Source: Cloeon dipterum
Taxonomy: Eukaryota > Arthropoda > Insecta > Ephemeroptera > Baetidae
Reading direction: 5' to 3'
Assembly (NCBI RefSeq): GCF_949628265.1
Contig: NC_088790.1
Coordinates: forward strand, 28,586,545 to 28,650,544
DNA: 64,000 nt
The notes beneath the pieces were generated by a model that saw only the letters and a list, made by a program, of their open reading frames with translations, did no database searches and had not been told where the DNA came from. This document shows, piece after piece, positions 1 through 64,000 of this stretch. A program made the position numbers and the translations under genes. How positions within the stretch are numbered: the stretch's first letter is position 1; each line of letters starts with the position of its first letter.

Positions 1-240
1 ACAGGAATTGTAGGAATTGCCTGGTTCCCATGTCCAAGCACCAACTACCATTGTGTAAATTGAAGTTGGCCTGTTGGGCACTCCAATATAGTATTAGGAA
101 AATACTGTATGTATTATACAAGCCCATTTTGAAGGGCTATAGATAACAATGAAGTAAAATTTTAGAAACATAGTGTGTTTGTGTTTCTCTTCTATTTACC
201 TTGGCTGCTGCCGTGATAATTTCAATTAAACTCGCAAGAT
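1..240 (+). other. 3' end and 3' flank of an upstream PLXDC-like paralogue (P0), partial
   Basis: Bases 2-58 end in codons for T-I-V and a TAA at 56-58, matching the last codons of P1, P2 and P4. The next ~180 bases match the 3' flank of P2 (about 7808-7990) and P4, including the short hairpin AGCCC...GGGCT at 121-138. In the frame of the terminal TAA there is also a TAG at 11-13, so this copy is either frameshifted in its tail or diverged there; too little is visible to decide. It shows the P array continues to the left of the window. Confidence 0.55.
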
Positions 241-449
241 TTATACCATCACAGATCTGATTGTAATGAAATGCAATACTAATCTTTATTTGGCCAAAAA
301 GAATTAGTTAAATTTAACGATACTGAAGACATATTATCATAAACAACACGATTTATTAACGTGTTAAATTCACTTGCTTTAATTTTGGTATGCAACGTAC
401 GCAGCACCAAGCATGAAATGTCTCCTTGACCCATTTGAATACTTAAGAG

Positions 450-702
450 CAGCGGGGGCTAGATTCAAGCGAAACGCAGATATGGCGTCCGGTGGAGTAT
501 GGCGCGAAAAAACAGTCACGTGAAACGTTTGCGTTAATATTGTGACGTATTATTTGCATTACTTGAACTAATTGTGTCTTTTGGATCGATAAAACAAACT
601 CTTGACACTTGTTCGGGAATACAAAAAGATGAGCTATTTGTTTCCCACATTCAGACGCCATCTTGCATCTGCGCAGTGAGAACCAATTTATGGCCCCCAC
701 TG
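450..702 (-). mobile_element. hAT-type MITE, copy 1
   Basis: A 253-bp element bounded by inverted ends of the form CAGCGGGGGCTAGAT and ...GGCCCCCACTG. Its interior is the reverse complement of the elements at 6409-6687 and 16224-16490. The flanking 8-mers CTTAAGAG and CTTATAAG look like a decayed 8-bp target duplication. No coding capacity; it lies between the end of P0 and the 5' region of P1. Confidence 0.75.
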
Positions 703-976
703 CTTATAAGGTTATCCACTTTCCACTTACAATTAGTCAACAAAAACATGATTTTAAAATATTGAAACACTAATTTCTAAAAATTAAAAGACGAAGAGGA
801 AAGAACAGTGAAGGCTAAACCGAGTTTAAATGTTTCACACGTTTCGAATTCCCGCAAAGACCGCAGGAAAGATGAATGGAATTTGCTGAGCGGTTAAAGT
901 CGAAGCGATGAAAATTCCTATAATAACGAACCCCTCATATTACGTCTGAACGCCAAACTGGTCTAAAGCTATAAAA

Positions 977-3752
977 ATGGGGAAAGCGCAATTTCACAAC
1001 CGATATCTATTTATTTTAATAACTTCCAGCGCTTTCCTCGTTTCCGGAATTGCGTCCACGGAGACAGTTGATGGTAAGAATTTTTAATTAACAGACTTGT
1101 AAATCTGTTAATTTATTTGACATGGATTTTAAACGTGGCCTTAAACACCAAGCATTGTCTAGTTGTTTAAATATATTTTCGAGTAAAATATTTAAATTAT
1201 ATGGCAAGATAAATCAACCAATGATTGTTTGTATATTGCACTTTCGGCCTGCAATCAGAAATAATGACCTTCCCGATTATTCACTTGCGGCAAGATGGGT
1301 GCCTCAATGATTTCAAAGGGAAAGGAGATAAAGAATAAGGAACCCGGCGGCCACATTCCTGTGTGGATGAGTGACAAAAATTTATTAAAATCTCTGCTCA
1401 AAACTCTCAGCGTTAAGAAATTATTGGAATACTCCGGCGCATGATAATTATATTACTAGCTTTGATTTTGTTTTTATTTTATCACAGAAATCAAGAAGGA
1501 AATAAGAGACTCCTTCCATGAATTTGACAAACACTACTCGATGAAAATTCACTATGCCAACCATCTCGACGACGATGCAGATTTATTTTGGAAAAATATG
1601 GAGATTGAAGAAAATGCGACCAAGTTGAGCGACGACCAATTCGTTAATGGAAAGGTATGTAAAAACTTATTAAAACTATTTAAGTGCTTATAGATGAAAT
1701 TTAAATTTTAGGCGATTGTGCAACTGCCTTTTAAATTTAAATTATTTCACATTAATTACTACAGCGTATCAGTGACAAAAGAAGGGACAATTCTATCAGA
1801 CGAGGATCCCGATGCATGGATCATCGCTCCCTTAATGGCCAGGGTCGGAATGGCCCGCTGCAATGTTTCCTATCTCAAACAAGGTGAGCGTGATATTCAA
1901 TTAAATTTAATTCGTGAAGTTTCTGCCACGGTACAGATTATTTCAATCTGACTCATAAATTGATAAATAAATACACCAGCTGTTTAAGCCTTTATTGTTA
2001 TAAGCCCCAACAGATGGCGTCACCGTACACTTTAATAATAAAATTAATTTTAATGCACTTTCCGCTGCGATTTCAGGCTCAATCCTGCCACTGTGCATTC
2101 TTTGCTTAATATGATTTATTTTAACATGCTGAAAATCAAAATCGGTTAAGCCAATCGCCGTAAAATCATGAAAACCATGAAATAAAAAAATCTTAAAAAG
2201 CACAAAAAATTTTTCAGGAGATAATTTCTACGTCCAATGGAACAACTTTCGATTCAACCACGACAAATTCGGAGAACACGAGTTCAGCTTTCAATTCAGA
2301 CTGAGCGCCAGACGAGAAATCGAGTTCGTTTACAGAAGAGTGCCCTACAACTTGACAGATTTGCGGAAAAATTGTGACTACTGCCTCGAGGATAAATTTG
2401 GAGTCATGTATCCTCATCAGGAATTTTTTAAAGTTCCTCCCTACAATGAAACTTACGAGCTCGGATTTTCCATGGATTTCAAAAAATATGAAGTCAAGCA
2501 ATGGACTGTAGTCAAATTTGTCATGGCCGACTCGTGCATGGAGGAATATGAATGTTATGCCTGCACCAATACGAAATTTCAAATCAGCTCGAATTATTTT
2601 GGTCGATGCTCGTGGTGCCCAGCAATCCAGAAGTGTTCCAGCACGAGGGACAGTTTGCGGCACGTGTGGAAGGAGAACCAATGCGATATTTATCACGGGA
2701 GTGATCCACATTACTGCTTCATCACCTTCGAAGGTTTCAAAAAATTCATTCATTTTGTGTCTTGGTTATAAAGTCAATTCGTTGATTAATTTAATGGAGG
2801 AAGAGAGAAGAAGGGGAAATTTTAGCCAAGGATCGATTTGAAAATATTTTAATTCTTTGAATTGTCATTAATTCACCAGTTGCATAAACCCTAAGTGTTC
2901 GAAGCCGCCAACAGATGGCGCCACCGTAGACTTTCGATTTTAAGTCACTTCCGCTGCGATTTCAGACTCAATCTAGCTACTGTGCATTCTTCAATTAATT
3001 TGCTATTTTTTGACGTGCTGAAAACCAAAATCGGTTCAGCCAATCGCCGTAGAATCGTGAAAAACTATTTTTTGAAATAAAAAAATCTTTTCCAACGTTT
3101 CTACGGCGAATGGCTGAACCGATTTTGGTTTTCAGCACATCAAAAATTAGCAAATTAATTTAAAAAAAAGCTAAATAGCTAGATTGAGTCTGAAATCGCA
3201 GCGGAAGTGCCTTAAAACCGCTTAAAACAAAATTTTTAAGAAAGTCTATGGTTGCGCCATCTGTTGGCGGCTTCAATAACTAAGGGTTTATGCAACTGGT
3301 CAATTGATTTAAAATCTTGGAAGTTTTATATGAAATATTGGTTTTATAATTTGCTTGCCAACCGAGCGGCGACCTGACAAATAATTATTTTTTCAACAGA
3401 TTGAAATTGCCTCTTTAAAATTTAATACCTTCAAAAAATAACCATTGAAACTAATTTGCTCTATGCTTTTTAAATTTCAGTTACTGACTTGTCCTATATT
3501 TACGAGTATAAATGGATCTTCTTCTTCATACTCCTGACTGTTATGGGCATCATTTGCATATCCACGATCATATTTTTCAAAGATGAAATGGTGAAAATAT
3601 GTTGTACCATACCGTCGGATTGGCTTCGAGAGCGCATCCAACCCACGAATCAGCCAAATCAGCCGGTTGACAATAATCAAGAGGAAGATAAGAACAATAA
3701 CCAGGAAGATCAGGACAATATCACTACCCAAAATCCAGGCTCCTATGTGTAA
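977..3752 (+). CDS. P1: PLXDC/TEM7-like single-pass membrane protein, 407 aa, 5 exons
   Basis: Exons 977-1073, 1488-1654, 1712-1883, 2218-2733 and 3481-3752 join with GT-AG introns in a continuous frame (1,224 nt). The start is the only ATG giving a hydrophobic leader (FILITSSAFLVSG), read as a signal peptide. Residues ~35-240 follow the order seen in PLXDC1/2: a 'YYSM' segment, a W-I-x-A-P-L motif, and a beta-rich stretch with V-Q-W. Residues ~252-301 are PSI-like, with cysteines spaced as in PSI domains and the core CSWCPAIQKCSS. One membrane span follows (~329-348), then a tail of about 55 residues rich in N, Q, E and D. PLXDC proteins are cell-surface receptors in animals; a receptor or adhesion role here is inferred. 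The donor after exon 4 is G|GTTTCA, which is weak; without that splice the protein ends at 2771 without a span. Introns 3 and 4 contain foldback-element sequence. Confidence 0.82.
1975..2194 (+). repeat. Decayed single arm of the foldback element, in P1 intron 3
   Basis: The segment begins ACCAGCTGTTTAAGCC and keeps the internal blocks CCGCTGCGATTTCAGGCTCAA and AATCGGTTAAGCCAATCGCC of the foldback element at 2875-3300, but has only one arm plus the loop. It runs almost to the acceptor of exon 4. It looks older than the full-length copies. Confidence 0.65.
2875..3300. mobile_element. Foldback (long inverted repeat) element, copy 1, in P1 intron 4
   Basis: About 426 bp that is nearly all inverted repeat: ACCAGTTGCATAAACCC at the left end, its complement at the right end, and arms of roughly 200 bp that pair throughout, e.g. 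CCAAAATCGGTTCAGCCAA with its complement near the centre. No ORF of note. The same element occurs at 9252-9675 and 19050-19474 in the other orientation. A transcript reading through this intron would carry a long hairpin. Confidence 0.85.
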
Positions 3753-4788
3753 ATTTAAGGTGGCCTGCTGGGTAATTAATGTTAATATATTGCAGGGCTA
3801 AAAATATCAAGTAAATTTTTAAAATAATTTAAATCTGAAAATATTCTTTCTTGTTTATTTTACATTTACCTTGACGGACATTTCTGGTATATTCGTTGAA
3901 GCTCTTTTTCTTTCAATTTTAAGCAAGATTTCATCCATCACCAATCTGCAGTTCCAATGCCATAATATTATTTACTTAGCCAAACGACATAGTTGTTAAT
4001 TCTCTAATTTAAAATTATGCAACCTGTGCAGCACCCATGACAAGCAGGGCAGTATCAAATGACTTTTTGTACCTAAGCTGGTACTTCAAATAATTTTTTA
4101 AAATAACGTTGATCTCATGATTTTAATTTTCTTATGATGACAACAATAATTATTTTAATTTGTTATTTAATTTAGTGAGCCCTATAAAAAGGTTGATCAG
4201 ACAGGGGACAGGGCATATACATTTAATAATAGATTTTTGTGCATTTTGAAATAATATAGCAAATGTGAAATTAAACACTTTCTCTCCACTGACAATTTAA
4301 ATACACACATCGCAAAAGTGCACACGTTTGAGGCGGAAAATTTTCAGATGCTGTTTAATTAAAAATGACCACCTTTTTTCCTGAATGTCCAGTCTTAAAC
4401 TGAATCAATAAAATCCTGAATTAAAATATTTAAACAATTTTTGTAATAATTGTATTACTTCCTTCCAAATGTTGTTCCTACATAATTGTATCATTACTTT
4501 ATGGATGTGTGCTGATTTGGGGCAGAGTTGCCCTGTCAGCCCATAATAAACTTAAATTTTGAAATTAATAATGGAAATGCGCAGAAGGGTGGACAGTGAA
4601 GGTAAAGCTGAGTTTGAGTGTTTCGCACGTTTCGGATTCCCGCAGAGGCATCGACCTCAGGAAAGATGAATGGAATTTGCAGAGGGGTTTCTATCAAAGG
4701 GAGGGATACTTCTATTCAAATAGAGTTCTCTAGTAACGAACCCCTCAATTTATTTCCAGACACCAAAGAGGTCGAATCAGCTAAAATA
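3753..4788. other. Spacer between P1 and P2, with P2 5' leader
   Basis: No gene is seen. The first ~100 bases are P1 3' flank (conserved GGCCTGCTGGG and GCAGGGCT). From about 4575 to 4690 lies a block shared with the P1 upstream region (about 800-885) and the P3 upstream region (about 12180-12255), containing GTTTCGCACGTTTCG and GATGAATGGAATTTGC. Its conservation at a fixed place upstream of each start codon suggests promoter or 5' UTR sequence. Confidence 0.5.
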
Positions 4789-7700
4789 ATGGGGAAAGCG
4801 CAATTCCACGACCGATTTATTTTTATTTTATTAACTGCAACCGCTTTCCTCGTTTCCGGAATTGCGTCCACGGAGAAGAAATATGAGGGTAAGAATTTTC
4901 ATTACAAATCTGATAATTTTATATTTTTTCCTGGATTTTGAACCTGCCCTTTAACACCGAGCATCGTCTATTTTTTAAAGGGGTTTTAGAGGGGACAAAA
5001 TTTTAATTGGCATGGTAAATTAATTAATGATAATGTATATATGTATTGCATTTTCGGACAGCAATCTAAAATTACTTTGCCAGATTTTTCATTTGCGGCA
5101 AGAATGTCTCAATAAATGATTTCAAACGGAAACGGGATTGAGAGTTAGGAACCTGGCAGCCACATTCTTGTGTGGAATGAGAAGACAAATAAATACAGGG
5201 AAAAATAATTTAAATTTCCTGCTCGAAATTCTCTCCGCAAGTCTTGAATGTTTTAGAAATTCTTGGAATATGCCGGCGCATGTTAAACTATTATGTGTTT
5301 ATTTATCTGATATTATTTCTATAACAGAGAATTTTTAGTGGCGGCGAATGCAAAATTGCGCTTGTCGTCGGAGTGCGATTTCCTTTTTCACCGCACGAGA
5401 GTAAGATTGACGAGTGGACCAAATCTCTCCTTTCCTCTCTGCCAATTCCCGATTTAATCATGTTTGCCCACAAGGACAAGATAATTTCGAGCACAAATAT
5501 TTGTTGTTTTTTTCTCGTGAAAATCTCGCAATTTTGTATACGCGGCTTTGCTATAGTTTTGCAAGTCATTTTGTAAACTAAAAAGCTATTCGGGCTCGCC
5601 ATTCGAAAACACTGCACACTCGCGGTGACCTGCTGATTCGAATTTAATCTCATTTTATTTTTCCTTCAACATAAAAGTAAAAGTAGATCCATAATATAAT
5701 CAATAACCTTTTTTGTTTCTCAACAGAAATCAAGGAGCAGAGAGGAGAGAGAGCAGAGAGAGCAGAGATAAGAGGGAACTTCTTCTCTGAAAGTGACCCG
5801 TACTACTCGATGACTATCCACTTCAACAATTATCCAGACGAAAGTTCCAAATTGATACGGAAAAATATGGAGAGTGAAGAAGTTGCGCTCAAGTTGACCG
5901 ACGACCATTTCGTTGATGGAAAGGTACATTTAAAAATTAGAAAGAAACGTTCACTTTTTAGAATAATTTTTGAATTTTAGGCGGTGGTTGATCTGCCTTT
6001 TGAATTTCAACTCTTTGACCTCAATGTCAGCCGCGTAGCAGTGACGAAAGAAGGAACAATTCGATCAGCTGATCCGTCCGTTCATTGGATCATCGCTCCC
6101 ATAAACGCCAAATCCGGAACGACTACCTGCAATATTTCTTACTTCTTTCTAGGTGAGCTTGAAAATTAAATTTATATTTATCAGTTATATTTCAATCTTC
6201 AACTGATAAATAAAAATCAAAATGATGCGCACGAGTCGAGATCAATCTGAAGCTAAACTAAAAAGTCAGCAGCATTTTTGTTGCACACTCATTATGGATC
6301 AAAAGTAATCTGTTGAAGGCCGTTTCTCCTTGTGAAACATAATTTTAATAAAATCACTTTTTGCATAGTTTATGATCAAAATGTTGAGATTTTTTATGTT
6401 GCAAAATGCAGCGGGGGCCAGATGTGCGATAAAATTGGTTCGCACTGCGCAGATCCAAGATGGCGTCCGAATGTGGGAAACGGAAAGCTCTCTCTTTGGA
6501 TTGCCGTACGAGTGTCAAGAGTTTGTTTTTGCGATCCAAAAGACACAATAAACACAAGTAATGAAAATTATGCGTCACAATATTGACTAAAACTTGCTTC
6601 TTTTCGCGCATTTTCACGTGACCGTTTTTTCGCGCCATACTCCACCGGACGCCATAACTGCGCGTCGCACGAATCTGGCCCCCACTGACAAAATGTTTGA
6701 AATATTTTTGGAAAAATCTATTATTGATATTATCTATAAAAATCAGTTTGTGCAACTAGTAACACCACTCCCTAAGAAAAAAAACCATCTGAAGCCTTTC
6801 TAATCGATTCAAAAAACAACCATACCGTCTATATTGCACCGAAAACCGTCTAAAATTCAAAGCTCTACACCAATGAAATATTAGTAGAGGATTTATATAA
6901 TAACAAAACATTTTTCAGACCAAAAAGTCGTCATTCAGTGGTACGACTTTCGGTTCAACATCAAAGGTTTCGAAGAGCACAAGTTCAGATTTCAAGTCAG
7001 ACTGGGCGACAAAGGAGAAATCGATTTCGATTACAGGGGAGTGCCCTACAACTTGGCAGATGTGCCCTACTGGTGTGACTGCTTGGAAAAAAAATTTGGA
7101 GTCGTGTTCACTCATGACGAATTTTTTGAAATTGCCCCCTTCAAGGAAACTTACAAGCTCGGATTTTCCATGGATTTCGAAACATACAATGTCCAGCAAG
7201 GGACGTTTATCATATTTGTCAGGGCTGACAGGTGCATGGAGCAAACGAACTGCCTCGACTGCACCAACACTAAATTTCGTCACGACCCGAAATATTATTT
7301 ATCCCGGTGCTCGTGGTGCCCAGCAATCAAGAAGTGTTCCAGCATGAGGGACAGTTTGCGGGACGTGTGGAAGGATCATTGCGACTTGCATTACATGAGT
7401 GCTCCGAGTTTGTGCAACGAAAAAACCGAAGGTTTCAACGAATTTTTATTGTCTTCGTTATAATTGTGTTTGGGCATCTTTAAAAATGATTTGCTTCAAG
7501 AAAATATGAACTATTAAAAACAATTTTTGTTTCAGGTCTTAACACGTTCATGGTGCTCATGATTTTAAGCGTCTCCTCAACTGTGACTGTTCTCTGTGTA
7601 TTGTTGAAAGAAAGCGTTGTCAAAGTATGCATTACAATACCGTTGGAATGGCTTCGAGAGCGCGTCCAATCCATAAATCAGCCAAATCAGCCGGTGGACA

Positions 7701-7807
7701 ATATTCAAGCCGAGGATCAGAGCAATGACCAGGAAGAGCAGCAACGCCAGCAAGAGCCTATAGTCTGGGACTATGAATTATTCCAAAAACCAGCCACCTA
7801 TGTGTAA
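4789..7807 (+). CDS. P2: PLXDC/TEM7-like membrane protein, 417 aa, 5 exons
   Basis: Exons 4789-4888, 5727-5923, 5981-6152, 6919-7431 and 7536-7807 give 1,254 nt in one frame. Order is as in P1: signal peptide (IFILLTATAFLVSG), PLXDC-like ectodomain, PSI-like knot with CSWCPAIKKCSSM, one membrane span (LMILSVSSTVTVLCVLL) and a Q/E-rich tail ending A-T-Y-V. Exon 2 is 30 nt longer than in P1 and P3 because of an in-frame run of GAGAGC/GCAGAG units coding E-R-A repeats. Intron 3 carries a MITE at 6409-6687. The gene lies in the left copy of the 6.36-kb duplication and is nearly identical to P4 from exon 2 onward. Function as for P1 is inferred from family resemblance. Confidence 0.82.
6409..6687 (+). 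mobile_element. hAT-type MITE, copy 2, in P2 intron 3
   Basis: A 279-bp element with ends CAGCGGGGGCCAGAT and ATCTGGCCCCCACTG. It is flanked by GCAAAATG on the left and ACAAAATG on the right, an 8-bp target duplication with one change. The matching copy at 16224-16490 has a perfect duplication. Confidence 0.88.
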
Positions 7808-8878
7808 ATTGAAGATGGCCTGCTGGGCAAAAGAAGCAGGAAATTTTTATAAATTTATAAGCCCTATTTGCAGGGCTAGGAAAAATCAAGTAAATTTTTT
7901 TATCTGGAAATGTGTATGTGTTTTATTTACATTTTCCTTGGCTGCTGTTACAAATTCAATTTAAATTACACCGTCACCAACCTGCAGTTAGTCTTGACTG
8001 CCGTACTAATCTTTATTTGGCCACGAATATTAAACAATATTATATGCAGGAACTTTTAATCTAATTTCTTAAAATGAGCAGAGTTTATCTGGATATTATT
8101 TTGCAATCAAACATTTTTCTGGATTTTCCGTTTTACGTAATTTGAAGTGTGTAAAATAGCCGGTCTCTTAAATTGCTAAAATACATTTTTTTCCTTATAG
8201 ACCTTGAAGACTAAAATTGAGTTCAGTATTACTTATTATTTAATGAACATTTCAGGTTTAGAATGTGGCGCAACTATTTCTATTTATTATTTTTCATATT
8301 AATATTGAAAATATTGCTGAGTGGAATTTTATTTTAAAAAGTTTTTCAAATCTATATACATAATATTTTCAGGTTGAGGAAGAGTGTAAAAATATAGACA
8401 ATATATTGAATGAATAATTTTCCTTTTTTAGTCTTCCTTCCCAAAGAAAATATTCTAATCATCAAGATCATGCTGGAAGTCACTTCATAACGTCGCAATC
8501 CACATCCCTAATTAACCCTACCCCTCGAATTCCTATCATGAAGAGAGGTCAATTCACTGCTTATAATAAAAATATTATTTTCACTTTAGGTCGACTATGT
8601 TTTTGTTGTTTAACTCCTATAGAAATGAAAACACTGGAGGGGTTTGGCTCTGACGTCTCAGAACGGACGCTTTAAAGCTCTATTATACCACTCGCTGCGC
8701 TTTCGCTGTAGAAGTGACTTAAAATTGTTTTTGTGGTTTGACCTGCAAGTTAAGTTAAGTGTGCTTCCGGCTCCGCGTGCAAAGCTTGGTAATTTCATTT
8801 TTAAAATCCGATAAAACTGATAGTTACATATATATTTCCTTTGGAGCACTGAAAATCTATTTTTTTTAATTCAGCAAA
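7808..8878. other. Spacer between P2 and T1
   Basis: Begins with P2 3' flank, including the hairpin AGCCCTATTTGCAGGGCT at 7860-7877 that is also present after P0 and P4. The rest is AT-rich with no exon I can support. Its last ~180 bases (from about 8700) are the left member of the tandem repeat that surrounds the two T first exons. Confidence 0.5.
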
Positions 8879-10215
8879 ATGGCACAGAACGACGATCGTC
8901 ACGAACAAGTTGAGTACTTCATGGGCAGGTAAATATATACGTTGATTGAAATTTCTCACGCGGAAAATCTTTAGAATCCTGCAATTTAGTTTTGAGTAAA
9001 ACCATTGCATTCGACCGTGAACCTTTCTCCCGCATGAGCTTAAAATTAAGAATATTATTCACAAATATTTTCAAAATTCTCGCTGGCCACTGCGGCATAC
9101 GCTGGACGCTTCCAATTCGGCTGCATTAAAATATTTAAATGAGTCAATTTGCATTTTGTGACTTATGAAAACAAGCTTGTCAAATTGAAAAGCGTGACAA
9201 CTCCGCCACGCCCCAGGGATCAACCGCGTGACATTACATTTATCCCAATTGACCAGTTGCATAAACCCTTAGTTATTGAAGCCGCCAACAGATTGCGCAA
9301 CCATAGACTTTCTTAAAAATTTTGTTTTAAGCGGTTTTAAGGCACTTCCGCTGCGATTTCAGACTCAATCTAGCTATTTTGCTTTTTTTAATTAATGTGC
9401 TAATTTTTGATGTGCTGAAAACCAAAATCGGTTCAGCCATTCGCCGTAGAAACGTTGGAAAAGATTTTTTTATTTCAAAAAATAGTTTTTCACGATTCTA
9501 CGGCGATTGGCTGAACCGATTTTGGTTTTCAGCACGTCAAAAAATAGCAAATTAATTGAAGAATGCATAGTAGCTAGATTGAGTCTGAAATCGCAGCGGA
9601 AGGGCCTTAAAATCGAAAGTCTACGGTGGCGCCATCTGCTGGCGGCTTCGAACACTTAGGGTTTATGCAACTGGTGATTAAAAAAAGCAATAATAATCAT
9701 TTTTTTTGTTTATTGTCCCTGTTGACTTGCAAAGCTTTCATAATTTCATTTTTAAAATCCGATAAAAACCGATTTGACGATATACAGTTAAATATTTCTA
9801 ATGGAGCACTGAAAAACTTTTTTATTTTTTTAGCGAAATGCCAGAGAACGACGATCTTCACGAAAAAATTGAGGGCGAAAAATTTGACTTCATGGGCAGG
9901 TAAATATGTATATACGTTCATTAAAATTTCTTATTATCCGTCAATTTAGTTTTGAGTGAAACCATATTTATATATATGTATTGCGTTCGACTGTGAACCA
10001 TTTTTCCCAATGTGAACCACGCACACATGAGCTTAAAATTAAGATTATTCACAAATATGTTCAAATTTCTCGCTGACCGCCGCGGCATAATATATGCTGG
10101 ACGTTTTTAAAGCGGCTCCCTCACAATATTTTTAATGAGTCGATTTGACTAGGAAAATAAGCTTGTCAAATTGAAAAGCGTCAATGCTGGCCTACCGCCA
10201 CGCCACCCTATTACA
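8700..10215 (+). repeat. Tandem duplication of the T first-exon region (8700-9250 and 9690-10215)
   Basis: Blocks such as TTTCATTTTTAAAATCCGAT, GGAGCACTGAAAA, the first exon itself, CATGAGCTTAAAATTAAGA and AAGCTTGTCAAATTGAAAAG occur in the same order in both members. The foldback element at 9252-9675 lies exactly between them. The same arrangement is present in T2. Confidence 0.8.
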
Positions 10216-10808
10216 TTCATCCTAGTTATATGGTTAAAATAAAAATAATACATTATTTATTCAATTTTTTTTCAGACTTGAACCGATACGAATATTTATA
10301 TTGAAGCTTGCTTTCTCCATGACAATTTCTGGATACGTACTCTGCGAATTGCTTTCCACGCGTAAGCAAATACCTAATTTATTTTCATGATGTCTTAATA
10401 TTTTTAATTCGCTTGAACAGAACTAAAAAAAGCAAACAACGACTTGGTGAAAGCACTCATGGCCTCCTTGCCTTTGCTGATAGTCCATTATCTTGAGGAT
10501 CCCATCATGTGTCTTGGTAGCGCTGTAACAGGTTTCTTATATATTCGAAACCACTGCTCCAAGTTCAAATGCGATTATGAACAACGCGATATTAAAGAAT
10601 ACATCGTTGGCCCCTGCATATTTGTTGGTTAGTATAGTGTCTTTTACAGTATGTGAGAGGCTTATCATTATATATTTTCTTGTTCCGGAAAAAGCGATAA
10701 ATTTTATTCATAATTAATAATAGTTTCGCTCTTTTTTCAGTTGTCTACCGGCTAATTTATTTCCGTATAAAATCGTACAATTCAGCAAGAGAGGATAGAA
10801 GCCATTAA
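8879..10808 (+). CDS. T1: small multi-span membrane protein with two alternative first exons, 140 or 136 aa
   Basis: First exon a is 8879-8928, first exon b is 9838-9899. Either joins in frame to 10276-10361, 10421-10627 and 10741-10808, giving 411 nt (136 aa) or 423 nt (140 aa). Both first exons code for a short acidic-polar start (M-x-x-N-D-D) ending F-M-G-R with donor AG|GTAAAT. The common part has three hydrophobic stretches: FILKLAFSMTISGYVLCELL, LVKALMASLPLLIVHYL and IVGPCIFVVVYRLIYF, with a polar C/K-rich loop between the second and third. There is no signal peptide. I do not recognise the family. The two first exons arose by a ~500-bp tandem duplication with a foldback element between them. 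AATAAA-like sequences follow the stop. Confidence 0.72.
9252..9675. mobile_element. Foldback element, copy 2, between the two T1 first exons
   Basis: A 424-bp inverted repeat starting ACCAGTTGCATAAACCC and ending GGGTTTATGCAACTGGT, in the opposite orientation to the copy at 2875-3300. It interrupts the duplicated first-exon region of T1. Confidence 0.85.
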
Positions 10809-11366
10809 ATATTTATTTTAGATTTAGCTAGAATAAAAGAGAGTGCGTGTAATATGTTTTGTCTTGATACATGAAATAAAATATCGTAGAACATATGTGG
10901 AAATAGAAAGATATTCACGTGTCTGCTTAAAATGATTTAACCAAAAATGTGATTCCAGTGACAAATTTCAATTATTATATAACAAAAACATCTTTAATTT
11001 CCGAATGGCACGAAATATTGGAGCTCGAGATACACTCAAATTCTGAGATGGATATTTGAAGTAATGGTTTTTTAGTTTAGGTTTCTACTTTGGCTGACAA
11101 ACCTTTTTATTGCGTTTTTTTGAAAAATAAATGAGAAAGAGGTTAACGACCTGGCGGAAGGCTAAGATGATTTAAATTAGAATGGGGGTAGTGAGCTATC
11201 TACACCTGACTGAAGTTAAATAACAAATTTAACTTATGTAAACATAGATCCTAGTCTTTGAGGAGATACTTAAATGTGCAGAATATAAAACACTGAATTA
11301 AATAAAACAAATTCAATACCCATTTTACAGGAATAATTTTTCAATTTTCATCTAATAAAATATTCG
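10809..11366. other. T1 3' flank and spacer
   Basis: Holds T1 3' sequence (AATAAA near 10875) and the right end of the 6.36-kb duplication at about 11209. From 11210 on it is unique and AT-rich; no gene seen. Confidence 0.5.
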
Positions 11367-11640
11367 TTTCGCCAACCAAATTTTGGTTAGCTGCGTGTGA
11401 AGCTGAATTGCTCTAGTTTTATGAAACTGAACGTTTAAAATCTCGCAAAATCCCGACGCGCGGAAACAGGATAGCGCACGTGTGGATCGTCGAAAGGGTG
11501 ACGAAATCGAGGATGTGGAACGGCGGCGGCTTTCAGACCAGCTCCAGCATTCAACTTGGAAACAATGAATTTGTCGTATTTCAGCCTCATTTTAATATTT
11601 TTACCACAGTTGGAGATGTGATTCCTCAAGTAAAGTTGAG
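11367..11640 (+). pseudogene. Relic promoter and first exon of the CTLD-OBP family
   Basis: This matches the 5' region of genes A-D: near-palindrome CCAACCAAATTTTGGTT (11372-11388), the ACAGGAT...CGTCGAAA block, a TTCAACTTGGAAACA leader, and an ATG with the signal-peptide exon. Compared with gene A, the exon has a 1-base deletion after the hydrophobic core, so the frame closes early. No exon 2 follows. It appears to be a truncated 5' end left by duplication. Confidence 0.8.
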
Positions 11641-12475
11641 AAGCATTACGCGGGTGTTCTAATTTTTTTAAATAAACGCTGATATCATTATTTTTTATTT
11701 CGTTGAGATGTCAACCCTTGTCGTGACACGACTCAACCTGACCGCCTGATTCTTCTTGAAATCACGCCTCGCGGCATTTTTTTCACTGTCAATTTTTATG
11801 CTTTCTTCGCTACAGCCCCGCCGCATCAGGCCGAGTCGTGTCACTACAACCCTCATTAATTCAGTATATTTTTTTATTGAACCTCTTCTCAGCACCTCCC
11901 GTGGGCTTTGATCTCAATGGAAATAATTGCATACAATTAAAATGGATTTTGAAATTTACTAAGGATATTCGTGCTTTCTGAAACGTACTAAACCAAATGG
12001 AAAATTAAACACTTTCTCTTTAATGAAAATTAAAATACATTTACACAAACAAGCAGAAAAATTGTGGGAGTTGAATACAAAAATGACCGACTACTATGTT
12101 TCTAAATGTCCACTTTCCACTTAGCCAACAAAATCATTCATATAAAACACTTTCTTTTTAATAATAATGAAAAGGCTCAGAAGAAGAGACGGTGAAGAAT
12201 AATTCAAGTGTTTCGCACGTTTCGAATTCCCTCAAAGGCAGGAATTTGCAGAGAGGTGAAGAGAAATGTAGAAGATGCACCGATTAATGAAAAATTATAC
12301 ACGAAGGGAATTTACCTTGTCGTGTGAGTGGGAGTAAGCCGAGAGCGGTGCGAACTGAGACAAAAGACGGGGTTTGTGTCAAAGGGAGGAAACTTCTATT
12401 GGAATCGAATCCTCTGGCAACCAAACCTCATTTTACAACAGGACGCCGAAGAGAACGAAAGCTAATTGTAAGAGA
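11641..12475. other. Spacer before P3, with P3 5' leader
   Basis: Contains an inverted-repeat element (11717-11845) and, from about 12180, the conserved P upstream block with GTGTTTCGCACGTTTCGAATTC. Nothing else supported. Confidence 0.5.
11717..11845. mobile_element. Small inverted-repeat element
   Basis: The ends TTGTCGTGACACGACTC and the complement of TTGTAGTGACACGACTC, each followed by two variable bases and CCTGA, form ~24-bp terminal inverted repeats around ~80 bp. No target duplication is clear, so the class is unknown. Confidence 0.5.
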
Positions 12476-14528
12476 ATGGGGAAAGCGCGATTTTTCTGCC
12501 TACTACTTTCTATTTCCATACCTGCCGCCGCTTTCCTCCTTTCCGGAGTTGCGTCAACGAAGACAGAGGATGGTAAGCGTTTTTATTTAGCACAGATAAA
12601 AATCTGATAATTATATATTATTATGATTTGGATTTCAACGTGGCCTTTAACAACATAAGCATTGTCTAATTTTATAGATATTTTAAAAGTCATATTCTGG
12701 TTGTATGGCAAGGTAAAATAATCAATAATTTATATTGCTCTGGAATTTATTGCATTTATGGCCTGCAATGTAAAATTATGTTCCGATTATTCACTCGCGG
12801 CCACATTCCTGTGTGGAATGACAAGACAAATATTGAATATTCCGTTCGAATTCTCAGCATAATCTTGAATGGTTCAGAAATTCTTGATATTCAATTTATT
12901 CCTTCTTGACATTCATTCTTCATTTCGCGGCCCAATTGATTGCAATGGGAGAAGGGACAGGAATGGCAGCATCATTCCTTTGTAAAATAAGAAGATCAAT
13001 AAATATTTGGAAAAATATTTTAAATGTCTTAATTCAAAATTCTCAGCATATCAGGAACAGTGCTAAAGAATTATTAAAATTTTTCTTCGTTTCGACTAAA
13101 ATTCATTTCTGAAATATTTCTTGATAATATTAAAAAAGATTTTAATTTCTCTACAGGAATCAAGAAGGGAAGAAGGGGCTCATTCGAGGAATGTGATATA
13201 AACTTCTCTATGAAAATCAAGTATGTCAACATTGATGACGCCGTTGTCGTTTTAGCCTCGAAAAAAATGAAGATGGAAGAAAAAGCGACACTGCTGAGTG
13301 ACGACCAATTCGTTAATGGAAAGGTTTGTAATAATTTGTAAAAATTATTCGAAAATTTTGTTGAAAAATTGAATTTTAGGCGTTGATTAATATTCCTTTT
13401 GGATTTCAACTCTTTGACCTCAATGTCACCCGCGTAGCAGTGACGAAAGAAGGGACAATTCTCTCAGCCGATCCTTCCGTTAATTGGACCATCGCTCCCA
13501 TAAACGCTAAACTCGGAATGAGCCGCTGCTCCATTTATTATTTTATAAAACGTAAGTGTGAAAAAATAAATTTGTCTCAAGGAGTTTCTGCCACGGTAAA
13601 AAATTATCTCTTATGTTTAAATTATTTTAACTTGACTTGGAAGTGATAAAGATAGATTTGCAACAAAATGTTGCGAATCATTCTTGATCCATATCGTCTA
13701 TTTTGTAACAAAACCCTCTAAAATTCAAACCTTTTATGCCGATAAAATTGTATTATGGGCTATAACTAAAAAAATATATAAATTTCAGACAAAACACTTT
13801 ACGTCGAGTGGATCGAATTTCAGTTCGAACACGAAAATTTCGAAGAAAACAAGTTGAGATTCCAAGTCAAACTGGGCGCCAGAGGAGAAATCAAGTTCGT
13901 TTACCAGGAAGTGCCCTACAACTTGAAAGCATTGCGTAAATATTGTGACTACTGCCTCGAAGACAAATTCGGAGTCATGTATTCTTATCAAGAAGAGTTC
14001 AAAGTGGCCCCCTACATGGAAACTTACGAGCTTGGATTTTCTATGGATTTCGAAAAATACAGAGTTAAGAGAGGCACTGTATTAAAATTTTCTTCGGCTG
14101 ACTGGTGCATGTTTAAAAAAAACTGCTATGACTGCACCAAAACTGAATATCATCCCCCCTCGAGTAAAAGTGTCCGATGCGCGTGGTGCCCAGCAATTCA
14201 GAAGTGTTCCAGCACGAGGGACAGTTTGCAGCACGTGTGGAAAGAGAATAAATGTGATATTTACCACTTAATAGACTCACTCGCATGCAGGAATAACATA
14301 CGTAGTACAAAGGACATGGACACCGCCACTACCGAACTAGTCATTACGACCATCCCTGATGAAGACCAAAGTTTTTTAGAGTGGTTTGAACGGGGTTTTT
14401 ACAGGGCTTTAGAAAACCAATTTTTTATTTTATGTGTACAACTTTCTATTGGTAAGTTATTTTTACGAGCTAAAGAATATATATGTGATTTGATTTCCCG
14501 GCGACAAAATTTGCCAAATCCTGTTTAA
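12476..14528 (+). CDS. P3: divergent PLXDC-like protein, 391 aa, 4 exons
   Basis: Exons 12476-12572, 13157-13323, 13380-13551 and 13789-14528 give 1,176 nt in one frame. The N-terminal two thirds match P1 and P2, including leader, W-x-I-A-P motif and the PSI-like core CAWCPAIQKCSS. It differs at the C-terminus: exon 4 runs on without the intron seen in P1, P2 and P4, through a Thr-rich stretch, a hydrophobic segment (FFILCVQLSI) and a short basic end. That segment aligns only loosely with the usual span. Exons 4 and 5 have either fused by intron loss or the tail was replaced. The membrane anchor is therefore less certain. Confidence 0.75.
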
Positions 14529-14649
14529 AGGACAAAGATTTAAGGCCATAAGGATTAAAATTTGCTGATTTTGAGCATTTTTTCAACAAATGCAATAAAA
14601 CATTTACAAATAAAACTTTGTTTTGATTCCCCTGCCTTTATCTGGATTA

Positions 14650-17605
14650 CTTGTATTTTATTAACTGCAACCGCTTTCCTCGTTTCCGGAATTGCGTCCA
14701 CGGAGAAGAAATATGCGGGTAAGAATTTCCATTTAGCGATATATAAGTCTGATAATTTTATATTTTTCCTGGATTTTGAACCTGCCCTTTAACACCGAGC
14801 ATCGTCTATTTTTTAAAGGGGTTTTAGGGGACAAAATTTTAATTGGCATGGTAAATTAATTAATGATAATGTATATATGTATTGCATTTTTGGCCAGAAA
14901 TCTAAAATTACTTTGCCAGATTCTTCATTTGCGGCAAGAATGTCTCAATAAATGATTTCAAACGGAAACGGGATTGAGAGTTAGGAACCTGGCAGCCACA
15001 TTCTTGTGTGGAATGAGAAGACAAATAAATACAGGAAAAAATAATTTAAATTTCCTGCTCGAAATTCTCTCCGCAAGTCTTGAGTGTTTTAGAAATTCTT
15101 GGAATATGCCGGCGCATGCTAAACTGTTATGTGTTTATTTATCTGATATTATTTCTATAACAGAGAATTTTTAGTGGCGGCGAATGCAAAATTGCGCGTG
15201 TCGTCGGAGTGCGTTTTTATTTTTTCACCACGAGAGAAAGATTGATGAGTGGACCAAGTCTCTCCTTTATTCCTCTCTGCCAATTCCCGATTTAATCCTG
15301 TTTGCCACAAGGACAAGATAATTTCGAGCACAAATATTTGTTTTTTTTCTCGTGAAAATCTCGCAATTTTGTATGCGCGGCTTTGCTATAGTTCTGCAGG
15401 TCATTTTTTAAGCTAAAAAGCTATTCAGGCTCGCCATTCGAAAACACTGCACACTCGCGGTGACCTGCTGATTCGAATTGAATCTCATTTTATTTTTTCT
15501 TTAACATAAAAGTAAAAGTAGATCCATAATATAATAATAACCTTTTTTGTTTCTCAACAGAAATCAAGGAGCAGAGAGGAGAGAGAGCAGAGAGAGCAGA
15601 GAGAAGAGGGAACTTCTTCTCTGAAAGAGATCCGTACTACTCGATGACTATCCACTTCAACAATTATCCAGACGAAAGTTCCGATTTGATATGGAAAAAT
15701 ATGGAGAGTGAAAAGGTTGCGTTCAAGTTGACCGACGACCATTTCGTTGATGGGAAGGTACATTTAAAAATTAGAAAAAAACGTTCAATTTTTTTTTTGA
15801 ATAATTTTTGAATTTTAGGCGGTGGTTGATCTGCCTTTTGAATTTAAACTCTTTGACCTCAATGTCAGCCGCGTAGCAGTGACGAAAGAAGGGACAATCC
15901 GATCTGTAGATCCTTCCGTTAATTGGATCATCGCTCCCATAAACGCCAAATCCGGAATGACTAGCTGCAATATTTCTTACTTCTTTATAGGTGAGCTTGA
16001 AAATTAAATATATATTTAAATCAGTTATATTTCAATCTTCAACTGATAAATAAAAATCAAAATTATGCGCATGAGTCGAGATCAATCTGAAGCTAAACTA
16101 AAAAGTCAGCAGCATTTTTGTTGCAAAAGTATTTTGGATTAAAAATAAACTGTTGAAGACTGAGAAAATTGCTTTTTGCATAGTTTATGATCAAAATGTT
16201 GAGATTTTTTATGTTGCAAAATGCAGCGGGGGCCAGATGTGCGATAAAATTGGTTCGCACTGCGCAGATCCAAGATGGCGTCTGAATGTAGGAAACGAAA
16301 AGCTCTCTTTGGGAGTGTCAAGAGTTTGTTTTTGCGATCCAAAAGACACAATTAGTTCAAGTAATGCGAATTATACGTCACAATATTGACTAAAACTTGC
16401 TTCTTTTCGCGCATTTTCACGTGACCGTTTTTTCGCGCCATACTCTACTGGACGCCAAATCTGCGCGTCGCACGAATCTGGCCCCCACTGGCAAAATGTT
16501 TGAAAAAATATTTATAGAAAAAACTATTATTGATATTATCTATGAAATTCAGTTCGTGCAACTAGTAACACCACTCCCTAAGAAAAAAAACCATCTGAAG
16601 CCTTTCTAATCGATTCTAAAACCGTCTATATTGCACCGAAAACCGTCTAAAATTCAAAGCTCTACACCAATGAAATATTAAGTAGAGGATTTATATAATA
16701 ACAAAACATTTTTCAGACCAAAAAGTCGTCATTCAGTGGTACGACTTTCAGTTCAACATCAAAGGTTTCGAAGAGCACAAGTTCAGATTTCAAGTCAGAC
16801 TGGGCGACAAAGGAGAAATCGATTTCGATTACAGGGGAGTGCCCTACAACTTGGCAGATGTGCCCTACTGGTGTGACTGCTTGGAAAAAAAATTTGGAGT
16901 CGTGTTCACTCATGACGAATTTTTTGAAATTGCCCCCTTCAAGGAAACTTACAAGCTCGGATTTTCCATGGATTTCGAAACATACAATGTCCAGCAAGGG
17001 ACGTTTATCATATTTGTCAGGGCTGACAGGTGCATGGAGCAAACGAACTGCCTCGACTGCACCAACACTAAATTTCGCCACGACCCGAAATATTATTTAT
17101 CCCGGTGCTCGTGGTGCCCAGCAATCAAGAAGTGTTCCAGCATGAGGGACAGTTTGCGGCACGTGTGGAAGGAGCATTGCGACTTTCATCACATGAGTGC
17201 TCCGAGTTTGTGCAACGAAAAAACCGAAGGTTTCAACAAATTTTTCTTGTCTTCGTTATAATTGTATTTGGGCATCTTTAAAAATTATTTGCTTCAAGAA
17301 ATTATTCACTATCAAAAACAATTTTTGTTTCAGGTCTTAACACGTTCATGGTGCTCATGATTTTAAGCGTCTCCTTAACTGTGACTGTTCTCTGTGTATT
17401 GTTGAAAGAAAGCGTTGTCAAAGTATGCATTACAATACCGTTGGAATGGCTTCGAGAGCGCGTCCAATCCATAAATCAGCCAAATCAGCCGGTGGACAAT
17501 ATTCAAGCCGAGGATCAGAGCAATGACCAGGAAGAGCAGCAACGCCAGCAAGAGCCTGTAGTCTGGGACTATGATTTATTCCAAAAACCAGCCACCTATG
17601 TGTAA
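14650..17605 (+). pseudogene. P4: PLXDC-like copy with 5' end removed at a duplication junction
   Basis: Remaining exon 1 (about 14650-14718) keeps the hydrophobic core TATAFLVSG but not the ATG; upstream sequence is the 3' flank of P3 and has no in-frame ATG after a stop at 14556. Exons 15561-15757, 15819-15990, 16717-17229 and 17334-17605 are intact with correct phases and nearly identical to P2. Without a start codon or the usual leader block it is probably not expressed normally; transcription from P3 with read-through cannot be excluded. The body is open, so the loss is recent. Confidence 0.75.
16224..16490 (+). mobile_element. hAT-type MITE, copy 3, in P4 intron 3
   Basis: A 267-bp element with ends CAGCGGGGGCCAGAT and ATCTGGCCCCCACTG, flanked on both sides by GCAAAATG, a perfect 8-bp target duplication as made by hAT transposases. 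Confidence 0.92.
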
Positions 17606-18676
17606 ATTGAAGATGGCTTGCTGGGCAAAAGAAGCAGGAAATTTTTATAAATTTATAAGCCCTATTTGCAGGGCTAGGAAAAATCAAGTAAATTTTTTTA
17701 TCTGGAAATGTGTATGTGTTTTATTTACATTTTCCTTGGCTGCTGTTACAAATTCAATTTAAATTACACCGTCACCAACCTGCAGTTAGTCTTGACTGCC
17801 GTACTAATCTTTATTTGGCCACGAATATTAAACAATATTATATGCAGGAACTTTTAATCTAATTTCTTAAAATGAGCAGAGTTTATCTGGATATTATTTT
17901 GCAATCAAACATTTTTCTGGATTTTCCGTTTTACGTAATTTGAAGTGTGTAAAATAGCCGGTCTCTTAAATTGCTAAAATACATTTTTTTCCTTATAGAC
18001 CTTGAAGACTAAAATTGAGTTCAGTATTACTTATTATTTAATGAACATTTCAGGTTTAGAATGTGGCGCAAATATTTCTATTTATTATTTTTCATATTAA
18101 TATTGAAAATATTGCTGAGTGGAATTTTATTTTAAAAAGTTTTTCAAATCTATATACATAATATTTTCAGGTTGAGGAAGAGTGTAAAAATATAGACAAT
18201 ATATTGAATGAATAATTTTCCTTTTTTAGTCTTCCTTCCCAAAGAATATATTCTAATCATCAAGATCATGCTGGAAGTCACTTCATAACGTCGCAATCCA
18301 CATCCCTAATTAACCCTACCCCTCGAATTCCTATCATGAAGAGAGGTCAATTCACTGCTTATAATAAAAATATTATTTTCACTTTAGGTCGACTATGTTT
18401 TTGTTGTTTAACTCCTATAGAAATGAAAACACTGGAGGGGTTTGGCTCTGACGTCTCAGAACGGACGCTTTAAAGCTCTATTATACCACTCGCTGCGCTT
18501 TCGCTGTAGAAGTGACTTAAAATTGTTTTTGTGGTTTGACCTGCAAGTTAAGTTAAGTGTGCTTCCGGCTCCGCGTGCAAAGCTTGGTAATTTCATTTTT
18601 AAAATCCGATAAAACTGATAGTTACATATATATTTCCTTTGGAGCACTGAAAATCTATTTTTTTTAATTCAGCAAA
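17606..18676. other. Spacer between P4 and T2
   Basis: Near-identical to 7808-8878, including the hairpin AGCCCTATTTGCAGGGCT at 17658-17675. No gene seen. Confidence 0.5.
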
Positions 18677-20609
18677 ATGGCACAGAACGACGATCGTCAC
18701 GAACAAGTTGAGTACTTCATGGGCAGGTAAATATATACGTTGATTGAAATTTCTCACGCGGAAAATCTTTAGAATCCTGCAATTTAGTTTTGAGTAAAAC
18801 CATTGCATTCGACCGTGAACCTTTCTCCCGCATGAGCTTAAAATTAAGAATATTATTCACAAATATTTTCAAAATTCTCGCTGGCCACTGCGGCATACGC
18901 TGGACGCTTCCAATTCGGCTGCATTAAAATATTTAAATGAGTCAATTTGCATTTTGTGACTTATGAAAACAAGCTTGTCAAATTGAAAAGCGTGACAACT
19001 CCGCCACGCCCCAGGGATCAACCGCGTGACATTACATTTATCCCAATTGACCAGTTGCATAAACCCTTAGTTATTGAAGCCGCCAACAGATTGCGCAACC
19101 ATAGACTTTCTTAAAAATTTTGTTTTAAGCGGTTTTAAGGCACTTCCGCTGCGATTTCAGACTCAATCTAGCTATTTTGCTTTTTTTAATTAATGTGCTA
19201 ATTTTTGATGTGCTGAAAACCAAAATCGGTTCAGCCAATCGCCGTAGAAACGTTGGAAAAGATTTTTTTTATTTCAAAAAATAGTTTTTCACGATTCCAC
19301 GGCGATTGGCTGAACCGATTTTGGTTTTCAGCACGTCAAAAAATAGCAAATTAATTGAAGAATGCACAGTAGCTAGATTGAGTCTGAAATCGCAGCGGAA
19401 GGGCCTTAAAATCGAAAGTCTACGGTGGCGCCATCTGCTGGCGGCTTCGAACACTTAGGGTTTATGCAACTGGTGATTAAAAAAAGCAATAATAATCATT
19501 TTTTTTGTTTATTGTCCCTGTTGACTTGCAAAGCTTTCATAATTTCATTTTTAAAATCCGATAAAAACCGATTTGACGATATACAGTTAAATATTTCTAA
19601 TGGAGCACTGAAAAACTTTTTTATTTTTTTAGCGAAATGCCAGAGAACGACGATCTTCACGAAAAAATTGAGGGCGAAAAATTTGACTTCATGGGCAGGT
19701 AAATATGTATATACGTTCATTGAAATTTCTTATTATCCGTCAATTTAGTTTTGAGTGAAACCATATATATATATATATGTATTGCGTTCGACTGTGAACC
19801 ATTTTTCCCAATGTGAACCACGCACACATGAGCTTAAAATTAAGATTATTCACAAATATGTTCAAATTTCTCGCTGACCGCCGCGGCATAATATATGCTG
19901 GACGTTTTTAAAGCGGCTCCCTCACAATATTTTTAATGAGTCGATTTGACTAGGAAAATAAGCTTGTCAAATTGAAAAGCGTCAATGCTGGCCTACCGCC
20001 ACGCCACCCTATTACATTCATCCTAGTTATATGGTTAAAATAAAAATAATACATTATTTATTCAATTTTTTTTCAGACTTGAACCGATACGAATATTTAT
20101 ATTGAAGCTTGCTTTCTCCATGACAATTTCTGGATACGTACTCTGCGAATTGCTTTCCACGCGTAAGCAAATACCTAATTTATTTTCATGATGTCTTAAT
20201 ATTTTTAATTCGCTTGAACAGAACTAAAAAAAGCAAACAACGACTTGGTGAAAGCACTCATGGCCTCCTTGCCTTTGCTGATAGTCCATTATCTTGAGGA
20301 TCCCATCATGTGTCTTGGTAGCGCTGTAACAGGTTTCTTATATATTCGAAACCACTGCTCCAAGTTCAAATGCGATTATGAACAACGCGATATTAAAGAA
20401 TACATCGTTGGCCCCTGCATATTTGTTGGTTAGTATAGTGTCTTTTACAGTATGTGAGAGGCTTATCATTATATATTTTCTTGTTCCGGAAAAAGCGATA
20501 AATTTTATTCATAATTAATAATAGTTTCGCTCTTTTTTCAGTTGTCTACCGGCTAATTTATGTCCGTATAAAATCGTACAATTCAGCAAGAGAGAATAGA
20601 AGCCATTAA
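18677..20609 (+). CDS. T2: second copy of the small multi-span membrane protein
   Basis: First exon a 18677-18726 or b 19637-19698, then 20077-20162, 20222-20428 and 20542-20609, all in frame (136 or 140 aa). It differs from T1 by two visible substitutions in the last exon (F to V in the I-Y-F-R segment, D to N near the end). Hydrophobic pattern, alternative first exons and intervening foldback element are as in T1. It is the right-hand product of the 6.36-kb duplication. Confidence 0.72.
19050..19474. mobile_element. Foldback element, copy 3, between the two T2 first exons
   Basis: A 425-bp inverted repeat with the same ends and orientation as 9252-9675; inherited through the segmental duplication. 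Confidence 0.85.
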
Positions 20610-21129
20610 ATATTTATTTTAGATTTAGCTAGAATAAAAGAGAGTGCGTGTAATATGTTTTGTATTGATACATGAAATAAAATATCGTAGAACATATGTG
20701 GAAATAGAAAGATATTCACGTGTCTGCTTAAAATGATTTAACCAAAAATGTGATTCCAGTGACAAATTTCAATTATTATATAACAAAAACATCTTTAATT
20801 TCCGAATGGCACGAAATATTGGAGCTCGAGAAACACTCAAATTCTGAGATAGATATTTGAAGTAATGGTTTTTTAATTTAGGTTTCTACTTTGGCTGACA
20901 AATCTTTTTATTGCATTTTTTTTAAAAATAAATGAGAAAGAGGTTAACGACCTGGCGGAAGGCTAAGATGATTTAAATTAGATTGGGGGTAGTGAGCTAT
21001 CTACACCTGAATAAAATTAATCCATGACTGAAGTTGAAATTTGAGAATAATTAGTCGAGAATCTCTATAATTCCAGTTGATAAAATAGCAGATAGTGCGT
21101 CGTTCAATCCAAAATTAAAAAAACCATCT
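20610..21129. other. T2 3' flank and spacer
   Basis: Matches the T1 flank to about 21009, then ~120 bases of unique AT-rich sequence. No gene seen. Confidence 0.45.
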
Positions 21130-21510
21130 ACTCTATCCAGAATACGCGATGGCAGGGGTGGTGGGGAAGCCCAGGCGAGTCCAAGCCCCCGAGGTTTTTG
21201 CCCAGGGGCCCCCGCGGCCTCCCCTTTTGCAAAACGCTTCCCTATGCTTCGATCTGGGTAAAAAAATCGTCAAACGGGGTTGTTTCGGCTGAAGCCCGGG
21301 TGGGCGACGCAGAACGGTGTGTCAGTGTGTTTTAAAGTCGCTTTTTGCCATAGGAGAGTTAGAAAAAACGAAAGTGGGTGTTTTTGCGACGTTTTGACGG
21401 GGTCGGGGGTGCGGGGGTGCTGGGGTCGAAAAGTAGTCTATAAACCGCAGAATTTCATCACGAGGTCGGGGTTCGGGCAACGCTGGATCGGGGCTGCAGC
21501 TCAAATAGCA
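21130..21510 (-). repeat. GC-rich repeat, partial, - strand
   Basis: An abrupt GC-rich block in AT-rich surroundings. Its reverse complement shares a series of landmarks in the same order with 61740-62125: CCCCAGCACCC, CCCTATGG, GATTTTTTTACCC, GCATAGGGA, GCCGCGGGG. ORFs on both strands lack similarity to anything I recognise and look like a by-product of the composition. Confidence 0.6.
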
Positions 21511-21525
21511 GCCGAGATGTAAGAG

Positions 21526-21645
21526 TTTATAAGTCGTACAACGTTGTTTGGACAGTAATTATTTTATCCGGTGGCAAAAGAGGATTAAAGCCATTAAATC
21601 TTTATTTTAGATTCATATAGAATTAAAGAGAGCACGCATAGATGT
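21526..21645 (+). pseudogene. Relic 3' end of a T gene
   Basis: The sequence TAAGTCGTACAA...GCAAAAGAGGATTAAAGCCATTAAATCTTTATTTTAG corresponds to the T1/T2 stop region and 3' UTR (10780-10860), with substitutions and a small insertion. No other T exon is present. It abuts the GC-rich repeat and lies directly upstream of gene A, the order T then CTLD gene also seen at 10.8-11.6 kb. Confidence 0.7.
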
Positions 21646-21860
21646 TTTAATATTATCCCTTTATAAAAATTGGATTAGGAAAAAGCTAGTGTTAATTGAT
21701 GTTTAATTTTCCAGCAAGATTGAAATATGCCAAAAATATTTACTTTGTAGTTTAAAAATGTTCAGAAGATGAAACATACTATATTGGATTAAAAAAACAT
21801 TTCGAGACCTATTTTATTAGTAAATTCTTTCTATTATTGTCTTAAAAAACAATCGTTTTG

Positions 21861-22078
21861 CCAACCAAATTTTGGTTAGCTGTGTGTGAAGCTAAATTGC
21901 TCTAGTTTTATGAAAATGAACGTTTAAAAACTCTAAAATGAATGATTTCACAAAACATCGACGCGCGGAAACAGGATAGCACGTGTGCGTCGTCGAAAGG
22001 GTGTCGAAATTGAGGATGTGAAACGGCGAACGGCGGTGGCTCTCACTCAGACCGGCTCCAGGATTCAACTTGGAAACA
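21861..22078 (+). promoter_or_regulatory. Upstream region of gene A with conserved near-palindrome
   Basis: CCAACCAAATTTTGGTTAGC at 21861-21880 is a near-palindrome ~200 bp before the ATG. A second conserved block, ACAGGAT...CGTCGAAA, lies ~80-115 bp before the ATG, and ACTCAGACC ~40 bp before it resembles an arthropod initiator. All three recur before genes B, C, D and the relic at 11.4 kb. Promoter function is inferred from position and conservation. Confidence 0.55.
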
Positions 22079-25000
22079 ATGAATTGTTCGTATTTCAGCC
22101 TCATTTTGATATTTCTAGCATCAATTGGAGAAGTAATTCCTGAAGTGAGTAAAAGGTTTTCTTGCATGTGTTGCAGTTGAAATTAATTCCGAATGCACTA
22201 CTAGTCTTAATTTTATTGATCATTTCAATTTGAAATTTGTTAATAATGACTAAACATCTTCCACCAGAAAAGGTCAAATTCGAGAAAAATCACCCATTTA
22301 AAAGAAAAAAATGGTAAATGGATTCCACCTATTTATTTTAAATTAATTTAAAATTTGATGTAGCTGCTCAGAAGAAATCTCGTGCTCCAACGTCAACGAG
22401 GAGGAAGTACATCATTAAATGTTGCGGGTTCAAAAGATGCATGGGGAACGCGACTCGTCAACAAAGCATAATAACTTCGACAATATCAACTATCGCCGTT
22501 ACCAAAAATTATAATAGCGTAGCAGTTTGTCATTTTAATGTACACGTGTTTCAATCACACCAAACTTGATAGGACGTTGGCTTTTCTGCGTCATTTCCGG
22601 GCAAAGCGGTGGACCCGACAGGAAGCTCGGCTTACAGTCAGGCTAGCAACCCATCATCTACCAACGTGAACGGTGAACAACTGCAGGGAAATTCAAAAAT
22701 TTAGTATAACTTTGAACATGGAAAAACCCAACAGCAGCTTTGAGCGGTGAGGGTAATGGGGCGGACAGCTTCATTTCTGAAGGGACAGGGTCGACGGCTT
22801 TTCAAGAAAGCGGCTCTGCAACGACATCAATGAGCAAAACATCCTCTCTTGTTGAACGCGCCAGTGGGGATTCAACGGATGGATTGGACACTAATTTATC
22901 CTCTCTGGCGAATGACTTCTTTACAAATTCGACAAATAACAATAAAGAAGTGGCATCACAATCTGCAACAACAGTTGGAATAAATTCTGGCCTGTCTTCA
23001 CCACCAGCATCATTTACTAAAAATAATGCAGGGGCAGGAACAACCACGTCAATTAAATCGATTATCAATGCTTTGACCACAGCTAATCCGATAAATCCAG
23101 CTTCAGGGATAACTATCAGAACAGCTAGCACAGCTGTGCCACCAGGAACATCGCAATCAACAAAATTAGGAACATCTACCACGACAATTCAAGCTACTAC
23201 GACAGTTTGTTGTAACGTAGATTGCAGACACGAATTTCATATATGAAATATTGTAGTCTCCATCCTGCCGTGTCACGTGTGCGGACTTCAACAATTCCCT
23301 GACAGTAATAAAATTGAAATACATTTAATGCCTTCATTGTAATTTAAAATAAAAATGTATATTTTTTAATTATTCCTCAGCAGAGTCAGTCGTCTCAACG
23401 TAAGTTCCAACAAATGAATCAATGCCCCACAAATCTTTACAAAAAATATTATTTCAGCTGCAGGATCTGTGAAAACAGCAGCTACGTGCAGCCGGCAGTA
23501 TTTTGTTTCAACTTCTTCCGTAATCTTATTCAAAACTAGAAAGTAAATAAATAAAATTAAATTTAAAAATTTGTAATAGGTGGCAAGAAACAAGGCGACG
23601 TTGGGATGCAAGGCTTTGAGCATGACTCTCTTGACCACCACTTCTCTCGAGGAAATAAACTGTCTGGCAAACAGCTTTAAAGGTTCACTTTAAAAAAAAA
23701 TATAAATATTAGAACAATTGAAGTAAAAAATTTAATTAAATTAGGCACATTTTGGACTGGTGGCTCTAGCGAGGGAATCAATTGCAAGGGCGAAAAACAA
23801 TACGCGTGGTGTTCAACTGGTCACTTGATGTCTCCATCTCTGCTCTCAATGGCTAAATTTTGGCTTTCAACCAACGCCATGGCTATTAATACCGTGGGAA
23901 AATGTCTGGCCCTCACAATCTTGGACAGCACAAACAAAGGGATGGTGCACAAGAAATGCGACGATGTGTTGCCTTTCGTTTGTCAGTTCTCGACCGACTG
24001 CCCACAGCAGTGCGACAAAAATGTAAGATCAAGACTGTTTTTTATTAATTATTTTAACTCTTATTCTATTTTAAACACTTAAATTGGCAGCCTTCATTGT
24101 TTGATTCAAATGGAAACTTGAAAAGTAAAGAAAAAACAAGTCTCAATGATGGTTAATTTTAATTAATAATCCATTTTGTAAGATAAAACTTCTTATGGAA
24201 CTTGGATCGACATTGGGAATACCACCTATCTTCTTGGAAACAAGCCGGTTTCAATTATATATGACATATTACTTTTAAAATTATTATATAACAAAATTAC
24301 TGCCAGATGTCTTGGTTGTCCAGCTGGAAGCAGTGCTGCGCGTTGGGAATGGAAATGCTGAACATTGAAAACACTGCTGAGCAGCGAGGCCTGACCAGCT
24401 TGACCGTCGGCCAAAATAAAAGTGAGTTCATCAATTCTCACGAGGATTAGAAAATTTCAACTAATTTTAATTAAATAATAATTTTTAAAAAATTAAATAC
24501 AAGAAATAGCCCTCAAGAAAAGTTCGGATAAATTTTTAATTTTAAACAGAAATGTGGAAAGCGAATTTCAATTACTGGACTTCTGGTACGTGGAATGGCG
24601 CACCAGCAGGCCAATGGTCGTGGTGCAAAACCACGGGGCCGACTATCTTGGATAAAAACATTATCTGGGAGCGCGGCCAACCCGACAACAAAGGTGGAAA
24701 CGAAAGCTGCATCCACTTTCGCTTCGTTTTGAACTCCACGGGCACGATCTTAACTGACAGAAACTGCGACAGTAAATTCGTATTCGCTTGCAAGGTGAAT
24801 TTGTTTAAATATTAAGTCACACTTTTGAAAAATATCATTTTAGACGTCACTTCTTACAACTACTGCTAAGCCGTGCATCGCCTCGTGCCCACCGATAAAC
24901 ACCTGCCAGCGAAATGTAAAAAAAGGATTTTTCCAATGACCCATTTTAATCATGAAATAAATCAATTTCAAGCCCTTACTTTTCTCAAACACAAAATCTT

Positions 25001-28000
25001 TAATTGGTAATGACATGCAGGTCAAGATTTTCTTTTTCCTCTCTTTTAATTTAATTTAAATTTTCAAAGACTTCACCTCCTACGGCGAGTGGTACGATGC
25101 GTGCGGCCGCACCGTTTTGATGTACACCAAAACCAAAGTTTCTACTGAATTTTTAATTTTTTGTGTTCTTATTTTAATTTATTCGTTCGCCGCAGTCGGA
25201 CTGGACAAACGCCTGGAAGCAGTGCTGTGCCGTCGGACTGAACCTGACCTCAACGGAGTCGGCCGGGAAATTGAGTTGCTTTTCCAGGATTGTCACCAGT
25301 ACAAACGTTGATCCAAGCTTTTAGTTTTCTTCAAACTCTGCCCTGATTTTAAAACCAATAATAATGCACCACCTGACGAATTATTAGACTCTTAGACAGC
25401 AGGCAGAAAATACTTTATCATTATAGAAATATTTATATATTTTTTTTATTTTGGTTTTTATTAAAGTAAGATATAACACATATTTTAATATTTCTTTTAA
25501 TTATAATTATAATGTATACATTAATTTACAAAGCGGTTTTTATTAAAATTTTATTAAATATTTACTGCATTTTTAAAATAATTGCTGAATTGTTCATAAA
25601 TATTATATTTAAATTAAAGAAAAAACTAATAAAATAAATACTATACAATAACCGATTTTACAGACCGATCTCCTAATATGATAACAATTAAAACAATTCC
25701 TCTTTTTAATTCTTAGGATCTGAATATTTTTATAGTTATGATGTCAGGCATTTGAAAAAGATCTTTCAAGATAAATTAGTTGTGGATAAATTTTATTGCT
25801 ACTTATTTGTTTTATAAAAAAATGAGATTATTATCTGTTGATGCAGAGTTCGCTCCGAAAACCTACGGCGATTTCTGGCTGGCCGGGACGGACGTGGGGT
25901 GTCCGTCCACCTTCAGGTGGTGTCCACTGAACCGTAACTTCATCAACCCTGAGCTCAGTTGGAAGGAAGGACACCCCAAGGAGGGCCTGGACTGCGTTTA
26001 TCTGGAGGCGAGGAACGGATCGGTGCTGCTGGCCACCGCAAACTGCACCGAACAGAAATTCTTTTTCTGCGACCTGATAAAGGTGGCGGCCTCGTCCCAA
26101 CGCGCCATTCAAAACGAGTGCGCTGACATTTGGGACATTACCAGTGGTGAGATGGGGGATAAAGGGGTTTCCGATTGATTTTTATGCCTCGATTTCGTTT
26201 ATATTAACAGAGCAAATTGACAATCTGCTGATCTCCAGCTTTTTTAATTCGCTGAACATCACACAAAATCTCAGGGTACTTTTAGTTTTCTGATTGATCT
26301 GTTCTTATAATGATACATTTCCTGTTTATAACAGTGCTTCTTGAAGTGCATCGGTGTCAACCTTGGAATGGTAATTTAAAATTAACAAAAATTAAAAAGT
26401 ATTTTAGTAAAATTAATAATACTCTTTCTCGTTGCATGTTTTATAAAGGGCTAACTGAAAATAATTTATTTTATTTTCCAGTTTGAATTAGGAGGAGTGA
26501 ATGGAATTGATTTGTTGCGGCAAATAGAACTAGCGGCTGAAGAGGACCCTGTCCAAATGCAAAATGGATTCAACGCTTACGACACATGCAGCGGAAAAAG
26601 TATTTATTTAAATTAAAAGTTTCTCGTGGATAGCCTTTTTCCAAGGCCGCGGAATATGCTTTGAGCGAAGAGGCGATCAGCAGAAAAACGCGAAGTGGCC
26701 GGCACACGTAATGGAGAAAGAGAGAACTGACAGCTAAGGGCAAAACCTTCCTCTTGCTCCTCACTGTATCCGAATAGAGTGTCCCGTCTACCATTGCGAC
26801 ACGCACTAACTCGCCAGAACCAAAACCACGGTCGCCCTGTTTTGTCCCTGAGTCTCACTAACTCCCTGCTCAAACTGATAAACTGACCTTAAATCTATCT
26901 ACACCCTCTGATTACGCTTTCTCTCTTTCTCCAACGGACGCCACCATGCCTGAAACAATAATTCCATTGGCTTCATCACAACATAATATAATTTTTTTCA
27001 AAATTAACTAACATGTTGTGTGCCGGTCACCATGCGCCTCTTCGCTCAATGCTGAGTCTGCTGATCCCGTGGCCTGCTTGGGATATTGTGTCATTAAAAA
27101 TCAGCTTTTTTGCCACGCACTCACCACATTCAATTGATAAAAAATAGCCATAATAAAGTTAGTCCCGGCACTGCACCATTAAATTTCCATGGAAACAGCT
27201 CTATGTGCGTTTCAAAAGAGGTTAATTATATATTTACAATTAAATAAATTAGAAAAATATTTCAGTCTTTAAGAGGTGCATTATTTATTTGATTTTTTTA
27301 AAATAATTTTGTTTGGTGTTTGCCAAGGTGAAAATATCTGCCTCCAATTTATCTTTTTTCTTTACAAAAAAACACTGATTTTCGATGTAATCCATAACAA
27401 ATGTCAGAAAACCATTTTGTTTTTAAATTTGCAGAGTTTGACGACGAGTGCGTAACTGCTGAGGAAATTTACAAGTGCGGTCTGCAGGAGGCACCCGATC
27501 TGGTCACAAAAATCGTAAACAATAATAACAACAATGATTCCATGGTCAATTACTGCTTCTTTCTCTAATCCTACTTATTTATTTTTTTTTACAAAATTTT
27601 AGCTGACTCCACCGCTCCCGTGCGTTCCGAAGCCCCGATCCTGTTGGCTCTCGAATTTGTATCCCTGCATCGCAAATGTAATGTTCCCTACATTGGTTTA
27701 ACACCAAGATTTGACGCTAAATAAATTTTCAGCAAACGGCAATCGATGAAATCAACAAAAACGGAACAGGTGAAAAGAGAAACCATATTTTTACTCTACT
27801 CCAATTGTTTCAATTCTAAAGATGAGATGGGAAGAGTTTTTCCGTCTCCGTCGGGAAAGTCTTTCTACATCGGAAGAGTTAAAACTACAGGAATTGTGAG
27901 TAAATCAAAATAAATGTTGGCAACTTGATGCTGAATGAAGGGAAAACGTAAAGGATGTGGTTGCAGTTTTCCAACGTTGCTGTGCGCTTGGAATGAGACT

Positions 28001-29972
28001 TTTCGAACCAGCCTCGTCGGCAGATTTTAAAACCGCTTACGGAGCATCAACTAGTAATGCATTAGACCTATCATTGATTTAAATCAAGGCTTTGGAAAAA
28101 GATTTCTAACATTAAACTCTAAAAAATAATTTTTGCCCCTACTCTAAAAGGGAAAAAAGGCAAAGAAAAATCTGGCGCAAAAAATTAGCTGACAAAAAAA
28201 TCAAAATTTTAATTCTTAAAATAGGCCTCATAATTCTCCGTTTGATGAATCATGAAGAAACAAGGAATCGAAATCAAGCTAAAAATAATTAACATGTTTT
28301 ATATTCCGAAAATTTTGAAATTTAATTGTTTGTCAGACTAGATTTGACTGTTGCCAAAATTTGGATTCCTCTGGCAAACAATAGATTTAATATTCATTTG
28401 TTATTCCTAGGGCTGTAAATTTTAGACGATTTTTTTGGGGAAAATAGTCGACTATTTTTAGACGGATTTTCGTATAAATTTAGTCGGTTTTAGTCGATTT
28501 TTTTTCAATTTAGACGGTTTTAGACGGTTTTTTTAAGTTCAATTTCCACTGCATAAATGATAGAACCATGTTCAAAATTCGCTGGAAAATACCCATTTCT
28601 ACTATTTATTAGCCTTTTTCATAGCCTAGAGGTGGTCAGCGGTATATATAGAACATATATCTTAACACTATTCTACTAATGGAGCTCAATTAACATTACT
28701 AATATGGCTATGGATTTTAAAATTAAAATGTTTTGATTGCGGTATAATTAATTTATTTATTGTATCACGTACGCATCAAAATACAACATTTAATATTTCA
28801 TTCCAAGGTATTGAAATTTATTTTTCGTCATCAAGGGCGTAGTAGTGATTAATAACCATGTGCATTTCAAGGTTTTCGGTGTTAAAACTCATCCTGTTGG
28901 GTCTTAGCATGGACCTCTTTGAAAAGCTTCTTTCTACATCAGCACTGCTCAGCTGAGCGTACTTTAAGGCAAGGACTTTTCTCAGAGGAAGTTTTAGCCC
29001 GTTGTTTCCCCATATTAATTAATAATTAAGAGAACACACTGAAGATGACGAAAATTATGTATGTCGCACGTCGCACTCACAGAGTCTAAAAGGCATACAC
29101 ATGGAACATGGATGCATACGCGCGCGTTCATGATTCAACTTGTCGAAGTCTTCTCGATTGGAGGATATTTTAAGGAACGTGCATGCGGCTAGATATGGTG
29201 CTGTTCAGCGAGTTTTAAGTCATATAAATGGAAAAGAGAGCGTGTAAATTAATTGAAATTGTAATTTCCGCGTACGCTCACACACATGGTATAATTAAAA
29301 TTTCATATTTTATTAAAGAATATCATTTTCTAGAATTTTTCACCACGAAATAGTCAAAATAGACGATTTTAGACGGGTTTTAGACGATTTTAGACTGTTT
29401 TGGCAGTTTTAGACGGTTTTAGACGATTTCAAGTTTAGTTTAAACAGCACAAAAATGCATGATTCGTGCTCATTTGATGGTCCCGCTTTGATTTGAAGCT
29501 TAGAAAAAAATAGTCAATCGTCTAAAATTCACAGCCCTAGTTATTCCAAGGAATGCATTTTTTTGTCAATTGTTTGCACTTTAAAGCCCCGCTTTAGTTT
29601 ATTTTTTTTTCAAAATTCTACTACAAATTCCAAATTGCAAAGATGAAAATTTGTCCACCATAATTTCCTTGTTTTTAGTTTAATTTTTAATCAGGTTTGG
29701 ACTACTACACTAAAAGTGCCTATCTCATGGGAGACACGGAGTCGATCAACCAGACGCACGAGGTGTGGTGCCGCAGCCGCAAAGTTTTGCCAGACGCGCT
29801 TTACTCGACCACTCTGGCAGTGCCGAGGTTTCCCTGCACCGAATCGATTATGGGCGCCACGACCTCATTTTCTTACGCCGTTGTGTCCAGATCGAATGAG
29901 AACATTCACAACTTGTACATCAACCGGGCTAATATTAACGATTTTGTCTCTTTCATTTGCGAGAAAGTGTAG
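22079..29972 (+). CDS. Gene A: secreted mucin-like / 3x CTLD / OBP / CTLD protein, 1095 aa, 28 exons
   Basis: Exons: 22079-22144, 22268-22313, 22364-22518, 22573-22672, 22735-23216, 23257-23304, 23381-23399, 23458-23519, 23580-23682, 23745-24022, 24091-24124, 24183-24247, 24307-24421, 24550-24794, 24844-24915, 24973-25006, 25070-25137, 25196-25298, 25847-26146, 26211-26275, 26335-26370, 26482-26599, 27435-27544, 27603-27677, 27733-27769, 27822-27895, 27954-28053, 29695-29972 (3,288 nt, one frame). Layout: signal peptide (1-~18); basic segment with KCCGFKRC; Ser/Thr/Asn-rich stretch (~123-280); CTLD1 (~300-447; FWTGGSSEG, WCSTG, LPFVCQ); CTLD2 (~464-606; WERGQPDN, QPD at 568-570); CTLD3 (~631-780; FWLAGTD, WKEGHPKEG); OBP domain (~785-890) with C1 ~789, CFLKC, C4 ~867 and CVTAEEIYKC; CTLD4 (~934-1095). 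Only CTLD2 keeps a sugar-specificity triplet, QPD, linked to galactose-type binding. CTLD proteins act in immunity or adhesion and OBPs carry small hydrophobic ligands; a joint role is inference. Confidence 0.88.
26641..27082. mobile_element. Inverted-repeat insertion in gene A intron 22
   Basis: Gene A intron 22 is 835 bp; in genes B, C and D it is about 240 bp. The extra sequence begins CCAAGGCCGCGG and ends with the near complement (CCGTGGCCTGCTTGG), and both ends carry TTGAGCGAAGAGGCG and CCGGCACAC in inverted orientation. No ORF or clear target duplication. Confidence 0.6.
28408..29539. mobile_element. Non-autonomous hAT element with TAGACG subterminal arrays, in gene A intron 27
   Basis: A 1,132-bp element flanked on both sides by GTTATTCC, a perfect 8-bp target duplication. 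The ends TAGGGCTGTAAATTTTAGAC and the complement at 29515-29539 form terminal inverted repeats. Both subterminal zones hold runs of TTTTAGACGGTTTTAGACGA-type repeats (28436-28540 and 29345-29435). No transposase ORF. Genes B-D lack it in this intron. Confidence 0.88.
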
Positions 29973-30083
29973 AAAAATTGGTATATTGCGATTTGTGATA
30001 ATTTAATTTGGATCAAAATTCATAAAAAAAAATTGTTGGAAAAGGTGATTCATGTGACAAAAGTTTCTGGATTTCGGATCACA

Positions 30084-30089
30084 ATTAAA
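30084..30089 (+). terminator. Poly(A) signal of gene A (ATTAAA)
   Basis: ATTAAA 112 bases after the stop, inside the block A(A/T)TAAAGATTGGCATAAA that follows all four genes at a similar distance. Confidence 0.6.
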
Positions 30090-30383
30090 GATTGGCATAA
30101 ATTGGATCATGGATCTTGTTTTATTTTTAATTATTAATATACATTTTTATAACAGCAGAATTTATCCGAACATTTTTCTTCCAACAGAAAAAAGATTAAA
30201 TGAGCGCGTTGGTCCTAGTTCCTAGATTTTGAGAGATTTCAAAAATGTTAAAAAAAGTGAAAACCACATTTTCATACGTTCCAATCGATTCCTGAGGGTT
30301 GAATTAGGAGAGTTCATAATTTTTCCGATCGAAAATTTTATTTTGGCAAAACAAAATACACGTTGCATTGGAATACGCATAAT

Positions 30384-30511
30384 TATGAACCTTGTGGTCG
30401 CTACTGCGCATGCGTCTTCCCTGTGACGTCACAGCCATACTTATTGGCAGCTGAGAGGGCTGTGACGTAAGAGAGGTGACGCCTGCGTAGCAGCGACCAA
30501 AAGGTTCATAC
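30384..30511. repeat. Inverted-repeat element upstream of gene B
   Basis: The left end TATGAACCTTGTGGTCGCTA pairs with the complement of the right end TAGCAGCGACCAAAAGGTTC, and ACTGCGCATGCGTC with GACGCCTGCGTAG. Related GACGTCA/GCGCATGCG sequence lies inside the element at 47083-47408 and near 37820-37910 upstream of gene C. Confidence 0.5.
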
Positions 30512-30735
30512 GTTTCCAGCGCCAAAGCAACGTGCGTTTTGCTATGGGCCTCTGCTGGCACGTCAAAAAACGTTTTTCGGTCAGGAAAATTATTTATTCC
30601 ACCTATTTTGACCGATGCAAATCGATTGTATTATAAAAATATGTTGTTTGCCCCTTTCTTTCTTTAAAAACAAATTGTCGAACCGATTTTAGAAGGAAAA
30701 TAGAGTTTTGTGTCATCTTCAAATAATTGTTTGTG

Positions 30736-30939
30736 CCAACTAAATTTTAGTTGGTGCGCGAAAAGCTATTTTGCTTTGTTTTGGTGAAAATATGAGTTTG
30801 AAATTTCTAGGAATGGAAAAATTGCTTTCCAAAAGCGGCAGCGCGGACAAACAGGATGTGCGCTTCGTCGAAAAATAATGGGAATTGAGGACGGTGGCTC
30901 TCACAATCAGTCGGGCTTCAGAATTCAAGTTGGGAAAAG
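30736..30939 (+). promoter_or_regulatory. Upstream region of gene B
   Basis: CCAACTAAATTTTAGTTGG (30736-30754) is the best palindrome of the family. It is followed by AAACAGGATGTGCGCTTCGTCGAAA and by CAATCAGTCGG about 35 bp before the ATG, where TCAGTC fits an arthropod initiator. Confidence 0.55.
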
Positions 30940-33900
30940 ATGAATTTTTCCTATTTCAGCCTGATCATAATACTTATAGCCACAATTGGAGAAGTAATTC
31001 CTGAAGTAAGTCAAAAGGTTTTCTGGTGTGTGTGAGTGTGGCAGTTGAAGTTAATTCCAATGCTGTCCTAATTTAATTGGTCGCGTGTACTTCTATATTT
31101 ATTTAAATTATATAAATTTTAAAATAATGACGATGACTAAACTATTTTCCAGCAAAAGAAGTTAAATTTGAGAAAAATCATTCGTTTTATTGCAAATAAT
31201 GGTGATTTAATTACTTATATCTATTCAATTTTAGTATAATTTTACATTATTTGATGTAGCTGCTCAGAAGAAATCTCGTTCTCCAATTCCAACGAGGAGA
31301 AAGTACATCATTAGGTGTTGCGGGTTCAAAAGATGCATGGGGAACGCGACTCGTCCTCAAAGCATAATAACTTCTACAAACTCGATTACCGCCTTTACCA
31401 ACAATAATAATGTAGCAGTTTTTCTGGAATTTATACCATTATATGTCAATCGAATCAAACTCGATAGCATGATGACGTGTCTGCGTCATTACCGGACACA
31501 GTGGTGGACCCCACAGGAAGTTCTGCCGAGAGTCAGGATGGCTACCCATCATCTACCAACGCGAACGGTGAAAAATTGATGTGAAATTGAAAATTTTAAT
31601 ATTTGAACGTGAAAACCTCAACAGCAGCTTTGACCAGCGGAGCGGACGGTAATGGGGCGGGCGCGGGCAGCTTCATTCCTGAAGGGACAGCGACGGCTTT
31701 TCAAGAAAGCGGCTCGGCAACGACATCAATGAGCAAAACATCCTCTCTTGTTGGGCGCGCCAGTGGGGACACGACGGCCGGATTGGACACTAATTTATCC
31801 TCTTTGGTGAAAGACATTCCGAATTCGACTATTTATAATAACAAAGAAATGACACCACAATCTGCAACAACCACTGCAATAAATTCTGGCCAGTCTTCAC
31901 CACCAGCATCATTTTCTAATAATAATAATGCAGTGGCAGCAACAACTACGTCGATTAAATCGATTATCAATGCTGTGACCACAGGCAATCCGATAAATCC
32001 AGCGTCGGGGATAACTATCAGAACAGCTAGCACAGCTGTGCCACCAGGAACATCGCAATCAACAAAACCAGCAACATCTACCACGACAGTTCCAGCCACT
32101 ACAACAGTTTGTTTTATCGTAAATTGAAGACATGGATTTCATATTAAATATTTCAGACTCCATCCTGTCATGAGAAGTGTGCGGATTTCAATAATTATCT
32201 ATCGGTAATAAAATGAAACCAGAAATGTTAACGATATATATAGTGATTAAAAGATAGTTAATTATTATCAAGCGATTGATATTTTTTTTCTTTTTTTTTA
32301 GATAAAAACTATGTCTTTGTCCCTAATGTTAATATACTAGTCCCAAATAATTACACCTTTTCAGATGTGAGAGTAACATTGGAACTTAGGGTCAGAATCA
32401 ATGGTTAAATAATTTTTTGAATATGAATTACCAATTATCGATTTAAAAAAGATAGTATTATAGACCTATACTTTTCGCGTTTTTCATAATTCACAACGAA
32501 ACTGATTTTGATGGTTTTAATCATAGTTTTGGACTTTCTAAACGATTTATATTATGATAGTGTGGTTGTAATCGCGTAAATTGTGCCACCTTTGAGTAAA
32601 AACTAAATTCAGACGACGAATCATGCTTGGTATATTATGATAAATTCCCAACTAGGCGGATTTAATTTGAAAATTGCCAACGTGTTTTTATTCATAAAAA
32701 TAAGTAATTTCCATACTTTGTCTTCATCTTAATTTTTAATAAACTACAATCTCTTTTTTAATTAACCCCCAGCAACGTACGTCGTCTCAACGTAAGTTAA
32801 AAAAAAATGAACCAACCCCAAAACAAAAAATATATTTTATTTCAGCTGCTGGATCTGTGCAAACAGCGACATTGTGCAACCGGCAGTATTTCGTTTCATC
32901 TTCTTCTGTGATTATAATCAAAACTAGAAAGCAATAATTAAAAATACACTATAAAATTTTTCCTAAAGGTGATAAGAAACGAGGCGGCATTGGGGTGTAA
33001 GGCTCTTAGCATGACGCTCTTGACCACCACTTCTCTCGAGGAAATAAACTGTCTGGCTAACAGCTTTAAAGGTTTTTTTTAATAAACCCATTTAAACAAC
33101 AGAAATGAATTCAATTGTTTTAGGCACATTTTGGACTGGTGGCTCTAGCGAGGGAATTGACTGCAATGGGCAAATACAAAACGCGTGGTGCTCAACTGGT
33201 TACTTGATTTCCCCATCTCTGCTCTCATTGGCTAAATTTTGGCTCTCAACTAACACCATGGCTGTTAATACCGTGGAAAAATGTCTGGCCCTCACAATCT
33301 TGGACAGCTCAAACAAAGGGATGGTGCACAAGAAATGCGACGATGCGTTGCCTTTCGTCTGTCAATTCTCGACCGACTGCCCACAACAGTGCGACAAAAA
33401 AGTAAAATTATTTTAACTGCGGAAATCAATTTCTAATTATTTTAAAATGCCCAAAATAAAATTTGCAGCCTTCATTGTTTGATTCAACTGGAAACTTGAA
33501 AAGTAAAGAGAGTGAAATAAGTCTGAATGACGGTTAATTTTAATTAATAATCCATTTTGTAAGATAAAACTTCTTACGGGATTTGGATCGACATCGAGAA
33601 TACCACCTATCTTCTTGGAAACAAGCCGGTTTCAATTATATATGACATATTACTTTTAAAATTATTATATAACAAAATTACTGCCAGATGTCTTGGTTGT
33701 CCAGCTGGAAGCAGTGCTGCGCGTTGGGAATGGAAATGCTGAACATTGAAAACGCGGCTGAGCAGCGAGGCCTGACCAGCTTGACCGTCGGCCAAAATAA
33801 AAGTGATTTCATCAATTCTCACGAGGATTAGAAAATTTCAACTAATTTTAATTAAATAAAAATTTTTAAAAAATTTAATACAAAAAATAACCCTCAAGAT

Positions 33901-36900
33901 AAGTTCGGATAATTTTTCAATTTTAAACAGAAACGTGGAAAGGGAATTTCAATTACTGGACTTCTGGCACTTGGAAGGGCGCACCAGTGGGTCAATGGTC
34001 GTGGTGCAAAACCACGGGGCCGACTGTCCTGGATAAAAACCTCATCTGGGAGCGCGGCCAACCCGACAACAAAGGTGGAAACGAAAGCTGCATCCACTTC
34101 CGCTTCGTTTTGAACTCCACAGGCACCATCTTAACTGACAGAAACTGCGACAGTAAATTCCTTTACGCATGCAAGGTGAATTTTTAAAAATATTTAGCCA
34201 CAATTATAGAAAAAAAATCATTTCAGTCGTCACTTCTTACAACTACTGCTAAGCCGTGCATCGCCTCGTGCCCACCAATAAACACCTGCCAGCGAAATGT
34301 AAAAATACAAATTTTCCAAGCATTTTTAAACATTAAATAATAAATATAATTAAAGCCGCTGCTCTTCTCAACCAACCTAACTATATTCAGTAAATGAATA
34401 GAATAAAAATTTTCTTTTTAATTTAAATTTTCAAAGATTTCACCTCCTACGGCGAGTGGTACGATGCATGCGGCCGCACCATTTTGTTGTACACCAAAAC
34501 CAAAGTTGCTAAACTCAATGTTAAATTTGGTATTTTAATTAAATTGATCGCCGCAGTCGAACTGGACAAACGCCTGGAAGCAGTGTTGTGCCGTCGGACT
34601 CAACCTGACCTCAACGGAGTCCGCCGGGAAATTAAGTTGCTTTTCCAGGATTGTCTCTAGTACAAACTTGGTTCCATTTTTTCAAGCTTTCTGCCCTGAT
34701 TTTATAGTCAAAAACAGTGCTTTGCATAAAAACAACTTACAAAGCAGTCAAATGCCAAATTACAGTAGAATAGAAATGAATTTGAAAGGGACTTTTTAGA
34801 TTTAATTTAATTTCAATAATATTTTGATATATTTTTGTATTTTGATCTAAATATTGTATCTGCAATTTGTAGCTATTGGCTGCTTTAATGACATTTAGCT
34901 AATAATTCAGATAAAAATATGGAATTAATATTATAAAAAGGTTATTTGGCTTCCAAAATTACTTAGATGAAATTTGAATTATTTAATATGTTACTCTTGC
35001 CGTGTTTGAATTTTATAGTAGAACAAATTGTCAATCATTGAAAAAAAATATAATAAAAAATCAGGAGCAGAAGAAATCTCATCGCTGCGTTTTTATATAA
35101 AAATTGAGATTTTATTCTGTTGACGCAGAGTTCGCTCCGAAAACCTATGGCGATTTCTGGCTGGCCGGGACGGACGTGGGATGCCCGTCCAGCTTCAGAT
35201 GGTGTCCATTGAACCGTAGCTTTGTCGACCCTGAGCTCAGGTGGAAGGAGGGACACCCAAAGGACGGCCTGGACTGCGTTTATCTGGAGGCGAGGAACGG
35301 ATCGGTGCTGCTGGCCACCGCAAACTGCACCGAGCAGAAATTCTTTTTCTGCGACCTGATTAACGTGGCGTCCTCGCCAAATCGCGCCATTCAAAACGAG
35401 TGCGCCGACATTTGGGAAATTACCAGTGGTGAGATGGGGGATAAAGGGTTTTCCGATTGATTTTTTATGCTTCGATTTCGTTTTTATTAACAGAGCAAAT
35501 TGACAATCTGCTGATCTCCAGCTTTTTTAATTCGCTGAACATCACACAAAATCTCAGGGTACTTTTAGTTTTCTGATTGATCTGTTCTTATAATGACATA
35601 TTTCCTGTTTTTAACAGTGCTTCTTGAAATGCATGGGTGTCAACATTGGAATGGTATAGTAATATTAACCAAAATAAACTCGGATTTAAAAATTTTTAAA
35701 TATATAGGCGTTCTTTCATACTTTTTGGAAATGGCTAAAAATTTATTTTTTATATTTTTTAGTTCGAATTAGGAGGAGTGAATGGAATTGATTTGTTGCG
35801 GCAAATAGAACTAGCGGCTGAAGAGGATCCTGTCCAAATGCAAAATGGATTCAGCGCTTACGACACATGCAGCGGAAAAAGTATTTATTTTATTCGAATT
35901 TTTCGAAGTGGATACATTCCGTGATAAAAACATAGCTAGTAAATAGTCAAAAATAAATTAGAGCCACGTCAAAATTCCAATTCCATGGTATTATAAATAA
36001 ACTGCCTCTAATTTATCTCGTTTCTTTACAAAAGAGATTGATTTTCGATGTAAATTTTACTAAATTTTTCCCTTATTGTTCATTAAAATCACTGAAAATC
36101 AATATATTTTGGAAATTTCCAGAGTTTGACGACGAGTGTGTGACTGCTGAGGAAATTTACAAGTGCGGTCTGAAGGAGGCACCCGATCTGGTCGCAAAAA
36201 TCGTAAACAACAATAACATCAATGAATCCATGGTCAGAATTACAGCTGCTTCCTTCTCTACTTATTTATACATTTAAAATATTTTTAGCTGATTCCACCG
36301 CTCCCGTGTGTTCCGAAGCTTCGATCCTGTTGGCTCTCGAATTCGTACCCCTGCGTCGCAAACGTAACATTCCCCTCTATATTCTGCCACTCTGGTTTTG
36401 ACACCAGATAAATTTTCAGCAAACGGCAATCGATCAAATCATGAACAGCATCAACATGACAGGTGAAGAGAAACCCCAATTATTTCCCAAACGTTTTAAT
36501 ACACGATCAATTGTTTCAATTTTAAAGATGATATGGGAAAGTTTTTTAATTCGTCGGGAAAGTTATACTACATTGGAAGAGCTAAAACTACAGGAATTGT
36601 AAGTTATCAAAATAATTGTTGGTAATTCGATGCTGAATGAAAGGAAAACGTAAAGGATGTGGTTGCAGCTTTCCAACGGTGCTGTGCGCTTGGAATGAGA
36701 CTTTACGAACCACTCAATTCTCCGCTGGATTTAATGTTTGTCTTTGGAATGTCTTTGCCTGGTAATGCATAAATGATTTATTCTATGGTTTTGGAAGTGG
36801 ATCTGTAAGGTTTAAGTTCTAAAGTTCTAATCAAATACTCAAACTTTGAAATGGAAAAGGTTTTAAACTGCCTGGAGCACTCTGTTTATATTAATAAAAT

Positions 36901-37449
36901 TCCCCCTTTTTTATATCGCAAATATAGGGCCTCATAATTTGCACACAGTTGGATAAACTTGAAGGAATGGGGAATCAAAATCAAGCAAAAAGGCATCAAC
37001 ATGTTGAATTTTTCGAACTAAACTTGTTGCCATGTAAAGATCCACATTAGTTAATTTGTTATATTTGTACTTTATACACTTCCTGAAGTTTCTTTGATTT
37101 AAATTTTTCAAAATCTGATTTGAATAATGAAATCAAATAAATTAATTTCTTGTTGTTTCTAATTCAATGTAATAATTACACAGATGAGTACAGGACTTCA
37201 CGTGCTTATCTCGTAGGAGAAACGGAGAGGATCAACCAGACGCACGAAGTGTGGTGCCGCAGCCGCAATGTTTTGCAAGACGGTGTATTCTCGACTGTGG
37301 AAAGATTTCCTTGCACCGAGTCCATAATTGGCGTTTTCAGCGATATATCTTTCGTCTTGAAGTCCAGGCCGAATGAGAACATTCACAACTTGTACATCAA
37401 CCGGGCTAACATTGACGATTTTGCCTCTTTCATTTGCGAGAAAGTGTAG
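30940..37449 (+). CDS. Gene B: CTLD-OBP-CTLD family, 1098 aa, 28 exons
   Basis: Exons: 30940-31005, 31153-31201, 31260-31411, 31468-31567, 31625-32118, 32157-32204, 32773-32791, 32846-32907, 32969-33071, 33124-33401, 33469-33502, 33564-33628, 33688-33802, 33931-34175, 34227-34298, 34356-34389, 34437-34504, 34557-34659, 35129-35428, 35494-35558, 35618-35653, 35763-35880, 36123-36232, 36289-36363, 36420-36462, 36528-36598, 36656-36761, 37184-37449 (3,297 nt, one frame). Domain order is as in gene A. The OBP part has CFLKCMGVNIGM and CVTAEEIYKC; CTLD2 keeps GQPDN. Differences lie mainly in exon 5 length, in CTLD4 (exons 25-28) and in a longer intron 6 shared with gene D. Nothing breaks the frame, so this is likely a working gene; export is inferred from the leader MNFSYFSLIIILIATIG. 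Confidence 0.88.
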
Positions 37450-37568
37450 AAATATTGCGATAATGATTTGTAATGAAATTTAATTTGAACAAAATTCATA
37501 AACAATTTTAACTAGCATTTGTGTTAAATTCATGTAACAAAAAATGTGTTTCTAAATTTCGGATTACA

Positions 37569-37574
37569 AATAAA
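37569..37574 (+). terminator. Poly(A) signal of gene B (AATAAA)
   Basis: AATAAA within AAATAAAGATTGGCATAAAT, 120 bases after the stop, at the position conserved in the family. Confidence 0.65.
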
Positions 37575-38074
37575 GATTGGCATAAATTGGATTATTAATC
37601 TTGATTTATTTAATTATTAATAATAGACATTTATAAGTGCAAACCAATTTTTCTTTAACAGGAAAAAGAGTACAGTATATTTGGTTCGAATTTTCCGTTT
37701 CTCGATATTTCCCAACATAAATTAACGCAGTGAAGAAAGTGAAAAATTATGCAATAAAAATGATTTTTAATTAAATCAATACAAAAGAGCAGAATAAATT
37801 GTGAAGAGAGCTGGGACGTCAGAGGGGTGACGCTTGCGCAGAAGCGATCAGAAACTTCATGCGTAGCGCGGGCCAGAGCTATGTGGGTTTTGCTTGAACG
37901 TCACAATAAATTTTTCAATCGGAAAAATAATTAATTCCGCTTATAACGACTCTCAGAAATCAATTTTAATGTAAAAATATGTGGTTTTCATTCGGTCTTT
38001 AATTAAAAAACATATAAGTCCTATTTTACAAGGAAAGTAGCTTTGTATCATTTTAATATAAATAATGTTTTTTG

Positions 38075-38279
38075 TCAACTAAATTTTGGCTACCCTCTTA
38101 CTTTAGTTCTATGAAAATGAGAGTTTAAAATTCTAGGAATTCATTATGATTTGATTCATTTCCAAAAACACCAACGTGCGTAAGCAGGTTGAGTGTTTCG
38201 TCGAAAAAATATCGATGATGAGGATGTAAAACAGCGGTGGCTCTCAGACAGTCAGGCTTCACCATTCAACTAGGAAACA
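38075..38279 (+). promoter_or_regulatory. Upstream region of gene C
   Basis: TCAACTAAATTTTGGC at 38075 is a weakened form of the family near-palindrome; AAGCAGGTTGAGTGTTTCG then TCGAAA and CAGACAGTCAGGC follow at family positions. Confidence 0.5.
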
Positions 38280-41200
38280 ATGAATATTTCCTATTTCAGC
38301 CTCATTTTAATATTTCTAGTCTCAATTGGAATTTCTCAAGTGAGTCAAAAGGTTTTCTGGCTTGATGCAGTTTAAAGAAATTCCAATAATTATGTCGATC
38401 ATAAAATACTTTTAATTTCTTGATTTCATTTCATGATTTTTCAATAATGACTAAACTATTTTGCAGCAGAAGAATACAAATTCAAGAAAAAACATCCGCT
38501 TTATTGGAAATAATGGCAAATGAATATTCTACCTATTATTCAATTTTAAATAATTTAAAAATTTAATGTAGCAGCTGAAAAGAAACCTCGTTTCCCGATG
38601 CCACCGAGGAGAAAGTACATCATCAAATGTTGCGGGTTCAAAAGATGCATGGGGAACGCGACTCGTCAACAAAGCATAGCTTCAACAAAGACGGTTATCG
38701 CCTTTACCAATAATAATAATAAAGTAGAAGTGTTAATTGAATTTTCACATTTCTCAATCGAATCAAACTCAATAGGACGATGGTGGAATGTCCGCGTCAT
38801 TACCGAGCACAGTGATGGACGTCATAGGAAGTCCTGCTGATACTCGCGATGGCATTCCATCATCTACCAACGTCAATGGTGACGACGGTAAACAATTTGC
38901 TGGGAAATTGAAAAAAAAAATTAATATTTGATTGTGAAATCCTCAACAGCAGCTTTGAGCGGTGGGGATGCTGGAAATGGGGCAGACAGTTTCATTCCTG
39001 AAGGGACAGGGTCAACGGCTTTTCAAGAAACGACATCAATAAGCAAAACATCTCTTGTTGGACGCGCCAGTGGGGACGCGACGGCCGGATTTGACACTAA
39101 TTTATCCTCTCTGGCGAAAGACATTCCAAATTCGACTAATTATAATAATAAAGAAATGACACCACAATCTGCAACAACTACTAAAATAAACTCAGGCCTG
39201 TCTTCAACACCAGCATCATTTTCTAATAATAATGCAGGGACAGGAACAACCTCGTCGATTAAATCAAATGCTTTGACCACAGCTAATCTGATAAATCCAG
39301 CTTCAGGGATAGCTATCAGAACAGCTAGCACAGCAGTAGCATCAGGAACAACACAATCAACTAAATTAGGATCATCTACCAAGACAATCCAACCCTCTAC
39401 AACAGTTTGTTGTAACGTAGATTGAAGACACAGATTTCATAGGAAATATTTTAGACTCCATCCTGCCGTGTCACGTGTGCGGACTTCAACAATTCCCTAA
39501 CAGTAATAAAATTGAAATACATGCAATGCCTTCATTGTAATTTAAAATAAAAATGTATATTTTTTAATTATTCCTCAGCAGAGTCAGTCGTCTCAACGTA
39601 AGTTCCAACAAATGAATCAATGCCCCACAAATCTATACAAAAAATATTATTTCAGCTGCAGGATCTGTGCAAACAGCAGCTACGTGCAGCCGGCAGTATT
39701 TTGTTTCAACTTCTTCCGTGAATATATTAAAAACTAGAAAGCAAGAATAAAAAAATTAATAATAAATTTTCCAAAAGGTGGCAAGAAACACGGCGACGTT
39801 GGGATGCAAGGCTTTGAGCATGACTCTCTTGACAACCACTTCTCTCGAGGAAATAAACTGTTTGGCCAACAGCTTTAAAGGTTTATTTTTTAATAAATGC
39901 TTTTAAAACAAAAGAAATGAATTCAATTGTTTTAGGCACATTTTGGACTGGTGGCTCTAGCGAGGGAATCAATTGCAAGGGCGAAAAACAATACGCGTGG
40001 TGTTCAACTGGTCACTTGATGTCTCCATCTCTGCTCTCAATGGCTAAATTTTGGCTCTCAACCAACGCCATGGCTGTTAATACCGTGGAAAAATGTCTGG
40101 CCCTCACAATCTTGGACAGCACAAACAAAGGGATGGTGCACAAGAAATGCGACGATGTGTTGCCTTTCGTTTGTCAGTTCTCGACCGACTGCCCACAGCA
40201 GTGCGACAGAAATGTAAGTTCAAGACTATTTTTTATTAATTATTTTAACTACTCTTATTCTTTTTAAAACACTTTAATTTGAAGCCTTCATTGTTTGATT
40301 CAACTGGAAACTTGAAAAGTAAAGAAAAAACAATTCTCAATGACGGTTAATTTAAATTAAAATTCTATTTTTAAGATAAAAATTCTTATGGAGTTTGGAT
40401 GGACATAGGGAGTACCACGTATCTTCTGGGAAACAAGCCGGTTCTAAAAATATATTATTTTCAAAAATTGATATTTTAAAAAAAATTGCTGGCAGATGTC
40501 TTGGTTGAACAGCTGGACGCAGTGCTGCGCTTTGGGAATGGAAATGCTGAACATTGAAAACGCGGCTGAGCAGAGAGGCCTGTCCAGTTTGACCGACGGC
40601 TATAATAAAAGTGAATTCATCAAATCTCATAAGAATTAAAGCTTTGCAATTTAAAAAAAAAGAACAATATAGCATTAAATAAGTGAACAAATTAATTTTT
40701 AATTTTAAACAGAAACGTGGAAAGCGAATTTCAATTACTGGACTTCTGGTACGTGGAAGGGCGCACCAGCGGGCCAATGGTCGTGGTGCAAAACCACGGG
40801 GCCGACTGTCCTGGATAAAAACCTCATCTGGGAGCGCGGCCAACCCGACAATAAAGGTGGAAACGAAGGCTGCGCCCACTTCCGCTTCGATTTAAACTCC
40901 TCCAACGCACTCTTAACTGACAGAAACTGCGACAGTAAATTCGTATTCGCTTGCAAGGTGAAACAGATAATAAATATAAAGCCATACTTGAGAAAAAAAA
41001 ATCATTCCAGACGTCACTTCTTACAACTACTGCTAAGCCGTGCATCGCATCGTGCCCACCGATAAACACCTGCCAGCGAAATGTAAAAATTTAAAATTTT
41101 CAAAGCACTTTTAAATATTAAATAAAATTTAAGCCTTTTCTTTTCTCAATTACACATGCTCTATATGGTAATGAACGGGTCAAAATTTTACACATAATTT

Positions 41201-44200
41201 TATAATTTAAATTTTCAAAGACTTCAACTCCTATGGCGAGTGGTACGATGCGTGCGGCCGCACCGTTTTGATGTACACCAAAACCAAAGTTGCTAATGAA
41301 TTTTATTATTATTATTTTTTAATTAAACTGATCACCGCAGTCGGACTGGACAAACGCTTGGAAGCAGTGCTGTGACATCGGTCTGAACCTGACCTCGATG
41401 GAGTCGGCCGGGAAATTGAGTTGCTTTTCTAGGATTGTCTCCAGTAAAAACGTTTTCTTATTCAAGCTTTTGGGCTCCTTTCTGCCCTGATTTTAATGCT
41501 AATAATGCTCCACAAAAAAAAACTTTAAAATTAATAAGAATGTGTTAAATTTTATTGTAAAATGATAAAAATATATTTTTTTATTATATTTCCATCAGGA
41601 AAAAATATCTTAAATATATAACATATATTTAATTTTTTTAGGGTAAATTTTATTAATCTAACATTTATTTGTTTTAGTTGAATTTTACTAGATGTATCCA
41701 AATTTTTTCGAGCTATTGGCTAGTTTATTGTTGTACTCTTAAACTAATATTTAATATAAAAATGAGTATGAATATAGCATTATTAAAATGTTTGGGATGC
41801 CAATTTTATAGAGATATATGTATAAATAATTATTATTTTTCTTTTTCATTGGATCTGATTTTACTGTGGGTACTTGAAGCCAATCATTTTAAAAAGAAAT
41901 TCTATAATAAAAAACAGGTTCAAATCTCATCGCACCGTTGTTTCATAATTATCTATTGACGCAGAGTTCGCTCCAAAAACCTACGGCGATTTCTGGCTGG
42001 CCGGGACGGACGTGGGGTGTCCGTCAACCTTCAGGTGGTGTCCACTGTACCGTAACTTCATCAACCCTGAGCTCAAGTGGAAGGTAGGGCACCCCAAGGA
42101 GGGCCTGGACTGCGTTTATCTCGAGGCGAGGAGCGGATCGGTGCTGCTGGCCACCGCAAACTGCACCGAACAGAAGTTGTTTTTCTGCGACCTGATTAAC
42201 GTGGCGGCCTCGCCAAATCGCGCCATTCAAAACGAGTGCGCCGACATTTGGGAAATTACCAGTGGTAAGATGGGGGATAAAGGGTTTTCCGATTGATTTT
42301 TTATGCTTCGATTTCGTTTTTATTAACAGAGCAAATTGACAATCTGCTGATCTCCAGCTTTTTTAATTCGCTGAACATCACACAAAATCTCAGGGTATAC
42401 TTTTAGTTTTCTGATTGATCTGTTCTTATAATGACATATTTCCTGTTTTTAACAGTGCTTCTTGAAATGCATGGGTATCAACATTGGAATGGTATAGTAA
42501 TATTAACCAAAATAAACTCGAATTTTAAAAATTTTAAATATAGGCATTCTTACATATTTTTGGAAATGGTTAAAAATTTATTTTTTATATTTTTTAGTTC
42601 GAATTAGGAGGAGTGAATGGAATTGATTTGTTGCGGCAAATAGAACTAGCGGCTGAAGAGGATCCTGTCCAAATGCAAAATGGATTCAGCGCTTACGACA
42701 CATGCAGCGGAAAAAGTATTATTTTAGTCGAATTTTTCGAAGTGGATATATTCCGTGATAAAAACATAGCTATTAAATAGTCAAAAATAAATTAGAGCCA
42801 GGTCAAATTCCAATTCCATGGTATACTAAATAAACTGCCTCTAATTTATCTCGTTTCTTTACAAAAGAGATTGATTTTCGATGTAAATTTTGCTAAATTT
42901 TCCCCTTATAGTTAATTAAAATCAGAGAAAATCAATATTTTTTTGGAAATTTCCAGAGTTCGACGACGAGTGCGTGACTGCTGAGGAAATTTACAAGTGC
43001 GGTCTGAAGGAGGCACCCGATCTGGTCGCAAAAATCGTAAACAACAATAACATCAATGAACCTATGGTCAGAATTACAACAAAACTGTTTCTTTATCTTC
43101 TTAATTAATTAAAGTACTTTTAGCTGGCTCCACCGCTCCCGTGCGTTCCGAAGCCTCGATCCTGTTGGCTTTCGAAAATGTATCCCTGCATCGCAAATGT
43201 AATGTTTCTTACACTGGTTTAACACCAAGATTTGACGCTAGATTAATAATTTTCAGCAAACTGCAATCGATGCATTCAACAGCAACAACGGGGAAGGTAA
43301 AGAGAAAAATAAATTTTAATTTCTACTGTTCACCTTTTATATTAACCCGATCAATTGTTTCAACTCTAAAGATGAGATGGGAAAAGTGTTTGTACATTCG
43401 TCGGGAAAGTCTTTCTACATCGGAAGAGTTAAAACTACCGGGATTGTGAGTGAATTAAAGTAAATGTTGCAAACTTTGTACTGAACGAAGGGAAAACGAA
43501 AAGGACGTGGTTGCAGTTTTCCAACATTGCTGCGCGCTTGGAATGAGTCTCTTCGAACCAGTAACTCTGATGGATTTTGTGACAGCTTACGGAGCTTCAA
43601 ATAGTAATCCATTTTGATATTTATAATTGTTTTAATAAATGAACTTTGAAAGTTAAGTTTAATTTTAAATAAAATTTTGCATAGACTTAAACATTGAAAA
43701 GGTTTAAAATAAATGCACAGGACCACAGGAGCGATGTTTTAAAATTCTCCATATTTTTATTTCGCAAAAAGGGCCTCATTTCTTGCACAACGTTGGATAA
43801 ATCACAAGGAAAGGAATTTAAATTTTAAAAAAATCAGTGAGACGTTCAATTTTTGGGTAAATTCAAAAAATAATCTAAAATTTAATTGTTTGTCGATCCT
43901 CGTTTGACTGAAAAATTTCCACACAGAGAATTTCGTGATCATTTGTCAGTGCCGAAATATTCAAACTGTGCAGGTGTCAATTTTTGCCCAGTAGAAATCC
44001 ACTTTATTTATTTTTTAATTTAATTTTGATTTGTATACTTCCTGGAGATTATTTGATTTGAATAACGACATCGACAAAATTAATAATCCTGAAACTCTAA
44101 TAATTTAATCGTTTGACTTGTTTCTAATTCAATTCCGTAATTAGGTTTGGACTACCAGACTGCAAGTACCTATCTCATGGGAGAAACGGAGTCGGTCAAC

Positions 44201-44422
44201 CAGACGCACGAGGTGTGGTGTCGCAGCCGCAATGCTTTGCCAGACGCACTCTACGCGATCACTCTAAACGAACCCAGATTTCCCTGCACCGAGTCGATAA
44301 TTGGCGCCACGACCAAATTTTCATACACCGTTGTATCTAGATTGAACGAGAACATTCACAACTTGTACATCAACCGGGCTAATATTAACGATTTTGCCTC
44401 TTTCGTTTGCGTGAAAGTGTAG
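38280..44422 (+). CDS. Gene C: CTLD-OBP-CTLD family, 1093 aa, 28 exons
   Basis: Exons: 38280-38339, 38467-38515, 38572-38723, 38776-38887, 38950-39416, 39455-39502, 39579-39597, 39656-39717, 39778-39880, 39936-40213, 40285-40318, 40376-40440, 40496-40610, 40713-40957, 41011-41082, 41134-41167, 41221-41288, 41341-41443, 41965-42264, 42330-42394, 42456-42491, 42598-42715, 42957-43066, 43124-43198, 43257-43296, 43372-43445, 43504-43603, 44145-44422 (3,282 nt, one frame). Intron 2 has a GC donor (G|GCAAAT) where gene A has GTAAAT. Exon 1 is 6 nt shorter and exon 4 is 12 nt longer than in the others. CTLD2 keeps GQPDN but its following segment is divergent (N-E-G-C-A-H). OBP cysteines are all present (CFLKCMGINIGM, CVTAEEIYKC). 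It is closest to gene A over exons 5-19 (coding and introns) but closer to B and D in introns 20-23. Confidence 0.87.
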
Positions 44423-44535
44423 AAAAATTGGAATATTGCGATTTGTGATCATTTTAATTCGAACTAAAATTCATGTCATAAAATTACAAGCATTTGTGAT
44501 AAATATGATAACAGTTTTCTATAATTGGGATTACA

Positions 44536-44541
44536 ATTAAA
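44536..44541 (+). terminator. Poly(A) signal of gene C (ATTAAA)
   Basis: ATTAAA in ACAATTAAAGATTGGCATAA, at the conserved position after the stop. Confidence 0.6.
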
Positions 44542-45606
44542 GATTGGCATAAACTGAATAAATGAATCGTTTTATTTTTAAGTATTTTAGACATTTATTA
44601 TTACTAAAGAATTTTCGAAATATTATTTCTTTCAACTGGAAAAAGAGTTGGAATTTCAGTTTCTGCATGTTTCTCAACTCTTACAACGTGAAAAGGACTG
44701 CAAAAATGCGGCAAATTTGATTTTTAATAAATCTAAAACATAAAAATAAGATTAGAAAAAATAAAATCCTATTTTCTGATTTCCAGATTGTGATTTAGCT
44801 CATAAAATTGTTAACTATGATGCCAAATTTTTTAATTTCTATTTTAAAATGATTTTTAAACCTCTTTCAGAAACAGTTTTTTACCTAGATCAACTCTAAA
44901 GAAGCTTAAGCTGCTAAAAATTTTAAAGAAACGATTTGAATGGAACATTTAAATATGGCATACTTTGAGCGTTTTCAATTTTATAAAAGTAAGGGCTGAA
45001 TTTTTAAAATTTCTCTAAAAGATAAATAATTGTTTCCTTGATCAACCAAAAGCAAGAATTAAATGCTATCTTCTTCATCCAGCAGATATACAATAATTCT
45101 AAGTTGACATTGTCGGTAAGCAAAGCTAATTTTTTCCTAGAAAAGAATGAGTGTCAGCGGCAATCCAGTTGTTTTTTGTTTTCAGGTCCGATTGTGCGCG
45201 CTACAGCGGTATTGTGGCGGCGAGCAAATCGAGGCCGCACGTGCTATGCTAGCTCAGTGTAAAAATTGGAGGATCAGCGGAGATCGCGCGTTAATTCAGG
45301 CATTGTTATACGACTTTAAAAACAATTTATTGTCAACAGCTGTAAATGCAAATTGGGGAACTTGAAAATGACGAAAAACACGTAACGGGGTTGAAAAGCA
45401 GACATTTTTAATGCGTAAAATGAGTATTTTAGGCTTGCAGCGGTGTTGGGAGGAGAGAGAAAGCATAAATAGGGGTGCTCGAAGGATTTTGAGGTTTAGA
45501 TTCGAGAAAGCCGGGCGTAGGGTGCAAGTGCGGCGCAAAAGACGGACTTTAACGTTGTGTTAAGACATTATACCCGATCTGTACGTGGGGTTGATTCGGG
45601 GTTTTG

Positions 45607-45814
45607 CCAACTAAATTTTGGTTCGCTGCATGATTTTCTTTTTCTTTTAGTTTTATGAGGATTAAATTTTAAAAGTTTTAGGAATGGAAAATTTCATTTC
45701 CTAAAAACACTAACGCGCAAAAACAGGATGCGTTTCGTCGAAAAATAATGGGAATTGAGGATAGCAAAGCAGCGGTGGCTCACAGTGCGCTTCAGGATTC
45801 AGCTTGGATCAATC
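45607..45814 (+). promoter_or_regulatory. Upstream region of gene D
   Basis: CCAACTAAATTTTGGTT at 45607-45623, then AAACAGGATGCGTTTCGTCG-AAA, at the same distances from the ATG as in A-C. Confidence 0.55.
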
Positions 45815-47082
45815 ATGAAGTTTGCTTATTTCAACCTGATTTTGATATTTATCGCCACAATTGGAGAAGTAATTCCTGAAGTGAGTCAAAAAGTTTTCTG
45901 GCGTGTTGCTGTGTAAATTAACTCCATGCTGTCTTAATTTTGTTAGTCGCATACTTATATTTATTATATTTATTTCAACTCTAATTTTTAAATAATGATC
46001 AAAACTATTTTCCAGCAGAAAAAATTAAATTTGAGAAAAATCATCAGTTTGATTGCAAATAATGGTGATTTAATTACTTATACCTATTCAATTTTAGTAT
46101 AATTTTACATTATTTGATGTAGCTGCTCAGAAGAAATCTCGTTCTCCGATTCCAACGAGGAGAAAGTACATCATTTATTAAGTGTTGCGGGTTCAAAAGA
46201 TGCATGGGGAACGCGACTCGTCATCAAAGCATAATAACTTCGACTAAATCGATCGCCTTTACCAACAATAATAATGTAGCAGTTTTTCTGGAATTTATAC
46301 CATTATATGTCAATCGAATCAAACTCGATAGCTTGATGACGTGTCTGCTTCATTACCGGACACAGTGGTGGACCCCACAGGAAGTTCTGCCGAGAGTCAG
46401 GATGGCTACCCATCATCTACCAACGCGAACGGTGAAAAATTGATGTGAAATTGAAAATTTTAATATTTGAACGTGAAAACCTCAACAGCAGCTTTGGGCG
46501 GTGGGGGTTTGGGAAATGGAGCGGACAGCTTCATTCCTGAAGGGACAGGGTCGACGGCTTTTCAAGTAAGCGGTTCAGCAATGCCATCAACAAGCAAAAC
46601 ATCTCTTGTCGGACGCGCCAGTGGGGACACGTCGGCCGGATTGGATACTAATTTATCCTCTCTGGCGAAAGACATGCCGAATTCGACTAATTATAATAAC
46701 AAAGAAATGACACCACAATCTGCAACAACTACTGCAATAAATTCTGGCCAGTCTTCACCACCAGCATCATTTTCTAATAATAATGCAGGGGCAGGAATAA
46801 CCACGTCGATGAAATCGATCAACAATGCAGTGACCACAGGCAATCCGATAAATCCAGCTTCAGGGATAACTAGCACAAGTGTGGCACCAGGAACATCGCA
46901 ATCAACAAAACCAACAACATCTACCACGACAGCTCCAGCCTCTACAACAGTTTGTTTTATCGTAGATTGAAGTCATGGATATCTAAATTAAATATTTTAG
47001 ACTCCGTCCTGTCATGAAAAGTGTGCGGATTTCAATAATTATCTATCGGTAAGAAATTTTAACCATCAGAAAAAAAATAAAT

Positions 47083-47408
47083 TAAAGCTTGTCTTTGACG
47101 AAGTTTCTGAGCACACCAATCGATTCTTAAGGGTTGATTCAGGTAAAGTGGAAATTTTTTCTGACCAGAAAGTGCATGCGTCAGAGCTGGCACACGCCAA
47201 CCACCAGTTGCTAGCGGCTGACGTGACGCCTCTCCTCGGCCACACCAGCTCAGACGCATGCGCAGTTCTCGCATAGAGGTTCATATTGTTTTGGCGGGAA
47301 AAATTTTACTAATGTTACGCACGTCGCGCTCGATATTTCTTTACCTAATTCGACCTCAAAAATCGATTGGTTTGCTCAGACACTTCGTCAAAGACGGTCT
47401 TTAACAGC
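47083..47408. mobile_element. Inverted-repeat element in gene D intron 6
   Basis: Ends GTCTTTGACGAAGTTTCTGA...CACCAATCGATT and the complement AATCGATTGGTTTGCTCAGA...CTTCGTCAAAGAC form ~37-bp terminal inverted repeats around a GC-richer core with GCGCATGCG. Related core sequence occurs upstream of gene B (about 30265-30560). Confidence 0.65.
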
Positions 47409-49959
47409 GAGATTGGGATACAATTAGGCAGTAATACAGTATAATTATTTGAAAAAAGGTTCATTAGCATGATTGCTAATTTTTTTACAGTTGTTAATAC
47501 TGGCCCTATTATAATTACAAATTTTCAGAGGGGTTATGAAATTCGCATTAAAATTTAGAATTAGGAACAGTAGTGGATAAAAATTATTATTTATCTGGAA
47601 CCAACGAGCAACACAAAAGTGATTTAGATGGTTTTAACCATAGTTTTCAGCTCATCTCTAAACAATTTACCAGTGTGTCTCTAAATAATTAAAATCGCGA
47701 AATTTTTGCAGACTTTAAGCAATAACTAAATTCATACATAGAATGCTCGCGGTGTATTCCCCACAGCTCTATTTTACATCCTTACTATTCCTCCATTTTA
47801 ATTTCTAATAAAATGAAATATCTTTCTTTAATTAATCCCCAGCAACGTACGTCGTCTCAACGTAAGTTCTAACAAATGAACTAATGTGCCATAAAAATTA
47901 AAAAAAAAAATACATTTCAGCAACTGGATCTGTGCAAACAGCAACAATGTGCAGCCGGCAGTATTTCGTTTCAACTTCTTCCGTGATAATAATCAAAACT
48001 AGAAAGAAACAAGTAGAAATTAAATTAAAATTTTCAAAAGGTGAAAAGAAACGAGGCGGCGTTGGGATGCAAGGCTTTGAGCATGACTCTCTTGACCACC
48101 ACTTCTCTCGAGGAAATAAACTGTCTGGCCAACAGCTTTAAAGGTTTATTTTTTAATAATAAATGCTTTTAAAATAAAAGAAATGAATTCAATTGTTTTA
48201 GGAACATTTTGGACTAGTGGATCTAGCGAGGGAATCAGCTGCGATGGGCAAATACAAAGCCTGTGGTGCTCAACTGGTCAATTCATTTCCTCATCTCTGC
48301 TCTCAATGGCTAAATTTTGGCTCTCAACCAATGCCATGGCTTTTACCGTGGAAAAATGTCTGGCCCTCAACATCTTGGACAGCACAAACAAAGGAATGGT
48401 GCACAAGAAATGCGACGATGTGTTGCCTTTCATCTGTCAGTTCTCGACCGACTGCCCACAACAGTGCGACAAAAATGTAAGTTCAAGACTATTTTTTTAT
48501 TAATTATTTTAACTCTTATTCTATTTTTAAACACTTTAATTTGAAGCCTTCATTGTTTGATTCAACTGGTAACTTGAAAAGTAAATAGGAAAACATGTCT
48601 CAATTACAGTTAATTTTAATTAATAATCAATTTATTAAGATAAATCTTCTTATGGAACTTGGATCGACATTGGGAATACCACCTATCTTCTGGGAAACAA
48701 GCCGGTTTTAAGAATGTTTTATTTTTAAAAATTAGTATTTTAAAAAATTGGCTGGCAGATGACTTGGCTGAACAGCTGGACGCAGTGCTGCGCTTTGGGA
48801 ATGGAAATGCTGAACATTGAAAACGCGGATGAGCAGCGAGACCTGACCAGCTTGACCGTCGGCCAAACTAAAAGTGAATTCGTCTCTCAAGAGAATTTAA
48901 GAATTGCAATCATATCTAAATAATTATTTCATTTTTAAAAATTAAACTGAAACAAAAATCGCCTTCAATAAGTGTATATATTAATTTTTCAATTTTAATC
49001 AGAAACGTGGAAAGCGAATTTCAATTACTGGACTTCTGGCACGTGGAAGGGCGCACCAGTGGGTCAATGGTCGTGGTGCAAAACCACGGGACCGACTGTC
49101 CTGGATAATAACCTCATCTGGGAGCGCGGCCAACCCGACAACAAAGGTGGAAGCGAAAGCTGCGTCCACTTCCGCTTCGTTTTGAACTCCACAGGCACCA
49201 TCTTAACTGACAGAAACTGCGACAGTAAATTCGTATTCGCTTGCAAGGTGAATTTGTTTAAATATTAAGGCAAGCTTTTGAAAAATATCATTTTAGACGT
49301 CACTTCTTACAACTACTGCTAAGCCGTGCATCGCCTCGTGCCCACCGATAAACACCTGCCAGCGAGATGTAAAATCATGAATTTTTTAAATACATTTAAA
49401 CATTAAATAATAAATAAAATTCAAGCCGTCGCTTTTTTCGGCCAACCTAACTATACTTGGTAAAGAATGAGTTATGATTTCTTTTTTCTATTAAATTTAT
49501 ATTTTCAGACTTCCGCTCTTACGGCGAGTGGTACGATGCATGCGGCCGCACCGTTTTGATGTACACCAAAACAAAAGTTGCTAATGAATTTTATTATTAT
49601 TATTATTATTTTAATTAAATCGATCACCGCAGTCGGACTGGACAAACGCTTGGAAGCAGTGCTGTGCCGTCGGACTGAACCTGACCTCGATGGAGTCGGC
49701 CGGAAAATTGAGTTGCTTTTCCAGGATTGTCTCCAGTAAAAACGTTGTTCCAAGCTTTGGGGTTGTTTTCTAACGATTTTAAAGCCAAGAAAATGCTCGG
49801 CAAGAATACAAGCTTAAAAAGCAGGCAGAAAATACTGAACGCTTCTTTGTTGAAAATCTCACTGTTTACTCAAAAAATCGGGTTTTTGCCACCATGCCTC
49901 TCAATTGGCGAAAATTCATCAAACCCCAATATGAATCGACGCGGAATTTATCTGTAAAT

Positions 49960-50500
49960 CTTTTGAGACCAATCACGGCCCGTTTTAATTAAAATCCAAG
50001 ATATCGATTCACTTTTGAAAATTAAAAAACATGTTTTTTGCACTGCCACATAAGAATAACATAGAAATGGATATAATTTGTCCTTTTTTCCGCAAATGAA
50101 CCCAGATTACGATCTTAACTGATCCATCGGACACGCAGACCCAACGCTGGTCTGGACACCGAATTTAAGCTTTCTCTTGCCTAAAGAGAAATGAAATTTC
50201 TTTTTTACGGTTTTCCGCCTGCAGACGCCAACTCAACAAGGGCTCATACGAAAATGGTTTTATTTTTGTTAAAATTCGATGGATTGATGGATTTCAAGAC
50301 ATGAGATATCAAACGAACTGTTTCAATAAGACCTACCTTGGTGTCCTTTTCCAAGGTACCCCGACCTCTGAGATATTCTCCACGGCCACTTTTCTTGATT
50401 TTTTTTCCGACGCCGCCGCCCTTATTCTACTATGGCCAAAATAACCGGTTGGCACAAAAGTACGAAGCGCTTGTAAATATTATACAATAAACAATGCAAA
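49960..50500. other. Unexplained insertion in gene D intron 18
   Basis: Intron 18 of gene D is 970 bp against 469 in B and 521 in C. The extra sequence is less AT-rich than its surroundings (e.g. CCCGACCTCTGAGATATTCT, GACGCCGCCGCCC) but has no ORF, inverted ends or match elsewhere in the window that I can see. Confidence 0.35.
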
Positions 50501-52679
50501 TAATTAAAAAATATACCTTAGAAAGGTTTGGGTTCACAATATTAGTTTAATTATACTTTAAATATTCATTCGTTTCCACTTTTTTTGGAATTTTATATAG
50601 ATCAATACTGTCGATATTTTTAAAAAGAAATTTACAAATCTGGAGCAGAAAGATCGCATCGTTGCTTTTTGCTATACACAAATTGAGATTATTCCGTTAA
50701 CGCAGAGTTCGCTCCGAAAACCTATGGCGATTTCTGGCTGGCCGGGACGGACGTGGGATGCCCGTCCAGCTTCAGATGGTGTCCATTGAACCGTAGCTTT
50801 GTCGACCCTGAGATTAGGTGGAAGGAGGGACACCCAAAGGACGGCCTGGACTGCGTTTATCTCGAGGCGAGGAACGGATCGGTGCTGCTGGCCACCGCAA
50901 ACTGCACCGAGCAGAAATTCTTTTTCTGCGACCTGATTAACGTGGCGTCCTCGCCAAATCGCGCCATTCAAAACGAGTGTGCCGACATTTGGGAAATTAC
51001 CAGTGGTGAGATGGAGGATAAAGGGGTTTCCGATTGATTTTTTATGCCTCGATTTCGTTTTTAACAGAGCAAATTGACAATCTGCTGATCTCCAGCTTTT
51101 TTAATTCGCTGAACATCACACAAAATCTCAGGGTACTTTTAGTTTTCTGATTCATCTGGTCTTATAATTACATATTTCCTGTTTTTAACAGTGCTTCTTG
51201 AAATGCATGGGTGTCAACATTGGAATGGTATAGTAATATTAACCAAAATAAACTCGGATTTTAAAATTTTCAAATATAGGCGTTCTTACATATTTTTGTA
51301 AAATTTATTTTTTATATTTTCTAGTTCGAATTAGGAGGAGTGAATGGAATTGATTTGTTGCGCCAAATAGAACTAGCGGCTGAAGAGGATCCTGTCCAAA
51401 TGCAAAATGGATTCAGCGCTTACGACACATGCAGCGGAAAAAGTATTTATTTTATTCGAATTTCTCGAAGTGGATACATTCCGCGATAAAAACATAGCTA
51501 GTAAATAGTCAAAAATAAATTGGAGCCAGGTCAAATTCCAATTCCATGGTATACTAAATAAACTGCCTCTAATTTATCTCGTTTCTTTACAAAAGAGATT
51601 GATTTTCGATGTAAAATTTGCTAAATTTTTCCCTTATAGTTAATTAAAATCAGAGAAAATCAATATTTTTTTGGAAATTTCCAGAGTTTGACGACGAGTG
51701 CGTGACTGCTGAAGAAATTTACAAGTGCGGTCTGAAGGAGGCACCCGATCTGGTCGTAAAAATCGTAAACAACAATAACATCAATGAATCTATGGTCAGA
51801 ATTACAACTTCTTCGTTTTCTTCTTAATTAAGTTTGTAATAATTTTAGCTGGCTCCACCGATTCCATGTGTTCCGAAGCCTCGATCCTGTTGGCTCTCGA
51901 ACACGTATCCCTGCATCGCAAATGTAATGTTCCCTAATGGTTTACCACTCTGAATTCGACTCTAAATTAATTTTCAGCAAACTGCAATCGATGCAATCAA
52001 CAACAACGGTGCAGGTGAAGCGGAAATATAGATTTTTAAAGACTGATCAAATTTTTCAATTCTATATATATAGATGAGATGGGAAAAATTCTTATTGGGC
52101 CTATGTCGGGAAAAAAATTTTACGTGGGAAAAGTTAACAATGCAGGAATTGTGAGTAAATCAAAATAATTGTTACAAACTTAATGCTGAATGGAGGAAAA
52201 CGTAAAGAACGTGGTTGCAGCTTACCAACGTTGTTGTGCGCTTGGAATGAAACTTTATGAACCAGCCTCGTTGTCGAATGTAGTGGCACAATTCATGCCA
52301 GCAGCTGCATATCGTAATGCATTTTGATAATATAATATAATTTATTAATCACAGGGCTTTGGAAGTGGGTTTATTTTAAAAAAGCAGGCTGCAAAAGAAA
52401 AAGGGTAAAAAATTACTGGAGCAGAGTGTTAGTATTAAAAGAAAAAATACCCTATTTTCATTTCGCATAATTTGTACACTGTTGGATAAATCAAGAAAAA
52501 AGGAATCGAAATCTAGCGAAAAAATAATTGAGACGTAGATTTTTCGAAAACCCTTTAACAAAATCTGAATAAATTTAACTGTTTGTCACTTCATATAAAA
52601 AATAAACCGTATAGGATTCATAGTCATTTTGTTAATTCTATAATTGTTAATTGTGTCAATTGTTGCCTTTTAAAGAGGA

Positions 52680-52870
52680 ATGATACTGAAAAAGCCTGGA
52701 AAATGCTAGTTGCCAATGCATAAACTCGTCCCTTAGGATTCAGTTAAAGCCTAAATTGACCTAAGGAGCGCTGTAATTTTTTGAGAAAATTGGCTGGAAA
52801 GTTAGCGTGCTTTTCAAATGGAAAGGGCTGTCTCCTTACTTAATTGAAATCCGATTTAATTTCAAAACCA
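52680..52870 (+). repeat. Dispersed repeat in gene D intron 27
   Basis: The blocks TTAGGATTCAGTTAAAGCC, AAATTGACC, TTTTTGAGAAAA and GTTAGCGTGCTTTTCAAATG recur in the same order at 56745-56955 as TTAGGACTCAGTGAAAGCC and so on. Confidence 0.6.
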
Positions 52871-53656
52871 AGAGTTTCCCCAATAAGTGGCAAACACCGT
52901 TGGACAGATCTCGACGAGAGGAATCGGAATAATGCCAAGGAAATATGTTCAAGCACTGTAAATTTTGGATAAAATTGGCCAAGTTTGAATTTTCACTGTA
53001 TGAAGGTCCTTTTTTATTATTGCAAATTGTTGAACAAATTGTTTACCGGTCAATTGTTTAAGGCATCCAACAATTTAAATAATTTTCAATTGTTGCCCAG
53101 TATCATTCCACTTTAATTTGCTATAAATTAGTACTATAAACTTCCTGAAGATTCTGTTATTTAAATTTGACCCAATAAGTTAAAGGTGTCCGCTTTAATA
53201 AGTGACTACATAACACATTAATATTTTCGGTTTTCTTGTTTCTAATTTAAAATTTGCATTAATTTAAAAGCGGACTACGAGACGAGTTCCGGTGCCTATC
53301 TCATCGGAGAATCGGAGTCGGTCAGCCCGAATCAAGAGGTGTGGTGTCGCAGCCGCAATGTTGTGTCAGAAGACGGAATCAAGCCGGCAGTTCTCAATTT
53401 ACCCTGCACCGAATCGATAATTGGCGTCAAGTACCTAGATGCATTCGTCGTGGCGTTCAGGGAGAATGAGAACATTCACAACTTGTACATCAACCGGCAG
53501 GCTAATATGAACGATTTTGTATCTTTCATTTGCCAGCCAGCAGTGTAGAAAAATTGAATTAATGACGTGTGATAATTTTTTTCGGATCAAAATTCATAAA
53601 AAATTTTAACTAGCAATTGTGATAAATGTGAAAAATGTTTCTAAATTTCGGATTTC

Positions 53657-53662
53657 AATAAA
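53657..53662 (+). terminator. Poly(A) signal of gene D (AATAAA)
   Basis: AATAAA in TTTCAATAAAACATTGGCAT, the family position. Confidence 0.65.
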
Positions 53663-54149
53663 ACATTGGCATAAATTGGATAGTGAATCGTTTTATACTT
53701 AATTATTAATAAACATTTATTATATGGCTGGAGAATTTATCCTAATATTTTTTCTATAACAGGAAAAAAGGGTTGGTTGCAGTTTTCCGTTTCTCGGTAT
53801 TTCTCAACTTAAATTAAAATAGAGGATTAAGTGAAAAATGCAGCGAAAATTTATTTTTCTTTAAATTAAAACATAAAAGAGTAAAAAATATCGTCCTGCG
53901 TAACTCATTCTAATTTTCCTGTGGCATTTAAGTTTTTGTTTACTATATGATCTCACATTTATTTAATTTTTAATTTTTTTGACCTTATTTAGAAACAATG
54001 TTTTACCTAGATCAGCTCCAAAGAAGCTTCAGCGGCTTAAAATTTAATGAAACGATATGACTGGAACATTTAACTATATTACAAACACTAAAAGCCATCT
54101 TCGCGGCTGCTGCCTTTGTCTCTCATGCATTAATCATGCAAATTTATTC

Positions 54150-54829
54150 CTTTTAAATATCGTTTGTGGAACAATCGGTCACAATTATTACCAACTCGGC
54201 TGCTCATGCGCGGCAGTGAGTTGGAAGAATTATGAGACTTTAGAAATATTAATTGCCACAACGCTTGTGAGCAGCCCGAAATCCTTAGAATAAAATCTGA
54301 GCCTTTTACTGCTGGCCTGGCAAAGGCGCGCGTGACTGAATATTATTTATGCAGCAACTTCTAAACTCAAATTAATAGTCCGGTTTCTCCAAAAGTTAGC
54401 AAAAACTATGAAAATTGCAAACTGATTGACTAATTTAATCTCCTTTTTATTAATTACGTTATTATCTTTGAATGCTCTATATTTATCAAAATAAATGGAA
54501 AAGTAGAAATTATACACCGCCGTTTAACTGCTGTAAAACAATGATTTATGATGGGTTTTTATTGAAACGTAAGTGACTCTAACAATTATAAAAAGACTTT
54601 CAATCGCGATATTGGCCCCATATTTACCGTTACGTTAAATATTAAAACGCAGACGAGACTTTGACAAAAATGCTTACTTATTACTGTGTAGCTGGCTGGC
54701 GCGTACGCGAAAACCGCCTCGAAGCTCGCGGGGTGGTGTGACACCGCTTGGGGTCACGTGCCAGTCAGTGATGGGAAAAATACAGCTTGGGGCGCCAAAG
54801 TTACTTTAAGTAAATGTCGTGTGTTGTGT
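54150..54829 (-). repeat. Duplicated 3' flank of the LRR genes, left copy
   Basis: Shares long blocks with 62810-63837, e.g. ATCGGTCACAATTATTACCA, ATTATACACCGCCGTTTA and AGACGAGACTTTGACAAAAA, in the same orientation. The right copy carries an insertion of about 400 bp. Confidence 0.8.
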
Positions 54830-56679
54830 TTAATTAATGTCATCCGCCATAGCTGATTCGATGGCGGCAGTCAGTTGGTTAATCCAAATATTTCTCTGAG
54901 CAATCCGCGAATAGAGGGTTTCTTTATCGCCAAGATCCAAGTTGCGGAACTTGATTTCAAAACCTTCTAACTGCGGCGCTGACAGCATGCTGGAGATATC
55001 CACGCGCATATCACTGAAATCAAATAATCTTTATTTAGAAATGTGAATTCTTCTTTTATATTCCAAACATGATTATTTTTATTGTTTCAAGGATGATGAA
55101 AAATAGTTTTAATTTAAGGGTTCAGGAATCTCTGGACCCCACCCTTAAATTAAGAGTATTTCAGTTCCCTGGAAAAAAGGTATTCTCACCGTGAATCGTA
55201 GCATCTAAACCATTTTAATCGGCTCAAGCAGCCAATGGGCACAATGTAGCTGGACAAGCTTAGGTAAAGCAGTGAGAACCACTCAAGGTTGCTGCACCAG
55301 CCAAAGATTTGTTCAAGGGTCAACTCAGCTGTGGCAGTGCAGTGACTGGTGTATCTCCTTCTTATGTCCAACCGACTCAGATGGCTTCCATTTTCCTTGA
55401 GGAAACATTCCAGCGCGTGCGTTCGATTATGGGAGACCAAGAATTTGGCAGATCTCAGCTTCGGCAAACGCGGGAACCGGCGGACTTCAGGATCATTCCA
55501 GAAATATTCGAAGTTCATCTGTATATTTAGAAGAGATGTATAATTTATTATTTAGTCAGCCAAGAGAAAATATTTTTACCGTGAGAGCTGTCGCGTGGGG
55601 CTGCGTCGCCAAGAATTCTAGGTTTTCCACCTTCTTTGGATAGCCAATAAAGTGATAATGCGGGCTAGGGCCTACGAGGTGGGGCGTAGCAATTGACATA
55701 TCCTTGGCTAATCTGATTGTGATATCACGAGAACTAAATCGGATTTCGTGATGTAAAAAGCCGTCGTCGAAGAAATCGACTTTTTCCTCGCAATCCAGCA
55801 TTACTTGGTTAACCGTAATGAACTGCAAGCCTCTGCAATTCTTCACTATTTCCTTCAGTTCTGAGAGCAGGACGATGGAATCAGCAATATGAAGTCTTTG
55901 CAGATATTTCAAATGGGTAAGCGTCGCAATTTCTTTACGGCCAAGCCAACGAGTTTGGTAAATAGATGAATGATTTATTATTAGCTTCTGTAGCTTAGGG
56001 GCATTCCCAGCGAGTTGTTTGAGTACCTTGAGAAGTTTAATTATAATATGTTAAAAAGAGTGTTCAAGAAAATGAAATTTTACTTCTGTCTAACCTTCAA
56101 AAATGGAAATACTGACACTGAGTTCCGTCTTGACTCATCGTACTGGTAGAACATTTTCAGGAATCCATAAGTATCAATTTCTTCGGTTTTGCGGCTGAGA
56201 AGGCTCGGATAAGCCAACCAAGCTTTATCGGAGATGTCCGCCCTTTCACAACCGGTATAGTACTCCCTGAGCAAATGTTTTAAAACCATTTCCTTCAGTT
56301 CAGGTTCTAGAAAACAAATAGAAACTTTTCACAAACATGAAAATCAGCATTTCAAAGCGGGAATTTAAATCGAATGTTTTATATTTTATAATTATTTTTA
56401 ATCAAAATTGAAAATTTTTTAATAAATGGAAAATTAATTAGAAAATGTATATTTCTTAAATATTTTTCAGGCAAGAATGTGAAATATTTTTTTTTGCACT
56501 GTATTATTGAAATTCAAACAAATTAATACTTTTGCTAATCAGCTTTTTATGAAAAAAATTTTTTGCTCACCTAATTTAACCAAATTTTTGCCATAACTGT
56601 GGAGATTTTTTATGATTGTCTTGGTAGTCATCTCCACCAAGCTCTTCGGCTGAATAGTTTCCAAACCTGAGATGCGAAA
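54830..56679 (-). CDS. Leucine-rich-repeat protein (F-box/LRR type), 3' part of the gene
   Basis: Reading on the - strand, exons 56679-56571, 56306-56095, 56026-55580, 55518-55190 and 55013-54830 join in one frame (1,281 nt, 426 codons plus TAA). Irregular leucine-rich repeats are visible, e.g. HLKYLQRLHIADSIVLLSEL, KLRSAKFLVS, CSNLEWFSLLYLS. Insect proteins of this kind often start with an F-box and act as substrate receptors of SCF ubiquitin ligases, but no F-box exon was found in the repeat-rich sequence upstream, so the assignment is tentative and the 5' end is missing. The last exon has a shorter coding stretch than the paralogue at the right edge. Confidence 0.68.
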
Positions 56680-57394
56680 CTGTAAAAAAATTCAAGCAGA
56701 AACAATTTATTTCAACACATGGGCCAGCGACAGACTATTTAAAGAGGATTGATATTGTAGAACTGGCTGGAAATAATCTTGTCGGCAAGCCAATAAATGA
56801 ACACTAACCCCTTATTATTATTAGGACTCAGTGAAAGCCAAAAACTGACCAGTTGCAGGGAAAATTTTTGAGAAAAGCGGCTGTAAAGTTAGCATGCTTT
56901 TCAAATGGCGAGGTCTGTCTTCCTTAATTATAATATGATTTTATTTCACTGTTACAGAATTGCATGAGGCAATGGCAAAATTGGTTAACCTGTTAATCAA
57001 ATGACGTAAAATATTTCATTTCTGGATCAAATCTTTCTTAATATCGCGAAACTGCTCTACTTGAACTGCATCAAGACCCAAGACGCGGCGCGTGGCCGCC
57101 GGCCGCTACCCAAGAACCACCGATTAACTTTTAAAATTGGCCTGACGGTGCAGTTAGTGTCGCGGGTGAAGCTGAAATTTTGTTCTCAATCGAAACCCGA
57201 CTGGTCACTCATGCCTGCATATTTTTTTATATGTACTTGATGTTGATTTTAGTAGCAATGCAGAAGCGTCAAAGAGCAAAGATTCATGAGAATTTAAGTG
57301 TTCAATAAAGAGGAATCGTGCGTGTGAGCAGCCACATGTAGCTTGCGAAACGAATAAGGAAGTAATGCAAGCGCGCTCTTTGCCTGTTGTGAAA
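56680..57394. other. Repeat-rich sequence upstream of the LRR gene
   Basis: Holds the second copy of the dispersed repeat (56745-56955) and then sequence with a GC-rich patch at 57075-57110. No first exon for the LRR gene could be supported on the - strand. Confidence 0.45.
56745..56955 (+). repeat. Dispersed repeat, second copy
   Basis: Partner of 52680-52870; ends in the shared GTTAGCATGCTTTTCAAATG and a C/T-rich stretch. Confidence 0.6.
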
Positions 57395-59530
57395 TTATCC
57401 CAAAGGAGAATAAAATCTCTGTGCGAGCAAGCAGCCGACACCCAGGTATGTAACTGACGCGCTACCTGAGGGTGTTTTGACGCGGCGGGGGTTTCAAAAG
57501 AAATGCGCGTTGGTGGATAAATTTTTCAAGCGGAACGATTCTCTACTGCTGTACACAGACCTAAATTTCTTTAAAAAGTGCCAGGGAGGAGCAATAGATT
57601 TTGAAGCGCGCTCGCATCGTTGAAGGCCAGCGGTTGCGAGCAGGGTTTGCCAATTTTGCAATGAGCAAAAATGCACCACTGGTTTTTTGCGCAAAAAACC
57701 GGCTGGAAAAACCCACCAGTTTTTATAGTCGATGTGTGTGAATGCTCATCTGCGGAACAATTTTTGCGCGCCAAAACTGACCCGCCAAAACGCGGGAGGA
57801 AAATAGAAGCAACCGACTTTGAATGGTGCTGATGCTGCGGGCTTTTCATCTGGCTGGCTGGCACATCCCTGACAAAATTTTTATTCCCTAAAACACCCCT
57901 CAAGGAAGCGACTCGCCGCTTTCAGGCCGATTCGGCTGCAATCACAATGCGTCAGGTGCACGGCGAAGAAGAGCCTTTTGTGTTCCGCTCGCAGCCTTCA
58001 CCGCTGCGATGCAGGCAAAGAGTCACGGGTGCATCTCCCTCCTCGAGCGGTTGAGCCTGCACTTGTTGCTTTTTGAGCGAGTTAAATAACATCTCAAACT
58101 CAACTATTTCCAGAGGGATTAATTAAAATTCAATTTAAATAAGACTGGTAGAACTATTTTGAAATAATGCTTAGATAATATTTGTTACCAAATATTAAAA
58201 AAATCGATTCGTAATTAATTTTACGCAGACAAATATTGATATTTATAATTTAGTGATATATTTATAAATTCATACGATCGCATTTTAATCAATTGGTCTT
58301 AATATGTAATTTTCGTGTGAGGAGATTTGATTTTAACGGGAATTTACTGGGAAGTTTAAATAATTTTTCCACTAACGCGCATTTCTTTAAAAACCGCGCG
58401 AGAACCCCCGCCGCGTCAAAACACCCTTGGGTAGCGCGTCAGCTATACACCTGCTTGTCGGCTGCTTGCTCGCACAGAGATGTTATTCTCCCTTGGGATA
58501 ATTGGGATAGTTTGGCATTTTTCCGAATTTTAACCAGAAATAGTCAAATTTTGCTCCAAAAGAGTCTGAAATTTCAGAAAATTACGTTGAGAGTTAAAAT
58601 TTTGTGTCTCTTGGTGGAACCAGTGGCTCTAATACTGATTTTGGGGATTTTGAAACATCCCTATTTTTGGTCTTCCGGATCATGATAATTTTTAATTTTC
58701 CATAGGAATGCATGTGTTTCGGAAAAATGCGCAAATTTGCAGAAAAACCCGCAAAATAACAGTTTTTTGCAATGCAGTGGGTTTTTCCGGAAAAATGGGG
58801 GTTTTTGCGAACCCTGGTTGCGAGGCGACATGAAAAACCGGCATCCAAGGCTGCAACCACCGCCTGTGCGCAGGGTCTTCGGCCAGAGGGCTTTCTCTTT
58901 CCGAGTAGTAAGTCCATGGAACAACCTGCCGCCCGAGCTCAAAGATTGCGCAGTGTCCGTGTTCAAGTAGTCATATTTAAAAAGAATTACAGTTAATCCC
59001 TCCGGAAAAAGTTGCTTTTGAGATGTTATTTAATTTTAATCGAAAAGCAACAAGTGCTGGCTCAACCGCTCGAGAAGGAAGATGCACCCGAGACTCTTTG
59101 CCTGCATCGCAGCGGTGAAGGCTTTGTGAGAGCGGAACACAAAAGGCTCTTCTTCGCCGTGCAACTGGCGCATTGTGATTGCAGCCGAATCGGCCTAAAA
59201 GCGGCGAGTCGCTTCCTTGAGGGGTGTTTTAGGGAATAAATATTTTGTCAGGGATGTACCGGCCGGCCGGATGCAATGCCCGCAGCAAAAGCACCTTTCA
59301 AAGTCAGTTGCTTTGATTTTGGGTGTCGAAGCCAGCCGACAGCCTCCCGCCTTTTGGCGGGTCGGTTTTAGCGAGCAAGAAGGATTCCGCGGAAGAGCAT
59401 TCACACACATCTACTAAAAAAGCCACTCTGATCACGAGACGCTCGCCGCCGCCGCCGCTGGCAGGTGTTTTCGTTGCAATTGCAAAGGCCAAACGCTCGC
59501 GTTTTGTTAATTTTGAATTTCTACTGTAAC
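57395..59530. repeat. Complex of long inverted repeats
   Basis: Segment 57395-57530 is inverted at 58350-58515 (shared GACGCGGCGGGGGTT, GTGCGAGCAAGCAGCCGACA). Segment 57720-58130 is inverted at 58985-59420 (shared TTCCCTAAAACACCCCTCAA, GGAAGCGACTCGCCGCTTT). The two pairs are in different order on the two sides, so this is not one simple palindrome but nested or rearranged copies. Open frames here are by-products. Confidence 0.75.
58737..58970 (+). mobile_element. 3' remnant of a non-LTR retrotransposon (LINE) ORF2
   Basis: The frame ending at 58970 contains RAFSFRVVSPWNNLPPELKD followed by C-x-V-S-V-F-K. The pattern R-x-F-S-x-R-x-x-x-x-W-N-x-L-P plus V-x-x-F-K is the usual end of reverse-transcriptase ORFs of CR1/jockey-type LINEs. 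Only this tail is present. Confidence 0.65.
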
Positions 59531-60720
59531 TAGGTCATTTTTTGATTATTGAAAATTAATTACCGTTCCAAATGCAAATAATATTGAATTTTTGCCCCAT
59601 ACCAAGTTCACGCATCAGGCTACATTTTATGAAAAAAATGCAAGCGAAACGCGATAGTGCGGCCGCATGTGCGTTGTGACCAAATTGATTAGCAGATTAC
59701 GGACATTTACTCTCTCCCCACGCTCTAGTTTGGCCGAGGGAACACTCATTATACAAGTAACAGCCCCAAATGCATTCAAAATCACCAGAAAAATTGTGAG
59801 AAAATGAGTCAATTTACCATATTTGAAGAGGAAAAAATAATGCTGATCGCTGTTCTTAAGTCGTGCTCTGTAGCGGGCGGCAGGTCGAAGAGTGATGCAC
59901 GATGCACGACTTGTGGAGGGTAGAGCTAACGGGTAGGCTATTAACAGGGTAGCCAGCTGCTGAGGCGATAGAAAAAGGTTAGAGGGGAAGGCTTTTGACG
60001 TTAGAGCAAACAATGTTATAGGAGTTTTTATTTTAACGCAGATATTGGAGAAAATTGAGCATGGCTTTATTTTAAGTCCATCAAATTCCTCCAAAACGGA
60101 GAGTTCTCCCGCGCTCATCCTAGAGTCTGTGGCAACCCTAAAAAACCAATGGGTATTTTACCCGAACCAATGATTTTTCTCGAAATTATTTCAAGGAATT
60201 GTGCAGTTTCCCTCAAATAATGATAAATAAAAATCAAACACACTATTATTTGCCCTCTTATTGCCCTGCCAAAGGTCATTAAGGGGATGCCGGGGTGCCA
60301 AAACTTCAACCCCCTCAAGAGGTTTTTTTCACTACGCTGCAAAACGGAATTAAGTTTTATCAATCCAAAACCAATTCAGTGCATTCTACTATGTAGTTGA
60401 ACTGCATCCAATTTTATTTTTATTTTTTTAACGAAAGGTCGGGGTATGGTACTTTAGAATTAATTTAAATATATTTAATATATTTTTAAGTCAAGAGGGA
60501 GCATTCTATAATTTTAATTATCAAATACGTAGCAATGGGGTTGAAAAGGGATGGGGGTGCTTATTTACCCTCCACCCCTAAGTTGCAATATGCTTCAAAC
60601 CTTTCCAAAAAAGTAAATCATTTTATAGCAAGGTGAAACATTTCTCAATCGAAAATATTATTTACTCTAACTTGGATATCGACTCTTAGAGGAAAACCTT
60701 TTAGTTGCTTCTTAATTAAA
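59531..60720. other. No supported gene
   Basis: The longest frame is 59627-60118 on the - strand (163 codons). It has a hydrophobic run (FLTIFLVILNAFGAVTC) but no family I recognise and no splice context, so it is not called. The rest is AT-rich. Confidence 0.4.
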
Positions 60721-60756
60721 ATATTTTTCGTATTTTAATTAAACCGATCACCGCAG

Positions 60757-60848
60757 TCGAACTGTATAAACGCCTGGAAGCAGCGCTGTGCCGTCGGACT
60801 GAACCTGACCTCGACGGAAATTTAATTGCTTTTCCTGGATTATCGCCA
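60757..60848 (+). pseudogene. Orphan decayed CTLD3 exon (exon 18 of the CTLD-OBP family)
   Basis: After GATCACCGCAG, an intact acceptor, the sequence matches exon 18 of genes A-D (AACGCCTGGAAGCAG, TGCCGTCGGACTGAACCTGA), then drops ~10 bases after GACCTCGACGGAA and runs into TAA. The following GTACAAA donor and part of intron 18 are recognisable to about 60940. No other exon of the family is nearby. Confidence 0.8.
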
Positions 60849-60959
60849 GTACAAATGTTGTTCCAATCTTTTGGGTTGCTTTCTGATAAAATAACGCTCT
60901 GCAATATTACGAGCTTTAAAAGTAGGCGGAATATACAATATAAACAAGTGGCTTAGCAG

Positions 60960-61240
60960 CCACTTTGCGTTGCGCGGCCGACAGCCGCTTCGCGGCCGCC
61001 GTCAGGCCCTTCGGGCCTCCCGGCTGGGCGCGCGCGCGGACCAAAGGTCCGCGCGCACCTTCCGCCCTGCAGGCGATGGACCGTCGAGACGTCGGGCGCG
61101 CGCACCGAAAGGAAAAATCGAGCGCTCCTGCGCAGCGCAGCGTAATGACGCACCACGTCGCGCAGCCGCGCCAAATCGTCCAAAGGCAGATCGACCGTCT
61201 CCTCAGGTGTCGCTTGGTGTCAAAAGATAGCTAGATAAAT
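60960..61240. other. GC-rich block with tandem perfect hairpins
   Basis: Three compact palindromes follow each other: GCCGCTTCGCGGC (60984-60996), AGGCCCTTCGGGCCT (61004-61018) and GCGCGCGGACC-AAA-GGTCCGCGCGC (61032-61056). Composition differs sharply from the surroundings. Frames on both strands are open because of composition; no gene is called. Confidence 0.55.
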
Positions 61241-61383
61241 TGTCTAAAACATCGCCGAGAGACATTTTCGATTTTGTTCCCCGACTCCGGGATTCGGCGG
61301 CGGAAAGGCGCGGCATGTCGAAAAATCGCGAATATCGCACTTACTGAAAAATCAAACTTATGAGTTAATTTTCAAATTGACTC

Positions 61384-62125
61384 CCAATTATTGAACTTTG
61401 GTCGATACCTAGCTCAGATGGCTAGGCGGCGTTTCCGAGTCGAAGCTGGGTATGCGCGAATTTTTTTTTTTTTTTTTTTTTGAAAATTTGGACTTTTTTC
61501 GGCCAAAATGGCGCCGTGGACTCAAAAATGGTCAAATTTTGGATAACTCGGTGTCGGCAGACCGGCGGCGTCGAGGCCGAATTTATGACACCAAAAAATC
61601 CGCGATCGGTCCCATAGGGCCCCGGCCAGTCCCAAAAAACCACCATTTTGGAGTGTCACGGCGCGCGATGCTTGGGCTTTAAAAATTCATAACTCCTGCC
61701 CCGTTCGTGCTAGATGGCGTAACTGGTGTTCGCCGAACTCGCCGCAAAATTCTGCGTCGGATTCAGCCGTTTTCCGCCCCCCAGCACCCTCTGCGACCCC
61801 CGCGGGGACGAAAAACCCCTAAAAAACGGTCAAAAGTTTGTATTTTTTAAAAATTGCCCTATGGGGCCTGCGGCGGTTTCGACCTGCGGAGGCTCGTTCT
61901 GGCGGCGCCACCCGTCGACGATCCGAGTTGCGCGCCGATCGGCGCCGATTCGGCGATTTTTTTACCCGCGAGCATAGGGACGCGGGTCGGTCGCGGGGGC
62001 GCCGCGGGGCTCCCAGAGGCTCGCGGGCTTAACCCTTGGGCCTCCCTAGGTTTTGGCCGGAGGCGCACCTTTTGCTGTGGGTCGCGCCTTCGGCGCTCCA
62101 ACTAAGGTCCGCACCTGCCATATTC
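61384..62125 (+). repeat. GC-rich repeat with a tRNA-like head
   Basis: Begins with TACCTAGCTCAGATGGCTAG, a fair match to a tRNA A box, and GAGTCGAAGCT some 25 bases later, near a B box, followed by a run of 21 T. The body then carries the landmarks shared with 21130-21510 (CCCCAGCACCC, CCCTATGG, GATTTTTTTACCC, GCATAGGGA, GCCGCGGGG). A tRNA-derived SINE or a larger composite repeat is possible. Confidence 0.55.
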
Positions 62126-62809
62126 TATGTAGGTGAAAAAAAATTGAAGATTAGTTAAAAATTTAATGCAGGGCAAAACTAGTTACAGAATGTCGCGTGT
62201 GGATTAAATGTTAAAAATAAAATTGATATACAGGCTAAACTTTGAATGAAGGAAAGACAAATGTAAGTTAACAAATGGACAAGGATTTTATTAGCTAAAA
62301 TACAAATCAAAATGTTTTGTACAAATTAAAGAGCGTATCATCTCTTTCGATATATTGGAATGAATATTCTAATTCATAAACATCAGGGCTACCCTAGTAA
62401 CCAAAAAACGTTGAATAAACGTTGATCGTCAACAGGGAATCAACGCTGAGTGCCGCAGACCGGCCAAAGGAGTTCAATTTAAGTCAAATTACGGGAATAC
62501 GTGAGAGTGCTAGTAGTAGCCAAAAACAAAACAGAATACACATATAATTTTTTTTCTTTATGTAAATTTGCGACGTGCCGAGCAGACCTGCGCCTCCGCC
62601 GCCGCCGCGCTGATACCTCTCTATTTAACATTCAATCTACTGCTGGGCCAAGCCATTCTCACAAGCCTCTCCTCAATATTACTAATTCTGCCTTGCTAAT
62701 TATTATATTATTATATCTGCTCTCTTTAATTATGCTTCCAACAATAAACTCACTCTCCTTAAACTGTAGTGCACTGGACTATATTATTTAACTCGGCTGA
62801 TTAATAATG
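62126..62809. other. No supported gene
   Basis: AT-rich with a short GC-rich patch at 62575-62615 (CGCCTCCGCCGCCGCCGCGC). Nothing recognised. Confidence 0.4.
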
Positions 62810-63837
62810 CCATCAATCGGTCACAATTATTACCAACTCGGCTGCTCATTGTCAGGCGTGGCAGCGAGTTAATATAATTTTGAGACTTTAAAAATATTAA
62901 TTGCCCCTCTGCCTGTGAGCAGTCCCGAATCCTTAAAATAAAATCTGCGTCTTGCTGACCTGGCAAGAGCGCGCGACTAAACGTTCTCAACAACTTCTAA
63001 AGTCAAATAAATAGTCCAGTTTTTCCAAAAATTAGCAAACAATGAAAATTGCAAACTGATCATTTACAAATTACTCTCCTCTTTATTAATTACGTTATTA
63101 TCTTTGAATTCTCAGTATTTATCAAATTAATGGAAAAGTAGAAATTATACACCGCCGTTTATCTGCTGAATAGCAATGATTTATGTGTTTTTATTGGAAA
63201 GTAAGTGACTCTAACAATTACAAAAAGGCTTTTAATCGCAATATTGGCCCCATATTTACCGTTACGCTAGTTATTAAAATGCAGACGAGACTTTGACAAA
63301 AATGCTTAAAATTACTGTGGCTGGCTGGCGCGTACGCTAGGTGTTGCTCGGCAGAGGTTGATAACCATCTCAAAGGAAGCCCAAATGCATCCTCTCCGAT
63401 AACTCGGGGGAGGGTGCATTTGACGGCCAGTTGTACGCGTCAGCCAGTGGTTGGTTCAGACAAATCGTGCGCTGAGGGCGCGAAAATCACGTTACAGTTA
63501 AAAAGTGCTCGTCTCACGCTTAAAAGAATAAAATGCCATTGATGCTGCTTGACTGTCGATATTGGTGCCTGGTCATGGCGCCTCTAAGGTCAGTGACAGG
63601 CCAAAGAGTGTCACAACACTGTGACTGGAAAGGAAAAAGAGGGGCAACGAGTGGGCAGAGGCGCACAGGAGTGATGCAGCTCGGCAGAGGACAGGAAACC
63701 GTCTCCGGTCTGAGCGGAGCCGGCGAAAGCTCGGGGGGGGGGGGGATGACACCGCTTGGGGTGTCACTTGCAAGTCAGTGATGGGAAAAATACAGCTTGG
63801 GGCGCTAAAGTTACTTTAAGTGTGTCATGTGTTGTGT
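62810..63837 (-). repeat. Duplicated 3' flank of the LRR genes, right copy
   Basis: Partner of 54150-54829. It contains an insertion at about 63345-63740, absent from the left copy, that includes a run of 12 G at 63734-63745. Confidence 0.78.
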
Positions 63838-64000
63838 TTAATTAACGTCATCCGCCATAGCTGATTCGATGACGGCAGTCAGTTGGTCTTCCAACAAGTC
63901 TGTGGAGTCCTCATTCGGTTTCGGATACGTATAAATGTTGAAACGTCTGAGATTAGTCAAAATCTCGTTCTGAGCAATCCGCGAAAAGAGAGTCTCTTTA
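63838..64000 (-). CDS. 3' end of a second LRR gene, partial
   Basis: On the - strand the frame runs from the window edge to TAA at 63838-63840 and ends A-M-A-D-D-V-N, against A-M-A-D-D-I-N in the gene at 54830. Both share T-L-(F/Y)-S-R-I-A-Q before and Q-L-T-A-(V/A)-I-E-S after. This copy has about 25 residues between the two blocks (starting N-E-I-L-T-N-L-R-R-F) that the left gene lacks. The rest lies outside the window. Confidence 0.72.
   Translation of the reverse strand, partial: KETLFSRIAQNEILTNLRRFNIYTYPKPNEDSTDLLEDQLTAVIESAMADDVN

What the first reader, a model, noticed from the sequence alone, without database searches (positions are those of the whole stretch)
22079..53548. A four-gene family fusing C-type lectin domains with a complete odorant-binding-protein domain
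Exon-by-exon reconstruction gives a signal peptide, a mucin-like segment, three CTLDs, a six-cysteine OBP domain, then a fourth CTLD. The OBP part has about 31 residues between C1 and C2, C2-x3-C3 (CFLKC), C5-x8-C6 (CVTAEEIYKC) and the usual IYKC ending. CTLD landmarks (FW-x-x-G, WC, C...C pairs) are clear in the others. I know of no described protein with this order. Total lengths are multiples of three in A, B and C across 28 exons, so the joins are not chance. A secreted protein that binds surfaces through lectin domains and a small hydrophobic ligand through the OBP part would be new.
Basis: partly seen in the sequence, partly recalled or inferred. Interest (0 to 1): 0.92.

Follow-up and report, generated by a model that had tools for sequence, protein, structure and literature searches.

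The report
Lectin and odorant-binding domain fusion genes
Neighbouring insect genes encode secreted proteins that join sugar-binding lectin domains to an odorant-binding domain, and the same fusion recurs at about 150 places in this genome, which suggests that what was counted as a very large set of odorant-binding proteins is mostly a different kind of protein.

Summary
Genes A, B and C rebuild as 28 exons in one open frame (1092, 1095, 1087 aa). D has the same exons but a frameshift in exon 3. Pfam finds three C-type lectin domains (CTLDs) and one PBP/GOBP domain (E 3e-9 to 9e-9) in all four proteins. A single exon encodes both the end of CTLD3 and the first cysteine of the odorant-binding (OBP) domain. 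The "fourth CTLD" is only CTLD-like.

Searches of the same genome gave about 154 OBP loci related by sequence (153-155 by merging rule); 148-149 have a CTLD hit upstream on the same strand, against 0 on the opposite strand and 3-22 after shifting, and spliced alignment adds two. They include subfamilies only about 30% identical and lie on all five large contigs. The remaining four are fragments, degenerate or unresolved. A classical OBP (L001) shows no CTLD.

Most of these may be chimeras. Architecture about 0.95 certain; function is inferred. No RNA evidence was available.

The parts
22079..29972 (+). Gene A, 28 coding exons, 1092 aa, open
22079..23399 (+). Gene A exons 1-7: signal-peptide-like start, conserved Cys exon 3 (22364-22518), Ser/Thr-rich segment
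23458..24022 (+). Gene A CTLD1 exons
24091..24915 (+). Gene A CTLD2 exons and Cys linker
24973..26146 (+). Gene A CTLD3 exons; last exon 25847-26146 also encodes OBP cysteine C1
26211..27544 (+). Gene A OBP exons with C2 to C6
27603..29972 (+). Gene A Cys linker (27603-27677) and CTLD-like C-terminal domain
30940..37449 (+). Gene B, 28 coding exons, 1095 aa, open
30940..32791 (+). Gene B exons 1-7: signal-peptide-like start, exon 3 (31260-31411), Ser/Thr-rich segment
32846..33401 (+). Gene B CTLD1 exons
33469..34298 (+). Gene B CTLD2 exons (QPD motif) and Cys linker
34356..35428 (+). Gene B CTLD3 exons; last exon 35129-35428 also encodes OBP cysteine C1
35494..36232 (+). Gene B OBP exons with C2 to C6 (C2-C3 exon 35618-35653 is 36 nt)
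36289..37449 (+). Gene B Cys linker (36289-36363) and CTLD-like C-terminal domain
38280..44422 (+). Gene C, 28 coding exons, 1087 aa, open; GC donor in exon 2
39656..42264 (+). Gene C CTLD1-CTLD3 exons; last exon 41965-42264 also encodes OBP C1
42330..43066 (+). Gene C OBP exons with C2 to C6
43124..44422 (+). Gene C Cys linker and CTLD-like C-terminal domain
45815..53548 (+). Gene D, same exon set; frameshift and stop in exon 3 (46123-46275); open only if exon 3 is skipped
47921..51005 (+). Gene D CTLD1-CTLD3 exons; last exon 50706-51005 also encodes OBP C1
51068..51794 (+). Gene D OBP exons with C2 to C6
51849..53548 (+). Gene D Cys linker and CTLD-like C-terminal domain

Best explanation
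SHOWN from sequence: these genes encode, in one reading frame, a hydrophobic N-terminus, a Ser/Thr-rich segment, three CTLDs, one six-cysteine OBP domain and a CTLD-like tail; the CTLD-OBP fusion is an old, branched superfamily of about 150 loci in this genome. INFERRED: the proteins are secreted; CTLD2, with its invariant QPD motif, docks them to a glycan-bearing surface (mucus, cuticle, glycocalyx or microbe), while the OBP domain holds a small hydrophobic molecule in its helical cup. They would act as surface-anchored binders of hydrophobic ligands in water, most likely in the chemosensory organs of the aquatic nymph (gill and head), because OBP genes of Cloeon dipterum, which these probably are, are reported to be expressed there. 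The confidence is for the whole statement; the architecture alone is about 0.95 and the chemosensory role about 0.45.
For: Open frames over 28 exons in 3 copies. Pfam PF00059 and PF01395 in 4 of 4 proteins. PF01395 in 16 of 16 OBP domains of the main subfamily and 8 of 8 of distant ones. Profile search of the PDB: 16 sequences at E<=0.01, 14 named odorant-binding and 2 named only AGAP010489-PA and AGAP005208-PA. CTLD2 profile finds mincle, langerin, DC-SIGN, mosGCTL-1. One exon joins CTLD3 end and OBP C1; 96 of 97 genome matches to it extend past C1. 89 of 89 close OBP loci have that exon upstream; controls 0, 0, 5, 11, 3. Wider set: 148-149 of 153-155, controls 0 and 3-22. Six OBP cysteines in 23 of 23 covered loci. 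QPD in 24 of 24 CTLD2. Low dN/dS in the OBP part, 0.19. Section 8 of PMC7250882: 82 of 167 OBP genes expressed in gills, 25 gill-specific.
Against: No transcript or protein data. Species identity is inferred. The WND motif that normally completes a calcium sugar site (recalled) is replaced by (T/S)DR(N/S)C in 24 of 24 CTLD2, so sugar binding is uncertain. The OBP domain is well conserved between paralogues (mean pairwise identity 0.64) while the tail varies (0.37), which does not suit a different odorant for each gene. The low dN/dS of the OBP part goes with an unusually low dS (0.08), so gene conversion may contribute. Zero stops in other loci is partly forced by the aligner's stop penalty.
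Confidence: 0.55

Rival explanations
1. Secreted immune or barrier recognition proteins: the CTLD array binds microbial glycans on gill, gut or skin surfaces and the OBP domain captures microbial lipids or other hydrophobic molecules; tandem expansion and a fast-changing tail reflect conflict with microbes.
For: Multi-CTLD arrays resemble pattern-recognition lectins (one search hits include mincle, langerin, DC-SIGN). Tail has the highest dN/dS (0.66) and lowest pairwise identity (0.37). Many tandem clusters.
Against: Reported OBP expression in HRP-positive (neural marker) gill cell clusters in C. dipterum, if these are the same genes. No infection data.
Confidence: 0.3
2. Structural or lubricating extracellular proteins (mucus, cuticle coat, egg coat or gut lining) in which the OBP domain is a stable disulfide-rich spacer without a ligand.
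For: Ser/Thr-rich segment (0.32-0.36 S+T against 0.19-0.21 overall) and 11-21 N-glycosylation sequons in A-C; conserved Cys linkers between domains.
Against: All six cysteines with OBP spacing and good PF01395 scores are kept across distant subfamilies.
Confidence: 0.17
3. Not a fusion: the OBP exons and the CTLD exons belong to separate mRNAs.
For: No RNA data were available to exclude it directly. An alternative start or acceptor inside the shared exon cannot be ruled out from DNA.
Against: One exon carries CTLD3 end and OBP C1; frames and phases agree over 28 exons in three copies; 89 of 89 same-strand pairs against 0-11 in controls; same order in distant subfamilies.
Confidence: 0.03

Closest known systems
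Insect odorant-binding proteins (PF01395), e.g. Drosophila LUSH (1oof), OBP1d (4pt1), odorant binding protein 3q8i
   Same: Six-cysteine pattern and spacing, PF01395 above cut-off, best PDB matches
   Different: Known OBPs are small single-domain secreted proteins (recalled; PMC5381652 passage calls them small); here the domain sits inside a protein of about 1090 aa between lectin domains
C-type lectin domain proteins (PF00059), e.g. mincle, langerin, DC-SIGN, mosquito mosGCTL-1, mannose-receptor-type arrays
   Same: Three tandem CTLDs above the Pfam threshold for the whole protein; CTLD2 keeps QPD
   Different: No transmembrane segment found, WND motif missing, an OBP domain inserted after CTLD3
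Reported Cloeon dipterum OBP set (191 genes, PMC7250882, section 8 read)
   Same: Probably the same loci: similar genome size, n=5, very many PF01395-positive loci
   Different: Main text has no occurrence of 'lectin'; the fusion is not described there. Supplements were not readable

Membership tests
Insect OBP (PBP/GOBP) | Six cysteines with C2-x3-C3 and C5-x8-C6 spacing | tested here: met
   A-D and 23 of 23 covered loci
Insect OBP (PBP/GOBP) | PF01395 above the curated cut-off | tested here: met
   4 of 4 proteins at 35.8-37.3 bits, cut-off 22
Insect OBP (PBP/GOBP) | Small single-domain secreted protein | tested here: not met
   About 1090 aa with three CTLDs in the same frame. So: contains an OBP domain, is not a classical OBP
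Insect OBP (PBP/GOBP) | All-helical fold with hydrophobic pocket and three disulfides | not tested
   Structure tool covers proteins read directly from DNA; these are spliced
C-type lectin domain proteins | PF00059 above the curated cut-off | tested here: met
   3 stretches in 4 of 4 proteins; as isolated pieces of B: CTLD2 25.8 and CTLD3 24.2 bits pass, CTLD1 22.3 falls just short of 22.6
C-type lectin domain proteins | Fourth domain is a CTLD | tested here: inconclusive
   No Pfam or PDB match; profile match to CTLD2 (43 columns, E 1e-7) and CTLD3 (80 columns, E 1e-5) only; none to OBP
C-type lectin domain proteins | Calcium-dependent sugar site: EPN or QPD plus WND (recalled) | tested here: inconclusive
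   QPD in 24 of 24 CTLD2, WND replaced by (T/S)DR(N/S)C; CTLD3 has GHP (GQP in L048) instead
Classical stand-alone OBP genes of this genome | OBP exons without CTLD exons nearby | tested here: not met
   CTLD upstream at 148-149 of 153-155 related loci; contrast L001, no CTLD above shuffled score in 3.2 kb

The most novel reading that the evidence does not exclude
The largest reported insect OBP repertoire, that of the mayfly Cloeon dipterum, is mostly not a set of classical OBPs but the radiation of an ancient CTLD-OBP fusion to about 150 genes: a new class of surface-anchored binders of hydrophobic molecules suited to chemosensing or defence under water.
Probability: 0.5. Interest if true: 0.92.

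Novelty: new variant of a known kind. Interest (0 to 1): 0.83.

Why it matters
OBPs are heavily studied as small odorant carriers. About 150 loci in one genome where the OBP domain is part of a lectin array would change how OBP counts from domain searches are read, bears directly on the reported mayfly OBP expansion and the proposal that gills are a chemosensory organ, and gives a testable idea of how hydrophobic ligands are handled in water.

Tried and rejected
Exon 3 left out: open in all four genes, but the exon 3 peptide recurs in 9 of 18 other loci scanned and an upstream acceptor of exon 4 restores the frame in A, B and C, so that model was dropped. It may be a minor isoform and is the only reading in which D is open.

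Stand-alone relatives: only 4 of 30 weak OBP hits had a CTLD listed upstream. I then fetched four of those loci (L059-L062) and all four have a CTLD just before the OBP; a second CTLD search paired most others. Of six loci unpaired, L059 and L064 are fused by spliced alignment. L063 (C3:1963500) is a broken OBP fragment with a stop and no CTLD above the shuffled score; C3:1957497 was not fetched; L065 (C3:13742303) has a degenerate OBP lacking C4 in the alignment, with partial CTLD sequence; C1:17069281 lies downstream of another OBP and a CTLD-like domain in the same fetched stretch (L066) and was not resolved. L056 (C2) has two CTLDs but no OBP above the shuffled score. Of eight CTLD3-end loci without a listed OBP hit, L052, L053 and L054 proved to have six-cysteine OBPs, C1:40385945 has a weak OBP hit, four were not tested.

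The genome search with PF01395 itself found one place, because the exons are short. Rfam found nothing in the window. The single-sequence PDB search also listed three xylose isomerases at E above 0.5, taken as chance.

Papers: ten searches. No listing pointed to a CTLD-OBP fusion, but I opened only three papers: PMC7250882 (passages and section 8), PMC5381652 (passages), PMC6446309 (passages). PMC9779611, PMC8418000 and others in the listings were not opened. Only open-licence papers are held.

Rows dropped before counts: one search used 93 rows (same-locus rows left out; 177 matches exist and the tool listed only part). Searches used 32 of 104 rows, 23 of 32, 65 of 66, 84 of 149 CTLD rows, and 97 plus 25 rows. 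Weaker OBP rows at other places (C2:10.7 Mb, C2:34.6-34.7 Mb, C1:8.28 Mb, C4:31.08 and 31.18 Mb among them) are not in the 153-155. The counts depend on this choice.

Full report
WHAT WAS CHECKED. The window lies at G000:C5:28586545-28650544 of a 190.1-Mb genome in 10 contigs. I rebuilt genes A (22079-29972), B (30940-37449), C (38280-44422) and D (45815-53548) exon by exon. The final models have 28 exons; A, B and C are open (1092, 1095, 1087 aa); D has a frameshift and stop in exon 3. An earlier version without exon 3 was open in all four, but the exon 3 peptide (core RRKYIIKCCGFKRCM) recurs in 9 of 18 other loci scanned. An independent splice-aware aligner given protein A on the DNA of B returned 26 of 27 exons of that version exactly, the last differing by the stop codon.

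DOMAINS. Pfam gives three Lectin_C stretches and one PBP_GOBP in all four proteins (A, B, D; C). OBP spacing in A-D is C1-x30-C2-x3-C3-x42-C4-x8-C5-x8-C6. By single sequence the best PDB match is LUSH, E 6e-4; a profile of 16 paralogous domains gives 16 PDB sequences at E<=0.01, 14 named odorant-binding and two named only AGAP010489-PA and AGAP005208-PA, best 3.4e-7. The CTLD2 profile matches mincle, langerin, DC-SIGN and mosGCTL-1 among 45 sequences. The C-terminal domain has no Pfam hit and no PDB match below E 0.4; by profile its first part aligns to CTLD2 (43 columns, E 1e-7) and CTLD3 (80 columns, E 1e-5) and not to the OBP. In A-C the only strongly hydrophobic stretch is at the very N-terminus, consistent with secretion.

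WHY THE FUSION IS NOT CHANCE. One exon (25847-26146 in A, 35129-35428 in B, 41965-42264 in C, 50706-51005 in D) reads from the CTLD3 core to OBP cysteine C1 in one frame. A genome search with it gave 97 matches at E<=5e-20, of which 96 reach query residue 98 or beyond, past C1; later matches fall to 28-42% identity, apart from a 25-residue fragment at C5:28670933. All 89 loci of close OBP relatives taken from the list have this exon upstream on the same strand, 175-1239 bp away. Controls: 0 on the opposite strand, 0 downstream, and 5, 11 and 3 after shifts of +15, -15 and +100 kb.

A GENOME-WIDE SUPERFAMILY. Twenty-four loci outside the window align to B at 48-60% identity, in the order CTLD1-CTLD2-CTLD3-OBP-linker-CTLD-like as far as the fetched stretches reach; 23 of the 23 that cover the whole OBP have six cysteines (the 24th, L024, is cut by the stretch end), and every model has one 36-nt C2-C3 exon. 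More distant members were then sampled. L051, L055, L057 and L058 have a CTLD followed by a six-cysteine OBP, as do L059-L062, which I had expected to be free OBPs. Their eight OBP domains all match PF01395. The 36-nt exon recurs in L051, L055, L057, L058, L060, L061, L062 and L064, and is merged with its neighbour in L059. L056 has CTLDs but no detectable OBP. Merging the hits used gives 153-155 OBP loci on C1-C5 depending on the merging rule; 148-149 have a CTLD hit within 2.5 kb upstream on the same strand (147 within 1.5 kb), against 0 on the opposite strand and 15, 22 and 3 after shifts of +15, -15 and +100 kb. Two further loci are fused by spliced alignment, so about 150 of 154. The classical OBP at L001 shows no CTLD above the shuffled score. 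The search tool scores only the best candidates and I left out weaker rows, so the number is neither complete nor a census.

WHICH ANIMAL. No tool names the genome. Five contigs (43.2, 37.5, 37.1, 36.4, 33.2 Mb) make up 187 of 190 Mb. Cloeon dipterum has a 180-Mb assembly (PMC7250882, passage), 2n=10 (PMC6446309, passage) and 191 reported OBP genes, the largest insect set (PMC7250882, section 8 read). The damselfly paper PMC5381652 reports only four OBPs (passage). The fit is good but is inference. If right, most of that set would be CTLD-OBP chimeras. The main text of PMC7250882 has no occurrence of 'lectin'; its supplements could not be read.

HOW IT MIGHT WORK. Shown: architecture, conservation, expansion. 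Inferred: secretion, docking to glycans by CTLD2 (QPD in 24 of 24, but WND replaced), ligand binding by the OBP. Among A-D the OBP has the lowest dN/dS (0.19; its dS of 0.08 is also lowest, so gene conversion may contribute) and the tail the second lowest constraint with 0.66, the highest ratio of all regions. In the wider family mean pairwise identity is 0.64 for the OBP, 0.67 for CTLD2 and 0.37 for the tail. This suits a shared ligand or constant role of the OBP with a changing tail, and speaks mildly against one odorant per gene. The chemosensory reading rests on reported gill and head expression of OBP genes in the presumed species; an immune or barrier role is the main rival.

CAVEATS. 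No RNA or protein data; function unproven; stop-free alignments of other loci are partly forced by the aligner's penalty; only open-licence literature was searched; no structure was predicted; other insect genomes could not be searched here, so the age and spread of the fusion are unknown.

Noticed in passing
window 11412-11631: A 79% identical copy of the promoter and first exon of gene A lies 10 kb upstream, in front of a different gene; a relic copy or a shared first exon.
   Followed up: partly
window 2181-2771, 6888-7463, 13782-14528, 16686-17261: Tandem copies of a gene with the motif CSWCPAI(Q/K)KCSSxRDSL; four exons scanned against Pfam gave no hit above the cut-off.
   Followed up: partly
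window 35494-36232, 42330-43066, 51068-51794: OBP exons of B, C and D are nearly identical (dS 0.03-0.06) while flanking domains differ more, which suggests gene conversion.
   Followed up: no
L066 (G000:C1:17066900-17070000): A second OBP-like hit (C1:17069281) lies downstream of an OBP and a CTLD-like domain; perhaps a gene with two OBP domains.
   Followed up: partly
L063 (G000:C3:1960800-1964300): A broken OBP fragment with a stop and no CTLD above the shuffled score.
   Followed up: partly
G000:C5:28670933-28671007, about 20 kb beyond the window: A 92% identical 25-residue fragment of the CTLD3-OBP exon, probably a decayed fifth copy.
   Followed up: no
window 28418-29530: The last intron of gene A contains a stretch rich in TTTTAGACGG-like repeats at both ends, perhaps an inserted element.
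   Followed up: no
L006-L009 (G000:C2:6339498-6380408): Four CTLD matches with the same score and stop pattern spaced about 13.5 kb apart, a recent tandem array of another lectin gene.
   Followed up: no
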